The notes under the pieces were generated by a model, which ran no database searches, had not been told where the DNA came from, and saw only the letters and a list, made by a program, of their open reading frames with translations. DNA of 64,000 nucleotides from Paraburkholderia sabiae (GTDB taxonomy: Bacteria; Pseudomonadota; Gammaproteobacteria; Burkholderiales; Burkholderiaceae): positions 3,224,001 to 3,288,000 of the forward strand of contig NZ_CP125295.1 of assembly GCF_030412785.1 (NCBI RefSeq), read 5' to 3'. Positions within the stretch are counted from its first letter, which is position 1. The number at the start of each line of letters is the position of its first letter. Positions 1 to 64,000 of this stretch are shown piece after piece. Made by a program: the position numbers and the translations under genes.

Positions 1-40
1 CACAAAGCGGATGCCAGCGACACAAAGCGGATGCCAGCGA
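1..40. repeat. Two tandem copies of a 20-bp unit
   Basis: The window opens with two perfect copies of cacaaagcggatgccagcga. They are followed by two copies of an A/C-rich 12-mer (aaaacccaaaaa) at about 42-66. No gene is recognised between here and the chemoreceptor start at 223. The stretch may be the tail of a longer array cut by the window edge. Confidence 0.8.
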
Positions 41-222
41 AAACCCAAAAATCAAAACCCAAAAAGGCAGAGCCGCGCCACAAGCCAAACCCTCATACAA
101 ATAAATGAAAGGGTCAGTTAGGGGTTTCCCCGCCTTATGCGCAAACGGTAGCGCGCCGTAAACGCACTTGGCAGTGCCACAAGCACCGCTGCAACAAAAC
201 CCGCTGAAAGCAAATCCAAACC

Positions 223-1764
223 ATGACACTGAACAAAAAACTCGCCTCGATGATCGCGATCCTCTGGATCGGCCTCGTCCTCATCGGTGCGTTCGGCGCG
301 TGGCAAAGCCGCTCGTCGATGATCGCCGACCGCCGCGATCAGCTGACCACACTCGTCGAGCAGGCCCATTCGATCGCCAACCGCTACTACACGCTGTCGC
401 AAGAACACGTGATGAGCGAAGCCGATGCCAAAAAGCAGGCGCTCGACACGATCGCCGCAATCCGCTACGGCACTGACGGCTATTTCTCCGTCAACGACTC
501 GCAGCCAGTCATGCTGATGCATCCGTTCAAACAGGCGCTCGTCGGCAAGAACCTGTCCGGCTTCACGGACCCGGCGGGCAATCATCTGTTCGTCGATATC
601 GTCAATGCCGCAGCTCAAGGCAAAGGCGGCTTCGTCGATTACCTGTGGTCGAAGCCGGGCAGCGACACGCCCGTTCCCAAGACCAGCTACGCAATGCGCT
701 TCGCGCCGTGGGACTGGGTGCTCGTCACGGGCATGTACATGGACGACGTGCAGAAAGCGTTCTACACCCATCTGCTGAGCTGGCTCGCGATCACCTTCGT
801 GCTCGGCGCCATCGCGACCGTCGTGATGGTGCTCGTGTTGCGCAGCATAAAGAGCACGCTCGGTGGCGATCTGGAAGTGGCCGTCGAAGCGACGCAACGC
901 ATTGCGCGCGGCGATCTCGCAACGCCCGTGCCGCTCGCGAACAACGACCGCGGCAGTCTGCTGCACGCGCTGCACACAATGCAGAAGGGTCTCGTCGAAA
1001 CCGTGTCGCGCGTGCGCACCGGCACCGAGAACATCAACGTCGGCGCGAGCGAAATCGCCGCAGGCAACACGGATCTCTCGCAGCGCACGGAAGAACAGGC
1101 GGCCGCACTCGTGCAAACGGCGTCGAGCATGGACGAGATGACGTCGAACGTGAAGCAGAACGCCGATAGCGCGGCGACGGCAGCCGGCCTCGCCAGCGAA
1201 GCCGCCGATATCGCGAAGCGCGGCAGCCGCGTCGTCGACGACGTGGTCCGCACGATGGGCGACATCACGAATAGTTCGAAGCAGATCGGCGACATCATCG
1301 GCGTGATCGACGGCATCGCGTTCCAGACCAACATCCTCGCGCTCAACGCGGCCGTCGAAGCGGCCCGCGCGGGCGAACAGGGCCGCGGCTTCGCGGTCGT
1401 CGCGGCGGAAGTGCGCAGCCTCGCGCAACGCTCGGCGACGGCGGCCAAAGAGATCAAGGCGCTGATCGAAACGTCGACGGGCAGCGTCGAGGAAGGCGCA
1501 TCGCTCGTCGCGAACGCGGGCTCGACGATGGGCGAGATCGTCGCGTCGGTGCGCCGCGTGAACGAGATTCTCGAGGAAATCAGCCATGCATCGCGCGAAC
1601 AGAGCGCGGGCATCGAGCAGGTGAACCGCGCTGTCGGCGAGATGGATCAGGTGACCCAGCAGAACGCCGCGCTCGTCGAACAGGCCGCCGCCGCCGCGCA
1701 TTCGCTGAAGGATCAGGTCGGCGTGTTGCGCGAAGCGATTTCGAGCTTCTCGCTGCCCGCCTGA
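223..1764 (+). CDS. Methyl-accepting chemotaxis protein, Cache-type sensor
   Basis: An inner-membrane chemoreceptor of 513 residues. It has an N-terminal membrane segment (about 9-28), a periplasmic region of about 150 residues resembling a single Cache domain (YFSVND, then [18 protein letters not shown]), and a second membrane segment (about 188-208). A HAMP linker and a cytoplasmic signalling domain follow. The hairpin tip shows the conserved [20 protein letters not shown] stretch near residues 364-383. Methyl-accepting proteins of this family relay ligand binding to CheA/CheW. The C-terminus has no CheR-tethering pentapeptide. The gene stands alone and is followed by two hairpin terminators. 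The ligand cannot be told from sequence; single-Cache receptors often bind small organic acids. Confidence 0.93.
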
Positions 1765-1800
1765 TCGGGCTGTGCTCTCACCGCAATAACCGAAAAAGAA

Positions 1801-1825
1801 GGCGCCCCACAGAGGGCGCCTCTTC
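1801..1825. terminator. Hairpin downstream of the chemoreceptor
   Basis: The 7-bp stem ggcgccc/gggcgcc (1801-1807 with 1814-1820) has an A-rich 5' flank (gaaaaagaa) and a short pyrimidine tail. It is the first of two terminator-like hairpins after the chemoreceptor. Confidence 0.6.
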
Positions 1826-1857
1826 AACACGCCGCGTCGGAGACGACGCATAGGTTG

Positions 1858-1884
1858 AACGGGCGACCACGCGCCCGTTTTCAA
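1858..1884 (+). terminator. Second terminator after the chemoreceptor
   Basis: The 8-bp stem aacgggcg/cgcccgtt (1858-1865 with 1872-1879) is followed by a short T-rich run. It probably ends the chemoreceptor transcript before the penicillin-binding protein gene at 2033. Confidence 0.55.
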
Positions 1885-2032
1885 AACCGCCCCGCTTTCG
1901 CCGCGTAGACGCCTCTCCGGCGTCGCCCCGCACGCAAAAACCTTCCGCGAAGCTCGCGTCGAGATTACGTTCTTATTACAATCCGTCTACACTCACTGTG
2001 GACCGGTTGTCAGAACGGCCGGCTTCGCCCTC

Positions 2033-3781
2033 ATGCTCCGCAAGAAAAACCACGATCCGTACGCGCCCGTCGCGAAGAATCCCGTCCTCGTCGCGCGCCT
2101 GCCGATGTGGCGTTCGAAGCTGATCGTGATCCTCGTGTTCGCGGCGTTCGCTTCGCTGGTCGGCCGCGCGTTCTGGGTGCAGGTCGTCAATCAGGACTTC
2201 TACGTCGAACAGGGGCAAAAGCGCTACCAGCGCACCATCGAACTCGACGCGACGCGCGGGCGCATCGTCGACCGTCATGGCGCGATGCTCGCCGTGAGTC
2301 TCGCGACGTACGAAATCTGGGCGTCGCCGAAACTGCTCGACGAAGCCGCCTATCCGCCGCTCGCGAAGCTGCTCGACATGCCGCTCGCCGACTTCAGGCA
2401 TCGTGTTTCGGGCGACAAGAGCTTCGTGCTGCTCAAGCGCCAGGTCGACGCGGACACGGCCGCGCATATCGACAAGCTCAATCTCGCGGGCATCACGCGC
2501 ATCGCGGATTCGAAGCGCTTTTATCCCGAGGGTGAATCGGCGGCGCACGTGGTCGGCTTCACCGATATCGAGGACAACGGTCAGGAAGGCATCGAGCTGG
2601 CCGCGAATGAAATGCTGTCCGGCGAACCCGGCGAGCGTGAAGTGATCCGTGATCGCCTAGGCCGCGTGGTGTCGGACACGCGCCCGCTCACGCCCGCGCA
2701 AAACGGTGCGACCGTTCATCTGACGATCGACCGCCGCATCCAGCAACTCGCCTATGCGCAGCTGAAGGCGGCCGTCGCGAAGCACAGCGCGCAAGCGGGC
2801 AGCGTCGTCGTGCTCGATGCGCACAACGGCGAGATTCTCGCGCTCGCGAACTATCCGAGCTTCGATCCGAACGACCGCTCGCGGCTCACCGGTCGGCAAC
2901 TGCGCAACCGCGCCGTCGTCGATACATTCGAGCCGGGTTCGACGATCAAGCCGCTCGTGGTCGCGCTGTCGCTCGATCGCGGGCTCGTGCGGCCCGGCAC
3001 GATGATCGACACGGCGCCCGGCTGGTACAAGATCGGCCCCGCCGTGATCCACGACACGTCGAACCACGGACGCATGACGATCGCCGAAGCCTTGCAGAAG
3101 TCGAGCAACATCGCACTCGCCAAGCTCGCGCTGAACCTGCCCGCCGAAACCATCTGGAACAAGTACCAGGAATACGGACTGGGGCGCGCGCCGGAGCTGA
3201 CGTTCCCGGGTGTCGCCGCGGGCCGCGTGCGTCCGTTCGCGCGCTGGCGTCCCATCGAGCAGGCGACGATGGCATATGGCTACGGCCTGTCAGCATCGCT
3301 GTTGCAGATCGCGCAGGTGTACACGGCCTACGCGGGCGACGGCACGCTGCATCCCGCTTCGTTGCTGATCGACCCGACGCGCGCATCGTCCGAGGGCCAG
3401 CGCGTCACGACGCCCGCGACGGCGGCCGCAATCCGCTCGATGCTCGAAATGGCGACCAGCGAAGGCGGCACGGGACGCGCGGCGAATATCGACGGTTATC
3501 GGATCGGCGGCAAGACGGGGACGGCGCGCAAACAGGTCGGCGCGTCGTACGCGAAGGGGCGCTACCGGTCGCTGTTCGTCGGCATGGCGCCGATGAGCAA
3601 TCCGCGGCTCGTTGTCGCCGTGATGATCGACGATCCCGCAGGTCGCGCGTTTTATGGCGGCACGGTCGCAGGGCCGGTGTTCAGCGCAGTCACAGGCGGT
3701 TCGCTGCAACTGCTCGGCGTGCCGCCCGATGCGCCGGTGAAAGCGCCTGCTTCGGAAGTGACGCATGCGCCCGATGTCTAA
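2033..3781 (+). CDS. Penicillin-binding protein, FtsI/PBP2-class transpeptidase
   Basis: A 582-residue class B penicillin-binding protein that would cross-link peptidoglycan in the periplasm. A short cytoplasmic tail and one membrane anchor (about residues 30-52) precede the dimerisation region. The transpeptidase domain carries the three active-site motifs: STIK near residue 303 with the acylated serine, SSN near 361, and KTGT near 494. Size and organisation match FtsI. However, none of the neighbours is a division or cell-wall gene, so this is probably an additional FtsI paralogue rather than the division-cluster copy. Its specific role (division, elongation or a special condition) cannot be decided from this window. 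Confidence 0.92.
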   Translation: MLRKKNHDPYAPVAKNPVLVARLPMWRSKLIVILVFAAFASLVGRAFWVQVVNQDFYVEQGQKRYQRTIELDATRGRIVDRHGAMLAVSLATYEIWASPKLLDEAAYPPLAKLLDMPLADFRHRVSGDKSFVLLKRQVDADTAAHIDKLNLAGITRIADSKRFYPEGESAAHVVGFTDIEDNGQEGIELAANEMLSGEPGEREVIRDRLGRVVSDTRPLTPAQNGATVHLTIDRRIQQLAYAQLKAAVAKHSAQAGSVVVLDAHNGEILALANYPSFDPNDRSRLTGRQLRNRAVVDTFEPGSTIKPLVVALSLDRGLVRPGTMIDTAPGWYKIGPAVIHDTSNHGRMTIAEALQKSSNIALAKLALNLPAETIWNKYQEYGLGRAPELTFPGVAAGRVRPFARWRPIEQATMAYGYGLSASLLQIAQVYTAYAGDGTLHPASLLIDPTRASSEGQRVTTPATAAAIRSMLEMATSEGGTGRAANIDGYRIGGKTGTARKQVGASYAKGRYRSLFVGMAPMSNPRLVVAVMIDDPAGRAFYGGTVAGPVFSAVTGGSLQLLGVPPDAPVKAPASEVTHAPDV

Positions 3782-3805
3782 TGCGTCGCGCGCGGCGCTG
3801 GGTGC

Positions 3806-5419
3806 CTAGACGCCGCTTTTAGCGAGTGCCCGCAGGTCGCGCGACACGTCGTCCATCACCGGCTGCCATTCGCCGAACTGCTGCTGCCGGTACAGCGTGG
3901 CCGTCGGATACCACGGGCTGTCGCGCCGGTCCGTCATCCACGTCCAGTACGGATTCACGTCGAGCAGCACCCACGTGCGCTGACCGAGCGCGCCCGCAAG
4001 GTGCGCCGCCGACGTGCACACCGTGATCACCAGATCGAGTTCGCTGACGAACGCCGCCGTATCGTCGAAGCTATGCCACTCGTGCGTGAAATCGGCGATC
4101 GAAAAACCGGCCGTGCGCGCCGCGTCGATATCGTCCGTTGCGCCCGGCTGCAGCGAATAGAACGCGACGCCGTCGATATCGCGAAACGCCTGCGCATAAC
4201 GCTCCCAGCCGACGCGCCGGAAGCGGTTGCGTCCGTGATTCAGGCTGCCCGTCCACGCGAGCCCGACCTTCAGACGCTTCTCGCCGGCAAGACGCGCCCG
4301 CCATGCCGCACGCGCGTCCGCGTCGGCGCGCAGATACGGCACCGCTTGCGGGATCGATTCGACGCGCGTATCGAGCATCAACGGCGCGCTCACGAGCGGT
4401 AATTCGAAATCGAACGCAGGCAATGCTTCGATATCGCGCGTGACGGAATAGGCGTCGACGTGTTCGCCGAAACTGCGCGGCAGCAGCGCCCCCATCTGCG
4501 CAAACGAATTCCACACGATCCGCCCGCCTTCGCGATGCACGCGCTGCGCGAGAAGCGGAATGAAGCGGCAAAACTGCAGCACGTCGCCCATGCCCTGTTC
4601 GCCCCAGACCAGCAAGGTCTTGCCCGCGAGCGATTCGCCGCGCCATTGCGGCCTGTCGAACGGCGGACGCCCTTCCGTCAGCATGCTCGCCGGATCATTC
4701 CAGCGTGCTTCGTGCGCGGCCCAGCCCTGCGCGTATTCGCCGCGCAGCAGATGCAGCACGCCGAGCCCCGTGCGCAGCGATGCGTTGTCAGGCGCGAGCG
4801 CACAGGCCTTTGTTGCGTGAATCAGCGCATCGTCCCAGCGCCGCGACTCCTTGAGCGCCTGCGCGAGATTGCCATGCGCGAGCGCACTCTGAGGATCGAT
4901 CTCGACCGCGCGCGCCGCCGCCGCAAGCGATCCATCGAGATCGAAGCACGCGCGCCGCGCGCTCATCAGGTTGAGCCACAGCGCGAAGTCCGACGGGTCC
5001 GCCGCGACGGCCGCTTCGAGCAACCGGCGCTCTTCATCGGGATCGCCGCCCGTGCGGTTCAGCGCGATCGCGAGGTTCTTGCGCAACTGCGGAAACGTGG
5101 GATCGATAGCGAGCGCGCTGCGGTAGGAAGCGATGGCATCGCGATGACGGTTGGCCATCTGCAATGCATAGCCGAGACGCACATTGGCTGCTGCGCTATG
5201 CGGTTCGAGTTGCGCGACCGTTTCGACCAGCGACACCGCTTGCTCGACCTGCTGCTGTTCGAGCAGATCGAGCATCAGCCGGTCGATCGACGCGTTATCC
5301 AGTGGATGCAGATGCGTCGCCGCTTCGAGCCACAGCGAATGCGCGCGCGCATCGCCGCACGCTTGCGCAGCGACGGCCCGGCGAAGAAAGGTCAGTAGCG
5401 GAGCGAAAGTGGGCAGCAT
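3806..5419 (-). CDS. TPR protein with glycosyltransferase-like C-terminal domain
   Basis: A 537-residue protein. The first roughly 230 residues are tetratricopeptide repeats (for example NVRLGYALQMANRHRDAIAS, then further repeats with DP-x-A spacing). The C-terminal half starts near GKTLLVWGEQGMGDVLQFCR and resembles the nucleotide-sugar-dependent GT9-like domain that follows TPRs in many proteobacterial proteins. No signal peptide is visible, so it is probably cytoplasmic. It lies tail to tail with the penicillin-binding protein gene (24-bp gap). Such proteins are often annotated as glycosylation factors, but the acceptor is unknown here. Confidence 0.8.
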   Translation of the reverse strand: MLPTFAPLLTFLRRAVAAQACGDARAHSLWLEAATHLHPLDNASIDRLMLDLLEQQQVEQAVSLVETVAQLEPHSAAANVRLGYALQMANRHRDAIASYRSALAIDPTFPQLRKNLAIALNRTGGDPDEERRLLEAAVAADPSDFALWLNLMSARRACFDLDGSLAAAARAVEIDPQSALAHGNLAQALKESRRWDDALIHATKACALAPDNASLRTGLGVLHLLRGEYAQGWAAHEARWNDPASMLTEGRPPFDRPQWRGESLAGKTLLVWGEQGMGDVLQFCRFIPLLAQRVHREGGRIVWNSFAQMGALLPRSFGEHVDAYSVTRDIEALPAFDFELPLVSAPLMLDTRVESIPQAVPYLRADADARAAWRARLAGEKRLKVGLAWTGSLNHGRNRFRRVGWERYAQAFRDIDGVAFYSLQPGATDDIDAARTAGFSIADFTHEWHSFDDTAAFVSELDLVITVCTSAAHLAGALGQRTWVLLDVNPYWTWMTDRRDSPWYPTATLYRQQQFGEWQPVMDDVSRDLRALAKSGV

Positions 5420-5801
5420 GATGGCGAATCAGGAGTTAGTGGCGCATTGCATCGGCGCACGAATCTCGCACCGTGTTCGCCATTGTGTGGCGAGCGATCC
5501 GGCCCCTCGTAAATTATCGTCAAGTTCTGCGCGTGGCGCGCTCGCGCCCATTTTGCGCGCGACACGCATGCGTGTTGAATTTGCCCCTCGTTTCAAGCGA
5601 TCTGCACCTAAAGTCGCCCGCCGCCACGCCGATATTCCAGCAGAGGCAATTGCCTCGCTCGTTGCTCCAGCGTTCACGTAGTCAGTCTCGCCTTGTGCGT
5701 CGACCTCGCGAGTCCGCTTCACGCACATCACCGATTGACACGCCGGCGCGGTCCGCATGACCGCGCCGCATGAACCGGCGACGCCGGAAAGGAACACTGC
5801 G
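5420..5801. other. Divergent intergenic region, 382 bp
   Basis: Separates the TPR gene (minus strand) from the M30-like protease gene (plus strand). It contains the sigma-28-like promoter listed at 5609-5635. The short reading frames here have no ribosome-binding site and no recognisable product. Confidence 0.6.
5609..5635 (+). promoter_or_regulatory. Sigma-28 (FliA)-like promoter
   Basis: TAAA at 5609-5612, exactly 15 bases, then GCCGATAT at 5628-5635. This matches the flagellar sigma-28 consensus TAAA-N15-GCCGATAA at 11 of 12 defined positions. It points at the protease gene starting at 5802 and would leave a leader of about 155 bases. Confidence 0.5.
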
Positions 5802-7541
5802 ATGGGCAGCCAGCGCACGACATCGATTACGGCACGCGTCACGACCCTGACGCTTGTCTGTGCACTGGCGGCAGCGCTCGCCGCATGCGGGGGCGGAGGC
5901 GGCAGCACGCCCTCCTCGAACGCGGCGAAAAGCACGCCTACCTCGAGCGGCGTGCCCGTCGTCGCCGCCGACGGCAAACTGCACGCTGCCTGCCAGGGCT
6001 GCTCGGCCACAGACGATTCGACCTATGCGGGCAGCGGCGCAGGCATCTGGCAGGCGATCAACGCGAATGCGTCGGCTATCGACGTGCCCGTCAGCATCAA
6101 GGGCCTCTCCGGGCAGAACGTGACGCTCGTTTTCACGAACGAAAGCGCGAGCACGCAAGCCATGTCCTCGATCTCGCTGAGCGCGAACATGTCGGCGTCG
6201 ATCATGCGCGCGCAGTCGCAAGCGGCAGCGACATCCTCGACGACCGGCAGCGAAAGCCCCACGCTCGCCGCGATCCGCGATTTCAACTACCGCGGCTGGA
6301 CCTCGCTCGCGACGGACCCGCAGACCACGGCAACGGCGCGCTATTCCACGAACGGCACGACGGCCAGCGCGCTCTACAGCGTCGCCACCTGGCAGATCGG
6401 CGACACGCGCACGTTCTATTACGTCGACCACTCGCTGCGCACGACGACGCTCGCGCAAACGGCCACCACGTCCGACGGCACCACCGTGAATCTGTGGGTC
6501 GAATCGGGCGAACTCGGCGCGTCGAAGATCTCGCCGCAAATCATCAGTTCGCTGATCACGCAATACGCGCAGGCGGGCGGCATCTACGACATGCTGGTGC
6601 GCGTCGGCGGCAAGCTGTATGGACCGAATAGCCAGTCGAGCCTGATCGACGGCACGCATCAGCCGATCGATCTCGTCGTGATGAACTTCGACAACAACGG
6701 TCAGCCCTATGGCCTGCTCGGCTATTTCTACGGGCTCAACAACTTCAAGAAAGGCGCGGGCGACCTCGCGTACAGCAACGAGTCGATCTCGCTGTATCTC
6801 GACTCCGAAACGCTCTACCTGGGCGGCACGTACGGCATGAACCAGATGCTGACGACGATGGCGCACGAAAGCATGCACATGCAGAACTTCTATCGCCGCC
6901 CGGTGCTGATGGGTTCGCAATACGCGTTCGAGCCGTGGCTCGAAGAAATGACGGCGATGATGATGGAAGACTGGGCGAGCAGCGAGATCGTGCCCGGCTA
7001 CAACGCGATCCGCGACGCACGCTTCGTCACGTACATGACGTATGCGGGCCACGGCAGCTACAACTGCGGCCTGACGACGTGGACGCCATACGGAACCGAT
7101 TGCGAGAGCTATGCGGTGAATGGCTCTTTCGGCGGCTTTCTGAATCGTCAGCTCGGACTGTCGTTCTATCAGTCGCTGCTGAACAACAAGAATCACACGG
7201 CGTCGCTCGATATTCTCAACGAAGTCATCGGTAACGCGCGGGCCAGCGCAACCGTGCCGTCAATGCTGCGCGATTTTGCAGCGGCGGCGAGCGGTCTGAT
7301 TCCGTTGGCGTCGAACGTCACGGGCTTCACGTTTCCGGCGCGCAGCGAGAGCGGCTTCGCGTTGCCCGCCATCGATCCGACTTCGCTCTACAACGGCGCG
7401 ACGCGCTATTTGCCGACCTCCGTGCCGTCGACGCTCGCCGTGCTCGGCACGTTCCCGGTCGTGCGCTCGCATGTCAGCGGCACGTATGGCGAAACGGTGC
7501 ACGTGCCGGTGGGAACGACGCTTTCCGTCGTGGTCGACTGA
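5802..7541 (+). CDS. Secreted M30 (hyicolysin)-like metalloprotease lipoprotein
   Basis: The chosen start (ATG 5802) has a good ribosome-binding site (gaaagga). It gives a lipoprotein signal peptide ending LAAALAAC, followed by a run of glycines; the cysteine would be lipidated and the protein placed on the outer membrane or surface. The central region carries a zinc-protease signature HESMH within TTMAHESMHMQNFYRR, followed by a conserved glutamate region (FEPWLEEMTAMMMED). This is the arrangement of the M30 hyicolysin peptidases. The mature protein is about 555 residues and has a C-terminal beta-rich extension. The substrate is unknown. The sigma-28-like promoter upstream hints at coordination with motility. 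Confidence 0.85.
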   Translation: MGSQRTTSITARVTTLTLVCALAAALAACGGGGGSTPSSNAAKSTPTSSGVPVVAADGKLHAACQGCSATDDSTYAGSGAGIWQAINANASAIDVPVSIKGLSGQNVTLVFTNESASTQAMSSISLSANMSASIMRAQSQAAATSSTTGSESPTLAAIRDFNYRGWTSLATDPQTTATARYSTNGTTASALYSVATWQIGDTRTFYYVDHSLRTTTLAQTATTSDGTTVNLWVESGELGASKISPQIISSLITQYAQAGGIYDMLVRVGGKLYGPNSQSSLIDGTHQPIDLVVMNFDNNGQPYGLLGYFYGLNNFKKGAGDLAYSNESISLYLDSETLYLGGTYGMNQMLTTMAHESMHMQNFYRRPVLMGSQYAFEPWLEEMTAMMMEDWASSEIVPGYNAIRDARFVTYMTYAGHGSYNCGLTTWTPYGTDCESYAVNGSFGGFLNRQLGLSFYQSLLNNKNHTASLDILNEVIGNARASATVPSMLRDFAAAASGLIPLASNVTGFTFPARSESGFALPAIDPTSLYNGATRYLPTSVPSTLAVLGTFPVVRSHVSGTYGETVHVPVGTTLSVVVD

Positions 7542-7579
7542 TGTGTGTCGCGCAAGTGTGATTCAATGAATCGAACTCT

Positions 7580-7924
7580 TTGCCAAAGCTACCCGTGACC
7601 TTCAAACGAAACCTCGCGCTGGCCGCACTCGCGCTGATGCACGCGGCCTGCGCCGCGACGCTGCACAGCGGCGAATCCGTCGATCTGTCGGGGCGGTTCG
7701 CGCTACGCGGCAACGAGCCGTTCATCGTTCCCGTCGTCTACGATGCGCGCGGCGTGTTCGAACTCCAGGGCGTGACGCGCGAGCAGGCGCTGTCGCTGCA
7801 AAACCAGCAGGTGAACGTGCATGGCACGGTTACGCGGGCGGAGATGAACGGTGCGCAGTTGCCTGCCGTGCATGTGGAATCGCTGAAAACGATCGCGCCC
7901 GTCAAGGCAGCGCCCACGCAATGA
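7580..7924 (+). CDS. Small exported protein, possible lipoprotein
   Basis: Up to 114 residues from TTG 7580; GTG 7595 (VTFKRNLALAAL) is an equally plausible start. The N-terminus is a clear signal peptide ending LALMHAACAA, which could be cut as a lipobox before Cys or as an ordinary AXA site. The mature part (about 80 residues) is predicted beta-rich, with no recognised domain (LHSGESVDLSGRFALRG). It lies 38 bp after the protease gene on the same strand and may be co-transcribed. No function is assigned. Confidence 0.65.
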   Translation: MPKLPVTFKRNLALAALALMHAACAATLHSGESVDLSGRFALRGNEPFIVPVVYDARGVFELQGVTREQALSLQNQQVNVHGTVTRAEMNGAQLPAVHVESLKTIAPVKAAPTQ

Positions 7925-8005
7925 CGTTGGCCCAGTGACGTTGGCCCTTAAGTCTCTTAAGTCTCGTTTAATTCTTTGCTGTAACCATGCGACTCGACAT
8001 CCCCT

Positions 8006-8155
8006 GTCGACCAGAGTTGGCGCTTTAGCGCCTTACTCTGGTCCCATGCAAAGCTGTCGACCAGAGTTGGCGCTTTAGCGCCTTACTCTGGTCCCATGCA
8101 AAGCTGTCGACCAGAGTTGGCGCTTTAGCGCCTCACTCTGGTCTCATGCAAAGCT
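8006..8155. repeat. Three tandem 50-bp units, each a hairpin
   Basis: The units start at 8006, 8056 and 8106 and differ by at most a few bases. Each contains an imperfect palindrome: outer arms CCAGAGT/ACTCTGG and inner arms GGCGC/GCGCC around a TTTA loop. The third copy runs directly into the terminator at 8161. The structure is like a REP-type extragenic palindrome amplified in tandem. There are no spacers of unrelated sequence, so it is not a CRISPR array. Confidence 0.9.
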
Positions 8156-8160
8156 GTTGA

Positions 8161-8189
8161 GCCGCCTGAACATCGGCGGCATTTTTTTA
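8161..8189 (+). terminator. Rho-independent terminator
   Basis: The stem gccgcc/ggcggc (8161-8166 with 8175-8180) is followed by a run of seven T. It ends transcription coming from the 7580 gene side, beyond the triple repeat. Confidence 0.8.
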
Positions 8190-8251
8190 TCCGCCGCGGG
8201 ATGAATCGTTTTCACCGTTGCATCGCTCGCTTGCAGTAAAGGAGACACACG

Positions 8252-8503
8252 ATGGTCGAAGACACGGTGTTGGACCACCTGCGCGCACTGCACGGCGCGC
8301 AAACACTCGCCATTCACAGCTGCACCGTTTCACCGCCGATACAGCATCCGTGGGGACGCTCGTACCGGCTCGTCGAATGGACCTTCAGACACGACGTTGA
8401 ATCCTTCCGGCGCGTCGTGCCTGCCGAGAGCACGCCTCGTCAAATTGCCGAGGCCGTGATGTCGCACGTGCCGGGGCGGCGCTTCTGCCAGCCTGGCGGA
8501 TAG
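8252..8503 (+). CDS. Small conserved-type hypothetical protein
   Basis: 83 residues with a near-ideal ribosome-binding site (aaaggag, 7 bases before ATG). The protein is soluble, with no membrane segment or signal peptide (MVEDTVLDHLRALHGAQ). It may be a single small domain; I recognise no family. It converges with the 8818 gene. Confidence 0.65.
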   Translation: MVEDTVLDHLRALHGAQTLAIHSCTVSPPIQHPWGRSYRLVEWTFRHDVESFRRVVPAESTPRQIAEAVMSHVPGRRFCQPGG

Positions 8504-8575
8504 ACTGCGCGCCGCACAGCGCAAGCCGTTCGATACGCGCGCCGCGGGCGCTGGATGCCTGGTTGCCGTTCTTCA

Positions 8576-8818
8576 TCACGCATTCCTCCACGCAGACATC
8601 GCCGGCCGCACTTCGGCGGGCGGAAACACATTCCATGATCCGTCGTCGTGACGGAAGAAGAAGATCGACAGCAGCCCGTTGGGATGCGCCGCCTCCACGC
8701 ACACGCAGCGCCGATGCATCTGCGTACGGCAGAAGCGCACCACGCGCGCGGGCATCGCCGGTGTCGGCGCGAGCCATTTGTCGACAGCCCAGTGCAGGGT
8801 TTTTCCGGTCGGGCTCAT
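8576..8818 (-). CDS. Small hypothetical protein
   Basis: 80 residues. I chose ATG 8818 over an upstream in-frame start because it has a strong ribosome-binding site (aaggag, 6 bases before ATG). The sequence is compact and basic, with three cysteines (FCRTQMHRRCVCVEA) and an aromatic stretch (LLSIFFFRHDDGSWNVFPP). No known domain is recognised. Its upstream region contains the 15-bp repeat array at 8895-8999. Confidence 0.65.
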   Translation of the reverse strand: MSPTGKTLHWAVDKWLAPTPAMPARVVRFCRTQMHRRCVCVEAAHPNGLLSIFFFRHDDGSWNVFPPAEVRPAMSAWRNA

Positions 8819-8894
8819 GGTGATCTCCTTCGCGTTCCTGATTGCATTTACGGCATTCGACGCTTCGAACTTCAATCGTCAGTATTCAAATCTG

Positions 8895-8999
8895 CTGCTC
8901 ATGCTGCCGCTGCTCATGCTGCCGCTGCTCATGCTGCCGCTGCTCATGCTGCCGCTGCTCATGCTGCCGCTGCTCATGCTGCCGCTGCTCATGCTGCGC
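8895..8999. repeat. Seven tandem copies of a 15-bp unit
   Basis: The unit ctgctcatgctgccg is repeated seven times with almost no variation (the last copy ends gcgc). The array lies upstream of the 8818 gene on the minus strand and overlaps the last bases of the LRAT-family gene, whose TGA stop (8989-8991) is supplied by the final unit. A 15-bp unit keeps any reading frame, so copy-number change would alter spacing but not frame. Confidence 0.92.
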
Positions 9000-9519
9000 T
9001 AACAACGGCACGACCTGTTTTCATCCGGTTGCCGACAAAAGCGCTGATGAGGCACAGCACTGCATGCACGCCCGTACGCGGATGCGTGAGGCATGCATGA
9101 ACCTGTTCGCTGCGGCTTTCGCCGAGCAGGCACCATGCGCAGAAGTGCTCGCAGTTGTTCGTCAGCAGGCGATAGCGGTTTTCGCCGAGGCGCGAGCGGG
9201 CGCGCAGCACGGTTTCTTCACCGGAATACTTCGGGAACGGATGCGGACGTACGGAGACGGCGTGACCGTCGGCGAATGCTTCGAGCGCCACTTCTTCGAC
9301 GGGGCCGCGATGTGCGGACTTGGCGAAACCTGCGTAGTGAATGACCTTGCCGCCGCCGACATAAATGCCGTGATGTTCGTAGCCGCGGCGTTGCGTGATC
9401 AGATGGGCACCGAGGACGGGTTCGTCGCTGGAACCGTCGAGCGCGACATCGGCCGATGCATAAGCAGCCGCGCGGTTTGCACCTTGTTCATTGCCTGATT
9501 GTTGGAGGTTGCGGTTCAT
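8989..9519 (-). CDS. LRAT-family (NlpC/P60-like thiol) protein
   Basis: 176 residues from ATG 9519; a TTG eight codons upstream (9543) is the alternative start. The sequence has the LRAT-family permuted papain-like motifs: GAHLITQRRGYEHHGIYVG and VIHYAG with the catalytic histidine, then LLTNNCEHFCAWC with the catalytic cysteine in NCEHF. Eukaryotic members transfer acyl groups or hydrolyse phospholipids; bacterial members are mostly uncharacterised. A hydrophobic C-terminal segment (HAVLCLISAFVG) may bind membrane. A sigma-54-like promoter lies just upstream (9570-9585), suggesting co-regulation with the peptide system that starts on the other side of the intergenic region. Confidence 0.8.
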   Translation of the reverse strand: MNRNLQQSGNEQGANRAAAYASADVALDGSSDEPVLGAHLITQRRGYEHHGIYVGGGKVIHYAGFAKSAHRGPVEEVALEAFADGHAVSVRPHPFPKYSGEETVLRARSRLGENRYRLLTNNCEHFCAWCLLGESRSEQVHACLTHPRTGVHAVLCLISAFVGNRMKTGRAVVSAA

Positions 9520-9569
9520 GGCTTTGCCCGGTATCCGATTCAAAAGGCCAACACTGTTGCAGGCTCTTT

Positions 9570-9585
9570 TGCATCATCCGGACCA
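9570..9585 (-). promoter_or_regulatory. Candidate sigma-54 promoter for the LRAT gene
   Basis: Read on the minus strand, TGGTCCGGATGATGCA keeps GG and GC 12 bases apart and matches the TGG and TGCA ends of the consensus. The predicted start is about 9559, 40 bases before ATG 9519. It is weaker than the promoters at 9890 and 28321. Confidence 0.45.
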
Positions 9586-9889
9586 GGCGACATAAACCTA
9601 TGATTTACCTAAGTATTTGACCATTCATAGGCACTTCGAGACGGCTTGGTGTAGGGATGTGACCAACAGAATTTCGAGCGATTGTGTTGCGCACACACCA
9701 TCACATCCGGCTCGCTGCCCACGCAGCGCGCGAGTGAAGAATGTGTTGGCTATCCCATCGCTTGCCGCGATGCGCTGTTGGAAGGCTGCCAACGCCTTGC
9801 GCCTCTCGCGCGTGACGCGCGCGCGTGCGTGCTTCCGCTATCGCAAGCCCAGCAAGCGACGGCGAGAAAGTACGTGCGCCAGCCGGAAA
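9586..9889. other. Divergent control region between LRAT and first peptide gene
   Basis: No gene is seen. The region carries several half-sites of the candidate activator motif: CCAAC at 9663, GTTGG at 9745, and an inverted pair GTTGG-N7-CCAAC at 9777-9793. The pair is centred about 130 bp upstream of the predicted start of the 9970 transcript, the usual distance for a sigma-54 enhancer. Confidence 0.5.
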
Positions 9890-9906
9890 TTGGCACAACC
9901 CTTGCA
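9890..9906 (+). promoter_or_regulatory. Sigma-54 promoter of the first peptide/PP2C operon
   Basis: TTGGCACAACCCTTGCA is an essentially perfect match to TGGCAC-N5-TTGCA, with GG at 9892-9893 and GC at 9904-9905. The predicted start is about 9917, giving a 53-base leader to ATG 9970. Confidence 0.8.
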
Positions 9907-9969
9907 ACTTAAGTCGCAACTTCCTTTTGAATTGCGGCCGCATGACGGGCGGCCAACCGGAGACACCTC

Positions 9970-10254
9970 ATGGCATCCATCACCATCAGCGATATTCCTC
10001 ACAACCTCGCGCTCGATCGCAAGGCCATGTCCGCGATCAGCGGCGGCGGGGGCGCGCCCTGGGTTTTCGGCTGGATCACGCCGTATGTTCACGACACGCC
10101 GAGCGTCGGACCTGTCGTGAACCTGTACGACGTCACGAACAACTTCTATGCTAACCAGATGATCAACCAGTTCCAGACGGTTGACGTTCGCAACACCGGC
10201 AACAACTCGAGCATCAATGTATCTCCAGACGAACGCAGTACGAACCGGGCTTAG
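9970..10254 (+). CDS. Double-glycine leader peptide 1 (export substrate)
   Basis: 94 residues with ribosome-binding site ggag 9 bases before ATG. Residues 1-26 form the shared leader: hydrophobic start, ISDI at 6-9, LD at 15-16, M20, then GG at 25-26. C39 peptidases cut after such Gly-Gly pairs. The mature part (about 68 residues) is Asn/Val/Tyr rich, has no cysteine, and ends with an INVSP segment also found in the 28785 protein. Five bases separate its stop from the PP2C gene, so the two are probably one operon under the sigma-54 promoter at 9890. The activity (bacteriocin, signal or matrix protein) is unknown. Confidence 0.85.
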   Translation: MASITISDIPHNLALDRKAMSAISGGGGAPWVFGWITPYVHDTPSVGPVVNLYDVTNNFYANQMINQFQTVDVRNTGNNSSINVSPDERSTNRA

Positions 10255-10259
10255 ATGCC

Positions 10260-11030
10260 GTGACCTGTTCCAGTCAATTCCGGTGGGCGTCGGCGGCGCG
10301 CTCCGACACGGGACGCGTGCGCGAGATCAACGAGGACGCGTGCCTCGACCAGCCTCAGCAGGGCCGATGGGCCGTGGCTGACGGCATGGGCGGGCACGAT
10401 GTCGGCGATCTCGCGAGCCAGCTCGTAATCGAGACGCTCGGCCAGTTGCCGGAACAGGCAGGCATCAAGCATTGCATCGCCGAGGCGCGCACGCGCCTGC
10501 AAAACGCCAACCGTCAATTGCGTGAAGAAGCGGCCCGCAGACAGGTTCAACGCATCGGCACGACAGTCGTCGTGCTGCTCGCGTGCGATCGCTTCTGCGG
10601 CTATCTGTGGGCCGGCGACAGCCGCATTTATCTGCTGCGGCAAGGGCAATTGCGGCAGCTCACGCGCGATCACAGCCAGGTGGAAGAACTGCGGCAGTCG
10701 GGCTATCTGACCGAAGAAGAAGCGCGCAATCATCCCGCGCACAACATCATCACGCGCGCCGTCGGCGCGACGGATCATCTCGATCTCGACGAAGACGCGA
10801 TCGAAGTCGCGGACGGCGACGTTTTTCTGCTATGCAGCGACGGCTTGAGCAATGAAGTGACGGACGCAGAAATTCAGCAGACGCTAGCAAGCGTCGATTG
10901 TCTTCATGCACCCGATGAACTTGTCGATATCGCGCTCGCACGCGGCGGCCGCGACAACATCACGGCCGTCGTCGTGCAGGCGGAAGACCCGCAAGCGTCC
11001 GACAGAACGCTGCTCAACCCGGCGCCATAA
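10260..11030 (+). CDS. PP2C-type Ser/Thr protein phosphatase
   Basis: 256 residues from GTG 10260, five bases after the peptide 1 stop, so translation is probably coupled. PPM/PP2C motifs are present: RVREINEDA near residues 19-27, ADGMGGHDVGD with the metal-binding aspartate, LWAGDSRIYLLRQGQL, and CSDGLSNEV and RGGRDNITAVVV at the end. No membrane segment is present, so it is cytoplasmic. Proteins of this class remove phosphate from Ser/Thr on FHA ligands and from kinases. With the kinase at 25910-28081 and the FHA protein at 17685-20213 it completes a phosphorylation switch for the export system. It converges with the sigma-54 activator gene, 6 bp apart. Confidence 0.93.
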   Translation: MTCSSQFRWASAARSDTGRVREINEDACLDQPQQGRWAVADGMGGHDVGDLASQLVIETLGQLPEQAGIKHCIAEARTRLQNANRQLREEAARRQVQRIGTTVVVLLACDRFCGYLWAGDSRIYLLRQGQLRQLTRDHSQVEELRQSGYLTEEEARNHPAHNIITRAVGATDHLDLDEDAIEVADGDVFLLCSDGLSNEVTDAEIQQTLASVDCLHAPDELVDIALARGGRDNITAVVVQAEDPQASDRTLLNPAP

Positions 11031-11036
11031 GGGACG

Positions 11037-12395
11037 TCATCCCATATCGGCTTCGTCGTTCGCTTCTTCGTCTTCCTTGCGCGCATTCGCTTGCGCGTGC
11101 GCCCGCCGGAAATCCTTCGAATGCAGACCGTGCTTCTTCAGCAACATCTGAAGATGCGACCGGTTCATGTCGACGCGGCGCGCCAGTTCCGCGACCGTAC
11201 CGCCCACTTCCTGCAAACCGCGTTGCAGGAAAGCCTTTTCGGCTTCGTCGCTGGCGGCGCGCTTTGCATCGCTGAGCGACAGCAGGTTCGACACGTTCGC
11301 CGCCGCGCCATTCGTCGCTTCGTTCGCGACGCCGAATATCGACGACGCAACGGGTGACGTTGGCCGCATATCCGTCGGCAGATGGTCGACATCGGCGATA
11401 TCGCCCGCGAGACACGAGATGCGGTACATCACGTTGCGCAATTCGCGGATATTGCCGGGATACGCATAGGTCAGCAGAAAGTCCCTCAATTTAGGCGTGA
11501 TTCTCACGGGGCGACGCTTTAACGCGCCCGCTGCTTCGTCGCCGAAGTACTGGATCAGCAGCGGAATTTCGTCGCGCCTTTCGCGCAACGGCGGCAGCGT
11601 CACATGAATGACGCTCAGCCGGTAAAACAGATCTTCGCGGAACGTGCCCTGCTCGCTCAGCTTGCGCAAATTGCGGTTGGTGGCTGCGACGATACGGGTA
11701 TCGACGCCGATCGGCTCATCCGATCCGACGCGCTGTATTTCATGCGCTTCCAGTACGCGCAGCAGTTTCACTTGCCCTGTCAAAGGTAACTCGCCGATTT
11801 CATCGAGAAAGATCGTGCCCGTATGTGCGCTTTCGAATTTGCCTTTGCGGTCATTCGTTGCGCCCGTAAAAGCGCCCTTTCTATGACCGAACAGTTCCGA
11901 CTCCAGCAGATTGTCGGGAATCGCGCCGCAGTTGACGGAGATAAACGGCTTGTCCGAGCGGCTGCCGTTCGCGTGAATCACCTTCGCCATCAGTTCCTTG
12001 CCCGTGCCGCTCTCGCCGTCGATCAATACGGGAAGATCAGTGGGCGCCGCCTTTTCGGAGATTTCGAGTGCTTCCAGCAGTTTCGGGTTATCGCCGAACG
12101 TCCCTTCGAAAATGAAGCTGCGCGCGAGCAGCGCCTGACGTCGCGCACCACGCGACTGGTCGCCGCCGCGCAACGGCTCGACGACGGCCGCCTGCACGAA
12201 GCGCTCCTTGTGCGACATCTGCATCACTTCGTCGCGCAAGGAACTCGCCTGTTTCAGGAGTTTTTCGATGTCCGCGCGTTCGAGCCGCGACGACCAGCGC
12301 AGCGTCGAGCGCAGAATCTCGATCTTCTCGATCAGGCCCGCATACGAGAGGGGTGAACCGCTTTCTTCAGGCTGCTGGTCAAGTATCTTCATCAT
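11037..12395 (-). CDS. Sigma-54-dependent transcriptional activator
   Basis: 452 residues. A central AAA+ domain (about 95-335) carries Walker A GESGTGKE at 127-134, the sigma-54-contacting GAFTGA loop at 174-179, and Walker B TIFLDEIGE. A Fis-type helix-turn-helix follows near the C-terminus (TVAELARRVDMNRSHLQMLL). The first 90 residues are not a receiver, GAF or PAS domain; they look helical and charged, so the activating signal is unknown. A direct phosphorylation link to the kinase is possible but unproven. Its ATG overlaps the transporter stop (ATGA), making it the last gene of the export operon. It is the obvious activator for the sigma-54 promoters at 9890, 22538, 28321 and 29751. Confidence 0.93.
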   Translation of the reverse strand: MMKILDQQPEESGSPLSYAGLIEKIEILRSTLRWSSRLERADIEKLLKQASSLRDEVMQMSHKERFVQAAVVEPLRGGDQSRGARRQALLARSFIFEGTFGDNPKLLEALEISEKAAPTDLPVLIDGESGTGKELMAKVIHANGSRSDKPFISVNCGAIPDNLLESELFGHRKGAFTGATNDRKGKFESAHTGTIFLDEIGELPLTGQVKLLRVLEAHEIQRVGSDEPIGVDTRIVAATNRNLRKLSEQGTFREDLFYRLSVIHVTLPPLRERRDEIPLLIQYFGDEAAGALKRRPVRITPKLRDFLLTYAYPGNIRELRNVMYRISCLAGDIADVDHLPTDMRPTSPVASSIFGVANEATNGAAANVSNLLSLSDAKRAASDEAEKAFLQRGLQEVGGTVAELARRVDMNRSHLQMLLKKHGLHSKDFRRAHAQANARKEDEEANDEADMG

Positions 12396-15300
12396 GCGCT
12401 CAGCTGTTTCTGGACGAGCTGGTAGTACATGCCCTTCCGGTTGACCAGTTCCTCATGACGCCCCTGCTCGACAATCGCCCCTTCGTAGAGCACCAGAATC
12501 TTGTCGGCGCGCATGATCGTGCTGAGTCGATGCGCGATGATCACGGCCGTGCGTCCCTTGAGGATGTCGTGCATATTGCTGAGGATGTTGCTTTCCGATT
12601 GCGTATCGAGCGCCGACGTCGCTTCGTCGAATACGAGCAGACGTGGATCGTGATACAGCGCGCGCGCAATGCACAGACGCTGTATCTGGCCGCCCGACAA
12701 ACCGATGCCCCGCTCACCCACGATCTGTTCATAACCGAGCGGCAGCTTCGCGATGAACGCATGCGCGTCGGCCATCTTCGCGACTTCCTCGATGCGCCGG
12801 CGATCGGGCGTGTCGTCACCGCTCGCGATGTTCTCGGCAATCGTGCCGGAGAACAGCAGGTTGGTTTGCATCACATAGCCGATCTGCGCGCGATAGAACG
12901 CCTTGTCGATCACGTTCATGTCGTAGCCGTCGACGGTCATCTTGCCGTCGCTCGGCGCATAAAAACCGACCAGTAGCTTCGCGAGCGTGGTCTTGCCCGA
13001 ACCGCTGCGGCCGACAATTGCGATCAGCTCGCCCGGCTTGATCTCGAAGCTGATGTTCTCCAGCACATAGGCGCTGTCGTTGTCGCCGTAGCGGAAGTAC
13101 ACGCCGTTCAGGCTGATTTCGCCTTGCAGATCCGGCAGCATCACGCGCGACGGCAGATCTTCGGGCTTTTGCTCAGGCTCGATATCCAGCACGTCGCCGA
13201 GCCGTTCCATCGCGACGCCTGCATCGTTGAGCATGCTCCACAAGCCGACGAGTCCCATCAACGGCGACAGCACACTGCCCATGAATGCATTGAACGCGAT
13301 GAGTTGACCAATCGTCATCTCGCGCGCCAGCACGAGATTCGCGCCGACCCAGAGAATCGCGATCGTCGTCGCCGCGTTCAGCAGCTGGCTGATAAAGCCG
13401 ATGAAAATGTTGAATGCATGCGCGCGGTACTGCACTTCCAGCGCTTTCGCGTACTTCTTTTCCCAGCGCAAGCGCACGGGCCGCTCGATGCCCATGCCCT
13501 TCACCGTCTCGACACCCGAAAGCGCCTCCATCAGAAACGACTTCGAATCCGTTGCCGCCGCGAACGTTTCGCGCGCATAGTTCTTGATCTTCGGCGTCGC
13601 GACCAACGTCAGCGCCATGATCGGAATGACGAAAGCGATCAGCACGAAAGTCATTTTCGCGTTGTAGAAGAACATGATCGCAAAGTAGATGAACACCATC
13701 AGCAGATTGAGCGCCGTCGTCACCGTCGACTCGGTGAGAAACGCGCGTATCGTCTGGTTCTCCTGGAAGCGCGCAAAAATGTCGCCCGTCTTGCGCTTTG
13801 CAAAGAACGAGAACGGCAGCGACATGGTGTGCCTGAAGAACTGCGACATCATCGCGAAGTCCATGTTGCGCACCATGAAATTCGACAGGTACGCGCGGAT
13901 CATCGACATCAACTGCGAAAACACATTCGAAATGATCAAGCCCAGTATCAGCAGATGCAGCAGGCTGATGTTCTGATGCACGATCACGCCGTCGAGAATG
14001 TTCTGGATGATCAATGGCGGAATCACACCCAGCACCTGAATCACGAAGGTCGCGAGGAACAGATGCAGCAGGATCTTTTTGTACGGCGTCAGATAGCCGA
14101 TAAAGCGCAGCCACGGTGAACGCGACGCGGATAGCTGCACGAGGTTCGGCCCCGGCGCGAAAAGCAGACACGTGCCGCTCCAGCCGCGCTCGAAATCTTC
14201 GAGGCTCAGCTTGCGGAAACCCAGCGCGGGATCGGCGAGCCACACGTGATCTTTCGACACGCCGTACACGATGATGTAGTGATAGCCTTCCCAGTGCACG
14301 ATGAACGGCAGGTCGAAGCCGCGCAACGAATCGAACGTGCATTGCACACCGCGCGCCGAGAAACCGAGCGATTCGCCCGCACGCGCGAGACTGTCGAGCG
14401 TCGCACCCTGCGTCGTCACGTTCGCGAGTTCACGCAGCTTGCCGAGCGTCATCGGAATGCCGTAGTGCTTGCAGATCATCGCGAGACACGCGGCACCGCA
14501 ATCCATTTCTTCGGCCTGCTCGACGAGGCCGAAGCGGCGGATGACCCGTTCGCCAAGCTCAGGCTTCGTGTGCAGGTCGAGCCGCAGCGGCAGCTTGCGT
14601 CTTTGCTCGATGCGTTTTTGCCGGTCCAGTTCGCGGTCCGCGTACTTGATGCGTTCGTCGAGTACTTCGCGCAGTTTCGGATTGCGCTCGAGAATGAAAT
14701 GCACCGTGCGCTCGGGAATCACGAGCAGCCGCGTATCCGTCGTGGCGATGGCGGATGCCGCCTGCTCCTGCCGCATCAGACACGCTTTCTCGCCGAATAT
14801 CTCGCCTTCGCGCAGCGTCGCGAGCGTGTAGTCGTTGCCGTCCTCCTGACGCACGATACGCACTTCGCCTTGCCGCACGACGTAAAGCCGCCGGTCGTCG
14901 CGCGCATCCTGCTTGAGTATCTCCTTGCCTGCCGCGACGCGCTTGACGCCGACGCTGCGCACATACTCTTCCAGTTCCTGCTTGTTGAGTTTGCCGCGCA
15001 AATCGAATAGCTGCGCAACGAATCCGCCTGCCGAGTTGATCGCGACATAGCTCGCGACGAACGCGAGCGCCGCCTGATTGCCCGCGATAATCGGCTCGAT
15101 GGCCGCGCGCGGAATGAACAGCAACTCAGTCTTGCCCGAAGAACGCACCGACGACTCATGCACATACGGACGCAGCATCGCGATGTCGGCGAAGACTTCG
15201 CTTGTCTTGCGCACGCCCATGCTGATCTCTTTGCCGTGCTCCTCGGTGAAAATGCGCACGGAGCCGGTCTTGATCACATAGAGACCGTCTGCCGCGTCGC

Positions 15301-15448
15301 CGACGTTGCACACCGTCTCGCCGAACGAATAGAAACGCGATTGCACATGCTCCGCGATGCGTTCGAGTTCTTCGCGCGTGAACGGCGAAAGAATCTCGAC
15401 CGTCGACAGGAAGTCGGCAGTGGTAGGCGTGGTTTGCGGTGCATCCAT
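12392..15448 (-). CDS. C39-peptidase ABC exporter with two cNMP-binding domains
   Basis: 1018 residues, longer than usual peptidase-containing ABC transporters (about 700). Two cyclic-nucleotide-binding-like domains come first (about 15-140 and 155-275). A C39 peptidase follows, with Gln311, catalytic Cys317 (EEMDCGAAC), His390 (GYHYIIVYGV) and Asp406 (ADPALG). Six membrane helices (about 450-735) and an ATPase domain come next: Walker A GRSGSGKT 811-818, signature LSGGQ 915-919, Walker B LLVFDE 935-940. Such proteins cut double-glycine leaders in the cytoplasm and pump the mature peptide out. The layout resembles NHLP-type and cyanobacterial HetC/PteB-like exporters. It sits 34 bp after the isomerase gene and overlaps the activator gene. 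Confidence 0.94.
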   Translation of the reverse strand: MDAPQTTPTTADFLSTVEILSPFTREELERIAEHVQSRFYSFGETVCNVGDAADGLYVIKTGSVRIFTEEHGKEISMGVRKTSEVFADIAMLRPYVHESSVRSSGKTELLFIPRAAIEPIIAGNQAALAFVASYVAINSAGGFVAQLFDLRGKLNKQELEEYVRSVGVKRVAAGKEILKQDARDDRRLYVVRQGEVRIVRQEDGNDYTLATLREGEIFGEKACLMRQEQAASAIATTDTRLLVIPERTVHFILERNPKLREVLDERIKYADRELDRQKRIEQRRKLPLRLDLHTKPELGERVIRRFGLVEQAEEMDCGAACLAMICKHYGIPMTLGKLRELANVTTQGATLDSLARAGESLGFSARGVQCTFDSLRGFDLPFIVHWEGYHYIIVYGVSKDHVWLADPALGFRKLSLEDFERGWSGTCLLFAPGPNLVQLSASRSPWLRFIGYLTPYKKILLHLFLATFVIQVLGVIPPLIIQNILDGVIVHQNISLLHLLILGLIISNVFSQLMSMIRAYLSNFMVRNMDFAMMSQFFRHTMSLPFSFFAKRKTGDIFARFQENQTIRAFLTESTVTTALNLLMVFIYFAIMFFYNAKMTFVLIAFVIPIMALTLVATPKIKNYARETFAAATDSKSFLMEALSGVETVKGMGIERPVRLRWEKKYAKALEVQYRAHAFNIFIGFISQLLNAATTIAILWVGANLVLAREMTIGQLIAFNAFMGSVLSPLMGLVGLWSMLNDAGVAMERLGDVLDIEPEQKPEDLPSRVMLPDLQGEISLNGVYFRYGDNDSAYVLENISFEIKPGELIAIVGRSGSGKTTLAKLLVGFYAPSDGKMTVDGYDMNVIDKAFYRAQIGYVMQTNLLFSGTIAENIASGDDTPDRRRIEEVAKMADAHAFIAKLPLGYEQIVGERGIGLSGGQIQRLCIARALYHDPRLLVFDEATSALDTQSESNILSNMHDILKGRTAVIIAHRLSTIMRADKILVLYEGAIVEQGRHEELVNRKGMYYQLVQKQLSA

Positions 15449-15482
15449 GATGCTTGCGGTCCCCGTCGGCAGCGCGCGTCAG

Positions 15483-16235
15483 TCAGAGCGCTTCGATGAT
15501 GTGTTCCTGCGCGCGCGTCATCAGCCACTGTTCGCGCAACAGCCGTTTGATTTCCGACGCGACATCCGCGTCGAGTTGTGCGGGATACTTCGCCGTCACC
15601 GCGAAAATCTCGAAGCACGATCTATCGGGCGAAGCGAACGGCCCCAGCAGATCGCCGACTGACGCGTTGAAGATCTTCGCCTCGATATCGGGCTTCAGCG
15701 AACCGCGCAGCACCTTGCCGATCACGCCGCCCGAATCCTTCGTATCGGCAATGGAATGCTCGCGCGCCATCTCGGCGAATGCATCGGGATCGTCGTGCAG
15801 ATACGAGATCATTTCCTTCGCCTTGCCTTCGTCGTCGAGCAGGATGTGGCTCACTTCGAGCGCATCGAACTTCGGCGAATTCATCGAAAAGTACTCTTCG
15901 ATTTCGCCGTCGCTGCCGACCTTGTCGAGCATCTTTTCCTGAAACAGGCCGTCCGTGATGAACGCCTCGAAGTCGTCGAGACTGATCTTCAGCGTGTCCA
16001 GATACTGGTTCATATCGGCGGCGCGATGCAGCCCACGCACGCGCCGGAACTGATCGGCGCGCTCCTGGATTTCGTCGGCGCTCACGCTCACGCCGTGCTT
16101 CTTCGCGGCGTGCACGGCCAGCTTGTCGCGTACCATCTGCTCGATCAGGCTTTCGAACTGGCCCGTGAGTTTCAACAGACGTATGAATTCGCCGACATCC
16201 ACGACTTCATCATCGATTCGTACGATCGCGGTCAT
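15483..16235 (-). CDS. Parvulin-type (PpiC/SurA-like) peptidyl-prolyl isomerase
   Basis: 250 residues from ATG 16235, which has a gaggag ribosome-binding site; the reading frame stays open upstream but has no homology there. The N-terminal 120 residues are helical, SurA-like (MTAIVRIDDEVVDVGEFIRL). The parvulin core starts at VSHILL and continues through AREHSIADTKDSGGVIGKV to a C-terminal helix. There is no signal peptide, so it probably acts in the cytoplasm or goes out with the exporter. Isomerases of this kind are encoded beside C39 transporters in cyanobacterial double-glycine export clusters, where a chaperone-like role for substrates is assumed. It is the middle gene of the operon. Confidence 0.88.
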   Translation of the reverse strand: MTAIVRIDDEVVDVGEFIRLLKLTGQFESLIEQMVRDKLAVHAAKKHGVSVSADEIQERADQFRRVRGLHRAADMNQYLDTLKISLDDFEAFITDGLFQEKMLDKVGSDGEIEEYFSMNSPKFDALEVSHILLDDEGKAKEMISYLHDDPDAFAEMAREHSIADTKDSGGVIGKVLRGSLKPDIEAKIFNASVGDLLGPFASPDRSCFEIFAVTAKYPAQLDADVASEIKRLLREQWLMTRAQEHIIEAL

Positions 16236-16333
16236 CTCGTCCGCTCCTCTGGTGGTGGCCCGAACGAACAGGCGGGCTGGCGGTTGTACTCGTGGCTTAG
16301 CTTGCGATGCAGCGCGTTCAGATGACGGTCCGT

Positions 16334-17725
16334 CTATCCGGCCAGTTGCCTGAACGGGTCCAGCCCCAGATCGATCAGCCGCCGCTCGCGCACGACGATT
16401 TCGGCGCTCGCCGTCATCCCGTAGCGCAACGGATAGCGGTTTTCCGCGACCTGGTAGTAATTCTTGTCGAGTTGCACGCGGCCTTCGTAGACAGGCTGCT
16501 TGTCCTGTGCCGATGGTTTCGTCGCCGGCGAGATATAGGCGAGCGTGCCGTTGATCAGCCCATAGCGCTGATACGGAAACGCGTTGAATTTCAGCTTCAC
16601 GGTCATCCCTTCGTGCAGGAACGCGCGATCGCGCTCGGCAATCTCGATCTTCAGCACGGGGCGCGCGTCTTTCGGTGCAATGCCGCCGAGCGGCGCGTTC
16701 GCCTGAATCTTGTCGCCCGTTTGCGTCGACGTGACATCGGTGATGACGCCAGAGGTCGGTGCAAGGATCAACAGAAAATTGTCCTTGTCGATGTTCTCGA
16801 AACGGATGCGTGCGGCGGCATCGGCGACGAGGCGCGCCGTCTGCAATTGCAGCCGCAGCTTCTCTTCCGTGCTGGTGATGTCGCGGATCAGGTCGTCGTA
16901 TTGCAGTTGCAGCGTCGTCGCCTGCTGGCCGCTCGTTTCGAGTTGCGCATTCGCTTCCGCGTATTCGTGACTCAGCTTGAAGTCGAGTTCGGCGAGCCGC
17001 GATTGCGCGACACGGTACGCATTTTCCGCTTCCATATACGTATTGCGCTTGGCATCCACCTGCAATTCGGCGACGCCGCCGCCGCCCGGCTGCGCGAACA
17101 GACGAGAGTACTTGTCCGCTTCCTGGCGTGCGGCATCGCGTGCGCGGCGCGCATTGTCGAGCGTGCTGCGCGCTTCTTCCAGTTGCGCTTTCTGGCCTTC
17201 GGCGAGTTTCGTCGTGCCTTCGGAAATGCGGTTCTCGTGCAGACGCTCTTCCACTTCGAGCTGATCCTTGAGTGCAGCCGCCTTGCGCTCCATCAGCTCT
17301 TTCTTTTGCGGAAATTCTTTCCACTCGCGCTCGGCGTCTTCGAGTTTCAACTGCGCCTGCAATGCATCCGTCGCAGCCTGAATTGCGCCGCGCGCATTGA
17401 GGCGCGCAAGCACATCGCCTTTCGAAACAGGCTGCCCTTCGGCGATATAGAGGTCCGTGAGTTCGCCGTCGATCGGTGCATAAATACGGCGCACGTCCGA
17501 CTCCGGCGCAAGCGTGCCTTGAGCCGTGACGATCACGTCCGCGCGACCGAAGAACGACCACAGCAGGCCCGCGACGACGAGACCGACCATCGCCAGCACC
17601 AGCGCCTGCGCAATACGCACGGGTTCCGCCGCGAGGATCGCCACGCCTTCGGCGCTATGATCTTCGAGCGCTTTGTAGAGCGGCTTAGGGTGATTGTCGC
17701 GCTTCACTTTCGTCACTGCCTCCAA
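16334..17725 (-). CDS. HlyD-family membrane fusion protein
   Basis: About 463 residues from TTG 17725; GTG at 17716 or 17707 is also possible and the true start is uncertain because no site has an ideal ribosome-binding site. One N-terminal membrane helix (about 38-60) is followed by a lipoyl half-motif (IYAPIDGELTDLYIAEGQPV), a long coiled coil (about 110-310), the second lipoyl half (LAPTSGVITDV) and a beta-barrel region. HlyD proteins bridge the inner-membrane exporter to a TolC-like channel in the periplasm. The start overlaps the end of the FHA gene by up to 41 bp, so the two are translationally linked. Confidence 0.92.
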   Translation of the reverse strand: MEAVTKVKRDNHPKPLYKALEDHSAEGVAILAAEPVRIAQALVLAMVGLVVAGLLWSFFGRADVIVTAQGTLAPESDVRRIYAPIDGELTDLYIAEGQPVSKGDVLARLNARGAIQAATDALQAQLKLEDAEREWKEFPQKKELMERKAAALKDQLEVEERLHENRISEGTTKLAEGQKAQLEEARSTLDNARRARDAARQEADKYSRLFAQPGGGGVAELQVDAKRNTYMEAENAYRVAQSRLAELDFKLSHEYAEANAQLETSGQQATTLQLQYDDLIRDITSTEEKLRLQLQTARLVADAAARIRFENIDKDNFLLILAPTSGVITDVTSTQTGDKIQANAPLGGIAPKDARPVLKIEIAERDRAFLHEGMTVKLKFNAFPYQRYGLINGTLAYISPATKPSAQDKQPVYEGRVQLDKNYYQVAENRYPLRYGMTASAEIVVRERRLIDLGLDPFRQLAG

Positions 17726-20213
17726 TCAACGCGAGCTTGGATTTGAGCAAGCCCGGTTCGAGCACCATGCGAAGTTCCTGCAACGAGCGACGCTGCAATT
17801 GCGTTTCCGCGTCGATGTCTTCGAGCAGCTTGTCCGATCCATCCGGATGCGGCGCCTTCAGTTGCGTATAGACGCGCATGCCCTGTTGCGCCGACGTATT
17901 CGCGCCCGCCAACAGACGCGCCTGATTGCGGAAGCCGTCGGAGATACCCGACTCCAGACGCTGCGTGCCGCCGATCGAACCGTTCGCGCGATACTGCCGC
18001 CACAATGTCTGCGCGCGATTGATCAGATCTTGTGCGCGCGCGAGCGCCTTGTCGCGCAGCGCGTTGACGTCGCCCTGCACGGCGCGCACGTAGTACACGT
18101 CTTCGACGGGGTCGAGGCTGGCGTAAAAGGACAGCAGCTTGTCGTCGCGATCGCTCGAACCACGGCTCTTTTGCACATCCGCGAACTGATCGAGCAGCGC
18201 CTTCTTGTGCGCGAGTTCTTCGGACATCACGTCGGACCACGGACCGGCCGGCATCGCCTGCAATGCGGCCAGCGCCTGCTGGCTGTCGCCGCTTTGCCAG
18301 GCGGCACTCGCCGCATCGTGTCGCGCGATCACATCCGCGGACGGCAGACGGCTCGCGCCCAACTGCTTGTACTGAGCCTGGAACGGCGGCGTCCTGAAGT
18401 TCGCCTGCTTCATCAGCGGCAGCAACGGCATGAGATGACGTGCCGTCATTTCGTTGAAGATGTCCGTGTACCGCCGCAGGTCCGCTCGTATCGCATCGAG
18501 GCCCGCAAGACGCGGATAGCGTTGCGCGTAGTCGTCGAGCACGGCGGGCAGCGCATCGGGTTTATCGCTTGCGAGTTCCGTCGCGATGGTCGAATTGAGC
18601 CGATCGATTGCAGCCAGGTACACTGAATCGTCGCTCTGCAGTTTGCGCAGATGGCTCATCGCGAGCGCATACGGTTCGGTAAATTCAGGCACATACGACG
18701 CAATGCGATCCAGAATCCGTTGATGTCCTTTAGCGTCGTCGTTCCAGCGCTTGAGCAGATCGCCGATCCGGCCTTCGTCGCTATAGATGCGAATCGGCGC
18801 ATCGGGACCGCCGCGGCCGACGACAAAACTCTCCAGATCGCCTACCCACTTCAGCTGATCGATCAGCGCGAGCGCATCGGGATTGTTCCCGCTCGATGCG
18901 TGCATGCCGTCGATCAACGCCGCCGCGCGATCGAACTGCTTCGCCTGCAATGCCGCCAGCCAGCCGGGCACGCGCGCTTTCATCAACGCTTCGCTGGCGA
19001 GCGCACGGATGGCGTCGCTGGCGGGATGACGCCGTAGCGACGACGTGGCCGTGTCCGCGGCCTCTTCGAAGTCGCCTGCCGCGAGCAGGTTCTTCACTTC
19101 GCGTTCGGTCGCGTTGCGCATGTACAGCGTCACCGCCAGGCCCGCAACAACGATCAGAACGACGAGCGCGCCCCAGCCGATGCGGCGCATCGTCGTGCGG
19201 TCGCCGCCCGCGAACGTACGCATCACTTCGCGCGACACCAGTTGCCAGTGGCGGCGCGGACGGCGCGTCTGCGTTTCCGTCGATTCTTCCGGCGTCAAAG
19301 GCGGCGCGCTTTCGTTGACTTCGTCCTCGCGCTGCAACGCGCGATCGACGCAGAAGATGTCGAGAAACGAGTGCGCCGCGCCGACAAAGGTCGTCTTGTC
19401 GGGATCTTCCGCCGGCATCGCCATGACGGGTGCAACAGGCGCGGCTGCGGCAGACGGCGTCATCTGCGTCAGCGTAGGCTCGATTTCGAACGACTTCGCC
19501 AGCGCAACGCGATAGACGAAATGATCGCCGCCGAAACCGATCACGTCGCCGTTTTGCAGCGCGACCGCCGATTCGCCGAGACGTTTGTGATTGACGAACG
19601 TGCCGTTTGTGCTGCCGAGATCTTCGATCCACGGCTCGCCGCTCTTCAGAAAGATATGCGCGTGACGCCGCGAAATGTAATTGACCTGATGCGGAAAGCG
19701 CTCTTTATAGCGCGCGAAGATCTCGTCCGTCTTGCTGACGAGGAACGGGAACGCGCTGAGATCGATTGGCTCCAGCCCCAGATCCATGCGCTCCGGCTCG
19801 AGCGTGACGGTCAGATGCTGCACGGCGCGCGCAGAAGCGGAGCTGAACGGGCGCGGTTCGATGGCGACGCGATACGTGAGATCGCCGCCAAAGCACAATT
19901 CGTCGCCGGCGCGCACGCGCGACGGTGTCTGCCGCACGGCGATGCCATTCACAGTCGTGCCGTTCTTGCTGTCGAGATCCGCCACATACACCGCGCCATG
20001 CTCGCTAAAGATGCGCGCGTGACGCCGCGAAAGTTTCGTGATCAGATCGCGCGGATAGTCGGCGAACGGCGCCTCGCTGCGGCCGATCGCGAACAGGTCG
20101 TCGACGATACGGATAGGGCCGAGCGACGCGTTCGAAACGGGCAGCAGCAGGACATCGAACTCCTTGTCCAGAGCCGCCCGCATCTCAGCAATCGGAGCTT
20201 CGCCGGGATTCAT
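17685..20213 (-). CDS. Membrane protein with two N-terminal FHA domains
   Basis: 842 residues. FHA domain 1 (about 35-115: AIGRSE, KLSRRHARIF, DSKNGTTVNG) and FHA domain 2 (about 150-235: ISRRHAHIF, STNGTFVN) both keep the Arg, Ser-x-x-His and Asn residues that bind phosphothreonine. A linker containing DPDKTTFVG (about 270-278) could itself be a phosphosite. One membrane helix at about 347-365 leads to a large helical periplasmic region with TPR-like features. It is the first gene of the five-gene export operon. It probably senses kinase activity in the cytoplasm and transmits it to the export complex; its binding partners are unknown. Confidence 0.88.
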   Translation of the reverse strand: MNPGEAPIAEMRAALDKEFDVLLLPVSNASLGPIRIVDDLFAIGRSEAPFADYPRDLITKLSRRHARIFSEHGAVYVADLDSKNGTTVNGIAVRQTPSRVRAGDELCFGGDLTYRVAIEPRPFSSASARAVQHLTVTLEPERMDLGLEPIDLSAFPFLVSKTDEIFARYKERFPHQVNYISRRHAHIFLKSGEPWIEDLGSTNGTFVNHKRLGESAVALQNGDVIGFGGDHFVYRVALAKSFEIEPTLTQMTPSAAAAPVAPVMAMPAEDPDKTTFVGAAHSFLDIFCVDRALQREDEVNESAPPLTPEESTETQTRRPRRHWQLVSREVMRTFAGGDRTTMRRIGWGALVVLIVVAGLAVTLYMRNATEREVKNLLAAGDFEEAADTATSSLRRHPASDAIRALASEALMKARVPGWLAALQAKQFDRAAALIDGMHASSGNNPDALALIDQLKWVGDLESFVVGRGGPDAPIRIYSDEGRIGDLLKRWNDDAKGHQRILDRIASYVPEFTEPYALAMSHLRKLQSDDSVYLAAIDRLNSTIATELASDKPDALPAVLDDYAQRYPRLAGLDAIRADLRRYTDIFNEMTARHLMPLLPLMKQANFRTPPFQAQYKQLGASRLPSADVIARHDAASAAWQSGDSQQALAALQAMPAGPWSDVMSEELAHKKALLDQFADVQKSRGSSDRDDKLLSFYASLDPVEDVYYVRAVQGDVNALRDKALARAQDLINRAQTLWRQYRANGSIGGTQRLESGISDGFRNQARLLAGANTSAQQGMRVYTQLKAPHPDGSDKLLEDIDAETQLQRRSLQELRMVLEPGLLKSKLALIGGSDESEARQSP

Positions 20214-20419
20214 CTCTTTGCATCACTAAGCGTGGACACGAACAGAGCGTTCGACAGGCGCGGCAACAAGGCGTATTCGACGTATCCGCTCATCTGACGA
20301 TAGGAGCGGCTAATCAGGAATTTTAAGTCACGCATGGTGTTAGTCAATTATGGGTACGGCTAATGCGATCGAATCCGGCAAGCAGCTCTCGTTCTCGTTT
20401 TAAGAACCGTGCCAGCGTC
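20214..20419. other. Gap between outer-membrane factor and FHA gene
   Basis: 206 bp on the minus-strand path between the NodT-type gene and the FHA gene. It may hold the promoter of the five-gene operon. A partial sigma-54 match at 20401-20414 lacks the essential GC and is not counted. Confidence 0.4.
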
Positions 20420-21931
20420 TCATTGCTTCACTTGCGTCTGCACATCGACAGCGGGCCAGCCACCGCCGAGCGCCTTGTAAAGCAGTACCGTGTCGGACAG
20501 TATTTGCTGGTGATTCGTCAGCAGATCGAGTTGTGCCTGAAGCAGCGTGCGCTCCGTTTCGAACACGTCCAGTTGCGACACCACGCCTTCACGCAATTGC
20601 GACTGCATCTGCTCGTTGACGACGCTCAGACGTTCCACTTCCTGTTGCAATTCGACACGCTGCTGCCTGTGCGAATCCAGATTGACGAGCGCGTTTTCGA
20701 CTTCTTCGAATGCACCTATCACGGTTTGCCGGTATTGCTGCTCGGCGACTGTGGATTGCGCTTGCGTGGTTTTCACGTGAGCCCGCACACCGGGATCGAG
20801 CAGCGGAATGTTGATGCTCGGCATCAAGCCAAATGTGAACGACTTCAGAAGATCGGACAGCGCGAAACTCGCGGTGCCGCCATGTCCCGTCAGGCTGATG
20901 GTCGGCAGTTGCGCGAGCTTGGCTTCGCCGACGAGGTCGTACGCTTCGAGCACGCGCAGTTCGGAGGCGACGATGTCGGGCCGCCGCGACAGCAATTGCG
21001 AAGGCAGTCCGCCCGGCACGGGCGGCAATTGCACACGCTGCTGCAAATGTCCGACAGGCACGGTGAATTCGCCCGCCGGCACGCCGATCAGCGTGCACAG
21101 CGCGTTATTCGCAAGACTGCGCGAACGGCGCAGATCGAGCAGGTCCTTGGTTAGACGATTCACCTCGGCCTGTTGACGCATCACCTGCGTCTTCGGAATC
21201 AGGCCGTTGCGGCTCATGCCGTCGAAGATCGAGAGAATCGTGCGATTCTCGTCGACCATTTTCTGTTGCGCGACGATCTGGTCGTCGAACTGGAGAATCT
21301 GGAAGTACGTGGTCGCCACATTCGACACGAGTTCCAGATAGCCCGCGCGCCAGTCGGCTTCGGACGCGTGAAACTCGGCCTTTTGCGCCTGCACGCCCTT
21401 TTCTACCTTGCCCCAGATGTCGATGTCCCAGTTCACCTGGGCCGCCACGTTGTATTGACGCGAGAGCGGTTGTCCCGTCACTTTCTGGAAATTGGCGCCT
21501 GCGCCGAGATCGGCCGTAGGCAGCGCGCCTGCTTTCGCTTCGCCGATTTGCGCACCGGCTACGTCGATGCGCGCGGCCAGTACCTTGATGTCGAAATTGC
21601 CCGCGATTGCCTTATCGATCAGCGTATTCAGATACGGATCCTGGAAGCCTTTCCACCAGTCGGGCACGATCGTGTCGGCGGGCGAGACGAGGGAGCCCGT
21701 CTTGTCGGACCACGCTGCCTTGGTGGGCGTGTCGGGCCGCTTGTAATCGGCCATATGAACGTCGACGCAGCCTGCCAGCAATGCCGCACAGGCGGCAGCC
21801 GCACTGAATGTGCGCACAACTGCAGCAAAGGAAAGCTTGCGCTGTTCTTCGCGGCGGACATCCGCGCAACGGCGGTCCGGCGAAACGAAGTTCGAACAGC
21901 AGGCGACGAACGAATCAGGCAACGCAGACAC
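20420..21931 (-). CDS. TolC/NodT-type outer-membrane efflux lipoprotein
   Basis: About 503 residues from GTG 21931, chosen for its ggaga ribosome-binding site 5 bases upstream; GTG 21964 is the longer alternative. A lipobox LLAGC follows a hydrophobic stretch (FSAAAACAALLAGC), but the region before it is unusually long (about 50 residues). The rest is two outer-membrane efflux protein repeats of long helices (IDKAIAGNFDIKVLAARIDV; QAEVNRLTKDLLDLRRSRSL). As the only channel protein nearby, it is the probable outer-membrane exit for the HlyD/C39 exporter, forming a type I-like conduit. It lies 253 bp downstream of peptide 2. Confidence 0.9.
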   Translation of the reverse strand: MSALPDSFVACCSNFVSPDRRCADVRREEQRKLSFAAVVRTFSAAAACAALLAGCVDVHMADYKRPDTPTKAAWSDKTGSLVSPADTIVPDWWKGFQDPYLNTLIDKAIAGNFDIKVLAARIDVAGAQIGEAKAGALPTADLGAGANFQKVTGQPLSRQYNVAAQVNWDIDIWGKVEKGVQAQKAEFHASEADWRAGYLELVSNVATTYFQILQFDDQIVAQQKMVDENRTILSIFDGMSRNGLIPKTQVMRQQAEVNRLTKDLLDLRRSRSLANNALCTLIGVPAGEFTVPVGHLQQRVQLPPVPGGLPSQLLSRRPDIVASELRVLEAYDLVGEAKLAQLPTISLTGHGGTASFALSDLLKSFTFGLMPSINIPLLDPGVRAHVKTTQAQSTVAEQQYRQTVIGAFEEVENALVNLDSHRQQRVELQQEVERLSVVNEQMQSQLREGVVSQLDVFETERTLLQAQLDLLTNHQQILSDTVLLYKALGGGWPAVDVQTQVKQ

Positions 21932-22141
21932 GATATTCTCCGATCTTTTCCGGCTGTACTGCACGTGCAGAGCGCGCCTTTCAAGTAAAGCACGTCCAGC
22001 GCGGCATCTCTATCGATGTCGGTGGATTTCGTTCGGCGTGGAGTGCGTGCGGTGACGCGGCGGTCGTGTGGACAGGACGAATTGCTTTTGAATCTTTTTG
22101 ACGATGCGTGGTGCAGCTTGCTTCCGTACTTTTCCGGAAGG

Positions 22142-22171
22142 CCCGCGGAGGCTGGTCTGAACCTCCGCGGG
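22142..22171 (-). other. GC-rich hairpin after peptide 2 gene
   Basis: The perfect 10-bp stem cccgcggagg/cctccgcggg (22142-22151 with 22162-22171) lies 13 bp past the peptide 2 stop. It has no T-run on the minus strand, so it is more likely an mRNA 3'-stabilising or partial-termination element than a full terminator. Confidence 0.6.
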
Positions 22172-22184
22172 TAACGCCGTGTGC

Positions 22185-22454
22185 TTAGTGCACGGTGACG
22201 TTGTTGTTGGCCGTCTGCGTCGGCTTGATCGTCGTGTTCAGGCCCGACGCGAAGGCGTTGTTGTTGCCGCTCATGTTGTTGATGTTGAGTTCCTGCGAGA
22301 TCAGTTGTTGTGCGTCGACATGCTTGCTGTTGTCGAAGTCGAGCTTGATGCTCGGGAAGTACGGATAGGCGAGGTAGCCGCCGCGGACAGCCTTCATCGA
22401 CTTGCTGTCGAGTTCTTCGGTGACGGACAGGTCTTTGATCATCAGTGCGCTCAT
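22185..22454 (-). CDS. Double-glycine leader peptide 2 (export substrate)
   Basis: 89 residues with ribosome-binding site aggag. The leader 1-26 has MIKDL at 5-9, LD at 15-16, M20 and GG at 25-26. The mature 63 residues start YLAYPYFPS and end in Asn/Thr-rich sequence (LNINNMSGNNNAFASGLN). There is no cysteine. It is a close paralogue of the 28424 product, and the two genes share promoter, leader RNA and coding sequence in inverted orientation. The Asn-rich composition is compatible with an assembling or matrix protein, but also with a bacteriocin. It is the first gene on the minus-strand path leading to the outer-membrane factor. Confidence 0.88.
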   Translation of the reverse strand: MSALMIKDLSVTEELDSKSMKAVRGGYLAYPYFPSIKLDFDNSKHVDAQQLISQELNINNMSGNNNAFASGLNTTIKPTQTANNNVTVH

Positions 22455-22508
22455 GACAGTTCTCCTAAGAGGGAAGCGAAGATTCGCTAAGGTGTTTCGG
22501 TTTGGGTT

Positions 22509-22527
22509 CGAGCATCTTGTCTGCTCG
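22509..22527 (-). promoter_or_regulatory. Hairpin at predicted 5' end of peptide 2 mRNA
   Basis: CGAGCA-gacaaga-TGCTCG begins at the base (22527) predicted as transcription start from the sigma-54 promoter. The same hairpin stands at the same place before the 28424 gene. Hairpins at an RNA 5' end commonly protect transcripts from decay. Confidence 0.5.
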
Positions 22528-22537
22528 GGCCTTACAA

Positions 22538-22554
22538 CGCATAGGCTGTGCCAA
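22538..22554 (-). promoter_or_regulatory. Sigma-54 promoter of peptide 2
   Basis: Minus-strand TTGGCACAGCCTATGCG has GG and GC exactly 12 bases apart and TGGCAC matching the consensus. The predicted start is 22527, 73 bases before the ATG. Confidence 0.75.
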
Positions 22555-22675
22555 TTGCACTGCCTGCGCCGCGAAAAACCTGCAAAGCCTTGCTGCCATT
22601 GGGTTACGCGTCGAACTGCAATTGCGCTTACGAATCCCGGGTACTTTGTTCAGACCACCAGGTGCCATCACGTGG

Positions 22676-22700
22676 CCAACATATGGCGCAAAACTGTTGG
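22676..22700. promoter_or_regulatory. Candidate activator binding site (enhancer)
   Basis: Inverted repeat CCAAC-N15-GTTGG, centred 161 bp upstream of the predicted start. The same motif, spacing and distance occur before the 28424 gene. It would suit the Fis-type helix-turn-helix of the sigma-54 activator. Confidence 0.5.
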
Positions 22701-22784
22701 ATTGATAAAGACACCAACAAGAGCAACGATGAAGATGAACAAAAAGAGCATTAAAACAGGCCGCGATTGAGCACTTACGTTCGT

Positions 22785-23213
22785 TCACTTCGCGATCACT
22801 GTGATCTTCTTCGAATAGACAGGCGGGTTGTGCGGAATGTGATTTTCGTCGCCCATCAGCAACTGGATGGTGTGCTTGCCGGGCGGCAAGGTGATCGTCG
22901 TTTCCGTTTCGCCCGCGCCGAAATGCAGATGCTGGCGATCCGACGGAATCTCCTGATCCATCGGAGGCAAGTCCGTATCGATCAACAGATGGTGGTGGCC
23001 CGTGTTCGGATACTTGACGCCCTTCGGCGCAACGCCCATGTAACGCAAGCCGAACCACACGCGAAACGGCTTGTTGGCGGGCACGACCTGTCCGTCGTTC
23101 GGATAGCCGATATAGGCGTAGGCATCCTTGGGCGCGGGCGTCGGCCCGGCGAATGCCACATTCATCGAAGCGAGAGCGGCAAGCGCCGCAGCGGCGACAA
23201 CGATCCTGATCAT
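22785..23213 (-). CDS. DUF4399 exported protein, copy A
   Basis: 142 residues from ATG 23213, which has a ggagag ribosome-binding site. A signal peptide ends near ASMNVAFA, so the protein is periplasmic or secreted. The mature part is a single DUF4399-type domain with the conserved stretches NTGHHHLLIDTDLPPMDQEI and HFGAGETETTITLPPGKH, rich in His and Asp, which suggests metal binding. It is adjacent to a second copy (23276-23701) about 70% similar by eye. The function of the family is not known to me. Its position inside the peptide-export locus suggests a link but may be chance. Confidence 0.85.
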   Translation of the reverse strand: MIRIVVAAAALAALASMNVAFAGPTPAPKDAYAYIGYPNDGQVVPANKPFRVWFGLRYMGVAPKGVKYPNTGHHHLLIDTDLPPMDQEIPSDRQHLHFGAGETETTITLPPGKHTIQLLMGDENHIPHNPPVYSKKITVIAK

Positions 23214-23275
23214 GGCTGATGCTCTCCGTCTTGCGTGCTGTGCGCCACACGTGCCGGCGCGGCGTGCACGCGTGC

Positions 23276-23701
23276 TCACTTCACGATGATGGTGATCTTC
23301 TTCGAATAGACGGGCGGGTTATGCGGCACGTGATTGAAGTCGCCGAGCAGCAATTGCAGCGTGTGCTTGCCGGGCGGCAGTTCGATGCGCGCATCCGTTT
23401 CGCCTGCGCCAAAATGCAGGTGATTCCGGTCAGAGGGAATTTCCTGATCCATCGGCGGCAGGTCCGTATCGATCAGCAGATGGTGATGCCCCGTGTTCGG
23501 CACATTGACGCCTTTAGGACACACGCCCATGTTGCGCAAGCCCATTCGCACCCAGAGCTTGCCGCCCGTAATCACGGTGCCGTCTGCCGGCCAGATGATG
23601 TAGACCTCGGCGCCCGGCGGCGACGGCGTCGGGCCTGCAAACACCTGCGCCGAAGCGAGAAAGAGCGCGCCGATAGCCGCGAGCCTTATTCTTGTTTGCA
23701 T
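23276..23701 (-). CDS. DUF4399 exported protein, copy B
   Basis: 141 residues from ATG 23701 (ribosome-binding site gggag); the longer open frame upstream is not supported. The signal peptide ends SAQVFA, followed by GPTPSPPGAEVYIIWPADG. The same HHHLLIDTDLPPMDQE and HLHFGAGET signatures occur as in copy A, plus one cysteine (NMGVCPKGV) that copy A lacks. It lies 62 bp upstream of copy A, so the two are probably one operon created by tandem duplication. It is divergent from the caspase/FGE gene across a 263-bp gap in which I see no other feature. Confidence 0.85.
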   Translation of the reverse strand: MQTRIRLAAIGALFLASAQVFAGPTPSPPGAEVYIIWPADGTVITGGKLWVRMGLRNMGVCPKGVNVPNTGHHHLLIDTDLPPMDQEIPSDRNHLHFGAGETDARIELPPGKHTLQLLLGDFNHVPHNPPVYSKKITIIVK

Positions 23702-23964
23702 TGCGCATCTCCCAGGGAGGGTCAGTGCTGCTTGCTTCCGCTTTAGCTTAGGACGTAACTTGTTAAAAAGATACGCCACGCTCGTTAACCTTCTGACGTT
23801 CTCACTGCGTGCTATCTTTTGTAAGGGTGATCTGCGCGAAGGGGTGCCCGGCAACGGTATCGCGCGTGTCGGGCAGCATGGCGAACGGCAACGGTTTTCG
23901 ATCGAGCCGCTTCGTCCGATGACGAGGTTCTGTCCAGAACTTCCAGAACAACCAGGATCTGAAA

Positions 23965-25878
23965 ATGTGGCGAAAACTCCTGCTGGTATGCATGTTCGGG
24001 GCACTCCAGATGCGAGGAGCCGACGCGCAAACGCTGCCCCGCGCCGCGCACGATGCCACTTCCAACGTTGCCGGAAACGGCGCACTGAATGCCCGCACGG
24101 CAACGGCGGCGCGCAAGGTCGCGCTGGTGATCGGTAATGCCAGTTATGGTTTTGGTGCGCTGCCCAATGCAGCACGCGATGCGCAAAGCGTCGCCGATAT
24201 GTTGCGCGCGCAAGGCTTCGATGTCGTGCTTCGTACCGATGCGAACGCCGAGCAGATGCACGATGCACTGGCCGACTTCGGCCGTCGCTTGCAGCCGGGC
24301 GGCACGGCGCTGTTCTATTTCGCGGGCCATGGCTTGCAGGCGGGAACGGGGACGCAGCTGACATCCGTTACTGCCGATGCGCGCGCGCCCGCGTCGTTGA
24401 TGACAGAGAGCATCGATCTGTCGAATGTACTCGCAACGCTTGCCGCCCCGCGCGCGCATGCAGTCAATCTGATCGTGCTGGACGCATGTCTCACGCAACC
24501 ATTCGAGCCTTCTCGTCTGACGATGCCCTTGCCGGCGCAAACGCTCATTGCGTACGCGACGACGCCAGGCGGCGAGGCCGCCGATGGCACCCGTCACGGC
24601 ATTTTCACGGGCGCGTGGCTGCGTGAAATGCGCCGTGCGCCGAGCGAACCTGTCGACACGATGTTCGCCCTTGTCGCGCGACGCGTCGCGGAAGAAACGG
24701 GTGGAGCGCAAAGCCCTTGGTCCGCGTCGTCATTGAGTGGAAAGGAAAGGGTATTCGCTTCGAATCCTCTATCGACGCAAGCAGACGATCAGCCCAACCT
24801 CGTTGTTGCGTTGGATAGCCGCGGCATTCTGCCTAAAGACAGCAACGAGCAATATGAGCTGACGTTCTGGGAGTCGATCAAGGACAGCAACTACGCAAGC
24901 GACTATGAAGCGTATTTAAAGGCGTATCCGAACGGCCGCTTTGCGACGCTCGCAAAGGCGCGTATCGACAGGCTCAAGTCGAGTTCCCAGGCAACGCCGC
25001 CAGCGACGCATGCAGCGCCCGCAGCCGCGCCGTCGCATCCTGCTGCTGCGGCGGCTCCCACGCCTGCGCCAGCACCGGCTCCGCAACCAGCGCCTAAAGC
25101 GGCCGCAACGCCAGCCCCCGCACCTACGCCTGCATCCGCAGCACCCGCGCGCGCAGCGGCCAGTGGCGAGAGCAAGGACTGCGCGGCCTGCCCGGTGATG
25201 ATCTCGCTGCCGGCGGGCTCCTTCACGATGGGCAGCAACGTGGGCGACCCGTCCGAGAAGCCGCCGCATCACGTGACCATTTCAGCGCCGTTCGCGATCG
25301 GCAAATACGAAGTGACAGTCGAGCAATGGAACGCCTGCGCCGACGTCAACGGATGCCCGAAGCTCGCTCCCGAAAGCAACTCCGTGAAGAACGCACCCGC
25401 GCGCGATCTCAGTTGGGACGACGCGCAGGCTTACGTGAAGTGGCTGAGCAAGGTGACAGGCAAGACCTATCGTCTGCCGACGGAAGCCGAATGGGAATAT
25501 GCGGATCGCGGGGGCACGACGACGAAGTACTGGTGGGGCGACCAACCGCGCAAAGGGATGGCGAATTGCAAGGACTGCGGCGATCCGTACCACAATCAGG
25601 CACCCGAACCGGTCGGTTCATTCGCGGCCAATCCCAACGGCTTGTACGACATGAACGGCGGCGTGTGGGAATGGGTCAGCGACTGCTGGCATAACTCATT
25701 CCAGAGCGCTCCCGCCGATGGCCACGCGTGGGACGCGCCGGGCTGCAACATGCGCGTGATTCGCGGCGGCTCGTGGCGCGAAGGAAGCGACTATATGCTC
25801 AGTTCGACGCGCTTCAAGTACAGCCAAAGCGTACGTCAGTCGCAAGACGGCTTTCGGGTCGTCAAGGAACTCAAGTGA
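23965..25878 (+). CDS. Exported caspase-like / FGE-sulfatase domain fusion
   Basis: 637 residues. A signal peptide (1-22, ending GADA) is followed by a C14 caspase-like domain (about 50-265) with catalytic His122 (YFAGHGLQ) and Cys175 (VLDACLTQ). A region with [20 protein letters not shown] comes next, then a long Pro/Ala linker (about 340-390) and a formylglycine-generating-enzyme-like domain (about 395-637; [35 protein letters not shown]). It would work in the periplasm. Such fusions occur in signalling loci; the FGE-like part often acts as a binding fold rather than as a sulfatase activator. It converges with the kinase gene, 31 bp apart. Its target, possibly an export component, is unknown. 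Confidence 0.88.
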
Positions 25879-25909
25879 AATGAAATGACGAGAAACCCGC
25901 GCGGGCTTC

Positions 25910-28081
25910 TCATTGCGCGCGCGCCTTGCTCGTGATCTGCGCGAAGTCCGCGACGATATGGTCCTGTCCGTATTTGGCGGCAAGCTGTTTGAGCCGCGTA
26001 TCGAGTGCACGCAGATAGTCCGCACGCGATTCGCTCTCGGGACGCGGTGCGTCGAATAGCGGCGCGGGCGTGATGAGCAGTACAACCATCTCCTGACCGA
26101 ACGGCTTCGAAATGATCCAGTCGCCGCCGCTTCCCACCGTCGCCGAGTAATTCGCGGGCGCCTGATTGCCCTTCACACGCGGCCCCGGCACCATATGCAC
26201 GACACTGCCGTCGAGCACGTAATAGTCGATGTTCACATACGAGTCGTATCCCGGCGTCCTCACATCGACGACAAGCGGATCGCCCTCGGTCAGCACGCCA
26301 TTCGGCATGCGCGCCGTCAGCGATGCGATATGTCCTGCCTGCCAGTTGCGCGTCCAGTAAGAACCGAGTTGTTTGAGTACGTCGCATTTGTCGCTGCTCA
26401 CGTGCTGCACATCGACCTTCGTCGACGCGACGCCGGGCAAAGTCGACAGACGCTCGTTGACCTGCGCCTCGCCATGCAGCGGCACGAATCCGCGTACCTG
26501 TACCGCACGATCCTGAATCGACGCGGCAAGCGCCGAACATGGCAATGATGCGAGCGCCGCGGTGACGGCCGAGAGTGTCGGCGGCGCTGGCGTGCTGGCA
26601 GGCGGCGCGGACGCGACCTCGGTCGACGACGGCGCAGCAGGTGTAACGGGCAATACTGGCGACGCGCTGGCGACCTGCGATCCCGCTGCATCGGACGCGG
26701 CGTTCGATTGCTGCGCTGCGTTTTCCTGATCGAGCGTTTGCGACGCGCGATAGAAGTACAGCGCGCCGCCCGCTGCGCATGCGAGTGCGAGCCCCACCAC
26801 GCCCGACTTCATCAGCATGCCGGCGCGATCGCTGTGTCCCGACGACTTCGACGCAGACGCACGCTCCTGCGCGCCGAACTCTTCGACGAAACGCGACACC
26901 GTTGGCGTACGCGCCTTGCGGTCGAATGCGAGCGCCGCGCGTAACGCGCGCCACTGACGGTTGCCCAGATTGTCCGGCCGCTGGGGCTGACGATTCGACG
27001 CGCGCGCCTGCGTCGCCGATTGACGGTCGAACGGATGACGGCCCGTCAGAAGCTCATACGTGATGCAGCCGAGTGCGTAGATGTCGTCGCGCGGATCGGG
27101 CTCTAGATGTTCGAGCATCTCCGGGCTCGCATAGGCGGGCGTCAACGCGCCGAGGCTGCCCGGATCGAACACGGTGGCATCGCTCTCTTCTTCGGGCCGC
27201 TGAAACACGCGCGCGATGCCGAAGTCGATGACCTTGACCTCGCCCGTGTCGGTGAGAAACACGTTGGCCGGTTTGAAATCGCAATGCACGAAGCCGCGTT
27301 CGTGCGCGTATGCGAGCGCGCTCGACATGCCGCGCACGATCGGCAGCGCTGACTGAACGGGCATGCCCTTGAAATCCTGTGTGCGCAGTATCTGGCTGAG
27401 CGGCTTGCCGGACAGATACTCCATCGTCAGATAGACGATTGCGCCGTCGCGGTCGAAGTCGTACACCGTGACGATGTTACGGTGCGCAAGCACCTGCGCC
27501 TTGCGTGCCTCGCGCTGCAGTGCGATCAGTGATTTCGGATTGCCGCGGAACTGCGTGTTCAGCACCTTGATCGCGAGGTAGGGCTTGCGATCCGATGCTT
27601 CGAGCTTGCGCAGATCGAGCGCCTTGTACACGGTGCCCATGCCGCCCACGCCCAGACACTCTTCGAGCACGAAGCGGTTGTTGAGCGTGTCGCCCGTGCC
27701 TTTTACCTGATCGAGATTCGATGGCGTGGCTTCGCTGGTGCGTGTGGGAGGAGGCGCGACAAGATGGTCGGGCACCGTCTGCATGCGCGTTTCCTCGCCG
27801 CCCGCCGCGGCGAGATGCGAAACGGGCATCTGTTCGATACGGCGGCGCACTTCCGCGTAAAGATCAGGAGGCAGCGGCTTCCTGACATGCGCTTCGCCGA
27901 GTATTTCGAGCAGACGAGCCGAACCGACACCTTCCGTCGTGAGCGTGCTGTCGAGTTGAGCGACGAACGCGTCCTGCGTGAGCGCGCCGCTCTGAAAGTC
28001 CCGAATCACGTGCGCAAGACTGGCCATGTGTTCAAAGCGCTGCAGCTCCCGTTGGTCGAAGAATTTCCCTGTCGTAACCAA
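25910..28081 (-). CDS. Transmembrane Ser/Thr protein kinase with DUF4384 domain
   Basis: 723 residues from TTG 28081; ATG 28027 (MASLAHVIRDF) is an alternative start. After a helical N-terminus, the Hanks-type kinase domain (about 135-400) shows GVGGMGTVYKA, Lys172 in AIKVL, HCDFKPANVF with Asp268, DFG at 286-288 and YASPEMLE. The usual HRD arginine is Cys here, a change seen in kinases with altered activation. One membrane helix (about 427-445) leads to a Pro/Ala-rich linker and a periplasmic DUF4384 region (ASLTARMPNGVLTEGDPLVV; YYVLDG). It is the likely partner of the PP2C phosphatase and the FHA protein. It is divergent from the peptide 3 gene. Confidence 0.92.
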   Translation of the reverse strand: MVTTGKFFDQRELQRFEHMASLAHVIRDFQSGALTQDAFVAQLDSTLTTEGVGSARLLEILGEAHVRKPLPPDLYAEVRRRIEQMPVSHLAAAGGEETRMQTVPDHLVAPPPTRTSEATPSNLDQVKGTGDTLNNRFVLEECLGVGGMGTVYKALDLRKLEASDRKPYLAIKVLNTQFRGNPKSLIALQREARKAQVLAHRNIVTVYDFDRDGAIVYLTMEYLSGKPLSQILRTQDFKGMPVQSALPIVRGMSSALAYAHERGFVHCDFKPANVFLTDTGEVKVIDFGIARVFQRPEEESDATVFDPGSLGALTPAYASPEMLEHLEPDPRDDIYALGCITYELLTGRHPFDRQSATQARASNRQPQRPDNLGNRQWRALRAALAFDRKARTPTVSRFVEEFGAQERASASKSSGHSDRAGMLMKSGVVGLALACAAGGALYFYRASQTLDQENAAQQSNAASDAAGSQVASASPVLPVTPAAPSSTEVASAPPASTPAPPTLSAVTAALASLPCSALAASIQDRAVQVRGFVPLHGEAQVNERLSTLPGVASTKVDVQHVSSDKCDVLKQLGSYWTRNWQAGHIASLTARMPNGVLTEGDPLVVDVRTPGYDSYVNIDYYVLDGSVVHMVPGPRVKGNQAPANYSATVGSGGDWIISKPFGQEMVVLLITPAPLFDAPRPESESRADYLRALDTRLKQLAAKYGQDHIVADFAQITSKARAQ

Positions 28082-28174
28082 TTACATGTGCTCGTTCGAT
28101 AGTAGCCCGCACGTATGCCTTTCGCAAACCAGGATTGGCCCGCGACACGGCGGACGTCATGTGTCGCGATGCAT

Positions 28175-28199
28175 CCAACAGCTTTGAGCGTTCAGTTGG
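28175..28199. promoter_or_regulatory. Candidate activator binding site (enhancer)
   Basis: CCAAC at 28175-28179, 15 bases, GTTGG at 28195-28199. The centre lies 161 bp upstream of the predicted peptide 3 start, identical to the peptide 2 arrangement. A further GTTGG-N7-CCATC overlaps it (28195-28211). Confidence 0.5.
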
Positions 28200-28266
28200 C
28201 TGCCCGCCATCAGACTTTTGGTGCTGCTTCGCGCCGAACCTCCGCGCCTCAATCGAGCCTCATTGC

Positions 28267-28302
28267 GCGAAGCCTTGTACAGCAAGGCTTTCGCATTTTT
28301 TT
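28267..28302 (+). terminator. Orphan rho-independent terminator before peptide 3 promoter
   Basis: The 11-bp stem gcgaagccttg/caaggctttcgc (one bulged T) is followed by seven T. It stops plus-strand transcription just 19 bp before the sigma-54 promoter. No plus-strand gene precedes it. Confidence 0.75.
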
Positions 28303-28320
28303 GCTCTCCGGCCAGCGAGA

Positions 28321-28337
28321 TTGGCACACCCTATGCG
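28321..28337 (+). promoter_or_regulatory. Sigma-54 promoter of peptides 3 and 4
   Basis: TTGGCACACCCTATGCG, GG at 28323-28324 and GC at 28335-28336. The predicted start is 28348, giving a 76-base leader to ATG 28424. Confidence 0.75.
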
Positions 28338-28347
28338 TTGTAAGGCC

Positions 28348-28366
28348 CGAGCAGACAAGATGCTCG
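28348..28366 (+). promoter_or_regulatory. Hairpin at predicted 5' end of peptide 3 mRNA
   Basis: CGAGCA/TGCTCG stem with a 7-base loop, starting exactly at the predicted start. A second small conserved hairpin (gcgaa/ttcgc, 28391-28402) lies before the ribosome-binding site aggag. Both are also present before peptide 2. Confidence 0.5.
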
Positions 28367-28423
28367 AACCTAAACCGAAACACCCTTTTAGCGAAACTTC
28401 GCTTCCCTCTTAGGAGAACTGTC

Positions 28424-28693
28424 ATGAGCGCACTGATGATCAAAGACCTGTCCATCGCCGAACAACTCGACAGCAAGGCCATGAAGGCTGTCCGCGGCGG
28501 CTTCGTTGCCTACCCGTCGTTCCCGAGCCTCAAGTTCGACTTCGACAACAGCAAGACGGTCGACGCCCAGCAGCTTGTAAACCAAGGTCTGAGCATCAAC
28601 AACGTGAGCGACAACAACAACGCGTTCGTCTCGCATCTGCCGACCACGATCAAGCCCACGCAGACGGCCCACAACAACGTCACCGTCTACTAA
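28424..28693 (+). CDS. Double-glycine leader peptide 3 (export substrate)
   Basis: 89 residues from ATG 28424; longer upstream frames are not supported. The leader is nearly identical to that of peptide 2 (MSALMIKDLS, then LD at 15-16, M20, GG at 25-26). The mature 63 residues begin FVAYPSFPSLKFDFDNSK and end in Asn-rich sequence with TIKPTQTAHNNVTVY. Roughly three quarters of residues match peptide 2, with most differences in the mature part, so the two may be variants with the same job. The 28785 gene follows in 91 bp and is probably co-transcribed. Confidence 0.88.
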   Translation: MSALMIKDLSIAEQLDSKAMKAVRGGFVAYPSFPSLKFDFDNSKTVDAQQLVNQGLSINNVSDNNNAFVSHLPTTIKPTQTAHNNVTVY

Positions 28694-28717
28694 GACACCA
28701 CACGCAGCCCACGGGGA

Positions 28718-28747
28718 CCGGGAGCGTCACTAGTCCGACGCTCCCGG
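28718..28747 (+). other. GC-rich hairpin between peptides 3 and 4
   Basis: The perfect 11-bp stem ccgggagcgtc/gacgctcccgg has an 8-base loop and no T-run. It probably acts as a stability element or a partial terminator that makes peptide 3 RNA more abundant than peptide 4 RNA. Confidence 0.6.
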
Positions 28748-28784
28748 GCAAACCGCTGCAATACTCTTTCCTTGGAGAACGATT

Positions 28785-29069
28785 ATGTCGTCCATCATGA
28801 TTCGCGATATCGACGGCGAGCGCACACTCGGCCGCCACGAAATGACCGCCGTGTCGGGCGGTACGGGAACACCCGGCCTCACGGGCAACTCGTGGCTAAA
28901 CGGCCTCGGCCCGGTCGCCAACGTCAACATCGGCATCAACCAGAACATCACGCAAGCGCAGTTCATCAACGTCGAAACGTTGAACAACAGCATCGTCGGC
29001 CCTGGCGTGAAGCTGCCGAACATCAACGTCAGCCCGAAGCTCTGGGCCGAGACGAACGCTGTCGTCTGA
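28785..29069 (+). CDS. Double-glycine leader peptide 4 (export substrate)
   Basis: 94 residues with ribosome-binding site ttggaga. The leader 1-26 is MSSIMIRDIDGERTLGRHEM followed by TAVSGG; Gly replaces the usual Asp at 16. The mature 68 residues are Asn/Gly/Val rich (VANVNIGINQNITQAQFINV) and contain NINVSP near the end, matching peptide 1 (SINVSP). There is no cysteine. It appears to belong with peptide 1 as one mature-sequence subgroup, against peptides 2 and 3. It has no clear promoter of its own and is probably transcribed with peptide 3. Confidence 0.82.
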   Translation: MSSIMIRDIDGERTLGRHEMTAVSGGTGTPGLTGNSWLNGLGPVANVNIGINQNITQAQFINVETLNNSIVGPGVKLPNINVSPKLWAETNAVV

Positions 29070-29074
29070 CGGCG

Positions 29075-29109
29075 CGCTGTGGTGGAGGATCGGGGGCCTC
29101 CGCACAGCG
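29075..29109 (+). other. GC-rich hairpin after peptide 4 gene
   Basis: The interrupted stem cgctgtg..ggagg/cctcc.cacagcg (29075-29109) lies right after the stop and has no T-run. It is the third example of a strong hairpin following a peptide gene here. Confidence 0.5.
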
Positions 29110-29246
29110 TCCGCAATGCTCGGTTGCCCACACCGCATCGAGCCTGAATTACCTATACTGGTTGTTCGAGTCCTACGCGTTGCCGTCATCGATCGAAGCG
29201 CACGTCGTTCGCGACGGCACCACGCGATATTTCATCTGGAACAGCC

Positions 29247-29471
29247 ATGCCCAAGCTCGTCATCAAGGATCTTCCCGAAAGCGTCGAACTCGATCGCGCG
29301 GCGATGACCGCCATCGTCGGCGGCGCACGAACGGGCGGCCGCTTCTTCGGCGTGACCGCACAGGCGTTGCCGGCAGCGACGCGCGTCGTCGATTATCCGG
29401 TGGGATTCCCGACGGCAGCGCGTCAGCCTGTCGACGAACGCATACCGCCGCAGAGCCTTTTGCGGAAATAA
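29247..29471 (+). CDS. Double-glycine leader peptide 5 (export substrate)
   Basis: 74 residues. The leader is MPKLVIKDLPESVELDRAAM then TAIVGG with GG at 25-26, a very good match to the family. The mature 48 residues (ARTGGRFFGVTAQALPAATR) are basic and not Asn-rich, so the cargo differs from peptides 1-4. The ribosome-binding site is weak (tggaac). It lies 177 bp after peptide 4. No convincing sigma-54 site precedes it; a TATACT hexamer at about 29154-29159 may be a -10 element. Confidence 0.7.
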   Translation: MPKLVIKDLPESVELDRAAMTAIVGGARTGGRFFGVTAQALPAATRVVDYPVGFPTAARQPVDERIPPQSLLRK

Positions 29472-29493
29472 CGGCTGCTGGTACTTTCGCTTT

Positions 29494-29527
29494 CACACGC
29501 TGCTTGCCTGGTGGCTTGCGGCGTGTG
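29494..29527 (+). terminator. Terminator-like hairpin after peptide 5
   Basis: The 7-bp stem cacacgc/gcgtgtg (29494-29500 with 29521-29527) has a 20-base loop and is followed by a short T-run. Confidence 0.45.
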
Positions 29528-29703
29528 TTTGCCTGCTTGACTGCTTTAAATGGCGCGACGCACGCTATTCACTCTTCACGCGTCTGTTTTATTCCGCCAA
29601 CTCCGCGCGCCGGACGGTGCGATCATCGCCAACACTTTCTCCATTCGCTCGCGGCCAATCTGGCGTATACGCTTCGGCAGCGCGTGTTATTCCCTTGTGC
29701 AGC

Positions 29704-29738
29704 GGCGCTTTTAAAGCGCAATGTGCGATGCCGCACAT
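29704..29738. repeat. Two adjacent perfect palindromes
   Basis: The palindrome gcgctttTaaagcgc (about 29705-29719) is followed by atgtgcg-atgc-cgcacat (29721-29738). They end 12 bp before the sigma-54 promoter at 29751. They may be a repressor site or an RNA structure of upstream transcripts. Confidence 0.5.
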
Positions 29739-29750
29739 ATCGGCTTCAAA

Positions 29751-29767
29751 TCGGCACAGGCGTTGCG
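29751..29767 (+). promoter_or_regulatory. Sigma-54 promoter of peptide 6
   Basis: TCGGCACAGGCGTTGCG, GG at 29753-29754 and GC at 29765-29766, with GGCAC and TTGC matching the consensus. The predicted start is about 29778, 45 bases before ATG 29823. Confidence 0.65.
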
Positions 29768-29822
29768 GCGTAGAAAATGAGCGCTGAATCGTGCTCGTCA
29801 AACACGCATCAGGAGAACTGCC

Positions 29823-30020
29823 ATGAAAGCCACTGTCGTCATCAAGGATCTACCCGAGCCGACCGACCTCGAACGGAAAGAAACCGCGCTGACGCCCGAA
29901 AGGATGAAACGCATTGTCGGCGGAAGCAGCGCTGTGACTGTCGATGGTGTGCGGACTCGCGCCGTCGATGATGTCGCGGGTAGGTCCGCTATGTTCGAAG
30001 GGCGGGTGAAGGGGCGATGA
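29823..30020 (+). CDS. Double-glycine leader peptide 6 (export substrate, variant leader)
   Basis: 65 residues with ribosome-binding site aggagaac identical to that of peptide 3. The leader starts MKATVVIKDLPEP and has LE at 16-17, but carries about eight extra residues (ETALTPER) before M28 and ends IVGG at 31-34. The mature part is only 31 residues (SSAVTVDGVRTRAVDDVAGR) and basic, without Asn-rich sequence. It has its own sigma-54 promoter. The longer leader and short cargo could make it a signal peptide or a decaying member. Confidence 0.65.
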   Translation: MKATVVIKDLPEPTDLERKETALTPERMKRIVGGSSAVTVDGVRTRAVDDVAGRSAMFEGRVKGR

Positions 30021-30200
30021 TTTGTGGACTACCTCTTTATGGTGAACGCCCGCCCATAATCCCGTTCCTCCCGGCACTTGCGGGCGCTCCCATTATCTAC
30101 AGACACTCAGCCAGAAGTATTGACAGAAGTTGACGTTCCACGCGCGCGCTGTGGTTACGATTCCTCCGGATCACTTCATGAAAACCACATGGAGGAAAGC

Positions 30201-30980
30201 GTGGGAAGTGAAATAAGACTGGCTAGCCGCTCCCTGACTTTGCGCCTGAAGCGCGATGCTTTTTTGTCAAATGCCGACAAGAAGCGCGCCACTGCTGCCG
30301 CAAAAGCTTTTCTCTCCGACGCGTTCAGTTGGACTCGTGACGATGCGGTGATGCGGGCCTTGTGCGGGCTTCTAGAGCTCGATGGCGCATCGTCTTCTGC
30401 GGATGCCGTGTTCAAGATCAAGCGTGCAATTGAGACGGGCGACATTGTGGCGTTACCTGATCCGCCCCGTCATTCAGGGACAGCTACCCGTAGAAGCAGC
30501 AACCCAAAGCCGGTGGTTGCCACCTTCACGCCCTCGCAGTTGTTCAAAGGCGCATCCCGGATCGCAGGCTCGGGCTCGTTCGGCGCGCCGACTCTATCGG
30601 TGCTTCCCGCGAATGATTGGCTCGCGATATGGAATGCCAGTCCCGGCGATGTGTTGCCCGATGGCAGAATTGCGACACCGCTTTCTGGACTCGCCAATTC
30701 TGCCTCAACTGACCTCTCTGGCGCGCCGCCATTCGAGTACGTTTCCAATGAGGTGAGCGGTGACGTCGAGGATCTGGCCGCGAGAGGCGTCGGAATGACT
30801 GGCAACGAACCCGGTGGCCACCTCGTCAATCCGAACGGCCTCGACGTGGACTACTTCGACTCTGACGGAAACCTATGCGCGCAGTTCCACGCTAGCCACG
30901 GCGAGCCACACGGCCACAATTTCTCCAATGGAAAGCGGGACAATGCGCACCTTCCCATGTCACCAATCAACTGTGAGTGA
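30201..30980 (+). CDS. Putative toxin/effector with His-rich C-terminus
   Basis: 259 residues from GTG 30201, chosen because ggagg stands 5 bases upstream; the longer open frame from 30078 lacks support. No signal peptide or Gly-Gly leader is present. The N-terminal part is helical and charged (LTLRLKRDAFLSNADKKRAT). The C-terminal 40 residues carry DYFDSDGNLCAQFHASHGEP followed by HGHNF and HLPMSP, a His cluster that looks like a metal or nuclease-type active site of polymorphic toxins. The small gene directly behind it looks like an immunity gene. Base composition is lower in GC than flanking genes, suggesting transfer. The family is not recognised with certainty. Confidence 0.6.
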   Translation: MGSEIRLASRSLTLRLKRDAFLSNADKKRATAAAKAFLSDAFSWTRDDAVMRALCGLLELDGASSSADAVFKIKRAIETGDIVALPDPPRHSGTATRRSSNPKPVVATFTPSQLFKGASRIAGSGSFGAPTLSVLPANDWLAIWNASPGDVLPDGRIATPLSGLANSASTDLSGAPPFEYVSNEVSGDVEDLAARGVGMTGNEPGGHLVNPNGLDVDYFDSDGNLCAQFHASHGEPHGHNFSNGKRDNAHLPMSPINCE

Positions 30981-30990
30981 GTAAAACGCA

Positions 30991-31455
30991 ATGAGCAGCC
31001 TGAAAAAGACCTGGGGATGGGAACTGGCAACCAACGGCGAGGTGCTGGAGAAAATCCTCGGGGGCTATTCATCCTTTCACGATTCGGCGGTCCGCTCTTT
31101 CTGTATGCGAAGGACACGCGAGAGTCGCCACGGCGTGGATGGTCGCGAATTGCCCGAACCGGGAACACGCGATCTAGTGGACGTACGTCTCGAAGTCCTC
31201 CACAACCGATATGGGCCGGCGCCCATTGATGGTCGCCCCGATCGCATCGTCGTGATCGATTGTCTGGATGTCCGCTCTTCGGAGATCGACGTGAATGCCA
31301 TGCTTGACGAGGCGACAATCATGGAGATGTCGCTCTCGCAGATTCCGGGTGGTTTACTAAAGCTCGACCTGTTGCCGAATGTCGGCCTTGACGTTCGGCT
31401 TACGTGTGCCGAGATCGTGATTAGCGACATGCTTCCATATGTACGCCCGGTGTGA
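30991..31455 (+). CDS. Putative immunity protein, Imm50-like
   Basis: 154 residues, starting 10 bp after the putative toxin gene. The segment GGYSSFHDSAVRSF near residues 26-39 resembles the FHD-centred motif near the start of Imm50-type immunity proteins. The rest is predicted alternating strands, soluble, without signal peptide. By position and size it would bind and neutralise the 30201 product in the cytoplasm. It could instead be an accessory protein; the assignment rests on context and one motif. Between this gene and YigZ (31456-31715) nothing else is recognised. Confidence 0.55.
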   Translation: MSSLKKTWGWELATNGEVLEKILGGYSSFHDSAVRSFCMRRTRESRHGVDGRELPEPGTRDLVDVRLEVLHNRYGPAPIDGRPDRIVVIDCLDVRSSEIDVNAMLDEATIMEMSLSQIPGGLLKLDLLPNVGLDVRLTCAEIVISDMLPYVRPV

Positions 31456-31715
31456 CAGCGGGCATAACCGCACGCGATGCACAAACAGTTGCGTCATCGG
31501 ATGGAAAGAAGAGACGGATCGCGCCGGATGAGGAGTCCGGCATCGCCCCAGCCAGAGCTAGATCCGCCATGCCGTGCATTTTCGGCTCCGGTTGCCATTG
31601 CGTCATTACGCAAGTTAACAAGAGACTGTTTCCGGATGCGTCAAAATAGGGCTGCACAAGCCCATCCGCTAAGATAGCGGCCCAGACCTCACACGACCTC
31701 ACCACGCCCGCCGCC

Positions 31716-32309
31716 TTGCCGACCTTCACTCTCCCCTCCGCGCTCCAGGCGGAGCTCGAAATCCGCAAAAGCCGCTTCATTGCCTACGCGATCCCCGTTG
31801 CGGACCGCGATGCCGCGATGGATGAACTGCGGCGTCTGCGTGAAGAACATTCCACTGCCACCCATGTCTGCTGGGCGCTGCTGGCGGGCGGCCAGTCCGG
31901 TATGTCGGACGACGGCGAGCCCTCGGGCACGGCGGGTCGTCCGATCCTCGAAGTGCTGCGTCATCACGATCTCGACGGCGTGCTGGCCGCCGTTGTGCGC
32001 TATTACGGCGGCGTGAAGCTCGGCGCGGGCGGCCTCGTGCGCGCCTATACCGACGCGATCGCGACCGCGCTGCAGGACGCGCCGCGCGTCGAGCGGATCG
32101 CGCTCGCGTCGCTGGAAGTCGAAATCGGCTATCCCGACGAAGCACGCGTGCGTCGCTGGATCGAACAGGAAAATCACGCACTCGAAGCGAGCGCGTACGG
32201 CATGAGCGTGCAATTGACGATACGCATGCCCGTTACCGCAATCGACAGCGCACGCGAAGCATTGCGCGACATGACGCAAGGCCGCGCCGTTTTCCCTGAC
32301 AAGAGTTAA
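31716..32309 (+). CDS. yigZ: YigZ / IMPACT family protein
   Basis: 197 residues from TTG 31716. The N-terminal domain has the family signature: EIRKSRFIAYAIPV, then ATHVCWALL, SDDGEPSGTAGRPILEVL and YYGGVKLGAGGLVRAY. A C-terminal ferredoxin-like domain follows. Bacterial YigZ proteins are small cytoplasmic proteins related to the eukaryotic translation-stress factor IMPACT; the biochemical role is unclear. No clear ribosome-binding site is seen before TTG, but the N-terminal match supports the start. It is followed by a strong bidirectional terminator shared with the GMC gene. Confidence 0.9.
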   Translation: MPTFTLPSALQAELEIRKSRFIAYAIPVADRDAAMDELRRLREEHSTATHVCWALLAGGQSGMSDDGEPSGTAGRPILEVLRHHDLDGVLAAVVRYYGGVKLGAGGLVRAYTDAIATALQDAPRVERIALASLEVEIGYPDEARVRRWIEQENHALEASAYGMSVQLTIRMPVTAIDSAREALRDMTQGRAVFPDKS

Positions 32310-32324
32310 GCGGAACAGCAAAAC

Positions 32325-32370
32325 AAAACGGCCGCGTGCCGGAGAAGGACTCCGTGCACGCGGCCGTTTT
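32325..32370. terminator. Bidirectional rho-independent terminator
   Basis: The 15-bp stem aaaacggccgcgtgc/gcacgcggccgtttt serves both the yigZ transcript and the convergent GMC oxidoreductase operon. Confidence 0.9.
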
Positions 32371-32391
32371 CAGCCAGCGTTCTTCAGACGA

Positions 32392-34059
32392 TCAATGCGC
32401 AGCAGCGAATACCTTCGCCGATTCCTTCGCTTGCTCGCCCGCCACTGTCAGCGCGTCTTCGAGAATCATCTCCGCGCCCTTTTCCGCGACCATCATCGTC
32501 GGTGCATTGATATTGCCTGACGTGATGTTCGGGAAGATCGACGCATCGACGATCCGCAAGCCCGACATGCCATGCACGCGCAGACGTTCGTCGACGACCG
32601 ACGTCAGATCGTCCGGACCCATCGCGCACGACCCGCACAGGTGATAGATCGAGCCCGACTGCTCGCGGAAGTACTGCAGGAAGCCTTCACGGTCGCTCAC
32701 CTGCGGGCCAGGCGAAATCTCTTCGACGGTGATTTCGTCGAGCGCCGCCGTCGACATGATCTTGCGCACCAGTTCGCAACCCTGAATCGCTTCGTCGATA
32801 TCCTTTTGCGTCGTCAGCGCGTTGATACGAATCTTCGCGGGATCTTCCGCGCGATTCGACGCGATTTCGATCGAACCGCGGCTCGTCGGACGGCAAGGAT
32901 TGAAGCACAGCAGGAAGCCCGAATACGGTTCCGGTTCGAGGCTCGCCTTGTTGCTCTTCGGAATGCGGTACGACAACGGATTGAAATACAGCTGCAGATT
33001 CGGCACCGCCTCGTTCTCGCTGCCCCGGAAAAAGCCGCCCGACTGGTTCACGCTCATCGCAAGCGGACCCTTGCGCGTCAGCAGGTATTGCAAACCGAGC
33101 TTGAGCTTGCCCAGCAGCGGGCGCATCTCGTCGTTCAGCGTCTTCACGTTCGCGCGATAGTAGAAGCTCACGCAAAGGTGATCCTGCAGATTCCGACCGA
33201 CAGCAGGCAGATGACGTACGAGCGGAATGCGATGCTCGGCGAGCAAAGTACTGTCGCCGACACCTGACAGTTGCAGCAGCTTCGGCGTATCGACGGCACC
33301 TGCCGAGAGAATCACTTCGCGCTTCGCCGTGAAATGTCGCGCGCTGCCGTTCTGCTTGACGACGACACCCGTCGCACGCCGGTTCGTATCGAACAGTACT
33401 TGCGTGACGAGCACTTCGCGCTCGACCGTCAGGTTCTTGCGATTCAGCGCGGGATGCAGGTACTCGAAGCTGCTCGACGAACGCTGACCGTTACGCGTAT
33501 TCACGTCGTAAATGCCCGCGCCTTCGAATTGCGCGCCGTTGAAATCGTCGGTGCGCTTGTAGCCTGCCTGTTCGCAGCCCTTGAGGAACACGTGGCAAAT
33601 AGGATGCACGGCATCCTTCATCGGCGAAATGCCGATCGGACCGTTCGCACCGTGATATTCGGTGTTGCCGAGCGGATGTGTTTCGAGCTTGCGGAAATAC
33701 GGCAGCACGTCGCGATACGACCAGCCGTTGTTGCCCGCCTGCGCCCAGTCGTCGTAATCCTTCTCCTGGCCGCGCACGTAGATCATCGCATTGATCGAGC
33801 CGGAGCCGCCCTGCACCTTGCCGCGCGGGCAATACAGCGAGCGGTTGTCGAGTTCCTTCTCCGGCTCGCTGTAGTACATCCAGTTATAGGTTTCGTTGTA
33901 GTACGTCTTCGTGAAACCGACCGGAATCTTGAACCAGAACGAATCGTCGGCCTTGCCTGCTTCGAGCAGCAGCACCGAGTACTGGCCCGACGCCGACAGA
34001 CGGTTGGCGAGAATGCAGCCCGCAGATCCCGCACCGACGATGATGTAGTCGTAATTCAT
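32392..34059 (-). CDS. GMC-family FAD oxidoreductase (choline dehydrogenase-like)
   Basis: 555 residues. The FAD-binding motif DYIIVGAGSAGCILANRLS is at 4-22, GMC signature 1 is near GRGKVQGGSGSINAMIYVRG-type sequence (about 80-98), and the C-terminal active-site region has YHLCGSCAMG and NINAPTMMVAEKGAEMI. These flavoenzymes oxidise primary or secondary alcohols and pass electrons to the respiratory chain or a cytochrome; true choline dehydrogenase is membrane-associated. The gene is last in an operon behind an MFS transporter and an enolase-superfamily enzyme, so the substrate is more likely a sugar acid or polyol than choline. Substrate not determinable here. Confidence 0.88.
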   Translation of the reverse strand: MNYDYIIVGAGSAGCILANRLSASGQYSVLLLEAGKADDSFWFKIPVGFTKTYYNETYNWMYYSEPEKELDNRSLYCPRGKVQGGSGSINAMIYVRGQEKDYDDWAQAGNNGWSYRDVLPYFRKLETHPLGNTEYHGANGPIGISPMKDAVHPICHVFLKGCEQAGYKRTDDFNGAQFEGAGIYDVNTRNGQRSSSSFEYLHPALNRKNLTVEREVLVTQVLFDTNRRATGVVVKQNGSARHFTAKREVILSAGAVDTPKLLQLSGVGDSTLLAEHRIPLVRHLPAVGRNLQDHLCVSFYYRANVKTLNDEMRPLLGKLKLGLQYLLTRKGPLAMSVNQSGGFFRGSENEAVPNLQLYFNPLSYRIPKSNKASLEPEPYSGFLLCFNPCRPTSRGSIEIASNRAEDPAKIRINALTTQKDIDEAIQGCELVRKIMSTAALDEITVEEISPGPQVSDREGFLQYFREQSGSIYHLCGSCAMGPDDLTSVVDERLRVHGMSGLRIVDASIFPNITSGNINAPTMMVAEKGAEMILEDALTVAGEQAKESAKVFAAAH

Positions 34060-34114
34060 GCTCTATTCGCCCGCAGGCGTCCAATACGTGGAATACGTTG
34101 AGGCTGTTCGCGCT

Positions 34115-35332
34115 TTAACCTTTGGCGGGCGCGAGATCCTTCACGTCGAAAGGCTTCGACGCCATCTGCAGATGCAGACGATCGCCCGTGTAAGGCGTGT
34201 GCTGCTTCACGACTTCCATGTTCAGCTCGACGCCGAGACCCGGTTCCGTCGACGGAATGATGTAGCCGTCTTCCCAGCGAATCGGCGTCTTCAGCACTTC
34301 CGCGTGGAAACCGCCCCACGTGCCGATGCTTTCCTGAATCAGGAAGTTCGGCGTGCACGTTGCGAGCTGAATACTCGCCGCCGCGCCGACCGGACCGTTG
34401 TAGAGATGCGGCGCGATCTGCGCGTAATACACCTCGGCGAGCGTCGCGATCTTCTTCGCTTCAAGCAGGCCGCCGACGCGCGCCACGTTCAGTTGCAGGA
34501 TCGATGCGCCGCCCGCTTCCAGCAGCTTGTGGAATTCGTACTTCGTGGTAAGACGCTCGCCCGCGGAAATGGGAATGCTCGTGTGCTTCGCGACTTCGGC
34601 CATGGCGTCATGCTGACCCGGCGGCACCGGCTCTTCGAACCACAACGGGTCGTACTTTTCGAGCCGCTTCGCAAGACGGATCGCCGAAGCGGGCACCATC
34701 TGACCGTGCGTGCCGAACAGCAGATCGGCCTTGCTGCCCACTGCTTCACGCACCTTTCGACAAAACGTTTCGCAACGGTCCATCACTTCCAGCGACAGAT
34801 GATGGCCCGAGTAAGCGGTATAAGGACCAGCCGGATCGAACTTCACCGCCGTAAAGCCGCGCTTGACGTTTTCCGCCGCACATTCCGCCGCGAGATCGGG
34901 ATCGTCGTAGTCGTACTCGCCGCGACGGTTCTTCGGATACAGATACGTGTACGAACGCAGACGCTCATGCACACGGCCGCCCAGCAGCTCGTACACAGGC
35001 TTGTTCGCCGCCTTGCCGATGATGTCCCAGCACGCCATTTCGAGGCCGCTCACGACGCCCATCATCGTCAGATCGGGGCGCTGCGTGAAGCCGCTCGAAT
35101 AGGCCTCGCGCCACAGGCGTTCGACGTGATGCGGGTCCTTGTCGAGCAGATAGCGCGAGAACACATCGTCGATGATGGGTCCCATCGCATCCGGATGAAA
35201 CGTCGCCGAATAGATTTCGCCGACGCCTTCAATCCCGCAATCCGTCTTCAGCTTGACGAAGATCCAGTACATGCCGCCGATATGCGGCGGCGGCACGGCG
35301 ACGATATGCGTTTCGAGCGAGACGACTTTCAT
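34115..35332 (-). CDS. Mandelate racemase/muconate lactonizing (enolase) family enzyme
   Basis: 405 residues. The N-terminal capping domain and the (beta/alpha)7 barrel of the enolase superfamily are clear (GLEMACWDIIGKAANKPVYELLGG). Two of three usual metal ligands are visible, Glu in LWFEEPVPPG and Glu in ISAGERLTTK. The first ligand, normally Asp before the HG motif, appears to be Gly (FGTHGQM). Members typically dehydrate sugar acids such as galactonate or mannonate. The ATG directly follows the MFS stop, so transporter and enzyme act in one pathway. Specific substrate unknown; the altered metal site may mean an unusual subgroup. Confidence 0.87.
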   Translation of the reverse strand: MKVVSLETHIVAVPPPHIGGMYWIFVKLKTDCGIEGVGEIYSATFHPDAMGPIIDDVFSRYLLDKDPHHVERLWREAYSSGFTQRPDLTMMGVVSGLEMACWDIIGKAANKPVYELLGGRVHERLRSYTYLYPKNRRGEYDYDDPDLAAECAAENVKRGFTAVKFDPAGPYTAYSGHHLSLEVMDRCETFCRKVREAVGSKADLLFGTHGQMVPASAIRLAKRLEKYDPLWFEEPVPPGQHDAMAEVAKHTSIPISAGERLTTKYEFHKLLEAGGASILQLNVARVGGLLEAKKIATLAEVYYAQIAPHLYNGPVGAAASIQLATCTPNFLIQESIGTWGGFHAEVLKTPIRWEDGYIIPSTEPGLGVELNMEVVKQHTPYTGDRLHLQMASKPFDVKDLAPAKG

Positions 35333-36652
35333 TTACCCTTCCTTCCTTTTAAGCATATTGCGCAGCACGAGACCCGCGCAGCCGCCGACAGCGGACACGG
35401 CGGCCACGTAACCGAAGTACATCTGATATCCATGCACGCCCGGATAGTTCTGGGTCAGATAGCCGTTGATGAGCGGCAGGAAAACATCGGGTGAATAGCC
35501 GAGCACTGAGATCAGGCCGATCGCGAGACCCATCGTTTGCACGGGTACGTTGCAGCGGTCGAGCAGCGACCAGTAGAGACCGCGAATCGCGTACGTCAGC
35601 ACGCCGATGAACAGCACGAGAAACACGAGCAACACGTGGCTGCTGATCTGCGGCGCGGCGATCAGGCCGAGCAGCGACAGCGACGCGAGGAAGAGCGCGA
35701 CGATCAGCACCGTCACCTTCGAAAAACGGTCGCCGAGAAAGCCCCCGCCAATGCCGCCGATGGGACGCATCCACAGCTTGAGCGTCGTGATCGTGCCAGC
35801 CATCACCACCGACAAACCGATTTCGCCTTCATGCAGATAGGCGGAAAAGCTGTACGTCGCCCAGAACACCTGATAGCCGCAGAACACGATTGCGGCGACG
35901 AGCCACAGTTCGGGAATCTTCGCGAGCGTGATCAGATCGGCGATCACGTTGCCGCGCTTGGCCGCTTGCGCGCGGCTCTCGGCTTCCGCTTTTGACGAAG
36001 GATCCTTGACCAGCGCGAGCACCACGCCGAGTCCGATGCACAGAAACGCGTACATATAGACGACAAAGCGGAAGCCGACTGCTGCCGGTTCGCCCTTCGT
36101 CTGCGTGAGCCACGCAAACAGCGTGATGGCGATCGTCGCGAGCATCGCTTCGACGAGGCCGCGGCCGCCGTCGAGGAAGCCGAAGAAACGGCCCTGCTCG
36201 TCGGTACCCGCGATCATCGACACGCGCTTGATGACGGCTGCCCAGAACGTCAGACCCGTCGAGAGTCCCCAGCCGCCGAAAATCATCAGCAGCAGATTGA
36301 ACGAAGGCGCCGTCGAGTACACGAGGCCAAGCAGGCCCGTAGCAACCAGCGAGAAGCTGATCAGCAGACGCGGCGCAATGCGGTCCGCGAGCCAGCCGCT
36401 CGGCAGATAGCTCAGCAGAAAAATCGTGCCGAGCATCGAATACAGATAACCAAGCTGACTTTCGCTGATGTGGAAAACTTCCAGCATCGTCGGCTGATAG
36501 ACCTGGCGCAGATAGAGAATCGGGTAAATCGCGCCGGCTGCGATGACGAGCAGCAGTAACTGCACGTAGCGTTGCGCCTTGTTGGCGGCTTGCGCGGTTG
36601 CGTCGGCGGAACGGCGCGCCGAAGCGTCCGTTTGAAGAGGTTGGCTTGCCAC
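35333..36652 (-). CDS. MFS transporter, sugar-acid type
   Basis: 439 residues from GTG 36652 (ribosome-binding site aggag, 8 bases upstream). About twelve hydrophobic helices; the first starts near VQLLLLVIAAGAIYPILYLR. The loop after helix 2 has SYLPSGWLADRIAPRLLISF, the usual MFS G-x-x-x-D-R signature. It would import an organic anion such as a hexonate into the cytoplasm for the dehydratase-like enzyme encoded next. It is the first gene of the three-gene operon (MFS, MR/MLE, GMC), separated from the aldehyde dehydrogenase by a terminator. Confidence 0.88.
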   Translation of the reverse strand: MASQPLQTDASARRSADATAQAANKAQRYVQLLLLVIAAGAIYPILYLRQVYQPTMLEVFHISESQLGYLYSMLGTIFLLSYLPSGWLADRIAPRLLISFSLVATGLLGLVYSTAPSFNLLLMIFGGWGLSTGLTFWAAVIKRVSMIAGTDEQGRFFGFLDGGRGLVEAMLATIAITLFAWLTQTKGEPAAVGFRFVVYMYAFLCIGLGVVLALVKDPSSKAEAESRAQAAKRGNVIADLITLAKIPELWLVAAIVFCGYQVFWATYSFSAYLHEGEIGLSVVMAGTITTLKLWMRPIGGIGGGFLGDRFSKVTVLIVALFLASLSLLGLIAAPQISSHVLLVFLVLFIGVLTYAIRGLYWSLLDRCNVPVQTMGLAIGLISVLGYSPDVFLPLINGYLTQNYPGVHGYQMYFGYVAAVSAVGGCAGLVLRNMLKRKEG

Positions 36653-36749
36653 TGAAGTGCTCCTAAGAGACGCGCGAGGAGCACGGCTTGCGCCGCGGCC
36701 TTCGTGTCTCCTGTACTTTGTTATTAATGCAGCGTGTGCTTTTTACATT

Positions 36750-36792
36750 TAAAAAAAGAGCGCATCCGCTTGCTCATCGCATGCAAATGCGC
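36750..36792 (-). terminator. Terminator between aldehyde dehydrogenase and MFS genes
   Basis: Read on the minus strand, the stem gcgcat/atgcgc (36787-36792 with 36760-36765) is followed by TCTTTTTTT. The stem is short and the loop long, but the T-run is strong. It suggests the dehydrogenase is a separate transcript. Confidence 0.55.
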
Positions 36793-36802
36793 CCCGACAG
36801 GA

Positions 36803-38227
36803 TCAGTACTTCATGACGACGAGACGCGTCTGCGTGAATTCGAGCATGCCGTGCTTGCCGTCGTCGCCGCCGAGACCCGAGCGCTTCCAGCCTGCGTGGA
36901 AGCCCTGGTAAGGATCGGCGGGCGTGCGGTTGATGTAGAGTTCGCCCGCTTCGATGTTGTTGGCGACCTTCATCGTGTTGCGATAGTTCTCGGTGTAGAT
37001 CACCGACGACAGACCGAATTGATGGTCATTGGCCATCTGCAATGCTTCGTCGAGCGTGCTGTAGCGCACGACGGGCATGATCGGGCCAAAGGTTTCTTCC
37101 TGAATGATCTCCATGTCCTGACGGCAATTCGTCAGCAACGTGGCCGGATAGAAGAAACCCTTGCCTTCGGGGATCGCGCCGCCCGTTTCGACCTTGGCGC
37201 CATCGGCGACCGCGCGCTGAACCATCGCGTGAATCGACTGGCGCGAGGCTTCGTTGACGAGCGGACCCATGAAAGAAGCATCGACGCTGCGGTCGCCGCT
37301 CTTCACCGCGCTCATGTGCTTTTTCAGCAGCGCGACGAACTCGTCGTGAATGCTCTCGTGCACGTAGACGCGCTCGATCGCAGTACAAAGCTGGCCGCAA
37401 TGCGTCGTCTTCGAACCGACGAGTTCGCGCGCGGCCTTTTCCAGGTCCGCATCCGGCTCGATGATCGCGGGCGTCTTGCCGCCCAGTTCGAGCGACGGCT
37501 TCGCGATGTTTTCCTTGCAGTAGTCGAGCACCTTGCGGCCCGCGCCGACGCTGCCCGTCAGCGTGATCATGCCGACGGCGGGATGCGTGCAGACGGCTTC
37601 CGCCGTCGCGTGGCTCATCGCGAGAATGTTGACGACGCCAGCGGGCAATTCGGCGCGAAGCACCGCTTTGGCGATTTCGAATGCGGACGTCGGCGTGTTG
37701 TTGCTGGGCCGCACGACGACCGTATTACCCGCGATCAACGCCGGCGCAATCTTGCGCATGAACGTATAGACGGGGTAATTGAACGGAATCAGGCACGCGA
37801 CGACGCCGATCGGCTCGCGATGCAGCACGAGGTTTTCGTCAGGCGTATCGCTCGGAATGACTTCGCCTTCGATACGGCGCGCCCATTCCGCGTGATAACG
37901 CGTGATCTGGCCGGCGTAGATGGCTTCGTTCGTGGCGTCGGCGACGCTCTTGCCGGACTCCAGCGCGAGTGCTGCGCCGATGGCGGGCGCGCATTCGGTG
38001 AGCGCGTCGGCGAGCTTGTGCAGATAGGCGGCGCGCTCGGCGGCGGGCAGCTTGCGCCAGCTCTTTTGCGCGGCGGCGGCGGCTTGTACGGCAGCCACGG
38101 CCTCTTCGCGGGACGCGCCCGATACCTGGGCAATCAGCGCCTCGGTGGCAGGGTTATAGACGGAGATGAGTTCGTCGGTTGCGGGTTCGACGAACTGACC
38201 GCTTACGAAATTCCGGTCGAGTCGCAT
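36803..38227 (-). CDS. AldA-like aldehyde dehydrogenase (lactaldehyde/glycolaldehyde type)
   Basis: 474 residues of the NAD(P)-dependent ALDH superfamily. Visible are PFNYPVYTF, the glutamate motif LELGGKTPAI, and the catalytic cysteine in GQLCTAIERVYV. The C-terminus (YQGFHAGWKRSGLGGDDGKH) closely matches E. coli AldA. The enzyme would oxidise small hydroxyaldehydes in the cytoplasm. Context next to the sugar-acid operon fits oxidation of an aldehyde released by sugar or sugar-acid breakdown, but the terminator between them leaves this open. Confidence 0.9.
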   Translation of the reverse strand: MRLDRNFVSGQFVEPATDELISVYNPATEALIAQVSGASREEAVAAVQAAAAAQKSWRKLPAAERAAYLHKLADALTECAPAIGAALALESGKSVADATNEAIYAGQITRYHAEWARRIEGEVIPSDTPDENLVLHREPIGVVACLIPFNYPVYTFMRKIAPALIAGNTVVVRPSNNTPTSAFEIAKAVLRAELPAGVVNILAMSHATAEAVCTHPAVGMITLTGSVGAGRKVLDYCKENIAKPSLELGGKTPAIIEPDADLEKAARELVGSKTTHCGQLCTAIERVYVHESIHDEFVALLKKHMSAVKSGDRSVDASFMGPLVNEASRQSIHAMVQRAVADGAKVETGGAIPEGKGFFYPATLLTNCRQDMEIIQEETFGPIMPVVRYSTLDEALQMANDHQFGLSSVIYTENYRNTMKVANNIEAGELYINRTPADPYQGFHAGWKRSGLGGDDGKHGMLEFTQTRLVVMKY

Positions 38228-38549
38228 GATCTTTACCTGGTGACGCCTGCGCGAAGCAGATTACCGGCAGCTATAGGAAACATGCAGCCGGCGCATGAAC
38301 CGGATTCTTCTCTGCGGCCTTATGACGCGCAAGCGAGTAATTCGACCGACAAACATTCGAAAAACTCATGTTTTCGGGCCGATTTGACCTGTGCGCTAAC
38401 GAAGCGCCAGCAGATACGGACGATCTGTGGAAATACGTCTGGGAAAACGGACGTGCGCAGGCGTGCCGACGGCGGATTCAGCGCCGCGAACAGGCCGGCG
38501 TTGCACCGGCCATGCGTCATGAAGGCGCGGCGTTTAAAGCGCCGCGCCA
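38228..38549. other. Intergenic region between ALDH and H-NS genes
   Basis: About 320 bp without a gene. It contains a perfect 9-bp hairpin ggcgcggcg/cgccgcgcc (38524-38548) next to the H-NS terminator, and presumably the ALDH promoter. Nothing else is recognised. Confidence 0.6.
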
Positions 38550-38582
38550 AAGAAAAAGGTCCGGCAGATCAAGCCCGGACCT
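38550..38582 (-). terminator. Rho-independent terminator of the H-NS gene
   Basis: Minus-strand stem AGGTCCGG/CCGGACCT with a 10-base loop and TTTTTCTTT tail, 27 bp after the H-NS stop. Confidence 0.85.
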
Positions 38583-38609
38583 CGGTTACAGCAGCGTCGA
38601 GTGATGGTG

Positions 38610-39326
38610 TCAGGCTTCGCCTGCCGTCGCGGCCGGCGTCTGCACGGTCACGGGTGCTTCGGCGACGGGCGCTACGCTTTTGGCTGCCGCCTTCTTAGCT
38701 GCTGCCTTTTTCGCGGGCGCTTTGGCCGCTGCCTTCTTCGCGACAACGCGCTTGCCGACAGTCGACGCGGCAGACTTGGCCGCCACTTTCTTCGCTGCCG
38801 TTTTCTTGCCCGCCGTCTTCACAGCGGCCTTCTTTGCGGCCGTTTTGACGCCTGCCGCCGCCGATGCTTTCTTGGCCGCTACCTTGCGGCCTGCCGACTT
38901 CTTCGCGGCTGCTTTCTTGACGGCCGCTTTCTTTGCCGCCGTTTTAACCGTCACAGCGGATTCCGCAACAGCCGCCGTCGCATCGATCAGAAACTTGCTA
39001 CGGTCTTTCACGTCCTTGATCCATGCCGGCGGGCGAGCATGACCGCTCCACGTTGCACCCGTCTTCGGATCGCGATACTTGGGCGGCAATTTGCCTTTCA
39101 CAGCCGTTGCCGGTTTCACCGCTTTGCCCTTAGCACTGCCCTTGATACCGAGACGCGCTTCGCGCCGCGCTTTGGCACGCTGTTCGATATCTTCCGTGGT
39201 GAGGCCGTGCCTGATCATCAGTTCGCGGATCTGATCCAACGCGCCTTGCGCCCGCTTGGCAATGAGTGATTCCGCTTGCGTCTGGAGTTTCTTTATACGT
39301 GCCTGGATGTTTTCCAATGTTGCCAT
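38610..39326 (-). CDS. H-NS family protein with histone-like Lys/Ala tail
   Basis: 238 residues, about twice the usual H-NS size. The N-terminal coiled coil for oligomerisation (1-50) leads to the H-NS DNA-binding motif DPKTGATWSGHARPPAWI near 87-104. From about 125 the protein becomes a Lys/Ala-rich tail of KKAAAKK-type repeats resembling histone H1 or the bacterial HctB/Alg-R3 tails. It would bind AT-rich DNA as a nucleoid protein and silencer, with the tail adding sequence-independent binding. Proteins of this design are known in Burkholderia relatives. It is a single gene with its own terminator. The repeat tail may vary in length between strains. Confidence 0.92.
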   Translation of the reverse strand: MATLENIQARIKKLQTQAESLIAKRAQGALDQIRELMIRHGLTTEDIEQRAKARREARLGIKGSAKGKAVKPATAVKGKLPPKYRDPKTGATWSGHARPPAWIKDVKDRSKFLIDATAAVAESAVTVKTAAKKAAVKKAAAKKSAGRKVAAKKASAAAGVKTAAKKAAVKTAGKKTAAKKVAAKSAASTVGKRVVAKKAAAKAPAKKAAAKKAAAKSVAPVAEAPVTVQTPAATAGEA

Positions 39327-39678
39327 TATTGCCTCCCTTTGAATTACATACGCGGACTATGCCACGGAATTGCTTAGAAGCGCTATGGTTTTAAAGCTTG
39401 AGTAAGAAAACCGTTGCGTATTGCTACATCGAACTCTTAAGGCACGCATAAGGTTTGTCGCGCGACATGCCTTAAACGTCTTTTGACATCGCATTCGATG
39501 CAACGAAATGGGTGACGCTCTCTTTCAAACGTTAATTCCTTTGCACGCGGATTGCTGCATGGCCGCATGTCTGCGTTGAACAGGACGACACTGATAAACT
39601 TTCATCGAGCTTTTCTTTTGCGCTTCTTCGCGCCTCGCCGTGCTCTTCTGAAGACCGCTTCGACACCTGGAGATATTG
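39327..39678. other. Divergent intergenic region, 352 bp
   Basis: Relatively A/T-rich promoter region between the H-NS gene and the DedA-PAP2 gene. No coding sequence or clear motif is recognised. Confidence 0.5.
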
Positions 39679-41694
39679 ATGGAGCACGCGTACGTCCAGC
39701 TGCTGCACCTGCTTGCGGGCCACACCGCCTGGACGCTGGTCGTCGTGTTTCTTGCCGCGTTTCTCGAAGCCGTCGCGATCATCGGCACCTTCATTCCGGG
39801 CAGCACGGCAATGTTCATTGCGGGCGCACTGGTCGGCACGGGCACACTGAATCTCGGCTGGCTCTTTGCAAGCGCCATTGTGGGCGCCGTGGCGGGCGAC
39901 GGCATGAGCTACTGGTTCGGCCGTCGCTATAAGGACAGGATAAGCAGACTCTGGCCGTTCAGCACGCATCCCGGGCTGCTTGAAAGCGGTCAGAAGTATT
40001 TCGACAAGCACGGTGCGAAGAGCGTGGTGTTCGCGCGTTTTGCCGCGCCGCTGCGCGCCATTGTCCCCGTCGTCGCCGGCATGCTCGAAATGCCGCCCGT
40101 GCGTTTCTACGCAATGAACGTGCTATCGGCATTGCTCTGGGCCCCCGCACATATCCTGCCCGGCGTCGTATTCGGCGCTTCGATCCAGCTGGCAGGCGCC
40201 GTATCGTTTCGCCTCGTCGCCGCGCTCGCGATCGTCGTCGCAGTCGTATGGCTGTGCTTCTGGGTCATGCGTCTCGTGGTTTCGCACGCGCGCGCGTGGG
40301 CCAGTGCGTCGCGCGACGGCATCGTGCACTGGGCACGCGATCACGAAGCGCGCTATGGAAAGCTGATCTACCGCATCGTCGATCCCGAGCGCGCGGCGAT
40401 CGGCCTGCTGATCGGCATTTCGGTGTTCGTGCTGCTGTGCGCGGGCATTTTCTTCGGCGTGATGCAGGACGTCGTCGCCGGCGATCCGCTCGTGCAGGTC
40501 GATGTGTCGTTCTATCGCTTTCTGCAATCTGCGCAGGCGCTGTGGATCGGCGAAGCGCTCGCGCGCGCATCGACGCTCGGCAGCATTCCGACGCTCGCCG
40601 CGCTGGTGATCGCGTCGATCGTGATGATGGGTTTCGAGAAGCGCTGGCGCACGATCATCTATTGGCTGATCGCCGTGATCTTCTCGCAACTGCTGATCTT
40701 CGCGATGCAGGCCATCGTGCATCACGCGCCGCCCGCCGCCGCGCTGTCCGACATCTACGCATTTCCCAGCAATCACGTCGCTGCCAGCGTCACCGTGTAC
40801 GGCTTTCTGGCGTTCGTGGTCGCGCGCCGCGTCAGTACCTTGACGGGCATCGCCGTGACCGCGCTCGCGAGCCTGATCGTCATTTCCGTCGCATTTGCGG
40901 GTCTGTATTCGGGGCGCTTCGCGTTCTCGGATGCAGTAGGCGGCGCAGCGTTCGCGGCAGTCTGGGTGGCCGTGGTCGCGCTGACGGCCGTGTGGCGGCA
41001 TCCCGAAACGCCGCCTTCGCGCGAATACATGCCCCTCGTGCTGCTGATCGTGCTGTGCGCGAGCGTCGCCGTGCAGATCGCGGTCGGACGTCAGCCGGAT
41101 GCAGCGGCGCAGGCGCGTCAGCGGCCGGTCGTCGTCGTCAGTCAGACGCAATGGACGGACTCGCTATGGAAGCAGTTTCCCTGCTATCGCGCCGACATGA
41201 AGGGCGACCGGCGCGAGCCGATTACCGTGCAATGGACGGGCGACCGGCAGCAGATTGCCGAGCAGTTGCGCAGCAGGGGCTGGCTCGAAGGCACCCGTTT
41301 CAATGCGCGCAGTCTGTTCTCGCTCGTCTCGCCCGATGTCCCCGCGATGGATTTGCCCGTGCTGCCCAAGCTCAATGACGGCGAACCGTCGGCACTCGTG
41401 TTCAGCCGTCAGCGTGCGCGCCGCGACGAACGCGATGTGCTGCGCTTCTGGCGCACGAACTATGCCGTCGCGCAACGCAACGGCATGGCGCCCACGCCGA
41501 TCTGGCTAGGCTCGCTCGTGCACGAACGTCTGCTGCGCCCTTCCTGGCCGTTCAACGTGCTGCGTACCGACAGGCAACTCGATCCGCTGATCTCCGCACC
41601 ATCTCACGACGGCGAATGGCGAGAACTCGAACTGTCGCGCAGCATGGGTTGCACCGACATTCCCGTCACGCTGATTGGATCGAAAGAGCATTAG
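39679..41694 (+). CDS. DedA - PAP2 phosphatase - LssY-type multidomain membrane protein
   Basis: 671 residues from ATG 39679, with ggaga 7 bases upstream. Residues 1-200 are a DedA domain (FLEAVAIIGTFIPGSTAMFI; FARFAAPLRAIVPVVAGM). Residues about 235-435 are a PAP2 phosphatase domain with YAFPSNHVAASVTVYGF and SGRFAFSDAVGG. The C-terminal 220 residues match the LssY type found behind PAP2 domains (QWTDSLWKQFPCYRADMKGD). DedA proteins flip undecaprenyl phosphate or phospholipids and PAP2 removes lipid phosphates, so the fusion may recycle lipid carriers at the inner membrane. A second DedA gene follows 83 bp downstream. Confidence 0.9.
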   Translation: MEHAYVQLLHLLAGHTAWTLVVVFLAAFLEAVAIIGTFIPGSTAMFIAGALVGTGTLNLGWLFASAIVGAVAGDGMSYWFGRRYKDRISRLWPFSTHPGLLESGQKYFDKHGAKSVVFARFAAPLRAIVPVVAGMLEMPPVRFYAMNVLSALLWAPAHILPGVVFGASIQLAGAVSFRLVAALAIVVAVVWLCFWVMRLVVSHARAWASASRDGIVHWARDHEARYGKLIYRIVDPERAAIGLLIGISVFVLLCAGIFFGVMQDVVAGDPLVQVDVSFYRFLQSAQALWIGEALARASTLGSIPTLAALVIASIVMMGFEKRWRTIIYWLIAVIFSQLLIFAMQAIVHHAPPAAALSDIYAFPSNHVAASVTVYGFLAFVVARRVSTLTGIAVTALASLIVISVAFAGLYSGRFAFSDAVGGAAFAAVWVAVVALTAVWRHPETPPSREYMPLVLLIVLCASVAVQIAVGRQPDAAAQARQRPVVVVSQTQWTDSLWKQFPCYRADMKGDRREPITVQWTGDRQQIAEQLRSRGWLEGTRFNARSLFSLVSPDVPAMDLPVLPKLNDGEPSALVFSRQRARRDERDVLRFWRTNYAVAQRNGMAPTPIWLGSLVHERLLRPSWPFNVLRTDRQLDPLISAPSHDGEWRELELSRSMGCTDIPVTLIGSKEH

Positions 41695-41777
41695 CCTGTA
41701 TTGCATTGACTCTGGCTTAGCCGTGCAACAATGAAGACGCGCGTATCGAAGCAGATTCCGCGCGACGAAGCGATGCG

Positions 41778-42848
41778 ATGCAATACGCAAGGAGCAGATT
41801 GCAATTGGTCGATTTCCACCCGTCGGCAATTTCTACATGGGGCGCAACGGTCGTTTTCGCGAACGTTCTGCTCACGCGTCTCGGCATTCCCCTTCCTGCC
41901 GTTCCCGTGCTGCTGCTCGCGGGCACGGCGATCGCCAATGGACATCTGTCGTTCTGGCATGTGTTGATCGCCGCGCTTGCAGGCGCACTGATCGGCGACG
42001 GTGTGTGGTTCACAGCGGGTCGCGTGCTCGGCCGCAAGCTGATTCATGCACTCGCGCGCCTGTCGGCTGCCGTTGAAAAGCGCATGCGTAAAGCGCGAGC
42101 GCTTTTCGTGCGCTTCGGGCCCGCCATCGTTTCCGTGTCCAAGTTCGTGCCTGGACTCGCAATCATCACGCCTCCACTGATGGGCACGACTCGCGTGGGC
42201 ATCGCCATTTTCTTTGCGTGGGACACGGTCGGCATCGTCGCGTGGGCAACGTTCTGGCTGCTGGGCGGCGCTATTTTCGAGCGTCAGCTTAGTCTGCTGA
42301 TCCACGAAGTGCGAGCGCATGGCTGGACGATCCTCGACGTGCTGTTCGTCATTGCAGCGATCTATCTCGTGTTTCGCTTCATTCAGCGCTGGCGCATGCA
42401 GCGGCCACTCTCGCTTGCGCCTGTATCGCCCGAACAGGTCGACGCGATGATGCGTCCCGACAAACCGCCCATCGTTCTCGACGCGCGTCCTGAAGAAGTG
42501 AAACGGCAAACGCCGCAGCCCATTCCCGGCGCCTTGCCGCTCGACGTCCGCTCGCCGGACACGATCGACGCCGCTTTATTGGCGCGCGATGTCGTCGTCT
42601 ATTGCGTATGCGCGGACGACGCCACGGCAAAAACGCTATCGCAGCAGATGCGCGACAAAGGCTTTACACGGATTCGCGCGCTAAGAGGCGGACTCGATGC
42701 ATGGGAACGGCGCGGCTATGCCGTCGAGCCTTCCAATGGACCAGGCAACGCCGACGCGCAATCCAGACGCGAAAAAGGCCGCGCGTCGGCGCAAAAGTTC
42801 GGGGTGACGTTGCGCGGTATCGCGCCAAGAGAAGTCACCTCCAGCTAA
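41778..42848 (+). CDS. DedA protein with C-terminal rhodanese domain
   Basis: 356 residues. DedA domain at about 20-205 (LPAVPVLLLAGTAIANGHLS; FGPAIVSVSKFVPGLAIITP), then a rhodanese-like domain at about 225-320 (IVLDARPEEVKRQTPQPIPG; VVYCVCADDATAK). The rhodanese loop starts VYCVC, so a cysteine is in place for sulfur transfer, but the following loop is atypical and activity is uncertain. The start lacks a clear ribosome-binding site. The protein would sit in the inner membrane with the rhodanese part in the cytoplasm. It is probably co-transcribed with the larger DedA fusion. Confidence 0.87.
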   Translation: MQYARSRLQLVDFHPSAISTWGATVVFANVLLTRLGIPLPAVPVLLLAGTAIANGHLSFWHVLIAALAGALIGDGVWFTAGRVLGRKLIHALARLSAAVEKRMRKARALFVRFGPAIVSVSKFVPGLAIITPPLMGTTRVGIAIFFAWDTVGIVAWATFWLLGGAIFERQLSLLIHEVRAHGWTILDVLFVIAAIYLVFRFIQRWRMQRPLSLAPVSPEQVDAMMRPDKPPIVLDARPEEVKRQTPQPIPGALPLDVRSPDTIDAALLARDVVVYCVCADDATAKTLSQQMRDKGFTRIRALRGGLDAWERRGYAVEPSNGPGNADAQSRREKGRASAQKFGVTLRGIAPREVTSS

Positions 42849-43015
42849 AGAAGTACCAGGTCGACTCTTATTTGCCTCCATTTTCCTCAGCTTAATTCGA
42901 CGCCCGAACGCCAGTGTGTGTCGACCTCCCCTAAAACCGTTCTTTAATCGACAATACCTCTTCGATTCAAATGTGCACCTCTAAAGCGGACTGAAAAATT
43001 TCTGCCTAGAGTCTC

Positions 43016-43462
43016 GTGCGTCATCGCGATCCGTATGCGGGGTCGGTGCGGTATCACCTCGGCCTCGTCACGCCGGCCGATCCGAAGTGCTATATCGACG
43101 TGGACGGCCAGCAATACTATTGGCGCGACGGCGAAGCCGTAATGTTCGACGAGACCTACATTCACTACGCAAAGAACGACACCGACGTGTCGCGCATCGT
43201 GCTGTTCTGCGATGTCGAGCGGCCGATGTACTTCGGCTGGGCCGCGCTATTGAACGGGATGTTCTCGAATGTCGTGATGCGCGCGGCGAGTTCGCCGAAC
43301 GAAGCCGACGACCGCACGGGCTTTCTGAATCGCGCCTTCAAATACGTGTACGCGATTCGACTCGTTGGCAAGCGCCTCAAGGCGTGGCATCGCCCGACTT
43401 ACTACGTCGTCAAATGGGTATTGTTCGGTTCGATTTTCGCGGGGATCGTGTACGCGCTGTAA
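43016..43462 (+). pseudogene. lpxO: 5'-truncated LpxO-like aspartyl/asparaginyl hydroxylase remnant
   Basis: About 148 codons that match only the C-terminal half of LpxO-type lipid A hydroxylases (about 300 residues). HRDPYAGSVRYHLGLVTP and DETYIHYAKND keep the iron-binding His-x-Asp and distal His, and the C-terminal membrane helix is intact (VVKWVLFGSIFAGIVYAL). The frame is blocked by TAG nine bases before the nominal GTG (43016), and no N-terminal half is found upstream. It is therefore a remnant left by deletion or rearrangement. A short expressed fragment is possible but would lack half of the fold. Confidence 0.8.
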
Positions 43463-43498
43463 AAGCGCGCACGTCAAGCGACACTCTCTGGCAGGCGC

Positions 43499-44578
43499 TC
43501 AACCGCGCACCGCCTCCTGAACGGGCGCGAGGCCACCGACGACGATCCGATCGCGTCCCGTCGCCTTCGCCTGGTACAGACTGCGGTCGACTTCCTGCAA
43601 CCACGTGTGATAGTCGGGCAGATTGTCGGTCAGCTGGGCAATGCCGACGCTGATCGTGCACGGGCATTCCTTCGACGCCTCTTTGGTCTTTTCCCTCACG
43701 CGCTGCACCAGCACCTTCGCGACGGTGTGCGCCTCGCGCAGCGTCGCGCCCGGCAAGACGACGCCGAACTCCTCGCCGCCATAGCGCCCGATGCCGTCGC
43801 CCGCACGGAAATGGCTGCGCAGCAGATCGGCGAACGATTGCAGCACCGCATCGCCGGCAGGATGGCCCATCGTGTCGTTGATCCGCTTGAAGTGATCGAG
43901 GTCGATCAGCATCAGGCAGGACGCATAGCGGTTAGCACGGCAACGCTCGAATTCTTCGGCGAGCAGCCCTTCCCAGTGACGGCGATTCCACAGACGCGTC
44001 AAGCCGTCGGTACGGCTCAGATGCTCGAGTTCGCGCGTGCGCTGCGCGAGCTTCAGCGACAGCCGATAACTCGTCAAGCCAAGCGCAAGCGGATAAATGA
44101 TGAGGAATGGCAGGCACGCGAGGATGGTCGGCATTTGCGACATCGGCGAAAACACGAAGCCGACGGTGACGAGTCCGACCAGCACGCCAAGCACATGCGC
44201 AATCAGCCCGCGCGCAAAGGTCTGCAAGCCGCCTGCGCCGATGTTGTTCATGCTGAGCATGGCGAGAATCAGCACGCTGGGCAGCACATTGAACCGCATG
44301 GCTACCACCCAGAAGCCGCCGAACATCGCATCGACCATCAGGTTCAGACGTTCGCCTCGAAACGGCACTTCACAGGCAAGCGCTGCGCGCCGCGCGACAT
44401 GCGGCCAGACGAATCCATGAAAAACGAGCAGTGACCACAGCACGTAGCCGCGCTGCTGGAGCGCAAAGACGGACGCGACACAGAAAAATCCGAGTCCGAG
44501 ACCCGCAATGCGCAAGCGGTAGATGCGCTCGACGAAGCTTTTCCCTTGCCCGGCCCTGCTTTTCGTTGCCAACTTCAT
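43499..44578 (-). CDS. MASE2-GGDEF diguanylate cyclase (AdrA/DgcC-like)
   Basis: 359 residues from ATG 44578; the longer frame to 44743 is not supported. The N-terminal MASE2 membrane sensor has several helices (about 20-185; IYRLRIAGLGLGFFCVASVF). The GGDEF domain (about 195-350) has TDGLTRLWNRRHW, LIDLDHFKRINDTMGH and the active-site GGEEF in IGRYGGEEFGVVLP. It would make cyclic di-GMP and so favour biofilm or cellulose formation, as AdrA does. I did not find the usual RxxD inhibitory site five residues before GGEEF (GDGIGRYGGEEF). It is a single gene. Confidence 0.92.
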   Translation of the reverse strand: MKLATKSRAGQGKSFVERIYRLRIAGLGLGFFCVASVFALQQRGYVLWSLLVFHGFVWPHVARRAALACEVPFRGERLNLMVDAMFGGFWVVAMRFNVLPSVLILAMLSMNNIGAGGLQTFARGLIAHVLGVLVGLVTVGFVFSPMSQMPTILACLPFLIIYPLALGLTSYRLSLKLAQRTRELEHLSRTDGLTRLWNRRHWEGLLAEEFERCRANRYASCLMLIDLDHFKRINDTMGHPAGDAVLQSFADLLRSHFRAGDGIGRYGGEEFGVVLPGATLREAHTVAKVLVQRVREKTKEASKECPCTISVGIAQLTDNLPDYHTWLQEVDRSLYQAKATGRDRIVVGGLAPVQEAVRG

Positions 44579-44883
44579 CGATCCCTGAGCAAGTGACTGC
44601 GAGAGTGATGGCACGTGCCTGAACCTAAGACGCGCGCCGAAATCTCCATATTCGCCAAGCCTTGAAACAAGCGTTGCAGCTTTCGATGCAGGCGCAACGT
44701 TGTCGATTGGTATAAAAATGATACCAGCATATGCAGGGGGCAATTAGTCCATTTACGCAGTGGAAACGCTTCTGTCGTTTTTCGTTGTTTTCACACAAGC
44801 CGCGATGGACGTTTAACGTTTGCGTGCCACTGCCAACGCGTTGCCTGATGGATATGAGGCAAACGAATCATTTGAAGTGAGTC
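44579..44883. other. A/T-richer intergenic region
   Basis: About 300 bp upstream of the cyclase gene, comparatively A/T-rich around 44690-44800. It presumably carries the cyclase promoter. No gene is recognised. Confidence 0.5.
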
Positions 44884-44911
44884 AAAAGCGGCGCAAGCAA
44901 ATCATTGCGCC
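44884..44911 (-). terminator. Terminator of the LysR gene
   Basis: Minus-strand stem ggcgcaa/ttgcgcc (44905-44911 with 44890-44896), followed two bases later by TTTT. Confidence 0.6.
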
Positions 44912-44919
44912 ATTCGTGC

Positions 44920-45861
44920 TCAATGCCCGCTGATCAAAGGCACGGATGAAGCCGCCGACATTTCGAAGCCACGCTGCGTCAGCCACACTTCCTGTTGCAG
45001 CCAGTCGCGAAAGACGGCCACGTGCGGCAGGTCGCCTTGCTCGGGACGCGTGACGAGCCAGTAAGACTGATGTCCGTCGACATGCACGTTCAGCACCTGC
45101 ACGAGTTGTCCACTCGCGAGTTCGTGCGCAATCATATGACGATCGGCGATCGTAATGCCCAGGCCGTCGACCGCCGCGCGAATCGCGTGATCGAGCAGAT
45201 CGAATTCGAAACCGCCCGACGTATCCACGCCTTCGATGCCCGCCGCCTTTAGCCAATGCTGCCAGGTCAGATAACGCTGGTTGTCGCCGGCTAAAACATG
45301 CAGCAGCGTGAATTGATTGAGATCGATGACATCATTTCCTGCCTGTCGCGCCAGCAACGCAGGCGAACACACGGCAATGTGTCGCTCGTTCATCAGCAGA
45401 AGGTTATCGAGTCCTTCCCATTCGCCATTGCCAAAGCGGATTGCGCAATCGAGCACGCTGGATTCGGCGAGATTGTCTTCGAGACGCGTCGACAGGCTCA
45501 GTTCGAGTTCGGGACGTTCCGTATGCAGGCGTCCCAGCCGCGGCAGAAACCAGCGGCTCGCAAACGTGGGCGGCGCATTGACCCGCAAGCGGTTAAGGTG
45601 CGTCTTTTCCTGAATGGAACGCACGGTCCATTCGATCTTGTCGAACGAATGCTGCAAAGCCTGCAACAGCACGCGGCCGGAAGCCGTGAGATCCAGATGA
45701 TGATGCCTGCGCTGCAGCAGCGATTCGCCTAGCTGTTCCTCGAGTTGCCGCACCTGACGGCTCACCGCGCTTTGCGTGACGTTGAGCAATTCCGCCGCAC
45801 GCGTGAAGCTGCCGGTGCGTCCGGCAACCTCGAAGGCTTTGAGCGCATTCAGCGCTGGCAT
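44920..45861 (-). CDS. LysR-family transcriptional regulator, GcvA-like
   Basis: 313 residues from ATG 45861; an upstream in-frame start at 45909 exists. The N-terminal winged helix (LNALKAFEVAGRTGSFTRAA, then ELLNVTQSAVSRQVRQLE) and the effector domain (FASRWFLPRLGRLHTERPEL) match the GcvA subgroup of LysR. It is divergent from the phosphate transporter gene (243 bp), which it might control, but no LysR-type T-N11-A site was verified. The effector is unknown. Confidence 0.9.
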   Translation of the reverse strand: MPALNALKAFEVAGRTGSFTRAAELLNVTQSAVSRQVRQLEEQLGESLLQRRHHHLDLTASGRVLLQALQHSFDKIEWTVRSIQEKTHLNRLRVNAPPTFASRWFLPRLGRLHTERPELELSLSTRLEDNLAESSVLDCAIRFGNGEWEGLDNLLLMNERHIAVCSPALLARQAGNDVIDLNQFTLLHVLAGDNQRYLTWQHWLKAAGIEGVDTSGGFEFDLLDHAIRAAVDGLGITIADRHMIAHELASGQLVQVLNVHVDGHQSYWLVTRPEQGDLPHVAVFRDWLQQEVWLTQRGFEMSAASSVPLISGH

Positions 45862-46104
45862 TTTTCTTTTCAAGCTGGTCTCGTTTCTCGATGGGCGCAC
45901 GAACGCCAAGCGAGCATTTTAGCGTCCGCGCGCGAGCATTCTGGTCCACGCAACGTGCCGATTGCGAGGCGAAGACAGCACCGCAAGAACGCATTGATGC
46001 GAAGCACAAATGTTAAGGGGCATATCCGTCATGCGTTTGTCATCGTACCGACATACTGGGCTTGCAGCATCGGAAATCCCCCCGACCAACCCGAGGCCCA
46101 GGCC

Positions 46105-47694
46105 ATGCCGGAACTCTCATACCCGCAAACAGGCACAGGTAGTGCCAAAAATCGCAACTTGGGACTTGCCGTCTTCCTGATTGCGATCGTCGCCGGCGCA
46201 ATCTATTGCGCGTTTCAATTGATCGGCGACCTCGAGCCCGTACGCATGGGCTCGATCGTGCCTTACCTGCTGCTAGGCATTGCTCTTTTGATCGCGCTTG
46301 GCTTCGAATTTGTCAACGGCTTTCACGACACCGCCAATGCTGTGGCAACTGTTATCTATACCCATTCGCTCGCGCCCAACGTTGCCGTCGTATGGTCCGG
46401 CACGTGGAATTTCCTTGGCGTGCTCACGTCGAGCGGCGCAGTCGCATTCGGCATTCTGCAGTTGCTGCCTGTCGAACTGATTCTTCAGGTCGGCAGCAGC
46501 GCCGGCTTTGCGATGGTTTTCGCGCTGCTGATCGCCGCGATCATCTGGAATCTCGGCACATGGTGGTTCGGCCTGCCGTCGTCGAGTTCGCACACGCTGA
46601 TCGGCTCGATCATCGGCGTCGGCCTGATGAACCAGATGCTGCACGGCGCCGACGGCACGAGCGGTGTCGACTGGAGCCAGGCTGCGGGCGTCGGCAAGTC
46701 GCTGCTGTTCTCGCCGCTGGTCGGCTTTCTGCTCGCCGCGCTTCTGCTGCTGGTGCTCAAGGCACTCGTACGCGTGCCCGCGCTGTATGCAGAGCCGAAA
46801 GGCAAAGAACCGCCGCCGTTCTGGATTCGCGCACTGCTGATCCTGACGTGCACGGGCGTGTCGTTCGCACACGGCTCGAATGATGGCCAGAAAGGCATGG
46901 GTCTCATCATGCTGATCCTGATCGGCACGGTGCCGACGGCGTACGCATTGAACAAGGCCGTCACGGCCAGCGAAACGCAAACCTTCCTCGCCATCTCGCA
47001 ACAGGCTTCGACTGCACTCAGCAAGTACGCGACGCAAGGCGTGCCGCCCGTCGTCGCACCGCGCAGCGAAGTGGAGAACTACGTGCGCACGCGTCAGCTG
47101 ACGCCCGCAACGGTGCCCGCTCTGCAGAAGCTGACGGAACAGATCGGGCAGCAGGTCAGCGCATCGGGTTCGATGGCGAATGTGCCGCAAGACAAGGTCG
47201 ATAACGTGCGCAACAACATGTACGTTGCGTCCGAAGCGATCCGTCTGATGGAAAAAGCAAAGCAGCCCGCGTTTGCAGCCGACGACGCCAAGGCGATCGA
47301 CAACTTCAAGAAGCAGATGGATCACGCGACCAAGTTCATTCCGACGTGGGTGAAAGTGGCCGTCGCGATCGCACTGGGTCTCGGTACGATGGTGGGCTGG
47401 AAGCGCATCGTCGTGACGGTCGGCGAGAAGATCGGCAAGCAGCATTTGACGTATGGCCAGGGCGCATCGGCCGAACTCGTCGCAATGGTCACGATCGGCG
47501 CGGCCGACATGTACGGCCTGCCTGTGTCGACGACGCACGTATTGTCGTCGGGTGTCGCCGGCACGATGGCGGCCAACGGCTCCGGCCTGCAATGGGGCAC
47601 CGTGCGCAGCCTCGTGCTTGCCTGGGTGCTGACGCTGCCGGTGTCGATCGTGTTGTCGGCAGGTCTCTACTGGCTGTTCCGCCATATGTTCTGA
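46105..47694 (+). CDS. pit: Pit-type low-affinity inorganic phosphate transporter
   Basis: 529 residues from ATG 46105; the much longer open frame upstream (to 45745) overlaps the LysR gene and is rejected. About ten membrane helices are arranged as the inverted repeats of the PiT family: FEFVNGFHDTANAVATVIYT near the start and ADMYGLPVSTTHVLSSGVAG near the end. A large soluble loop is inserted at about 285-420. It imports phosphate with protons or as metal-phosphate. The PPK2 gene downstream is convergent, with a terminator between. It is placed next to polyphosphate metabolism. Confidence 0.93.
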   Translation: MPELSYPQTGTGSAKNRNLGLAVFLIAIVAGAIYCAFQLIGDLEPVRMGSIVPYLLLGIALLIALGFEFVNGFHDTANAVATVIYTHSLAPNVAVVWSGTWNFLGVLTSSGAVAFGILQLLPVELILQVGSSAGFAMVFALLIAAIIWNLGTWWFGLPSSSSHTLIGSIIGVGLMNQMLHGADGTSGVDWSQAAGVGKSLLFSPLVGFLLAALLLLVLKALVRVPALYAEPKGKEPPPFWIRALLILTCTGVSFAHGSNDGQKGMGLIMLILIGTVPTAYALNKAVTASETQTFLAISQQASTALSKYATQGVPPVVAPRSEVENYVRTRQLTPATVPALQKLTEQIGQQVSASGSMANVPQDKVDNVRNNMYVASEAIRLMEKAKQPAFAADDAKAIDNFKKQMDHATKFIPTWVKVAVAIALGLGTMVGWKRIVVTVGEKIGKQHLTYGQGASAELVAMVTIGAADMYGLPVSTTHVLSSGVAGTMAANGSGLQWGTVRSLVLAWVLTLPVSIVLSAGLYWLFRHMF

Positions 47695-47752
47695 CGGCAT
47701 GCCGTTCGCTCCGCTCGATGCGGGGCGAACGTTTCCGAATGCCGGTAAAACA

Positions 47753-47778
47753 AAAAGCGCGGCAATTGCCGCGCTTTT
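47753..47778. terminator. Bidirectional terminator between pit and ppk2
   Basis: Perfect palindrome aaaagcgcggcaattgccgcgctttt, serving both converging genes. Confidence 0.9.
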
Positions 47779-47813
47779 CATTTCAGCCCTTCATTTAGCG
47801 GTTAAAACGGCGC

Positions 47814-48746
47814 TCAATAGGCGTCGGGCACGATCATCGAATCCGGCACAGGGTGACGGATGTACTCTTCGTGGAAGACACGTTCCGGCAATACGATCGA
47901 CGGATGCTCGATCTCGTGATACGGCACCTGGCTCAACAGATGGCCAATGCAGTTCAGGCGCGCGCGCTTCTTGTCGACAGCCTGCACGACCCACCACGGC
48001 GCTTCGGGAATGTGCGAACGCTGAAGCATCACCTCTTTCGCCTGCGTGTACATCTCCCAGCGGCGACGGCTTTCCAGATCCATCGGGCTCAGCTTCCATT
48101 GCTTGAGGGGATCCTGAATACGCGCCTGGAAACGGATTTCCTGCTCTTCGTCGGTGATCGAAAACCAGTACTTGATGATCTGCACGCCGCTGCGCACGAG
48201 CATCTTTTCGAACTCCGGCACCGAGCGGAAGAACTCTTCGTATTCGTCGTCCGTGCAGAAACCCATCACGCGTTCGACGCCTGCGCGGTTGTACCAGCTG
48301 CGATCGAACAGCACCATTTCGCCGCCTGCGGGCAAATGGCTCACATAGCGCTGGAAATACCATTGCGTGCGTTCGCGGTTGTTCGGCGCGGGCAGCGCTG
48401 CAACGCGGCATACGCGGGGATTCAGACGTTGCGTGATGCGCTTGATTGCACCGCCTTTGCCGGCCGCGTCGCGGCCTTCGAAGATCACGACGAGGCGATG
48501 CCCCGTCTTGACGATCCAGTCCTGCAGCTTGACGAGTTCGCCTTGCAGACGGAACAGCTCGCGGAAATAGTGCTTGCGCACTTCGCGCGCTTCAGGCGAG
48601 AAGCCTTCTGAGCCGTCGAGGATACGGTCGTCGACCTCCATTTCGAGTTCCTCGTCGTATGCGTCGACGAGATCCTCTTCGAAACGGCGCTGCCGTGCGG
48701 CAAGCGATGCTGCGGCGTCAAGTTCCTGCTCGGATTCCTTCATCAC
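47814..48746 (-). CDS. ppk2: Polyphosphate kinase 2
   Basis: 310 residues from the GTG/ATG pair at 48746/48743, with aggag upstream. PPK2 motifs are clear: Walker A VIFEGRDAAGKGGAIKRITQ, then FDRSWYNRAGVERVMGF with the Walker B and lid residues. A single PPK2 domain of this size usually belongs to class I enzymes (PPK2-1), which make NTP or NDP from polyphosphate in the cytoplasm. Its neighbour is the Pit phosphate transporter, so the pair fits phosphate storage and recovery. Confidence 0.93.
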   Translation of the reverse strand: MMKESEQELDAAASLAARQRRFEEDLVDAYDEELEMEVDDRILDGSEGFSPEAREVRKHYFRELFRLQGELVKLQDWIVKTGHRLVVIFEGRDAAGKGGAIKRITQRLNPRVCRVAALPAPNNRERTQWYFQRYVSHLPAGGEMVLFDRSWYNRAGVERVMGFCTDDEYEEFFRSVPEFEKMLVRSGVQIIKYWFSITDEEQEIRFQARIQDPLKQWKLSPMDLESRRRWEMYTQAKEVMLQRSHIPEAPWWVVQAVDKKRARLNCIGHLLSQVPYHEIEHPSIVLPERVFHEEYIRHPVPDSMIVPDAY

Positions 48747-48871
48747 AGTGGCTCCTGTTTTTTCCGTTCGACGGAAAGGGTTTACGCTGCGCGTGGGCTC
48801 TTGTGATTGTGGACGTTCTGGGTGTCAGTCATATTACTCTCCTGCCGCGACGGCATGTTTTCAAAGCCTTT

Positions 48872-49258
48872 TTAAAGCCTCTTTGCAATGCTGATCTCGT
48901 GCCCGTCAGGGTCGCAGACATGAAAGTAGCGCTCGCCCCATGACGCGTCGGCGGGCGGCGCTTCTGGTCTGTATCCCGCTGCCAGCGCTTTCTGATAGAC
49001 GGCGTCTACGTCGGACACGTGCACGATCACGCGTCCCCACCAGAGCACGGGCCCTCTCGTGTCCAAGATCAGATTCAGATAGGTGCCGCCGAATTCGAAC
49101 GACGTGAACGACTCGAACGGTCCGCCGTACGACAGCGGAAATCCCAGCGCCAGATAGAACGCGACGGCCCGCTCCATATCATGCGTTGCAAGCGTGACGG
49201 CACTCAGTCCTTCGAATCGCGGTTCGGCGGCATCGGTGTTTGATTGAGGCTGACTCAT
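48872..49258 (-). CDS. VOC-family (glyoxalase/bleomycin-resistance fold) protein
   Basis: 128 residues with the paired beta-alpha-beta-beta-beta modules of the vicinal oxygen chelate fold: LSAVTLATHDMERAVAFYLA and VIVHVSDVDAVYQKALAAGY, ending YFHVCDPDGHEISIAKRL. A His in the first strand is replaced by Thr (SAVTLA), while the final Glu (HEISI) is kept. The metal site is incomplete by eye, so enzymatic activity is uncertain. It is a soluble stand-alone gene; its substrate is unknown. Confidence 0.85.
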   Translation of the reverse strand: MSQPQSNTDAAEPRFEGLSAVTLATHDMERAVAFYLALGFPLSYGGPFESFTSFEFGGTYLNLILDTRGPVLWWGRVIVHVSDVDAVYQKALAAGYRPEAPPADASWGERYFHVCDPDGHEISIAKRL

Positions 49259-49332
49259 CGCTTCCTCCCTCGTCTGAAAGTGAAACAGCGGACACCGCCC
49301 ATCGGCGATGCCCGCTGCAAAGCGAATCGACC

Positions 49333-49360
49333 GGGCGCCGCGTGAACTAATGCGGCGCCC
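49333..49360 (-). other. GC-rich hairpin after gamma-glutamyltransferase gene
   Basis: Perfect 9-bp stem gggcgccgc/gcggcgccc, 16 bp after the ggt stop, no T-run on the minus strand. May weakly terminate or stabilise the transcript. Confidence 0.45.
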
Positions 49361-49375
49361 AGGTTTGCCGTCCGC

Positions 49376-51109
49376 TCAGGGTATCACTCGCGTCACACCG
49401 CGTCCGCGCGGATCCGATACTGCGTTCGGCGATTCGCCGTCGATCTTGATCGCCTGAATGTCGCCATTGAAGTCCTGGGCCTTCAGCTTATAGCCCTTTG
49501 CTTCGACCTGTTTCGCAAGCTCGCCGTCGATAGGCGCATACGGCTCCCAGAAAATCGTGTTCGGCGGCAACAGTTGATGGTGGAAACGCATTGCGCCCAC
49601 GGCGTCCTTCAACGGCATGTTGAAGTCATACACGTTGTTGATCACCTGGAAGATCGACGTGAAGATGCGCGATCCGCCCGGCGTGCCGATCACCAGCGAC
49701 ACCTTGCCGTCTTTCGTCAGAATGGTCGGCGTCATCGACGACAACGGGCGCTTCTTCGGCTCGATCGAATTCGCGTCGCTGCCCACCACACCGAACATGT
49801 TTGGCACGCCGGGTTTCGATGCAAAGTCGTCCATCTCGTCGTTCAGCACGATACCCGTGCCTTCCGCCACCACGCCCGAACCGAAATAGCCATTGATGGT
49901 GTACGTGTTCGACACGGCATTGCCCCATTTGTCGACCACTGAAAAATGCGTCGTCTCCGCTTTTTCCGGCATCGACATGCCGAGACCTGCCACCACGCTC
50001 TTCGTATCCGACGGTGCGGACGGATTCACTTCCGAAGCACGCTTTGCGATGTAGGCATCGTCCGTCAGTTGCGCGACGGGGACCTTATAGAAGTCCGGGT
50101 CGCCGAGGTATTGCGCGCGATCCGCAAAGACGCGCTTTTCGATTTCCGAAATGAGGTGAATGTACTGCGGCGAGTTGAGATCGACGTTGGTGAAGTCGCT
50201 CTTCAGGTCCGCTTTCATCTTTAGCAACTGCACGAGGCCGATACCACCCGAACTCGGGGGCGGCGCAGTGATCACGCGATAGCCGTTCCAGTCGGCCTGA
50301 ACGGGTTGACGCCACACTGCCCTGTAATCCTGCAGATCGCGCTTCGTGATGAGGCCATGCCCTTTCATCGCCGACGCAATCAGATCCGCTGTCTTGCCGT
50401 TATAGAACTCGCGTGCGCCCTGATTCGCGATACGCGTCAATACAGCGGCGAGATCCGGCTGCTTGAAATTGACGCCCTCTTTCAGATTGCCGAAATAGGT
50501 GTCGAAGTTCGTCTTGCCCGCAAAGTCCTTCTCGGCATCTTCGCGTCGCTTGGCGAGTTGCGCATCGACTTCGAAACCGTCGCGCGCGTACTTGATGGCG
50601 GGCGCGAGAACCTGCTTCCATTTCAGCTTGCCGAAGCGATGCTGTGCTTCCCACATACCCGCAACCGTGCCCGGCACGCCTGCCGCGTAATAGCCGTACA
50701 GGCTCTTACCCTTGATCACGTTACCCTGATCGTCGAGGTACATGTTGCGCGTCGCCGCCTGCGGCGCGCGCTCGCGATAGTCGATGAAATACGGCTTGCC
50801 GTTCACATACAGCGTCATGAAACCGCCGCCGCCGATATTGCCTGCTTCCGGATAGGTGACGGCCAGCGTGAACGCAATGGCGACAGCGGCATCGACGGCA
50901 TTGCCGCCTTCCTTGAAGATCTGTTCTGCGGCATCGGCGCTGTACTTGTCAGCAACAGCGACGGCCGATGCGTTGAGTACCGGTTGCTGTGCAGAAGGCG
51001 CTTTAGCGTAAGCGGGTGCGGATTCGAGAAAACCCGCCGAAGTGGTGAAGAGCCCAACAACGGCGAGTGCCGTTGCAGAGAACTTTGCTTTATCGATTAG
51101 TTTCAACAC
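49376..51109 (-). CDS. ggt: Gamma-glutamyltransferase (glutathione hydrolase)
   Basis: About 577 residues from GTG 51109 (gggag upstream; TTG 51106 is equally possible). A signal peptide ends near ESAPAYA, so the enzyme is periplasmic. The precursor cleaves itself before the catalytic threonine in ETTHFSVVDKWGNAVSNTYT. GNIGGGGFM and PLSSMTPTI, typical of the large and small subunits, are present. It hydrolyses glutathione and other gamma-glutamyl compounds. It lies 148 bp downstream of the ectoine-linked aminotransferase on the same strand but has no obvious role in that pathway. Confidence 0.93.
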   Translation of the reverse strand: MLKLIDKAKFSATALAVVGLFTTSAGFLESAPAYAKAPSAQQPVLNASAVAVADKYSADAAEQIFKEGGNAVDAAVAIAFTLAVTYPEAGNIGGGGFMTLYVNGKPYFIDYRERAPQAATRNMYLDDQGNVIKGKSLYGYYAAGVPGTVAGMWEAQHRFGKLKWKQVLAPAIKYARDGFEVDAQLAKRREDAEKDFAGKTNFDTYFGNLKEGVNFKQPDLAAVLTRIANQGAREFYNGKTADLIASAMKGHGLITKRDLQDYRAVWRQPVQADWNGYRVITAPPPSSGGIGLVQLLKMKADLKSDFTNVDLNSPQYIHLISEIEKRVFADRAQYLGDPDFYKVPVAQLTDDAYIAKRASEVNPSAPSDTKSVVAGLGMSMPEKAETTHFSVVDKWGNAVSNTYTINGYFGSGVVAEGTGIVLNDEMDDFASKPGVPNMFGVVGSDANSIEPKKRPLSSMTPTILTKDGKVSLVIGTPGGSRIFTSIFQVINNVYDFNMPLKDAVGAMRFHHQLLPPNTIFWEPYAPIDGELAKQVEAKGYKLKAQDFNGDIQAIKIDGESPNAVSDPRGRGVTRVIP

Positions 51110-51257
51110 GTGTCTCCCAAGACGATCATTCATTAACAAACGAACAGCTTGTCTTGGGCTTATAACACGCAACGCTCGCAATTGCGAAGCGGCCCCATGC
51201 AAACTGCATAGGGCCGCATTGCTCATTTATTCAAGCTGCATTAAAGCGGTAATGCGC

Positions 51258-52655
51258 TCAAGCAGTGGTGGATTCCTTGAGCACTTGCGAGGCCACCTCA
51301 TCCACGGCTGCCTTGGCCAGCTTGACGATCTCATCGACTTCGTCGCGCGTCGTCACAAGCGGCGGCGCAAAACCGAGGATATCGCCGTGCGGCATGGCTC
51401 GCGCAATCAAGCCGCGCTGCAATGCAGCCGCCGACACCCGTGGGCCCACCTTCAGCGCCGCATCGAACGGACGACGCTCGTCCTTGTTGGCCATGAATTC
51501 GAGCGCTGCCAGCATGCCCGCGCCGCGCACTTCGCCGACGAGCGGATGCGAGTCGAACGCGGCATGCAAACGCTGCAGCAGATAGCCGCCGACATCGGCC
51601 GCATTCTGCGTGAGGTTCTCGCGCTCCAGGATGTCGAGATTGGCGAGCGCTGCAGCAGCGCATACGGGGTGCCCGGAATACGTCCAGCCGTGCCCCATCG
51701 GACCATGTTCCTGCGAACCCTTTTCGATCACATCCCAAACCTTTTCGCCGACGATCACAGCGGACAGCGGCGCATAGGCACTCGTCAAACCCTTTGCGAC
51801 CGTGATGAGGTCCGGTTCGATGCCGAAGTGCTGCGCGCCCATCTTCGAGCCGAGACGACCAAAGCCGCACACGACTTCATCGCTGATCAGCAGAATGTCG
51901 TGCTTCTTCAGCACCTTCTGGATCGCGGGCCAGTAACCGGCCGGCGGCGGCAGGATGCCGCCCGTGCCCATTACCGGTTCGCCGATGAAAGCAGCAATCG
52001 TATCCGCGCCTTCTTTGGCAATCAGCTTCTCGAGTTCTTCGACGCAATAGTCGACGAATTGCGCTTCGTTCATGCCGGCAGGCGCCTGACGATACCAGTG
52101 CGGACACACCGTATGCTTGACGCGATCGATCGGCAGATCGAAGTGCTGATGGAAGCTCGGCAATCCCGTCAGACTACCTGTGACGATGCCCGAGCCGTGA
52201 TAGCCGCGCTGGCGCGAAATGATCTTCTTCTTGTTCGGGCGGCCCTTCACATTGTTGTAGTACCAGACGATCTTGATCTGGGTTTCGTTTGCATCGGAAC
52301 CGGACAGGCCGTAGTACACCTTCTTCATGCCCTTCGGCGCCCAGTCGATGATGCGCGACGACAATTCGATGATCGTATCCGTCGAATGCCCGACGTACGT
52401 GTGGTAATACGCGAGCTTCTTCGCCTGTTCATAGATTGCATCGGCGACTTCCGTGCGGCCGTAGCCGATGTTCACGCAGTAGAGGCCTGCGAATGCGTCG
52501 ATGAACGACTTGCCTTGATGATCTTCGATGCGGATGCCATTCGCGCCCGTCACGATGCGGCCGGGCAATGCGCCGCTCGCGTGATCGTGAGCATGCGTCG
52601 ACGGGTGCATGAAATGCGCGCGGTCCGCGCTAAACAGTTGATCGAGCTGGGTCAT
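51258..52655 (-). CDS. Class III aminotransferase, ectoine-cluster (Atf/DoeD-like)
   Basis: 465 residues with ribosome-binding site ggag before ATG. A PLP-dependent class III fold is clear: LSGSDANETQIKIVW, LLISDEVVCGFGRLG and the PLP-binding lysine in DLITVAKGLTSAYAPLSAVI. It resembles omega-amino acid:pyruvate transaminases. In ectoine degradation an aminotransferase converts 2,4-diaminobutyrate to aspartate semialdehyde. The position behind the semialdehyde dehydrogenase and near doeA, doeB and doeX supports that role, though GABA or beta-alanine could also be substrates. Confidence 0.88.
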   Translation of the reverse strand: MTQLDQLFSADRAHFMHPSTHAHDHASGALPGRIVTGANGIRIEDHQGKSFIDAFAGLYCVNIGYGRTEVADAIYEQAKKLAYYHTYVGHSTDTIIELSSRIIDWAPKGMKKVYYGLSGSDANETQIKIVWYYNNVKGRPNKKKIISRQRGYHGSGIVTGSLTGLPSFHQHFDLPIDRVKHTVCPHWYRQAPAGMNEAQFVDYCVEELEKLIAKEGADTIAAFIGEPVMGTGGILPPPAGYWPAIQKVLKKHDILLISDEVVCGFGRLGSKMGAQHFGIEPDLITVAKGLTSAYAPLSAVIVGEKVWDVIEKGSQEHGPMGHGWTYSGHPVCAAAALANLDILERENLTQNAADVGGYLLQRLHAAFDSHPLVGEVRGAGMLAALEFMANKDERRPFDAALKVGPRVSAAALQRGLIARAMPHGDILGFAPPLVTTRDEVDEIVKLAKAAVDEVASQVLKESTTA

Positions 52656-52691
52656 GGGACACTCCGTTTGATCGATAGTGAATAAAGGGGC

Positions 52692-54197
52692 TCACGCGGC
52701 GATGGGCCGGTGAGCAGAAGCAACAGCATCGGCGACGGGCAAGCCCAGCTGACCGAGGCAGAAGTAACGCGTTTCGACGAAGGGCTCGAAGCCTTCGAGT
52801 CCGCCTTCTCGGCCCAGACCTGACGCCTTCATGCCGCCGAATGGAATGGGCGCACCCGTGAACTTGGCGCCGTTCACGGAGACCATCGCGAACTCCAGCT
52901 GGCGAATCACCTGAAAGACGACGTTCAGATCTTTCGCGCAGAGATAAGCGGCGAGACCATGCTCCGTGTCGTTGGCGCGCGAGATCGCTTCTTCCAGCGT
53001 GTCGAACGGCGACACGGCCGAAATGGGCGCAAAGTTCTCTTCGTCATAGATGCGCATGCCTTTTGCTGCGTCCGCGACGACAGTCGGCTCGAAGAACCAT
53101 CCACCGCGCGCATGCGGCGTTCCACCCACGAGAATGCGCGCGCCTTTCGCGCGAGCATCCTCGACGCGTTGCAGCGTCGAATCGAATGCGGCCTGATGCA
53201 TCAGCGGACCGACTTCGCTGCCGGGTTCGAATGCCGAGCCGACTTTCAACGCGCGCACGGCTTGCGCATAGCGTTCGACGAACGTGTCGTAGACGGGACG
53301 CGCGACGAGAATCCGATTCGCGGCGCAGCAATCCTGCCCGGAAGTCTGAAACTTCGCGGCGACAGCGACGCGTACTGCCTGGTCGAGATCGGCATCTTCC
53401 GTCACGATGAACGGCGCATTGCCGCCGAGTTCCAGCGCTGTTTTCTTGATGCCGCTTTGTGCAGCGGCTTGCATGACGAGTCCACCGACACGGGTCGAAC
53501 CCGTGAAGCTCACGGTACGCGTACGCGGATCGCGGACAAGCGTTTCCATCGTCATTTGTGGCTCGCCGAGCACGACATTGAACACGCCGGGCGGGAGACC
53601 CGCTTCTTCTGCGAGTTGCGCGAGTGCGAGCGCGGAGAACGGCGTTTCATGCGCGGGCTTCACAATGACGGTGCAACCTGCCGCCAGCGCGGCGGCTGCT
53701 TTCCGCGTGATCATCGCGTTAGGGAAATTCCACGGCGTGATCAAAGCGGCGACGCCGACGGGTTCCATCATCGTGCCGAGATGCGCGCCATCGATGTGCG
53801 TCGGAATGGTGCGGCCATTCAACCGCTTGCCTTCGTGCGCAAACCATTCGATGAAGCTGGCGCCGTAGGCGATTTCGCCTTGTGCTTCGGCGAGCGGCTT
53901 GCCTTGCTCGAGGGCGAGGATCCCTGCGAGATCGTTCTGGTGGCGCAGCACGAGTTCGTGCCAGCGGAGCAGTAACGCTGCACGTTTTGCTATGGGAACC
54001 CAGCGCCAAGACTCGAATGCTGCTTGCGCGGCTGTGACTGCTTCTGTGATCTGTCGCTGTTCAAGCATCGGGACGTGGCCGATGACTTCCTGATCTGCAG
54101 GGTTCTGCACCGCTACCGTCGAGGCGGTATCGCTGTGGATCCAGCGGCCGTTTATGTAACACAGCGACTTGAATAGGACCGGATGACCTAGCAACAT
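52692..54197 (-). CDS. NAD(P)-dependent semialdehyde dehydrogenase (Ssd/DoeC-like, GabD family)
   Basis: 501 residues, ribosome-binding site aggag. An ALDH with ALELGGNAPFIVTEDADLDQ and the catalytic cysteine in TSGQDCCAANRILV (two adjacent cysteines). Family-typical PWNFPNAMITRKAAAALAAG is present. GabD-like enzymes oxidise succinate semialdehyde; in ectoine clusters the equivalent gene oxidises aspartate semialdehyde to aspartate. It is followed within 36 bp by the aminotransferase gene, so the two form an operon. A 714-bp repeat-filled gap separates it from doeX. Confidence 0.9.
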   Translation of the reverse strand: MLLGHPVLFKSLCYINGRWIHSDTASTVAVQNPADQEVIGHVPMLEQRQITEAVTAAQAAFESWRWVPIAKRAALLLRWHELVLRHQNDLAGILALEQGKPLAEAQGEIAYGASFIEWFAHEGKRLNGRTIPTHIDGAHLGTMMEPVGVAALITPWNFPNAMITRKAAAALAAGCTVIVKPAHETPFSALALAQLAEEAGLPPGVFNVVLGEPQMTMETLVRDPRTRTVSFTGSTRVGGLVMQAAAQSGIKKTALELGGNAPFIVTEDADLDQAVRVAVAAKFQTSGQDCCAANRILVARPVYDTFVERYAQAVRALKVGSAFEPGSEVGPLMHQAAFDSTLQRVEDARAKGARILVGGTPHARGGWFFEPTVVADAAKGMRIYDEENFAPISAVSPFDTLEEAISRANDTEHGLAAYLCAKDLNVVFQVIRQLEFAMVSVNGAKFTGAPIPFGGMKASGLGREGGLEGFEPFVETRYFCLGQLGLPVADAVASAHRPIAA

Positions 54198-54911
54198 GTT
54201 TCGTCTCCTGTAAGCAGTTTCCTTTCCAATACTTTAAGTGCGCTACGCGGCGCGTTGTTTTGGTTTCTGGTTTGCTCTGTTGGTGTTTTTTCTGTTTTTT
54301 TCTATGCTCGTTTGGCTATTTTTTTTTGCTGGCATCCGCGCGTTCGTATTGGTGCTTCAGGCGTTGCCCCTGTGCGGGGCGGCACCTACTTTTCTTTGCA
54401 GCGGCAAAGAAAAGTAGGCAAAAGAAAGCCGCTTTTGTACCTCCGGTGCCTGCCAGGTTCGCACTGCGGCATGCCGCGGTTGAGCTATCGCGCAGCGACG
54501 GCCGCACTCTGTAGAAAGCCCGCAGTCAACCCCGCACGGCGCCCCCCACACGGTCTCGAGCATATACCGCCGCAATCAAACCGACGGCAAACGCGCAAAA
54601 GCAAGCCGACCGAATGTGCCCCAGGTGGATGTCATCTTTCGCGCAGCGCGCGCCCGACTGCGGGCTTTCTACGGAGTGTTGGCGTCGCTGCGCGACAGCT
54701 CAAAGAACGCGCGCCGTGGCGTTATCCTGGCAGGCACCGGAGGTTTGAAGCGGCTTTCTTTTGCCTACTTTTCTTTGCCGCTGCAAAGAAAAGTAGGTGC
54801 CGCCCCGCACAGGGGCAACGCCTGAAGCACCGATACGAAACCGCGGATGCCACTCAAAAGCAAAAAAGCAAAAACCAAAGCATGGCGACTAGCGTCGCAG
54901 ACAAAAAAACC
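54198..54911. other. Gap in ectoine cluster occupied by inverted repeat
   Basis: 714 bp without a credible gene; the open frames here run through the repeat arms in every orientation and have no ribosome-binding sites. It contains the inverted repeat at 54329-54852 and a T-rich stretch at about 54258-54330. Confidence 0.75.
54329..54852. repeat. Large inverted repeat of a dispersed intergenic element
   Basis: Two arms of about 197 bp (54329-54525 and 54656-54852) are reverse complements with high but imperfect identity, around a 130-bp centre. Each arm contains a nested perfect 15-bp hairpin (cctacttttctttgc/gcaaagaaaagtagg; 54385-54418 in arm 1). From memory this element is widespread between genes in Paraburkholderia-like genomes. 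It carries no transposase. Confidence 0.85.
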
Positions 54912-55385
54912 TCACTCCTCCCACTCAGGCACACCCTCAGGCACACCCTTAACCACTTTAGTCACCACATAAGTGAAATACTTTTCAATCCCGAGCTCAT
55001 CGGTAAGCAGCCCATCAATAAACCGCTGATAGTGATCAATATCCCGCGCCACCACGTGCAACACGTAATCAACCCCACCACCGGTGGCATAACACTGCGT
55101 CACTTCAGAAGCACCCGATACGCGCTCTTCAAACCTCCGCATATCCTGCGCGGTATGCCTCGCGAGCGTGACCTCAACCACAATGCGGCTACCAGAAAAA
55201 GCCTTCGTCCAATCAACATCCGTCCGATAACCACGAATCACGCCACTCTCTTCCAGCCGCCGCACACGCTCCCAAGCAGGCGAAATAGATAGATTCACCT
55301 CCTCGGCAAGACGCGACTTCGTAATACGTCCGTCCCGCGCGAGGATGCGAAGAATAGCGAGATCGTAGCGATCGAGTTTCATCAT
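54912..55385 (-). CDS. doeX: Lrp/AsnC-family regulator of ectoine degradation
   Basis: 157 residues. An N-terminal winged helix-turn-helix (YDLAILRILARDGRITKSRL; EEVNLSISPAWERVRRLEES) is followed by an RAM ligand-binding domain (YVLHVVARDIDHYQRFIDGL). Its ATG directly abuts the doeB stop. In ectoine gene clusters of other proteobacteria an AsnC-type regulator (DoeX/AsnC) is encoded at this position and binds promoter DNA of the catabolic operon. Regulation by ectoine intermediates is likely but not shown. Confidence 0.88.
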   Translation of the reverse strand: MMKLDRYDLAILRILARDGRITKSRLAEEVNLSISPAWERVRRLEESGVIRGYRTDVDWTKAFSGSRIVVEVTLARHTAQDMRRFEERVSGASEVTQCYATGGGVDYVLHVVARDIDHYQRFIDGLLTDELGIEKYFTYVVTKVVKGVPEGVPEWEE

Positions 55386-56426
55386 CTAGTGCTTCACCGC
55401 ACTCGCCACAACGGGGATGCCCCGCTCGACGATATCGGCCACCACAGCCACCGTATCGCCGATATGCACGAGCCCCGGAAAATGCCGCGCCGCGAGCAAT
55501 CCACTGCGTTTCGCGCGGTACTCGATCGGCTGCATGCCCGTGCGCGACATGTCATGCACACGCGCAATAACCTCGCCCGCTTCGACGTTGTCGCCCAGGT
55601 CCTTACATAGCTCAAGCAGACCATCGTGCTCGCTCGTCGTATAACAGCTGCCGTCAGGCATATCGAGCAAGACCGTCGTGCGCGACTCAGCACTCAAGTC
55701 GTCACGCACCGTCAGCACGCCCGAATTCGCGAGAAATCCACGCACGCCGCGTTCAGCCACAGCGACGCTCTCCACAGTCGCCGTACCGCCGCCGCCCAGT
55801 TCCGTCGATACGAACACCTTGCCCGCCTCTTCGACAGCCGTGTCGAACAAGCCGACGCTATCCAGTTCGAGCATCCGCATCGAATACGGCGCGCCGAATG
55901 CGCGCATCGCAGCTTCGCAACGCGCCTGCTGGTTTGCATCGCTCAACACGTGAACGGCAGCGAACGGCACGAAGTCGAGCGTGCGGCCGCCCGCGTGCAG
56001 ATCGAGCACATAGTCCGCGAGCGGCAACAGATAGCGCTGAAAATAATCGGCGATCTTCTCCGTGACCGTACCGTCAGGCTTGCCCGGAAACGCGCGATTG
56101 AGATTGCCCCGATCGATCGGCGACGTGCGGCTGCCCGCGCGAAACGCCGGATAGTTCATGAACGGCACGATAATCACGCGCCCCTTCACGTCGCTTGTCT
56201 TCAACGTCGATGCAAGTTTCGACAGTACGATCGGTCCTTCGTATTCGTCGCCGTGATTGCCGCCCGTCAATAGCGCAGTCGGCCCGTCACCGTTGCGGAT
56301 CACCGTGATGGGGATCATCACCGCGCCCCATGCAGAGGCGTCGTGCGAATACGGCAGCTTCAAAAAGCCGTGCTGTTCGCCGTCGGCATTGAAATCGACC
56401 GTGGCTGAAATGGGTGAAGCCCGCAT
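55386..56426 (-). CDS. doeB: N-alpha-acetyl-diaminobutyrate deacetylase
   Basis: 346 residues of the succinylglutamate desuccinylase/aspartoacylase family. The zinc-binding HGDEYEGP (GGNHGDEYEGPIVL) and a later DLHAGG (YVLDLHAGGRTLDFVPF) are the family's metal ligands. DoeB (EutE) removes the acetyl group from N-alpha-acetyl-L-2,4-diaminobutyrate made by DoeA. It sits 4 bp behind doeA and directly before doeX, so it is in the same operon. Confidence 0.92.
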   Translation of the reverse strand: MRASPISATVDFNADGEQHGFLKLPYSHDASAWGAVMIPITVIRNGDGPTALLTGGNHGDEYEGPIVLSKLASTLKTSDVKGRVIIVPFMNYPAFRAGSRTSPIDRGNLNRAFPGKPDGTVTEKIADYFQRYLLPLADYVLDLHAGGRTLDFVPFAAVHVLSDANQQARCEAAMRAFGAPYSMRMLELDSVGLFDTAVEEAGKVFVSTELGGGGTATVESVAVAERGVRGFLANSGVLTVRDDLSAESRTTVLLDMPDGSCYTTSEHDGLLELCKDLGDNVEAGEVIARVHDMSRTGMQPIEYRAKRSGLLAARHFPGLVHIGDTVAVVADIVERGIPVVASAVKH

Positions 56427-56430
56427 TGCA

Positions 56431-57639
56431 CTACTCCTTAACGAACAACTTGCGCGGCGTGTTGCAGAAGGTCTCGACGCCCGACCCGGTAATCAGGATG
56501 CTTTCCGTGATTTCGAGTCCCCAGTCGTCGAGCCACAGGCCCGGCATGAAGTGGAACGTCATGCCGGGTTCGAGGACCGTCTTGTCCCCGGGACGCAGGC
56601 TCATCGTCCGCTCGCCCCAGTCGGGCGGATAGCTCGCGCCGATCGGATAACCGCAGCGGCTGTTCTTCTCGATACCCGACTTGCGCAGCACCGCGAAGAA
56701 CGCGTTCGCAATGTCTTCACAGGTATTGCCAGGCTTGGCTGCCGCAAGACCCATTTCGATGCCTTCCACAACGGCTTTTTCCGCATCGATGAAATGCTGC
56801 GGCGGCTTGCCGAGATACACCGTGCGCGACTGCGGACAGTGATAGCGCTTGAAGCAACCCGCGATTTCGAAGAACGTACCCGCGTTCTTTTCGAAAGGCG
56901 TGTCGTCCCACGTGAGATGCGGCGCGGCGGCATCGGCGCCCGTCGGCAGCAGCGGCACGATGGCGGGATAGTCGCCGCCATATCCGTCGACACCCGTCAC
57001 GCCCGCCGAATAGATCTCGGCGACGAGATCGTTCTTGCGCATGCCGGGCTCGATACGTTCGACGATATGCGCATGCATCTTCTCGACGATGCGCGCGGCA
57101 ATGCGCATGTACTCGATCTCGCGCGGCGACTTCACGGCGCGCTGCCAGTTGACGAGCGCCGTCGCATCGCGCCACGTCGCTTGAGGAAGATTGCGCTGCA
57201 AAGATGCATACGCAGCAGCGCTGAAATAGTAATTGTCCATTTCGACGCCGATACGGCGCGTCTGCCAGCCGCGCGCTTCGATCACTTCGCGCGCGAGATA
57301 GTCCATCGGATGACGCTCGGTGGACTGCACATAATGATCCGGGTAGCCGACGATGTTCTCGCGTTTCATGAACACCGTACGCAGCGCGCCGTTCGCATCC
57401 TGTCCCCGGCCGTACCAGACGGGTTCGCCATCGAGCGCGAGCAGCACGCATTGATGCACGTAGAACGACCAGCCGTCGTAGCCTGTCAGCCACGCCATAT
57501 TGGTCGGATCCGTGACGATCAGCAGATCGATTCCGGCCTTCTCCATGGCGCGCCGCGTCTTTGCGATGCGCGCGTCGTACTCGCTGCGATCGAACGGCAG
57601 ACGCACGCCTGGCGTCGCCGGTTGAGGTGTATCTGACAT
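56431..57639 (-). CDS. doeA: Ectoine hydrolase
   Basis: 402 residues, an M24 pita-bread-fold protein related to aminopeptidase P and creatinase. The C-terminal catalytic domain starts near WQRAVKSPREIEYMRIAARI and contains TFFEIAGCFKRYHCPQSRTV and MTFHFMPGLWLDDWGLEITE, typical of ectoine hydrolases. The enzyme opens the ectoine ring to N-acetyl-diaminobutyrate in the cytoplasm. The order eutB-eutC-doeA-doeB-doeX with gaps under 10 bp marks one operon. Confidence 0.93.
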   Translation of the reverse strand: MSDTPQPATPGVRLPFDRSEYDARIAKTRRAMEKAGIDLLIVTDPTNMAWLTGYDGWSFYVHQCVLLALDGEPVWYGRGQDANGALRTVFMKRENIVGYPDHYVQSTERHPMDYLAREVIEARGWQTRRIGVEMDNYYFSAAAYASLQRNLPQATWRDATALVNWQRAVKSPREIEYMRIAARIVEKMHAHIVERIEPGMRKNDLVAEIYSAGVTGVDGYGGDYPAIVPLLPTGADAAAPHLTWDDTPFEKNAGTFFEIAGCFKRYHCPQSRTVYLGKPPQHFIDAEKAVVEGIEMGLAAAKPGNTCEDIANAFFAVLRKSGIEKNSRCGYPIGASYPPDWGERTMSLRPGDKTVLEPGMTFHFMPGLWLDDWGLEITESILITGSGVETFCNTPRKLFVKE

Positions 57640-57648
57640 GGTCTCCTC

Positions 57649-58650
57649 TCAGCGCTTCATGTCGTTGCGGAAAATGGTCCCTGCGTCGGCCGCCCGCGCA
57701 CGAGCGACGGCAAGCGTCGCGATGGCCGTGTCCTGTGCGCCCGTGCCCGTCAAGTCGCAGAGCGTGATGTCGCTGTCGCTCGTGCGGCCTTTGGCCTGTC
57801 CTGCGATGATCTGTCCGAGTTCGGCATGCGGCGCATGTGCATCGACGAGACCTGCTTCGATCGCGTGATGCAGTTCGCCGAGCACGCGCGTTTGCGTGAC
57901 GCGATCGCATACATAGCGCGTCGCAGCGAGTGCTTGCGGTGCGATCTCGTTCTTGTGCTCCGCATCCGAGCCCATCGCCGTGATGTGCAGGCCGGGATGC
58001 AGGTCCGCTGCTTGAATCAGCGGCTCGGTGCTCGGCGTCGTCGTGATTGCGATGTCGGCTTCGGCGAGCGCGTGATGCACGTCGCGCGCGACTTCGCAGG
58101 TAATGCGCAATTGCGCGGACATGTCCGCTGCAAACTGCTCGGCGTTCACGCGATTGCGCGCCCACACCGTCATGTGCTCGACTTTTCGCACCATCGACAG
58201 CGCCCGCAATTGCAGACGTGCCTGTTCGCCCGCGCCGATCACGGCGACCTTCGGCGCATGCTGTTTGGCGAGCCAACGCGCTGCGACCGCGCCCGCAGCC
58301 GCGGTGCGCACTGCCGTCAGATAGCCGTTGTCGAGCAGCACAGCTTCCGTGAGTCCCGTCTTCGCGGACAGCACGAGCATCAGGCCATTCAGGCTCGGCA
58401 GTCCGAGTTTCGGGTTATCGAAGAAGCCGGGACTCACCTTGATCGCAAAGCTGTCGAAGCGCGGCAGATACGCTGTCTTCACATCGACTTCGCCGCGATG
58501 CTCGGGCAAGTCGAGACGCAGAATGGGCGGCATCGCGACGGCTTCCGTGGCGAGCGAGAGAAACGCGGCTTCGACCTGATCGATTGCGGGCAGATCGAGC
58601 GGCACGAGTTCTCTCAGTTGCGCTTCGCCGAGCAGGGTAATGGCCGTCAT
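57649..58650 (-). CDS. eutC: EutC, ornithine cyclodeaminase-like ectoine utilization protein
   Basis: 333 residues of the OCD/mu-crystallin family, with the NAD(P)-binding segment VAVIGAGEQARLQLRALSMV and PILRLDLPEHRGEVDVKTAY near the N-terminus. In ectoine clusters EutA, EutB and EutC are thought to convert 5-hydroxyectoine to ectoine; the exact chemistry of EutC is not established. Its start overlaps the eutB stop (ATGA), and doeA follows in 9 bp. Confidence 0.92.
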   Translation of the reverse strand: MTAITLLGEAQLRELVPLDLPAIDQVEAAFLSLATEAVAMPPILRLDLPEHRGEVDVKTAYLPRFDSFAIKVSPGFFDNPKLGLPSLNGLMLVLSAKTGLTEAVLLDNGYLTAVRTAAAGAVAARWLAKQHAPKVAVIGAGEQARLQLRALSMVRKVEHMTVWARNRVNAEQFAADMSAQLRITCEVARDVHHALAEADIAITTTPSTEPLIQAADLHPGLHITAMGSDAEHKNEIAPQALAATRYVCDRVTQTRVLGELHHAIEAGLVDAHAPHAELGQIIAGQAKGRTSDSDITLCDLTGTGAQDTAIATLAVARARAADAGTIFRNDMKR

Positions 58651-59639
58651 GCCGTCGCTCCTTGTGATGCCTCGCCGACAATGCGGCGATGCTGTTTCAT
58701 ATCGATGTTCGCGCCCGTCACGATCAGCACGATCGGACCGCGTGCAACAGATGCGTTGCCGAGACGTCCCGCGAGCAGCGCTGCGATGCCAACAGCGGCG
58801 GCGCCTTCGAGCACGAGATGCTCGTCTTCATAGGCATGCACGATCCCGCGCGCAATCGACGCCTCGTCGAGCAGTACGACTTCATCAATTAACTGACGTG
58901 TCAGTGAAAACGTATGCTGGTTGTCGAGGCCGATGCCGCCACCGAGCGAATCGGCGAGTGTCTCCACTTCATCGACGAGCACGGGCTTGCCTGCCGCGAG
59001 ACTCGCGTGCATCGCCGCGCCGCGTTCCATCGTCACGCCCGTCAAACGCACTGTCGGCGCGATCTGCTTTGCTGCGAACGCGATGCCTGCGAACAGGCCG
59101 CCGCCCGACAGCGGCACGACGATATGTTCGACATCGGGCAAGTCTTCGGCGATTTCGACGCCGATGGTCGCCTGCCCCGCAATCACATCCAGATGATCGA
59201 AAGGCGGCACATACGCATAGCCTTCTTCGCGCACGAGACGTTGCGCTTCGCGCTGCGCATCGTCCTGACTCTTGCCGATGATGTGCGCATGCGCGCCGAG
59301 CGCGCGCACGGCTTCGACCTTGTTTGAAGGCACGAGCGACGACATGCACACCGCCGCCTCGATGCCGAGCGCGTGCGCGGCGTGCGCAACGGCGCGTCCG
59401 TGATTGCCCGTCGATGCCGTGACGACACGCGTGCAACCCGCTTCGGCAAGACGCACGAGCGCGTTGGTTGCGCCGCGCAGTTTGAAGCTGCCGGTCGGCT
59501 GAACGGTTTCGAGTTTCAGATAGACGGGTGCATTCGCAACCGCCGACAAGGTAGGCGACGCGACGAGCGGCGTGCGCAGCACGCGCCCTTCGATACGGCG
59601 CCGGGCGCGATAGACATCGGCAAGCGAGAGGTCGGACAT
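58647..59639 (-). CDS. eutB: EutB, threonine dehydratase-like hydroxyectoine utilization enzyme
   Basis: 330 residues from ATG 59639, which has an aagg ribosome-binding site; the longer frame to 59702 is less likely. It is a PLP fold type II enzyme with the Schiff-base lysine in PTGSFKLRGATNAL and the phosphate loop VPLSGGGLFAGIAFAAK. EutB is part of the route from 5-hydroxyectoine to ectoine. It lies downstream of enuR (155 bp) and overlaps eutC. No eutA gene is found in the window, so its partner is missing or located elsewhere. Confidence 0.92.
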   Translation of the reverse strand: MSDLSLADVYRARRRIEGRVLRTPLVASPTLSAVANAPVYLKLETVQPTGSFKLRGATNALVRLAEAGCTRVVTASTGNHGRAVAHAAHALGIEAAVCMSSLVPSNKVEAVRALGAHAHIIGKSQDDAQREAQRLVREEGYAYVPPFDHLDVIAGQATIGVEIAEDLPDVEHIVVPLSGGGLFAGIAFAAKQIAPTVRLTGVTMERGAAMHASLAAGKPVLVDEVETLADSLGGGIGLDNQHTFSLTRQLIDEVVLLDEASIARGIVHAYEDEHLVLEGAAAVGIAALLAGRLGNASVARGPIVLIVTGANIDMKQHRRIVGEASQGATA

Positions 59640-59794
59640 TGACAGGCCTTGCACATATTCACGACCAATGCGGTTCGCGTCGCGGTACTCGACGCGCTTC
59701 ACATCGGACTCAATAAGGCCAGTCTAATGTTCTAAATATTGTTTTCTATTGTCCTGGTACATTTCGATTCAGCATGTCCGCAGCCATGACGCGC

Positions 59795-61231
59795 TCAACC
59801 GAAATCGTGCACCTGCGGATATTGCTCGAACACGTCACGCATCGTTTCGAGCGCTTCCTCATACACCTCGTCGCTCACTTCCGCGCCCACGCAAAGGCGC
59901 ACGGCATTCGGACGTTCGGCGCCGCGCACCAGAAACGGATCGGGCGACGTCACGGCGATATTGCGGTTGCGCAACTCGCGCGCGAGCCGATCGGCCTGCC
60001 AATGATTCGGCACGCGCAACCACACCGACAGCGCCTGCGGATGTGAACCGAGCACGTACTGCCCGAGTACTTTTTGCGCAAGCGCCTGACGGATCGCAAG
60101 CCGTTCGCGCTGCGTTTCGACAAGACGCGCCGCCGTGCCATCGTTGATCCAGCGCGTCGCTACTTCGGCCATCGGCGAAGTCGCCATCCAGCTGCTCACA
60201 CGCAGCACGCTTTCCGCGCGCAGCGCGAGACGGCGCGGCGTCGTCATATAGCCGATGCGCAAGCCCGCGAGCACCGACTTCGACATGCTCGTGCAATAGA
60301 ACGACAGATCGGGAATATGACTCGATATCGGCGCGGGCCGCGTGGTCGGCAACGGACCATATACATCGTCTTCGATCACGAACACGCCATAGCGCTCCGC
60401 TATTCGTGCAATGGAGCGCCGCCGCGACTCGGGCATCATCGCGACGGTCGGGTTGTTGAGCGTCGGCGTGCACACGAGCGCCGTGATGCGCTCGCTGTCG
60501 CACATCTCTTCGAAGTGCTCGGGATGAATGCCGTATTCGTCGATCTCCAGTCCCTTCAACGTAAACCCCAGGACATTTGCGGAGCCGATCACGCCGTGAT
60601 CGGTCAGACTTTCACACAACACCGTATCGCCGGGACCGACGAGCGACGCGAGCGCGAGAAAGATGCCGTGCGCGGCGCCGTTGGTGACGAGCAGCGTGTC
60701 CATCGACGCAGGCATGCCCATCGACTGGAGCCATGCAATGCCCGCCTGCCGATGATGCTCGAAGCCCGCAATCGGCCTGAACGCACGGATCCACGGCTGG
60801 TCTTCGATCTTCGACAGCGTCGCACATACCTTGCGCCACATCGCGTCGTGCTCGGGCGTATGGATGATGCGCGCAATCGAAAAATCGACGACGGAACGCT
60901 CTGCCGTATCGAGCATGTAGTTCGACATCGTTTCCGTCACGCGCTCGGCGACGAAGCTGCCGCGCCCCACTTCGCAGCGGATCAGCCCTTGACGCTCCAG
61001 TTCCTTGTACGCGTTCGTCACGGTCTGCACGCTGACGGACAGCTCCGACGCGACATCGCGCTGCGGCGGCAGACGCGCGCCCGCGCGCAGTGACTCGCTT
61101 TCGATATCGCTGGCAATGGCCTTGACCAGTCTCTTGTATTTCGACTCGACGCCATGCACCGCGCCGACCGCTTCCCGCCAATGTTCGATCACCTGCTGCC
61201 TCTCCCTTACAGGCATGTTCATAACATGCAT
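59795..61231 (-). CDS. enuR: EnuR, MocR-type regulator of ectoine utilization
   Basis: 478 residues. A GntR-type winged helix (LPPQRDVASELSVSVQTVTN, then AYKELERQGLIRCEVGRGSFV) is joined to an aminotransferase-like domain with the PLP lysine in FYCTSMSKSVLAGLRIGYM. EnuR proteins repress ectoine catabolic genes and are released when the ectoine breakdown intermediates N-acetyl-diaminobutyrate or diaminobutyrate react with the bound PLP. It is divergent from ehuB, so the intergenic region at 61232-61429 is the expected operator region. It probably heads the transcript leading to eutB. Confidence 0.93.
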   Translation of the reverse strand: MHVMNMPVRERQQVIEHWREAVGAVHGVESKYKRLVKAIASDIESESLRAGARLPPQRDVASELSVSVQTVTNAYKELERQGLIRCEVGRGSFVAERVTETMSNYMLDTAERSVVDFSIARIIHTPEHDAMWRKVCATLSKIEDQPWIRAFRPIAGFEHHRQAGIAWLQSMGMPASMDTLLVTNGAAHGIFLALASLVGPGDTVLCESLTDHGVIGSANVLGFTLKGLEIDEYGIHPEHFEEMCDSERITALVCTPTLNNPTVAMMPESRRRSIARIAERYGVFVIEDDVYGPLPTTRPAPISSHIPDLSFYCTSMSKSVLAGLRIGYMTTPRRLALRAESVLRVSSWMATSPMAEVATRWINDGTAARLVETQRERLAIRQALAQKVLGQYVLGSHPQALSVWLRVPNHWQADRLARELRNRNIAVTSPDPFLVRGAERPNAVRLCVGAEVSDEVYEEALETMRDVFEQYPQVHDFG

Positions 61232-61429
61232 AGTGCGACGAAAGAGGCGGCGAAAATTATTGTCCTAGAGCAATCGGAACAAAAAAATGGCTTTGTATGC
61301 TGCGTTCGTGGTCGTATCCGGAGCCTCTCGAACCGCCTGGAATGCTTGCCACATCGGGTTTTCCCGGGTTTCAGGCGCACGTCGCACCGCGCCATTTACT
61401 ACTCTTTTTCGCCCTCACACGGAATCGAT
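61232..61429. promoter_or_regulatory. enuR-ehuB divergent control region
   Basis: 198 bp between the divergent starts. Both the enuR and the ehuBCDA promoters must lie here, together with any EnuR operator. I could not single out an operator with confidence. Confidence 0.5.
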
Positions 61430-62284
61430 ATGAAATCGAAGCGCACGTCAGTCATGCTCGGCGCCTTCTGCCTCGCGGCAGCCGGTCTCGCCATGCACAC
61501 CCAGTTCGCGTCGGCTGAAACGACGTTGCAGCGCATCCAGCGTACCGGCGAGGTCCGCATCGGCTATGCGAACGAAGCACCGTTCGCCTATACGCAGCCG
61601 GACGGCAAGGTGACGGGCGAGTCGCCGGAAATCTCCCGAAAGATCTTCGAGAAACTCGGCGTGAAGAAAGTCGATGCCGTGCTGACTGAATGGGGCTCGC
61701 TGATTCCAGGCCTGCGCGCAGGCCGTTTCGACGTGATCGCAGCGGGCATGTACATCACGCCCGAGCGCTGCAAGCAGGTCGCGTTCGCCGATCCGCAATA
61801 TCAGATCCAGGACACGCTGCTCGTGATGAAGGGCAATCCGAAGAATCTGCACAGCTATGGCGATGTCGCGAAGCAACCCGACCTCAAGCTCGCGGTGATG
61901 TCGGGTGCGGTCGAAGTCGCCAATTCGCGCGAATCCGGCGTGAAGGATGGGCAATTGCTGCAGGTGCCCGATACGACGGCGCAATTGCAGGCCGTGCGCA
62001 CGCGCCGTGCCGATGCTGCCGCAGGCACCGCGCTGACTATGAAGGGTCTCGCCGCGAAAGATGCGGGACAGGTCGAAACGGTCTCGACCTTCAAGGACGA
62101 TCCGAAGCATACGGGCTACGGCGCGCTCGCGTTCCGGCCTGAAGATACGGACTTGCGCGATGCCGTGAACAAGCAGCTGCATCAATGGCTCGGCACGCCC
62201 GATCATCTCGCGACGGTCAGTCCCTTCGGCTTCGACAAGACGAACGTGACCACGAAGACGGCCGCGGATATCTGCGGCAAGTGA
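61430..62284 (+). CDS. ehuB: EhuB, ectoine/hydroxyectoine-binding protein
   Basis: 284 residues from ATG 61430; an overlong frame from 61154 is rejected. The signal peptide ends TQFASA. The mature protein is a family 3 solute-binding protein (RIGYANEAPFAYTQPDGKVT; WGSLIPGLRAGRFDVIAAGM). It captures ectoine and hydroxyectoine in the periplasm and delivers them to EhuCD. It is the first gene of ehuBCDA, divergent from enuR. A stem-loop separates it from ehuC. Confidence 0.93.
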   Translation: MKSKRTSVMLGAFCLAAAGLAMHTQFASAETTLQRIQRTGEVRIGYANEAPFAYTQPDGKVTGESPEISRKIFEKLGVKKVDAVLTEWGSLIPGLRAGRFDVIAAGMYITPERCKQVAFADPQYQIQDTLLVMKGNPKNLHSYGDVAKQPDLKLAVMSGAVEVANSRESGVKDGQLLQVPDTTAQLQAVRTRRADAAAGTALTMKGLAAKDAGQVETVSTFKDDPKHTGYGALAFRPEDTDLRDAVNKQLHQWLGTPDHLATVSPFGFDKTNVTTKTAADICGK

Positions 62285-62343
62285 TGCGGTGCGATGCGCA
62301 TGCACGTCGACGCACATGAGCATGCGCATCCGTCCCAGAGCCG

Positions 62344-62396
62344 CGATTCATTGCACGGCTTCATTGCACGGCTGATGTGCCGCGCAATGTGAATCG
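62344..62396 (+). other. Stem-loop between ehuB and ehuC
   Basis: The stem cgattc-attgc/gcaat-gaatcg (one 2-base bulge; 62344-62354 with 62384-62396) encloses a loop containing its own short repeats (ttgcacggc twice). Such elements behind binding-protein genes usually make the binding protein mRNA more abundant than that of the permeases. Confidence 0.5.
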
Positions 62397-62480
62397 TGCG
62401 CTCGAACGAGGCACCTGATTTGCTTCCAGCATTCAATCCCGTGCGCATCGACGCGCCATCATGCAAGCGAGGCCACCGCC

Positions 62481-63152
62481 ATGCGTGAACTGTTTCCCCT
62501 GCTGCTGCAAGGCACGATCGTCACGATCGAGATCGCTATCTTCGGCACGCTGCTCGCCATCGTGATGGCCTTCGTCGCCACGGCCGCCAAGCTCTCGCCC
62601 TGGGCGCCTCTGCGCTGGGTCGGCAACGTGTATGTCGAAGTCTTTCGCGGCACGTCGCTGCTCGTGCAGCTCTTCTGGTTCTTTTTCGTGCTGCCGCTGC
62701 CGCCGTTCAGGATCGAACTGACGCCATTCACGGTCGCTATCGTCGGACTGGGTCTGCACTACGGCGCATATGGCTCGGAGATTCTGCGCGGCGCACTGCG
62801 TTCAGTGCCGGGCGGCCAGTTCGAAGCCGCCGTCGCACTGAACATGTCGGCGTTCACGCGCATGCGCCGCATCGTGCTGCCGCAAGCGATGATCAACGCA
62901 TTGCCGCCCGCAACGAACCTGATGATCGAACTGTTGAAGGGCACGTCGCTCGTTTCGCTGATCACGCTGTCGGATCTCACGTTCCGCGCACGTCAGCTCG
63001 ATGAAGCGACGTTCAAGACAGCCGAGATCTTCTGCCTCACGCTCGTCATCTACTTCGTGCTTGCACAATTGCTCGCTACGGTGATGCGTTATTTCGAACG
63101 TCGCGTGAGCCACGGCATCATCGCGCACACCACGCGAAAGGCGGCGCCATGA
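62481..63152 (+). CDS. ehuC: EhuC, ectoine ABC transporter permease
   Basis: 223 residues of the HisM/GlnP permease family: five predicted membrane helices and the coupling loop EAAVALNMSAFTRMRRIVLP. It forms the inner-membrane channel with EhuD. Its stop overlaps the ehuD start by 4 bp. Confidence 0.92.
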   Translation: MRELFPLLLQGTIVTIEIAIFGTLLAIVMAFVATAAKLSPWAPLRWVGNVYVEVFRGTSLLVQLFWFFFVLPLPPFRIELTPFTVAIVGLGLHYGAYGSEILRGALRSVPGGQFEAAVALNMSAFTRMRRIVLPQAMINALPPATNLMIELLKGTSLVSLITLSDLTFRARQLDEATFKTAEIFCLTLVIYFVLAQLLATVMRYFERRVSHGIIAHTTRKAAP

Positions 63153-63808
63153 ACAACTTCTTCGATTTGCAGTACGCCGCGCATATCCTGCCCGCTCTGG
63201 CGCGCGCTTCGATCTACACGATCCTGATCACGCTGGTCGGCTTTGCGATCGCGCTCGTGCTCGGCCTCGTGCTCGCGATTCTGCGGCGCAGTCATATCAA
63301 GCCTGTCGCGCGGACGGTCGGGTTCGTTGTCGAGTTCATCCGCAGCACGCCGCTGCTGATTCAGGTCTACGTGCTCTTCTATGTGCTGCCGATTTACGGC
63401 GTGACGATGTCCGCGCTCACGGCAGGCACGATCGGCATTGCGCTGCACTATGCGTGCTACACGTCGGAGGTGTATCGCGCGGGACTGAACGGCGTTGCGC
63501 GCGGACAGTGGGAAGCAGCGTGTGCGTTGTCGCTGTCGCCGTGGCGCACGTATAGCGGTGTGATTCTGCCGCAAGCCGTGCGGCCCATCATTCCCGCGCT
63601 CGGCAATTACCTCGTCGCAATGTTCAAGGACACGCCCGTGCTGTCGGCCATCACCGTGGTCGAATTGATGCAGCAGGCAAAGAACGTCGGTTCGGAAACC
63701 TTCCGCTATCTCGAACCGATCACGCTCGCGGGTCTGTTCTTCCTCGTCATCAGCATCACGTTCGCGCAACTCGTGCGGCGGCTTGAATACCGCTTGAGGC
63801 TGCCATGA
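63149..63808 (+). CDS. ehuD: EhuD, ectoine ABC transporter permease
   Basis: 219 residues, the second polar-amino-acid-type permease, with the coupling loop EAACALSLSPWRTYSGVILP and FKDTPVLSAITVVELM. It overlaps ehuC (ATGA) and ehuA (ATGA), so translation of all three is coupled. Confidence 0.92.
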   Translation: MNNFFDLQYAAHILPALARASIYTILITLVGFAIALVLGLVLAILRRSHIKPVARTVGFVVEFIRSTPLLIQVYVLFYVLPIYGVTMSALTAGTIGIALHYACYTSEVYRAGLNGVARGQWEAACALSLSPWRTYSGVILPQAVRPIIPALGNYLVAMFKDTPVLSAITVVELMQQAKNVGSETFRYLEPITLAGLFFLVISITFAQLVRRLEYRLRLP

Positions 63809-64000
63809 AAACACGCGTCGACACCGATACCCGTTTGCAGTCCGAGTCCCCTGTGATGGAGAAAGAGATGAAGCGCGATTCCGCTGCCGCACTTAGCGAA
63901 ACCTCGAACGCGAAAGGCGAACAGCCGATGGTCCGTTTCGCCGGCGTGACGAAGCGCTATGGCGCGCTCACCGTGCTCGACGAACTCGATCTGGACATCG
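63805..64000 (+). CDS. ehuA: EhuA, ectoine ABC transporter ATPase (partial, cut by window end)
   Basis: The first 65 codons are visible. After an N-terminal extension of about 40 residues (MKTRVDTDTRLQSESP) the ABC domain begins with VRFAGVTKRYGALTVLDELD. Start alternatives downstream (ATG 63856 or 63868, or ATG 63928 right before the domain) are possible. It completes the ehuBCDA importer. The Walker motifs lie beyond the window. Confidence 0.85.
   Translation, partial: MKTRVDTDTRLQSESPVMEKEMKRDSAAALSETSNAKGEQPMVRFAGVTKRYGALTVLDELDLDI

Follow-up and report, generated by a model that had tools for sequence, protein, structure and literature searches.

On balance, we interpret a gene cluster of Paraburkholderia sabiae as a one-step (type I) system dedicated to the secretion of small proteins that make up one family of matrix components. 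All positions refer to the window, i.e. the complete 64,000-nt stretch that was analysed (contig NZ_CP125295.1, positions 3,224,001 to 3,288,000). The parts named in a preliminary description of this locus are present, and Pfam matches identify genes for LRAT, PP2C, activator, exporter, PpiC, HlyD, FHA, efflux, DUF4399, caspase plus FGE and kinase proteins. The six double-glycine (GG) leader ORFs that had been reported were also recovered, five of them as strong candidates and one (D2) as a weak one.

The exporter (12392..15448, minus strand) consists of two cNMP-type domains, a C39 peptidase, and ABC membrane and ATPase domains, as assigned by Pfam. The C39 triad (C317/H390/D406) is present in all 81 exporters compared, and Walker A, LSGGQ, Walker B and H-loop were recognised in the window protein. 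With the triad fused to ABC domains, and with GG leaders encoded in the same genomes, the protein classifies as a C39 peptidase-containing ABC exporter (PCAT). Only one place in the genome matches it over both the C39 and the cNMP parts (150 of 204 candidates scored). HlyB-type exporters, which have a C39-like domain without catalytic Cys, were rejected as a match: the catalytic Cys is present here, and TIGR01846 scores 628.1 bits against a cut-off of 725.55. The NHLP/Nif11 (NHLM) systems were rejected as well (NHLM_micro_ABC1, 569.6 bits against a cut-off of 853.3; NHLM_micro_HlyD, 86.4 against 156.2). CRP-type cAMP-binding domains carry an arginine in the phosphate-binding cassette; the two cNMP-type domains do not match this type, the canonical arginine being absent from both in 81 of 81 exporters. 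Its place is taken by His-Glu in domain 1, where the alignment is ambiguous by one residue, and by Gln in domain 2, each without exception. The export partners are encoded on the same strand. They comprise a PpiC/SurA-like parvulin (15483..16235, start codon picked by eye; PF00639, E 4.3e-10 on 15483-16331), a HlyD adaptor (16334..17725, longest ORF with an approximate start; PF13437, E 6.5e-20) and a TolC-type outer-membrane efflux protein (20420..21964, the start being probably 3′ of 21964; PF02321, E 1.5e-49).

The candidate substrates share a conserved leader with the consensus MxxLxIKDLxxxxxLDRxAMxAVRGG. They are the family B protein (9970..10254, plus strand; GGAPWVFGWI...NQMINQFQ...; leader score 51.4 bits), the family A proteins A1 (22185..22454, minus; 55.8 bits) and A2 (28424..28693, plus; 53.2 bits), the proteins of family C (28785..29069, plus; 33.3 bits) and family D (29247..29471, plus; 40.7 bits), and D2 (29823..30020, plus), which has a 34-residue leader and, with 27.7 bits, is the weakest of the six. 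A strict regular expression for GG leaders overlooked the real leaders, and a looser scan with a leader profile took its place. The profile was built from 123 leaders, regex-picked in the same loci it later scored, and with it 183 ORFs reached at least 20 bits in the window and 80 related loci. In the complement control no ORF reached 20 bits, none reached 8 bits and four reached at least 5 bits; the GG-leader ORFs are therefore not due to chance. With a smaller leader profile, D2 scored 13.2 bits as a partial match, and two more convincing leaders were found in the 9.9 Mb genome, at C1:4753211 (E 1e-7) and C1:4562943 (E 0.0014), with 150 of 177 candidates scored. Homologues of D2 occur in two related loci (L141 and L145).

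Most of the substrates are Asn-rich, multicopy proteins of 60-80 residues, and near-identical copies are found in tandem in relatives. Taken together, the mature proteins contain 14.1% Asn versus 3.1%, are depleted in Lys, Arg, Glu and Leu, and are nearly free of Cys. This Asn-rich, Cys-poor and often tandem character points to subunits of a matrix or fibre more than to toxins, and we give about even chances to such an extracellular role. A fibre role does not suit every substrate: D and D2 are basic and lack the high Asn content. None of the six window substrates scores above a curated Pfam or NCBIfam cut-off. Matches below cut-off were GRASP_targ_2 for family D (29247-29471, E 0.026), a trimeric-adhesin Trp ring for mature A1 (22185-22376, E 0.0087) and ComC for substrate B (E 0.12). 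The 48 homologues listed for A1 all lack a functional name. The window substrates show no curlin (PF07012) or other amyloid-family match in Pfam. A curlin repeat was detected in three Noviherbaspirillum substrates (locus L115; E 0.003-0.008), at 16.5-17.9 bits against a cut-off of 20.7, and is hardly stronger there than stray matches below cut-off in other members, such as the Trp ring (E 0.0087) or Glyco_hydro_45 (E 0.02). AlphaFold2 returned no confident fold for families B and A (pLDDT 50 for B; pLDDT 69 and pTM 0.29 for A), and PDB fold and sequence searches with the substrates gave no match. The likeness to curli (CsgA) lies in small secreted proteins rich in Asn/Gln; curli subunits are exported by Sec and CsgG, whereas a GG leader and a C39 exporter are encoded here.

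Activator-driven sigma-54 transcription of the GG genes is strongly supported by the predicted promoter architecture. The activator (11037..12395, minus; PF00158, E 2.3e-70) is an AAA+ protein with a GAFTGA motif and a C-terminal HTH, the latter recognised by eye. GAFTGA is found in 78 of 81 activators and GSFTGA in three, and the N-terminal 100 residues match no Pfam sensor domain. The ORF overlaps that of the exporter by 4 nt, and the two genes are adjacent in all 79 loci with enough flank. Together with the putative upstream sites before -24/-12 promoters, these features are those of a sigma-54 enhancer-binding protein. Of 142 GG genes that are first in their row, 119 are preceded by a -24/-12 site with no more than one mismatch, versus 2 of 40 later in the row. 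In 111 of 120 such promoters TGTTGG half-sites are found upstream, mostly at a fixed distance (7.9 versus 0.46 per kb).

The combined motif of half-sites and -24/-12 site, the distance range of which was set after the half-site distances had been seen, occurs four times in the 64 kb window, each time 5′ of a GG gene. Upstream of substrate B, two GTTGG spaced by 32 bp and one CCAAC (9744..9793, plus) are followed by TGGCACAACCCTTGC (9891..9905, plus; no mismatch). For A1, the half-sites are CCAACA-N13-TGTTGG and one GTTGG (22676..22718, minus), and the promoter is TGGCACAGCCTATGC (22539..22553, minus; one mismatch). CCAACA-N13-AGTTGG (28175..28199, plus) and TGGCACACCCTATGC (28322..28336, plus; one mismatch) precede A2, while two CCAAC (29597..29633, plus) and CGGCACAGGCGTTGC (29752..29766, plus; one mismatch) precede D2. 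On their own, -24/-12 sites are weak. When a single mismatch is allowed, all loci together contain 171 and the reversed control 100, and the exact form TTGGCAC-N6-TGC occurs 15 times in the genome versus 25 times in the control. Three of these 15 exact sites, all in the window before GG genes, have at least two half-sites 85-170 nt upstream; three of the other 12 have one half-site and nine have none, the background chance of at least one being 0.13. The -24/-12 sites become specific only together with half-sites. The earlier characterisation of the system as sigma-54-switched holds, with strong support, for the substrate genes, but the TolC, FHA, HlyD and ABC genes have no -24/-12 site with one mismatch or fewer immediately in front of them. 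These genes could be reached only by read-through, via A1, from the promoter at 22553 on the minus strand. Sigma-70 promoters and terminators were no more frequent than in shuffled sequences, and Rfam and tRNA scans gave no match. The main text of two papers on the RpoN transcriptome of P. phymatum (PMC5748707, PMC5979394) does not mention cyclic nucleotide, forkhead, HlyD or type I secretion.

Three further proteins have the composition of a threonine-phosphorylation switch: a PP2C phosphatase (10260..11030, plus, longest ORF; PF13672, E 6.9e-16), a protein with two FHA domains (17685..20213, minus; PF00498, E 2.3e-30, two stretches) and a Hanks Ser/Thr kinase (25910..28081, minus; PF00069, E 1.6e-41). 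The metal-site motifs of PP2C are conserved in 76 aligned rows and the FHA motifs in 73, while the catalytic motifs of the kinase were read in the window protein only. The FHA domains are followed by a TPR-like part, and one hydrophobic segment was seen in this protein by eye only; the C-terminal part of the kinase matches DUF4384 below cut-off (17 bits versus 27). In the threonine-phosphorylation pathway of type VI secretion (PpkA, PppA, Fha), a Hanks kinase, a PP2C phosphatase and an FHA protein are likewise encoded with the secretion machine; the machine is a type I exporter here, and none of 20 proteins scanned with Pfam is a type VI component. We consider it likely that kinase, PP2C and FHA protein make up one functional module. 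The preliminary description went further and called the exporter phosphorylation-gated. The three genes are indeed co-inherited with the exporter, but this co-inheritance, on which the gating rests, does not establish it; control of the exporter by the switch is a tentative suggestion and rather less likely than not.

The remaining genes encode an LRAT-domain protein (8989..9543, minus; PF04970, E 6.5e-24), in which HHG and NNCEHF are invariant in 65 rows, two DUF4399 proteins and a caspase (C14) protein with an FGE/SUMF1-type domain (23965..25878, plus; Pfam). The first DUF4399 copy (23276..23704, minus, 5′ end approximate) was assigned by PF14347 (E 1.4e-37), the second (22785..23213, minus) by its likeness to the adjacent copy, without a Pfam scan of its own. 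The defence-system matches listed (for the kinase the best 25 of 32) concern only the kinase and RtcR-type AAA domains.

As judged from domain composition, the exporter core of cNMP-C39-ABC protein, HlyD and parvulin matches the cyanobacterial "long-type" C39 exporter clusters of groups I, II and VI (Wang et al. 2011, PMC3140520). As described there, these clusters share with our locus one or more CAP_ED/cNMP-type N-terminal domains fused to C39 and ABC domains, HlyD, SurA/rotamase and GG precursors; a cNMP-type N-terminal extension, and HlyD and SurA-like genes beside the exporter, are all found here. The substrates belong to other families than the long-type precursors, the NCBIfam models for NHLP and Nif11 leaders have no match in the window substrates, and the word kinase is absent from the main text of that paper. 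A plasmid cluster of Nostoc sp. HK-01 (L099) encodes an exporter with 41% identity over residues 262-1017, HlyD, PpiC and four tandem 65-residue GG proteins, the leaders of which are alike by eye only and, at about -3 bits with the leader profile, not of the same type. Among the exporters with a cNMP-type domain that have been studied, the nearest is HetC of Nostoc PCC 7120, which combines this domain with C39 and ABC domains; the N-terminal domain binds ppGpp, and cAMP has no significant effect (PMC10986499). The exporter described here differs in having two cNMP-type domains, and its locus contains a membrane-fusion gene and GG substrates, neither of which is known near hetC according to that account. 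In Synechococcus elongatus, the C39 peptidase transporter PteB is needed for efficient secretion of EbfG1-4, and EbfG1-3 behaved as amyloid in a heterologous test (PMC4997328, PMC9981879). By description, not by sequence, this resembles our locus in combining a C39 transporter with several small GG proteins, and it provides a precedent for the matrix reading; its control, which these reports attribute to a secreted inhibitor and type II/IV pilus genes, is unlike that of our locus. A literature search found no description of the sigma-54/enhancer control, the kinase/PP2C/FHA module or the substrate families of the present system.

That the parts form one system, as had been proposed, is well supported by the comparison of genomes, by the conserved gene order and by the shared enhancer/-24/-12 architecture. 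Among 118 genomes of relatives, exporter and PP2C occur in the same 52 at the thresholds used, whereas leaders, Hanks kinase and FHA protein occur in 53, namely these 52 and G060; 65 genomes have none of the five tested parts. G060 is an 86%-complete draft in which the FHA match stops 890 bases short of a contig end, and it is in that direction that exporter and PP2C would be expected. An exporter regularly found without leader peptides had been named beforehand as evidence against the proposal, and the opposite was observed, with leader matches in 52 of 52 exporter genomes. Exporter and leaders occur in the same 3 of 399 order-level genomes, two of which were already in the first set. The unit is carried by 53 of 70 sampled genomes of the genus, and related loci are found in Caballeronia, Cupriavidus, Noviherbaspirillum and Aromatoleum. 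The 80 best of 256 related loci were used (exporter identity at least 79%), so that the synteny counts describe close relatives. In loci with enough flank, the parvulin gene was found in 79 of 79, HlyD in 73 of 79, TolC-type in 70 of 75, DUF4399 in 66 of 73 and LRAT in 64 of 78. The caspase/FGE gene occurs in 65 of 80 loci and also in L101 and L102, while the kinase gene was seen in 4 of the 80, as the majority of loci stop short of its position. HlyD, FHA and TolC genes were not found near the exporter in five Noviherbaspirillum/Herbaspirillum loci.

A sigma-54-controlled GG exporter might simply travel together with an unrelated kinase/PP2C/FHA/caspase module. The combined motif is absent before the kinase and caspase genes of the window, and in L102 the kinase is found on the opposite side of the exporter, both as expected from two separate modules. 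We nevertheless regard this as highly improbable: the FHA gene lies between TolC and HlyD in all 71 loci having the three, the PP2C ORF begins 5 nt after substrate B in the window, and kinase, FHA and PP2C accompany the exporter, or are missing with it, throughout the 118 genomes except for G060.

Other alternatives concern the exported proteins. In a bacteriocin or microcin system, the GG proteins would be antimicrobial peptides killing competing strains. A C39 exporter with small GG-leader proteins is the classical class II arrangement, the related cyanobacterial clusters are termed bacteriocin clusters (PMC3140520), and single members have matches below cut-off to Bacteriocin_IIc (E 0.084) and, as mentioned, ComC. 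However, the gaps of 91 and 177 nt that separate A2, C and D are too short to hold immunity genes at these places, and the Asn-rich composition, low in Lys and Arg and nearly without Cys, also speaks against this reading, which we consider quite unlikely. The same holds for the eight almost identical copies within the analysed stretches L142 and L144, for the conservation of family B across genera in the alignment, and for family D being almost unchanged in five close relatives. As 94 of 114 substitutions fall at third codon positions, family D is, to judge from its codons, under strong purifying selection. This and its divergent composition would suit extracellular signals to other cells or to a plant host, as would HetC, which acts in cell differentiation and has been proposed to export a signal (PMC10986499). 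Such a role for one or more of the mature proteins, above all family D, is unlikely; most of the substrates, in size, copy number and Asn content, are unlike known peptide signals.

We therefore retain secretion of matrix proteins by a type I system as the preferred reading. The activator would bind TGTTGG half-sites, which lie upstream of the -24 element at a distance of about 100-170 bp, and so drive sigma-54 transcription of GG-leader genes, including copies elsewhere in the genome. The C39 domain is predicted from its family to cut the conserved leader after GG; ABC exporter, HlyD and TolC-type channel would then pass the mature protein out of the cell, and the parvulin may help folding. 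Taken jointly, sigma-54 activation of the GG genes and C39 cleavage with export are very likely. The two cNMP-type domains, lacking the cAMP arginine, may bind some other nucleotide signal, and co-inheritance suggests that kinase, PP2C and double-FHA protein could act as a phospho-switch on activator or exporter. Outside the cell, the Asn-rich, Cys-poor proteins would assemble as matrix or fibre subunits. It seems doubtful that all elements apply at once, i.e. that functional-amyloid-like matrix subunits from a single genome-wide, enhancer-controlled sigma-54 regulon are secreted by a type I system under the control of a Hanks kinase/PP2C/FHA switch and of an exporter sensing nucleotides. If true, such a system would be a one-step, exporter-based counterpart of curli in beta-proteobacteria.

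With the leader and the enhancer/promoter motif as a simple criterion, substrate genes can be sought in further genomes. Should the phospho-switch act on the exporter, type I secretion would come to share the kinase/phosphatase/FHA logic known from type VI secretion. Because the cluster supplies candidate substrates, which are lacking for HetC, the cargo of cNMP-type C39 exporters becomes directly testable in a soil bacterium.

One set of 118 genomes, made up of 70 from the genus and 48 from other genera, was searched for each of five parts: the exporter, the leaders, the Hanks kinase, the FHA protein and the PP2C phosphatase. Matches were found in 52 genomes for the exporter (E 1e-250), 53 for the leaders (E 0.001), 53 for the kinase (E 1e-100), 53 for the FHA protein (E 1e-60) and 52 for PP2C (E 1e-50), and at these thresholds the five genome sets are identical apart from a single genome, G060. 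This is an 86%-complete draft of 450 contigs in which leaders, kinase and FHA protein were matched and exporter and PP2C were unmatched; its FHA match stops 890 bases short of a contig end, on the side where exporter and PP2C are expected. None of the five parts occurs in 17 genomes of the same genus. Of 399 genomes sampled from the order, three carry the exporter and these three alone carry leaders; two of them (the own genome and G038) were already in the set of 118. An exporter regularly found without leader peptides, which would have spoken against the single system proposed in the preliminary description, was not encountered, as the exporter and leader sets agree in the 118 genomes, G060 apart.

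Gene neighbourhoods were compared in 80 related loci (the best 80 of 256), each part being counted only in loci with enough flank. The activator and the parvulin are present in 79 of 79 loci each, HlyD in 73/79, FHA in 71/76, TolC in 70/75, PP2C in 74/78, DUF4399 in 66/73 and LRAT in 64/78. The loci missing HlyD, FHA or TolC are all from Noviherbaspirillum or Herbaspirillum, and FHA is located between TolC and HlyD in all 71 loci where the three were found. It had been suggested to look for the same gene set in other Burkholderiaceae, and this search succeeded: all 11 queried parts are present together in longer regions from Caballeronia sp. SBC2 (L101) and Burkholderia stagnalis (L102), the latter with the kinase on the opposite side. 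Paraburkholderia xenovorans LB400 (L016) and P. phymatum are further carriers of the locus.

The genome bearing the window has 9.9 Mb in 4 contigs, and the nearest named relative of its exporter, among the matches listed, is from Paraburkholderia sp. Tr-20389 (98% identity). Read from the left, the locus begins with an LRAT-domain gene, GG protein B (9970-10254, + strand) and PP2C. A block on the - strand follows which, in reading order, codes for GG protein A1 (22185-22454), the TolC-type channel, a double-FHA protein, HlyD, the parvulin, the C39 exporter and the sigma-54 activator; the activator and exporter ORFs overlap by 4 nt. After this block come two DUF4399 genes, the caspase-FGE gene (23965-25878) and the Hanks kinase, and the right end is a row of GG proteins on the + strand: A2 (28424-28693), C (28785-29069), D (29247-29471) and D2 (29823-30020).

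Some further features were observed in the window. Formylglycine-generating enzymes have a Cys pair near their end. In the FGE-type part of the caspase protein no such pair can be made out by eye, so that this domain may serve binding and not catalysis. A Peptidase M30 protein (5757-7541; PF10460, E 5e-199) is encoded upstream of the locus and is found in 4 of the 80 related loci, all from close relatives. Two tandem repeats are present, a REP-like (by eye) array of a 50-bp unit at 8004-8157 (3.1 copies, 98% match) with a palindrome around GGCGCTTTAGCGCC, and a perfect 15-bp repeat beside the LRAT gene at 8894-8997 (6.9 copies of GCTGCTCATGCTGCC), the reading frames of which are Ala/His-rich or Cys-rich. 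A short DNA-binding-like protein at 38610-39326, with a long Lys/Ala-rich tail of AKKAA repeats, resembles H-NS plus histone H1 by eye.

A leader profile was derived from 123 distinct leaders, which had been picked by regular expression out of the very loci then searched. With it, 183 ORFs reach at least 20 bits in the window and the 80 related loci, 177 of them in the 80; the complemented control yielded no ORF at this score. At least one leader ORF is present in 75 of the 80 loci. The others are L003, a contig of 15.9 kb, and L063, L071, L072 and L074, for which whole genomes were searched; all four genomes have leader matches outside the examined stretch (7-18 each, E 0.01), some of those for L072 only 2-5 kb past it. 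L077 and L080 have one weak leader each nearby, and 13 and 5, respectively, in the whole genome. Coding is supported by the codon pattern of family D, in which third positions account for 94 of 114 substitutions against five relatives. Codon patterns do so less clearly for C ([3,1,8] against L141) and A2 ([6,2,8]). D2 is the least secure of the GG ORFs because of its patterns of [3,12,12] against L141 and [5,2,14] against L145.

Family A is often found in tandem, family B adjoins PP2C in the window, and C and D are further families there. An E type occurs in relatives, in rows of four or five; near-identical copies (SNYNVGNVNAAFGGGFASPAIVVAPVTQTDTK...) follow gene D, the examined stretches holding 8 in L142, 5 in L143 and 8 in L144 (the final copy of the eight being incomplete). 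The pooled mature parts contain 14.1% Asn compared to 3.1% in 13 other window proteins, 4.9% K+R+E compared to 16.5%, and 0.2% Cys compared to 0.7%. Exceptions to Asn-richness are D (Asn+Gln 6%) and D2 (Asn+Gln 0%). When BLAST was run with composition correction off, 177 of 182 mature parts joined one group, which may partly be due to composition. The role of family D may be distinct from that of the Asn-rich proteins. D is nearly unchanged among close relatives (L141-L145), in which the adjacent A and C either vary or are absent.

A TGGCAC-N5-TTGC-like site was scored within 350 nt of each GG gene. It was found with at most one mismatch for 121 of 182 genes and with two mismatches for 25, leaving 36 without a site. 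Most of the difference comes down to the place in the row: a site with no more than one mismatch precedes 119 of 142 first-in-row genes, compared to 2 of 40 genes within 600 nt behind another GG gene. The 260 nt upstream were scanned for 120 such sites whose distance to the start codon is 60-130 nt. TGTTGG or its complement was found for 111 (60/66 of family A-type, 51/54 of family B), at a density of 7.9 per kb compared to 0.46 per kb overall. In a less redundant set, 102 of 114 sequences have the commonest 6-mer, compared to at most 52 in shuffles; these promoter sequences are kin, so that neither count represents independent events. Most half-sites stand upstream of the -24 element at distances near 128 and 147 nt in A, and near 115 and 147 nt in B. 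The combined motif (at most two mismatches plus a half-site 85-165 nt upstream, a range fixed after the distances were seen) occurs exactly four times in the window, each time before a GG gene. The two GG genes elsewhere in the own genome have half-sites as well, and some 80 nt before each of these genes is a -24/-12-like site, with one mismatch in one case and two in the other; L095 carries the pair CCAACA-N14-AGTTGG. The adjacent activator is the obvious candidate for binding the half-sites. A Pfam scan detected no sensor domain in it; within its residues 1-105, 58 positions are conserved in at least 95% of 81 rows.

Several observations count against a sigma-54-controlled exporter of Asn-rich matrix or fibre proteins. 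Apart from read-through from A1, the exporter operon has no -24/-12 site, and a GC-rich stem is visible by eye after A1, where the terminator scan lists none on that strand. In Noviherbaspirillum massiliense (L115, from the genome of L074), three short GG proteins have a curlin-like repeat (NVSVIGQNGIGNVASVTQ), with PF07012 below cut-off; these matches are hardly above stray matches of other members, and the window substrates do not match the curlin model. Structure prediction of the putatively exported proteins was uninformative. On a Nostoc sp. HK-01 plasmid (L099), four tandem, nearly identical GG proteins of 65 residues are encoded next to a long-type C39 exporter, HlyD and PpiC; their leaders look alike by eye, yet score about -3 bits with the leader profile, which is no match.

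A 2004 survey by Dirix et al., cited in PMC3140520, reportedly covered GG leaders of Gram-negative bacteria. Our literature search found, among the matches listed, no paper on this system in Burkholderiales, one query giving just a review (PMC8277102); bioRxiv and most subscription papers are outside its scope, so that absence is unproven. The closest functional precedent for the exported proteins is EbfG1-4 with PteB of Synechococcus elongatus (PMC4997328, PMC9981879).

As to what the exporter may sense, both its cNMP-type domains are without the arginine which, in CRP-type domains, holds the cyclic phosphate; His-Glu and Gln are at that place in 81 of 81 cases. In HetC, an exporter of Nostoc PCC 7120, the cNMP-type domain bound ppGpp with a KD near 59 uM and cAMP did not protect it (PMC10986499). 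By analogy, it is a fair guess that the ligand of the cNMP-type domains in the window exporter would be a nucleotide other than cAMP.
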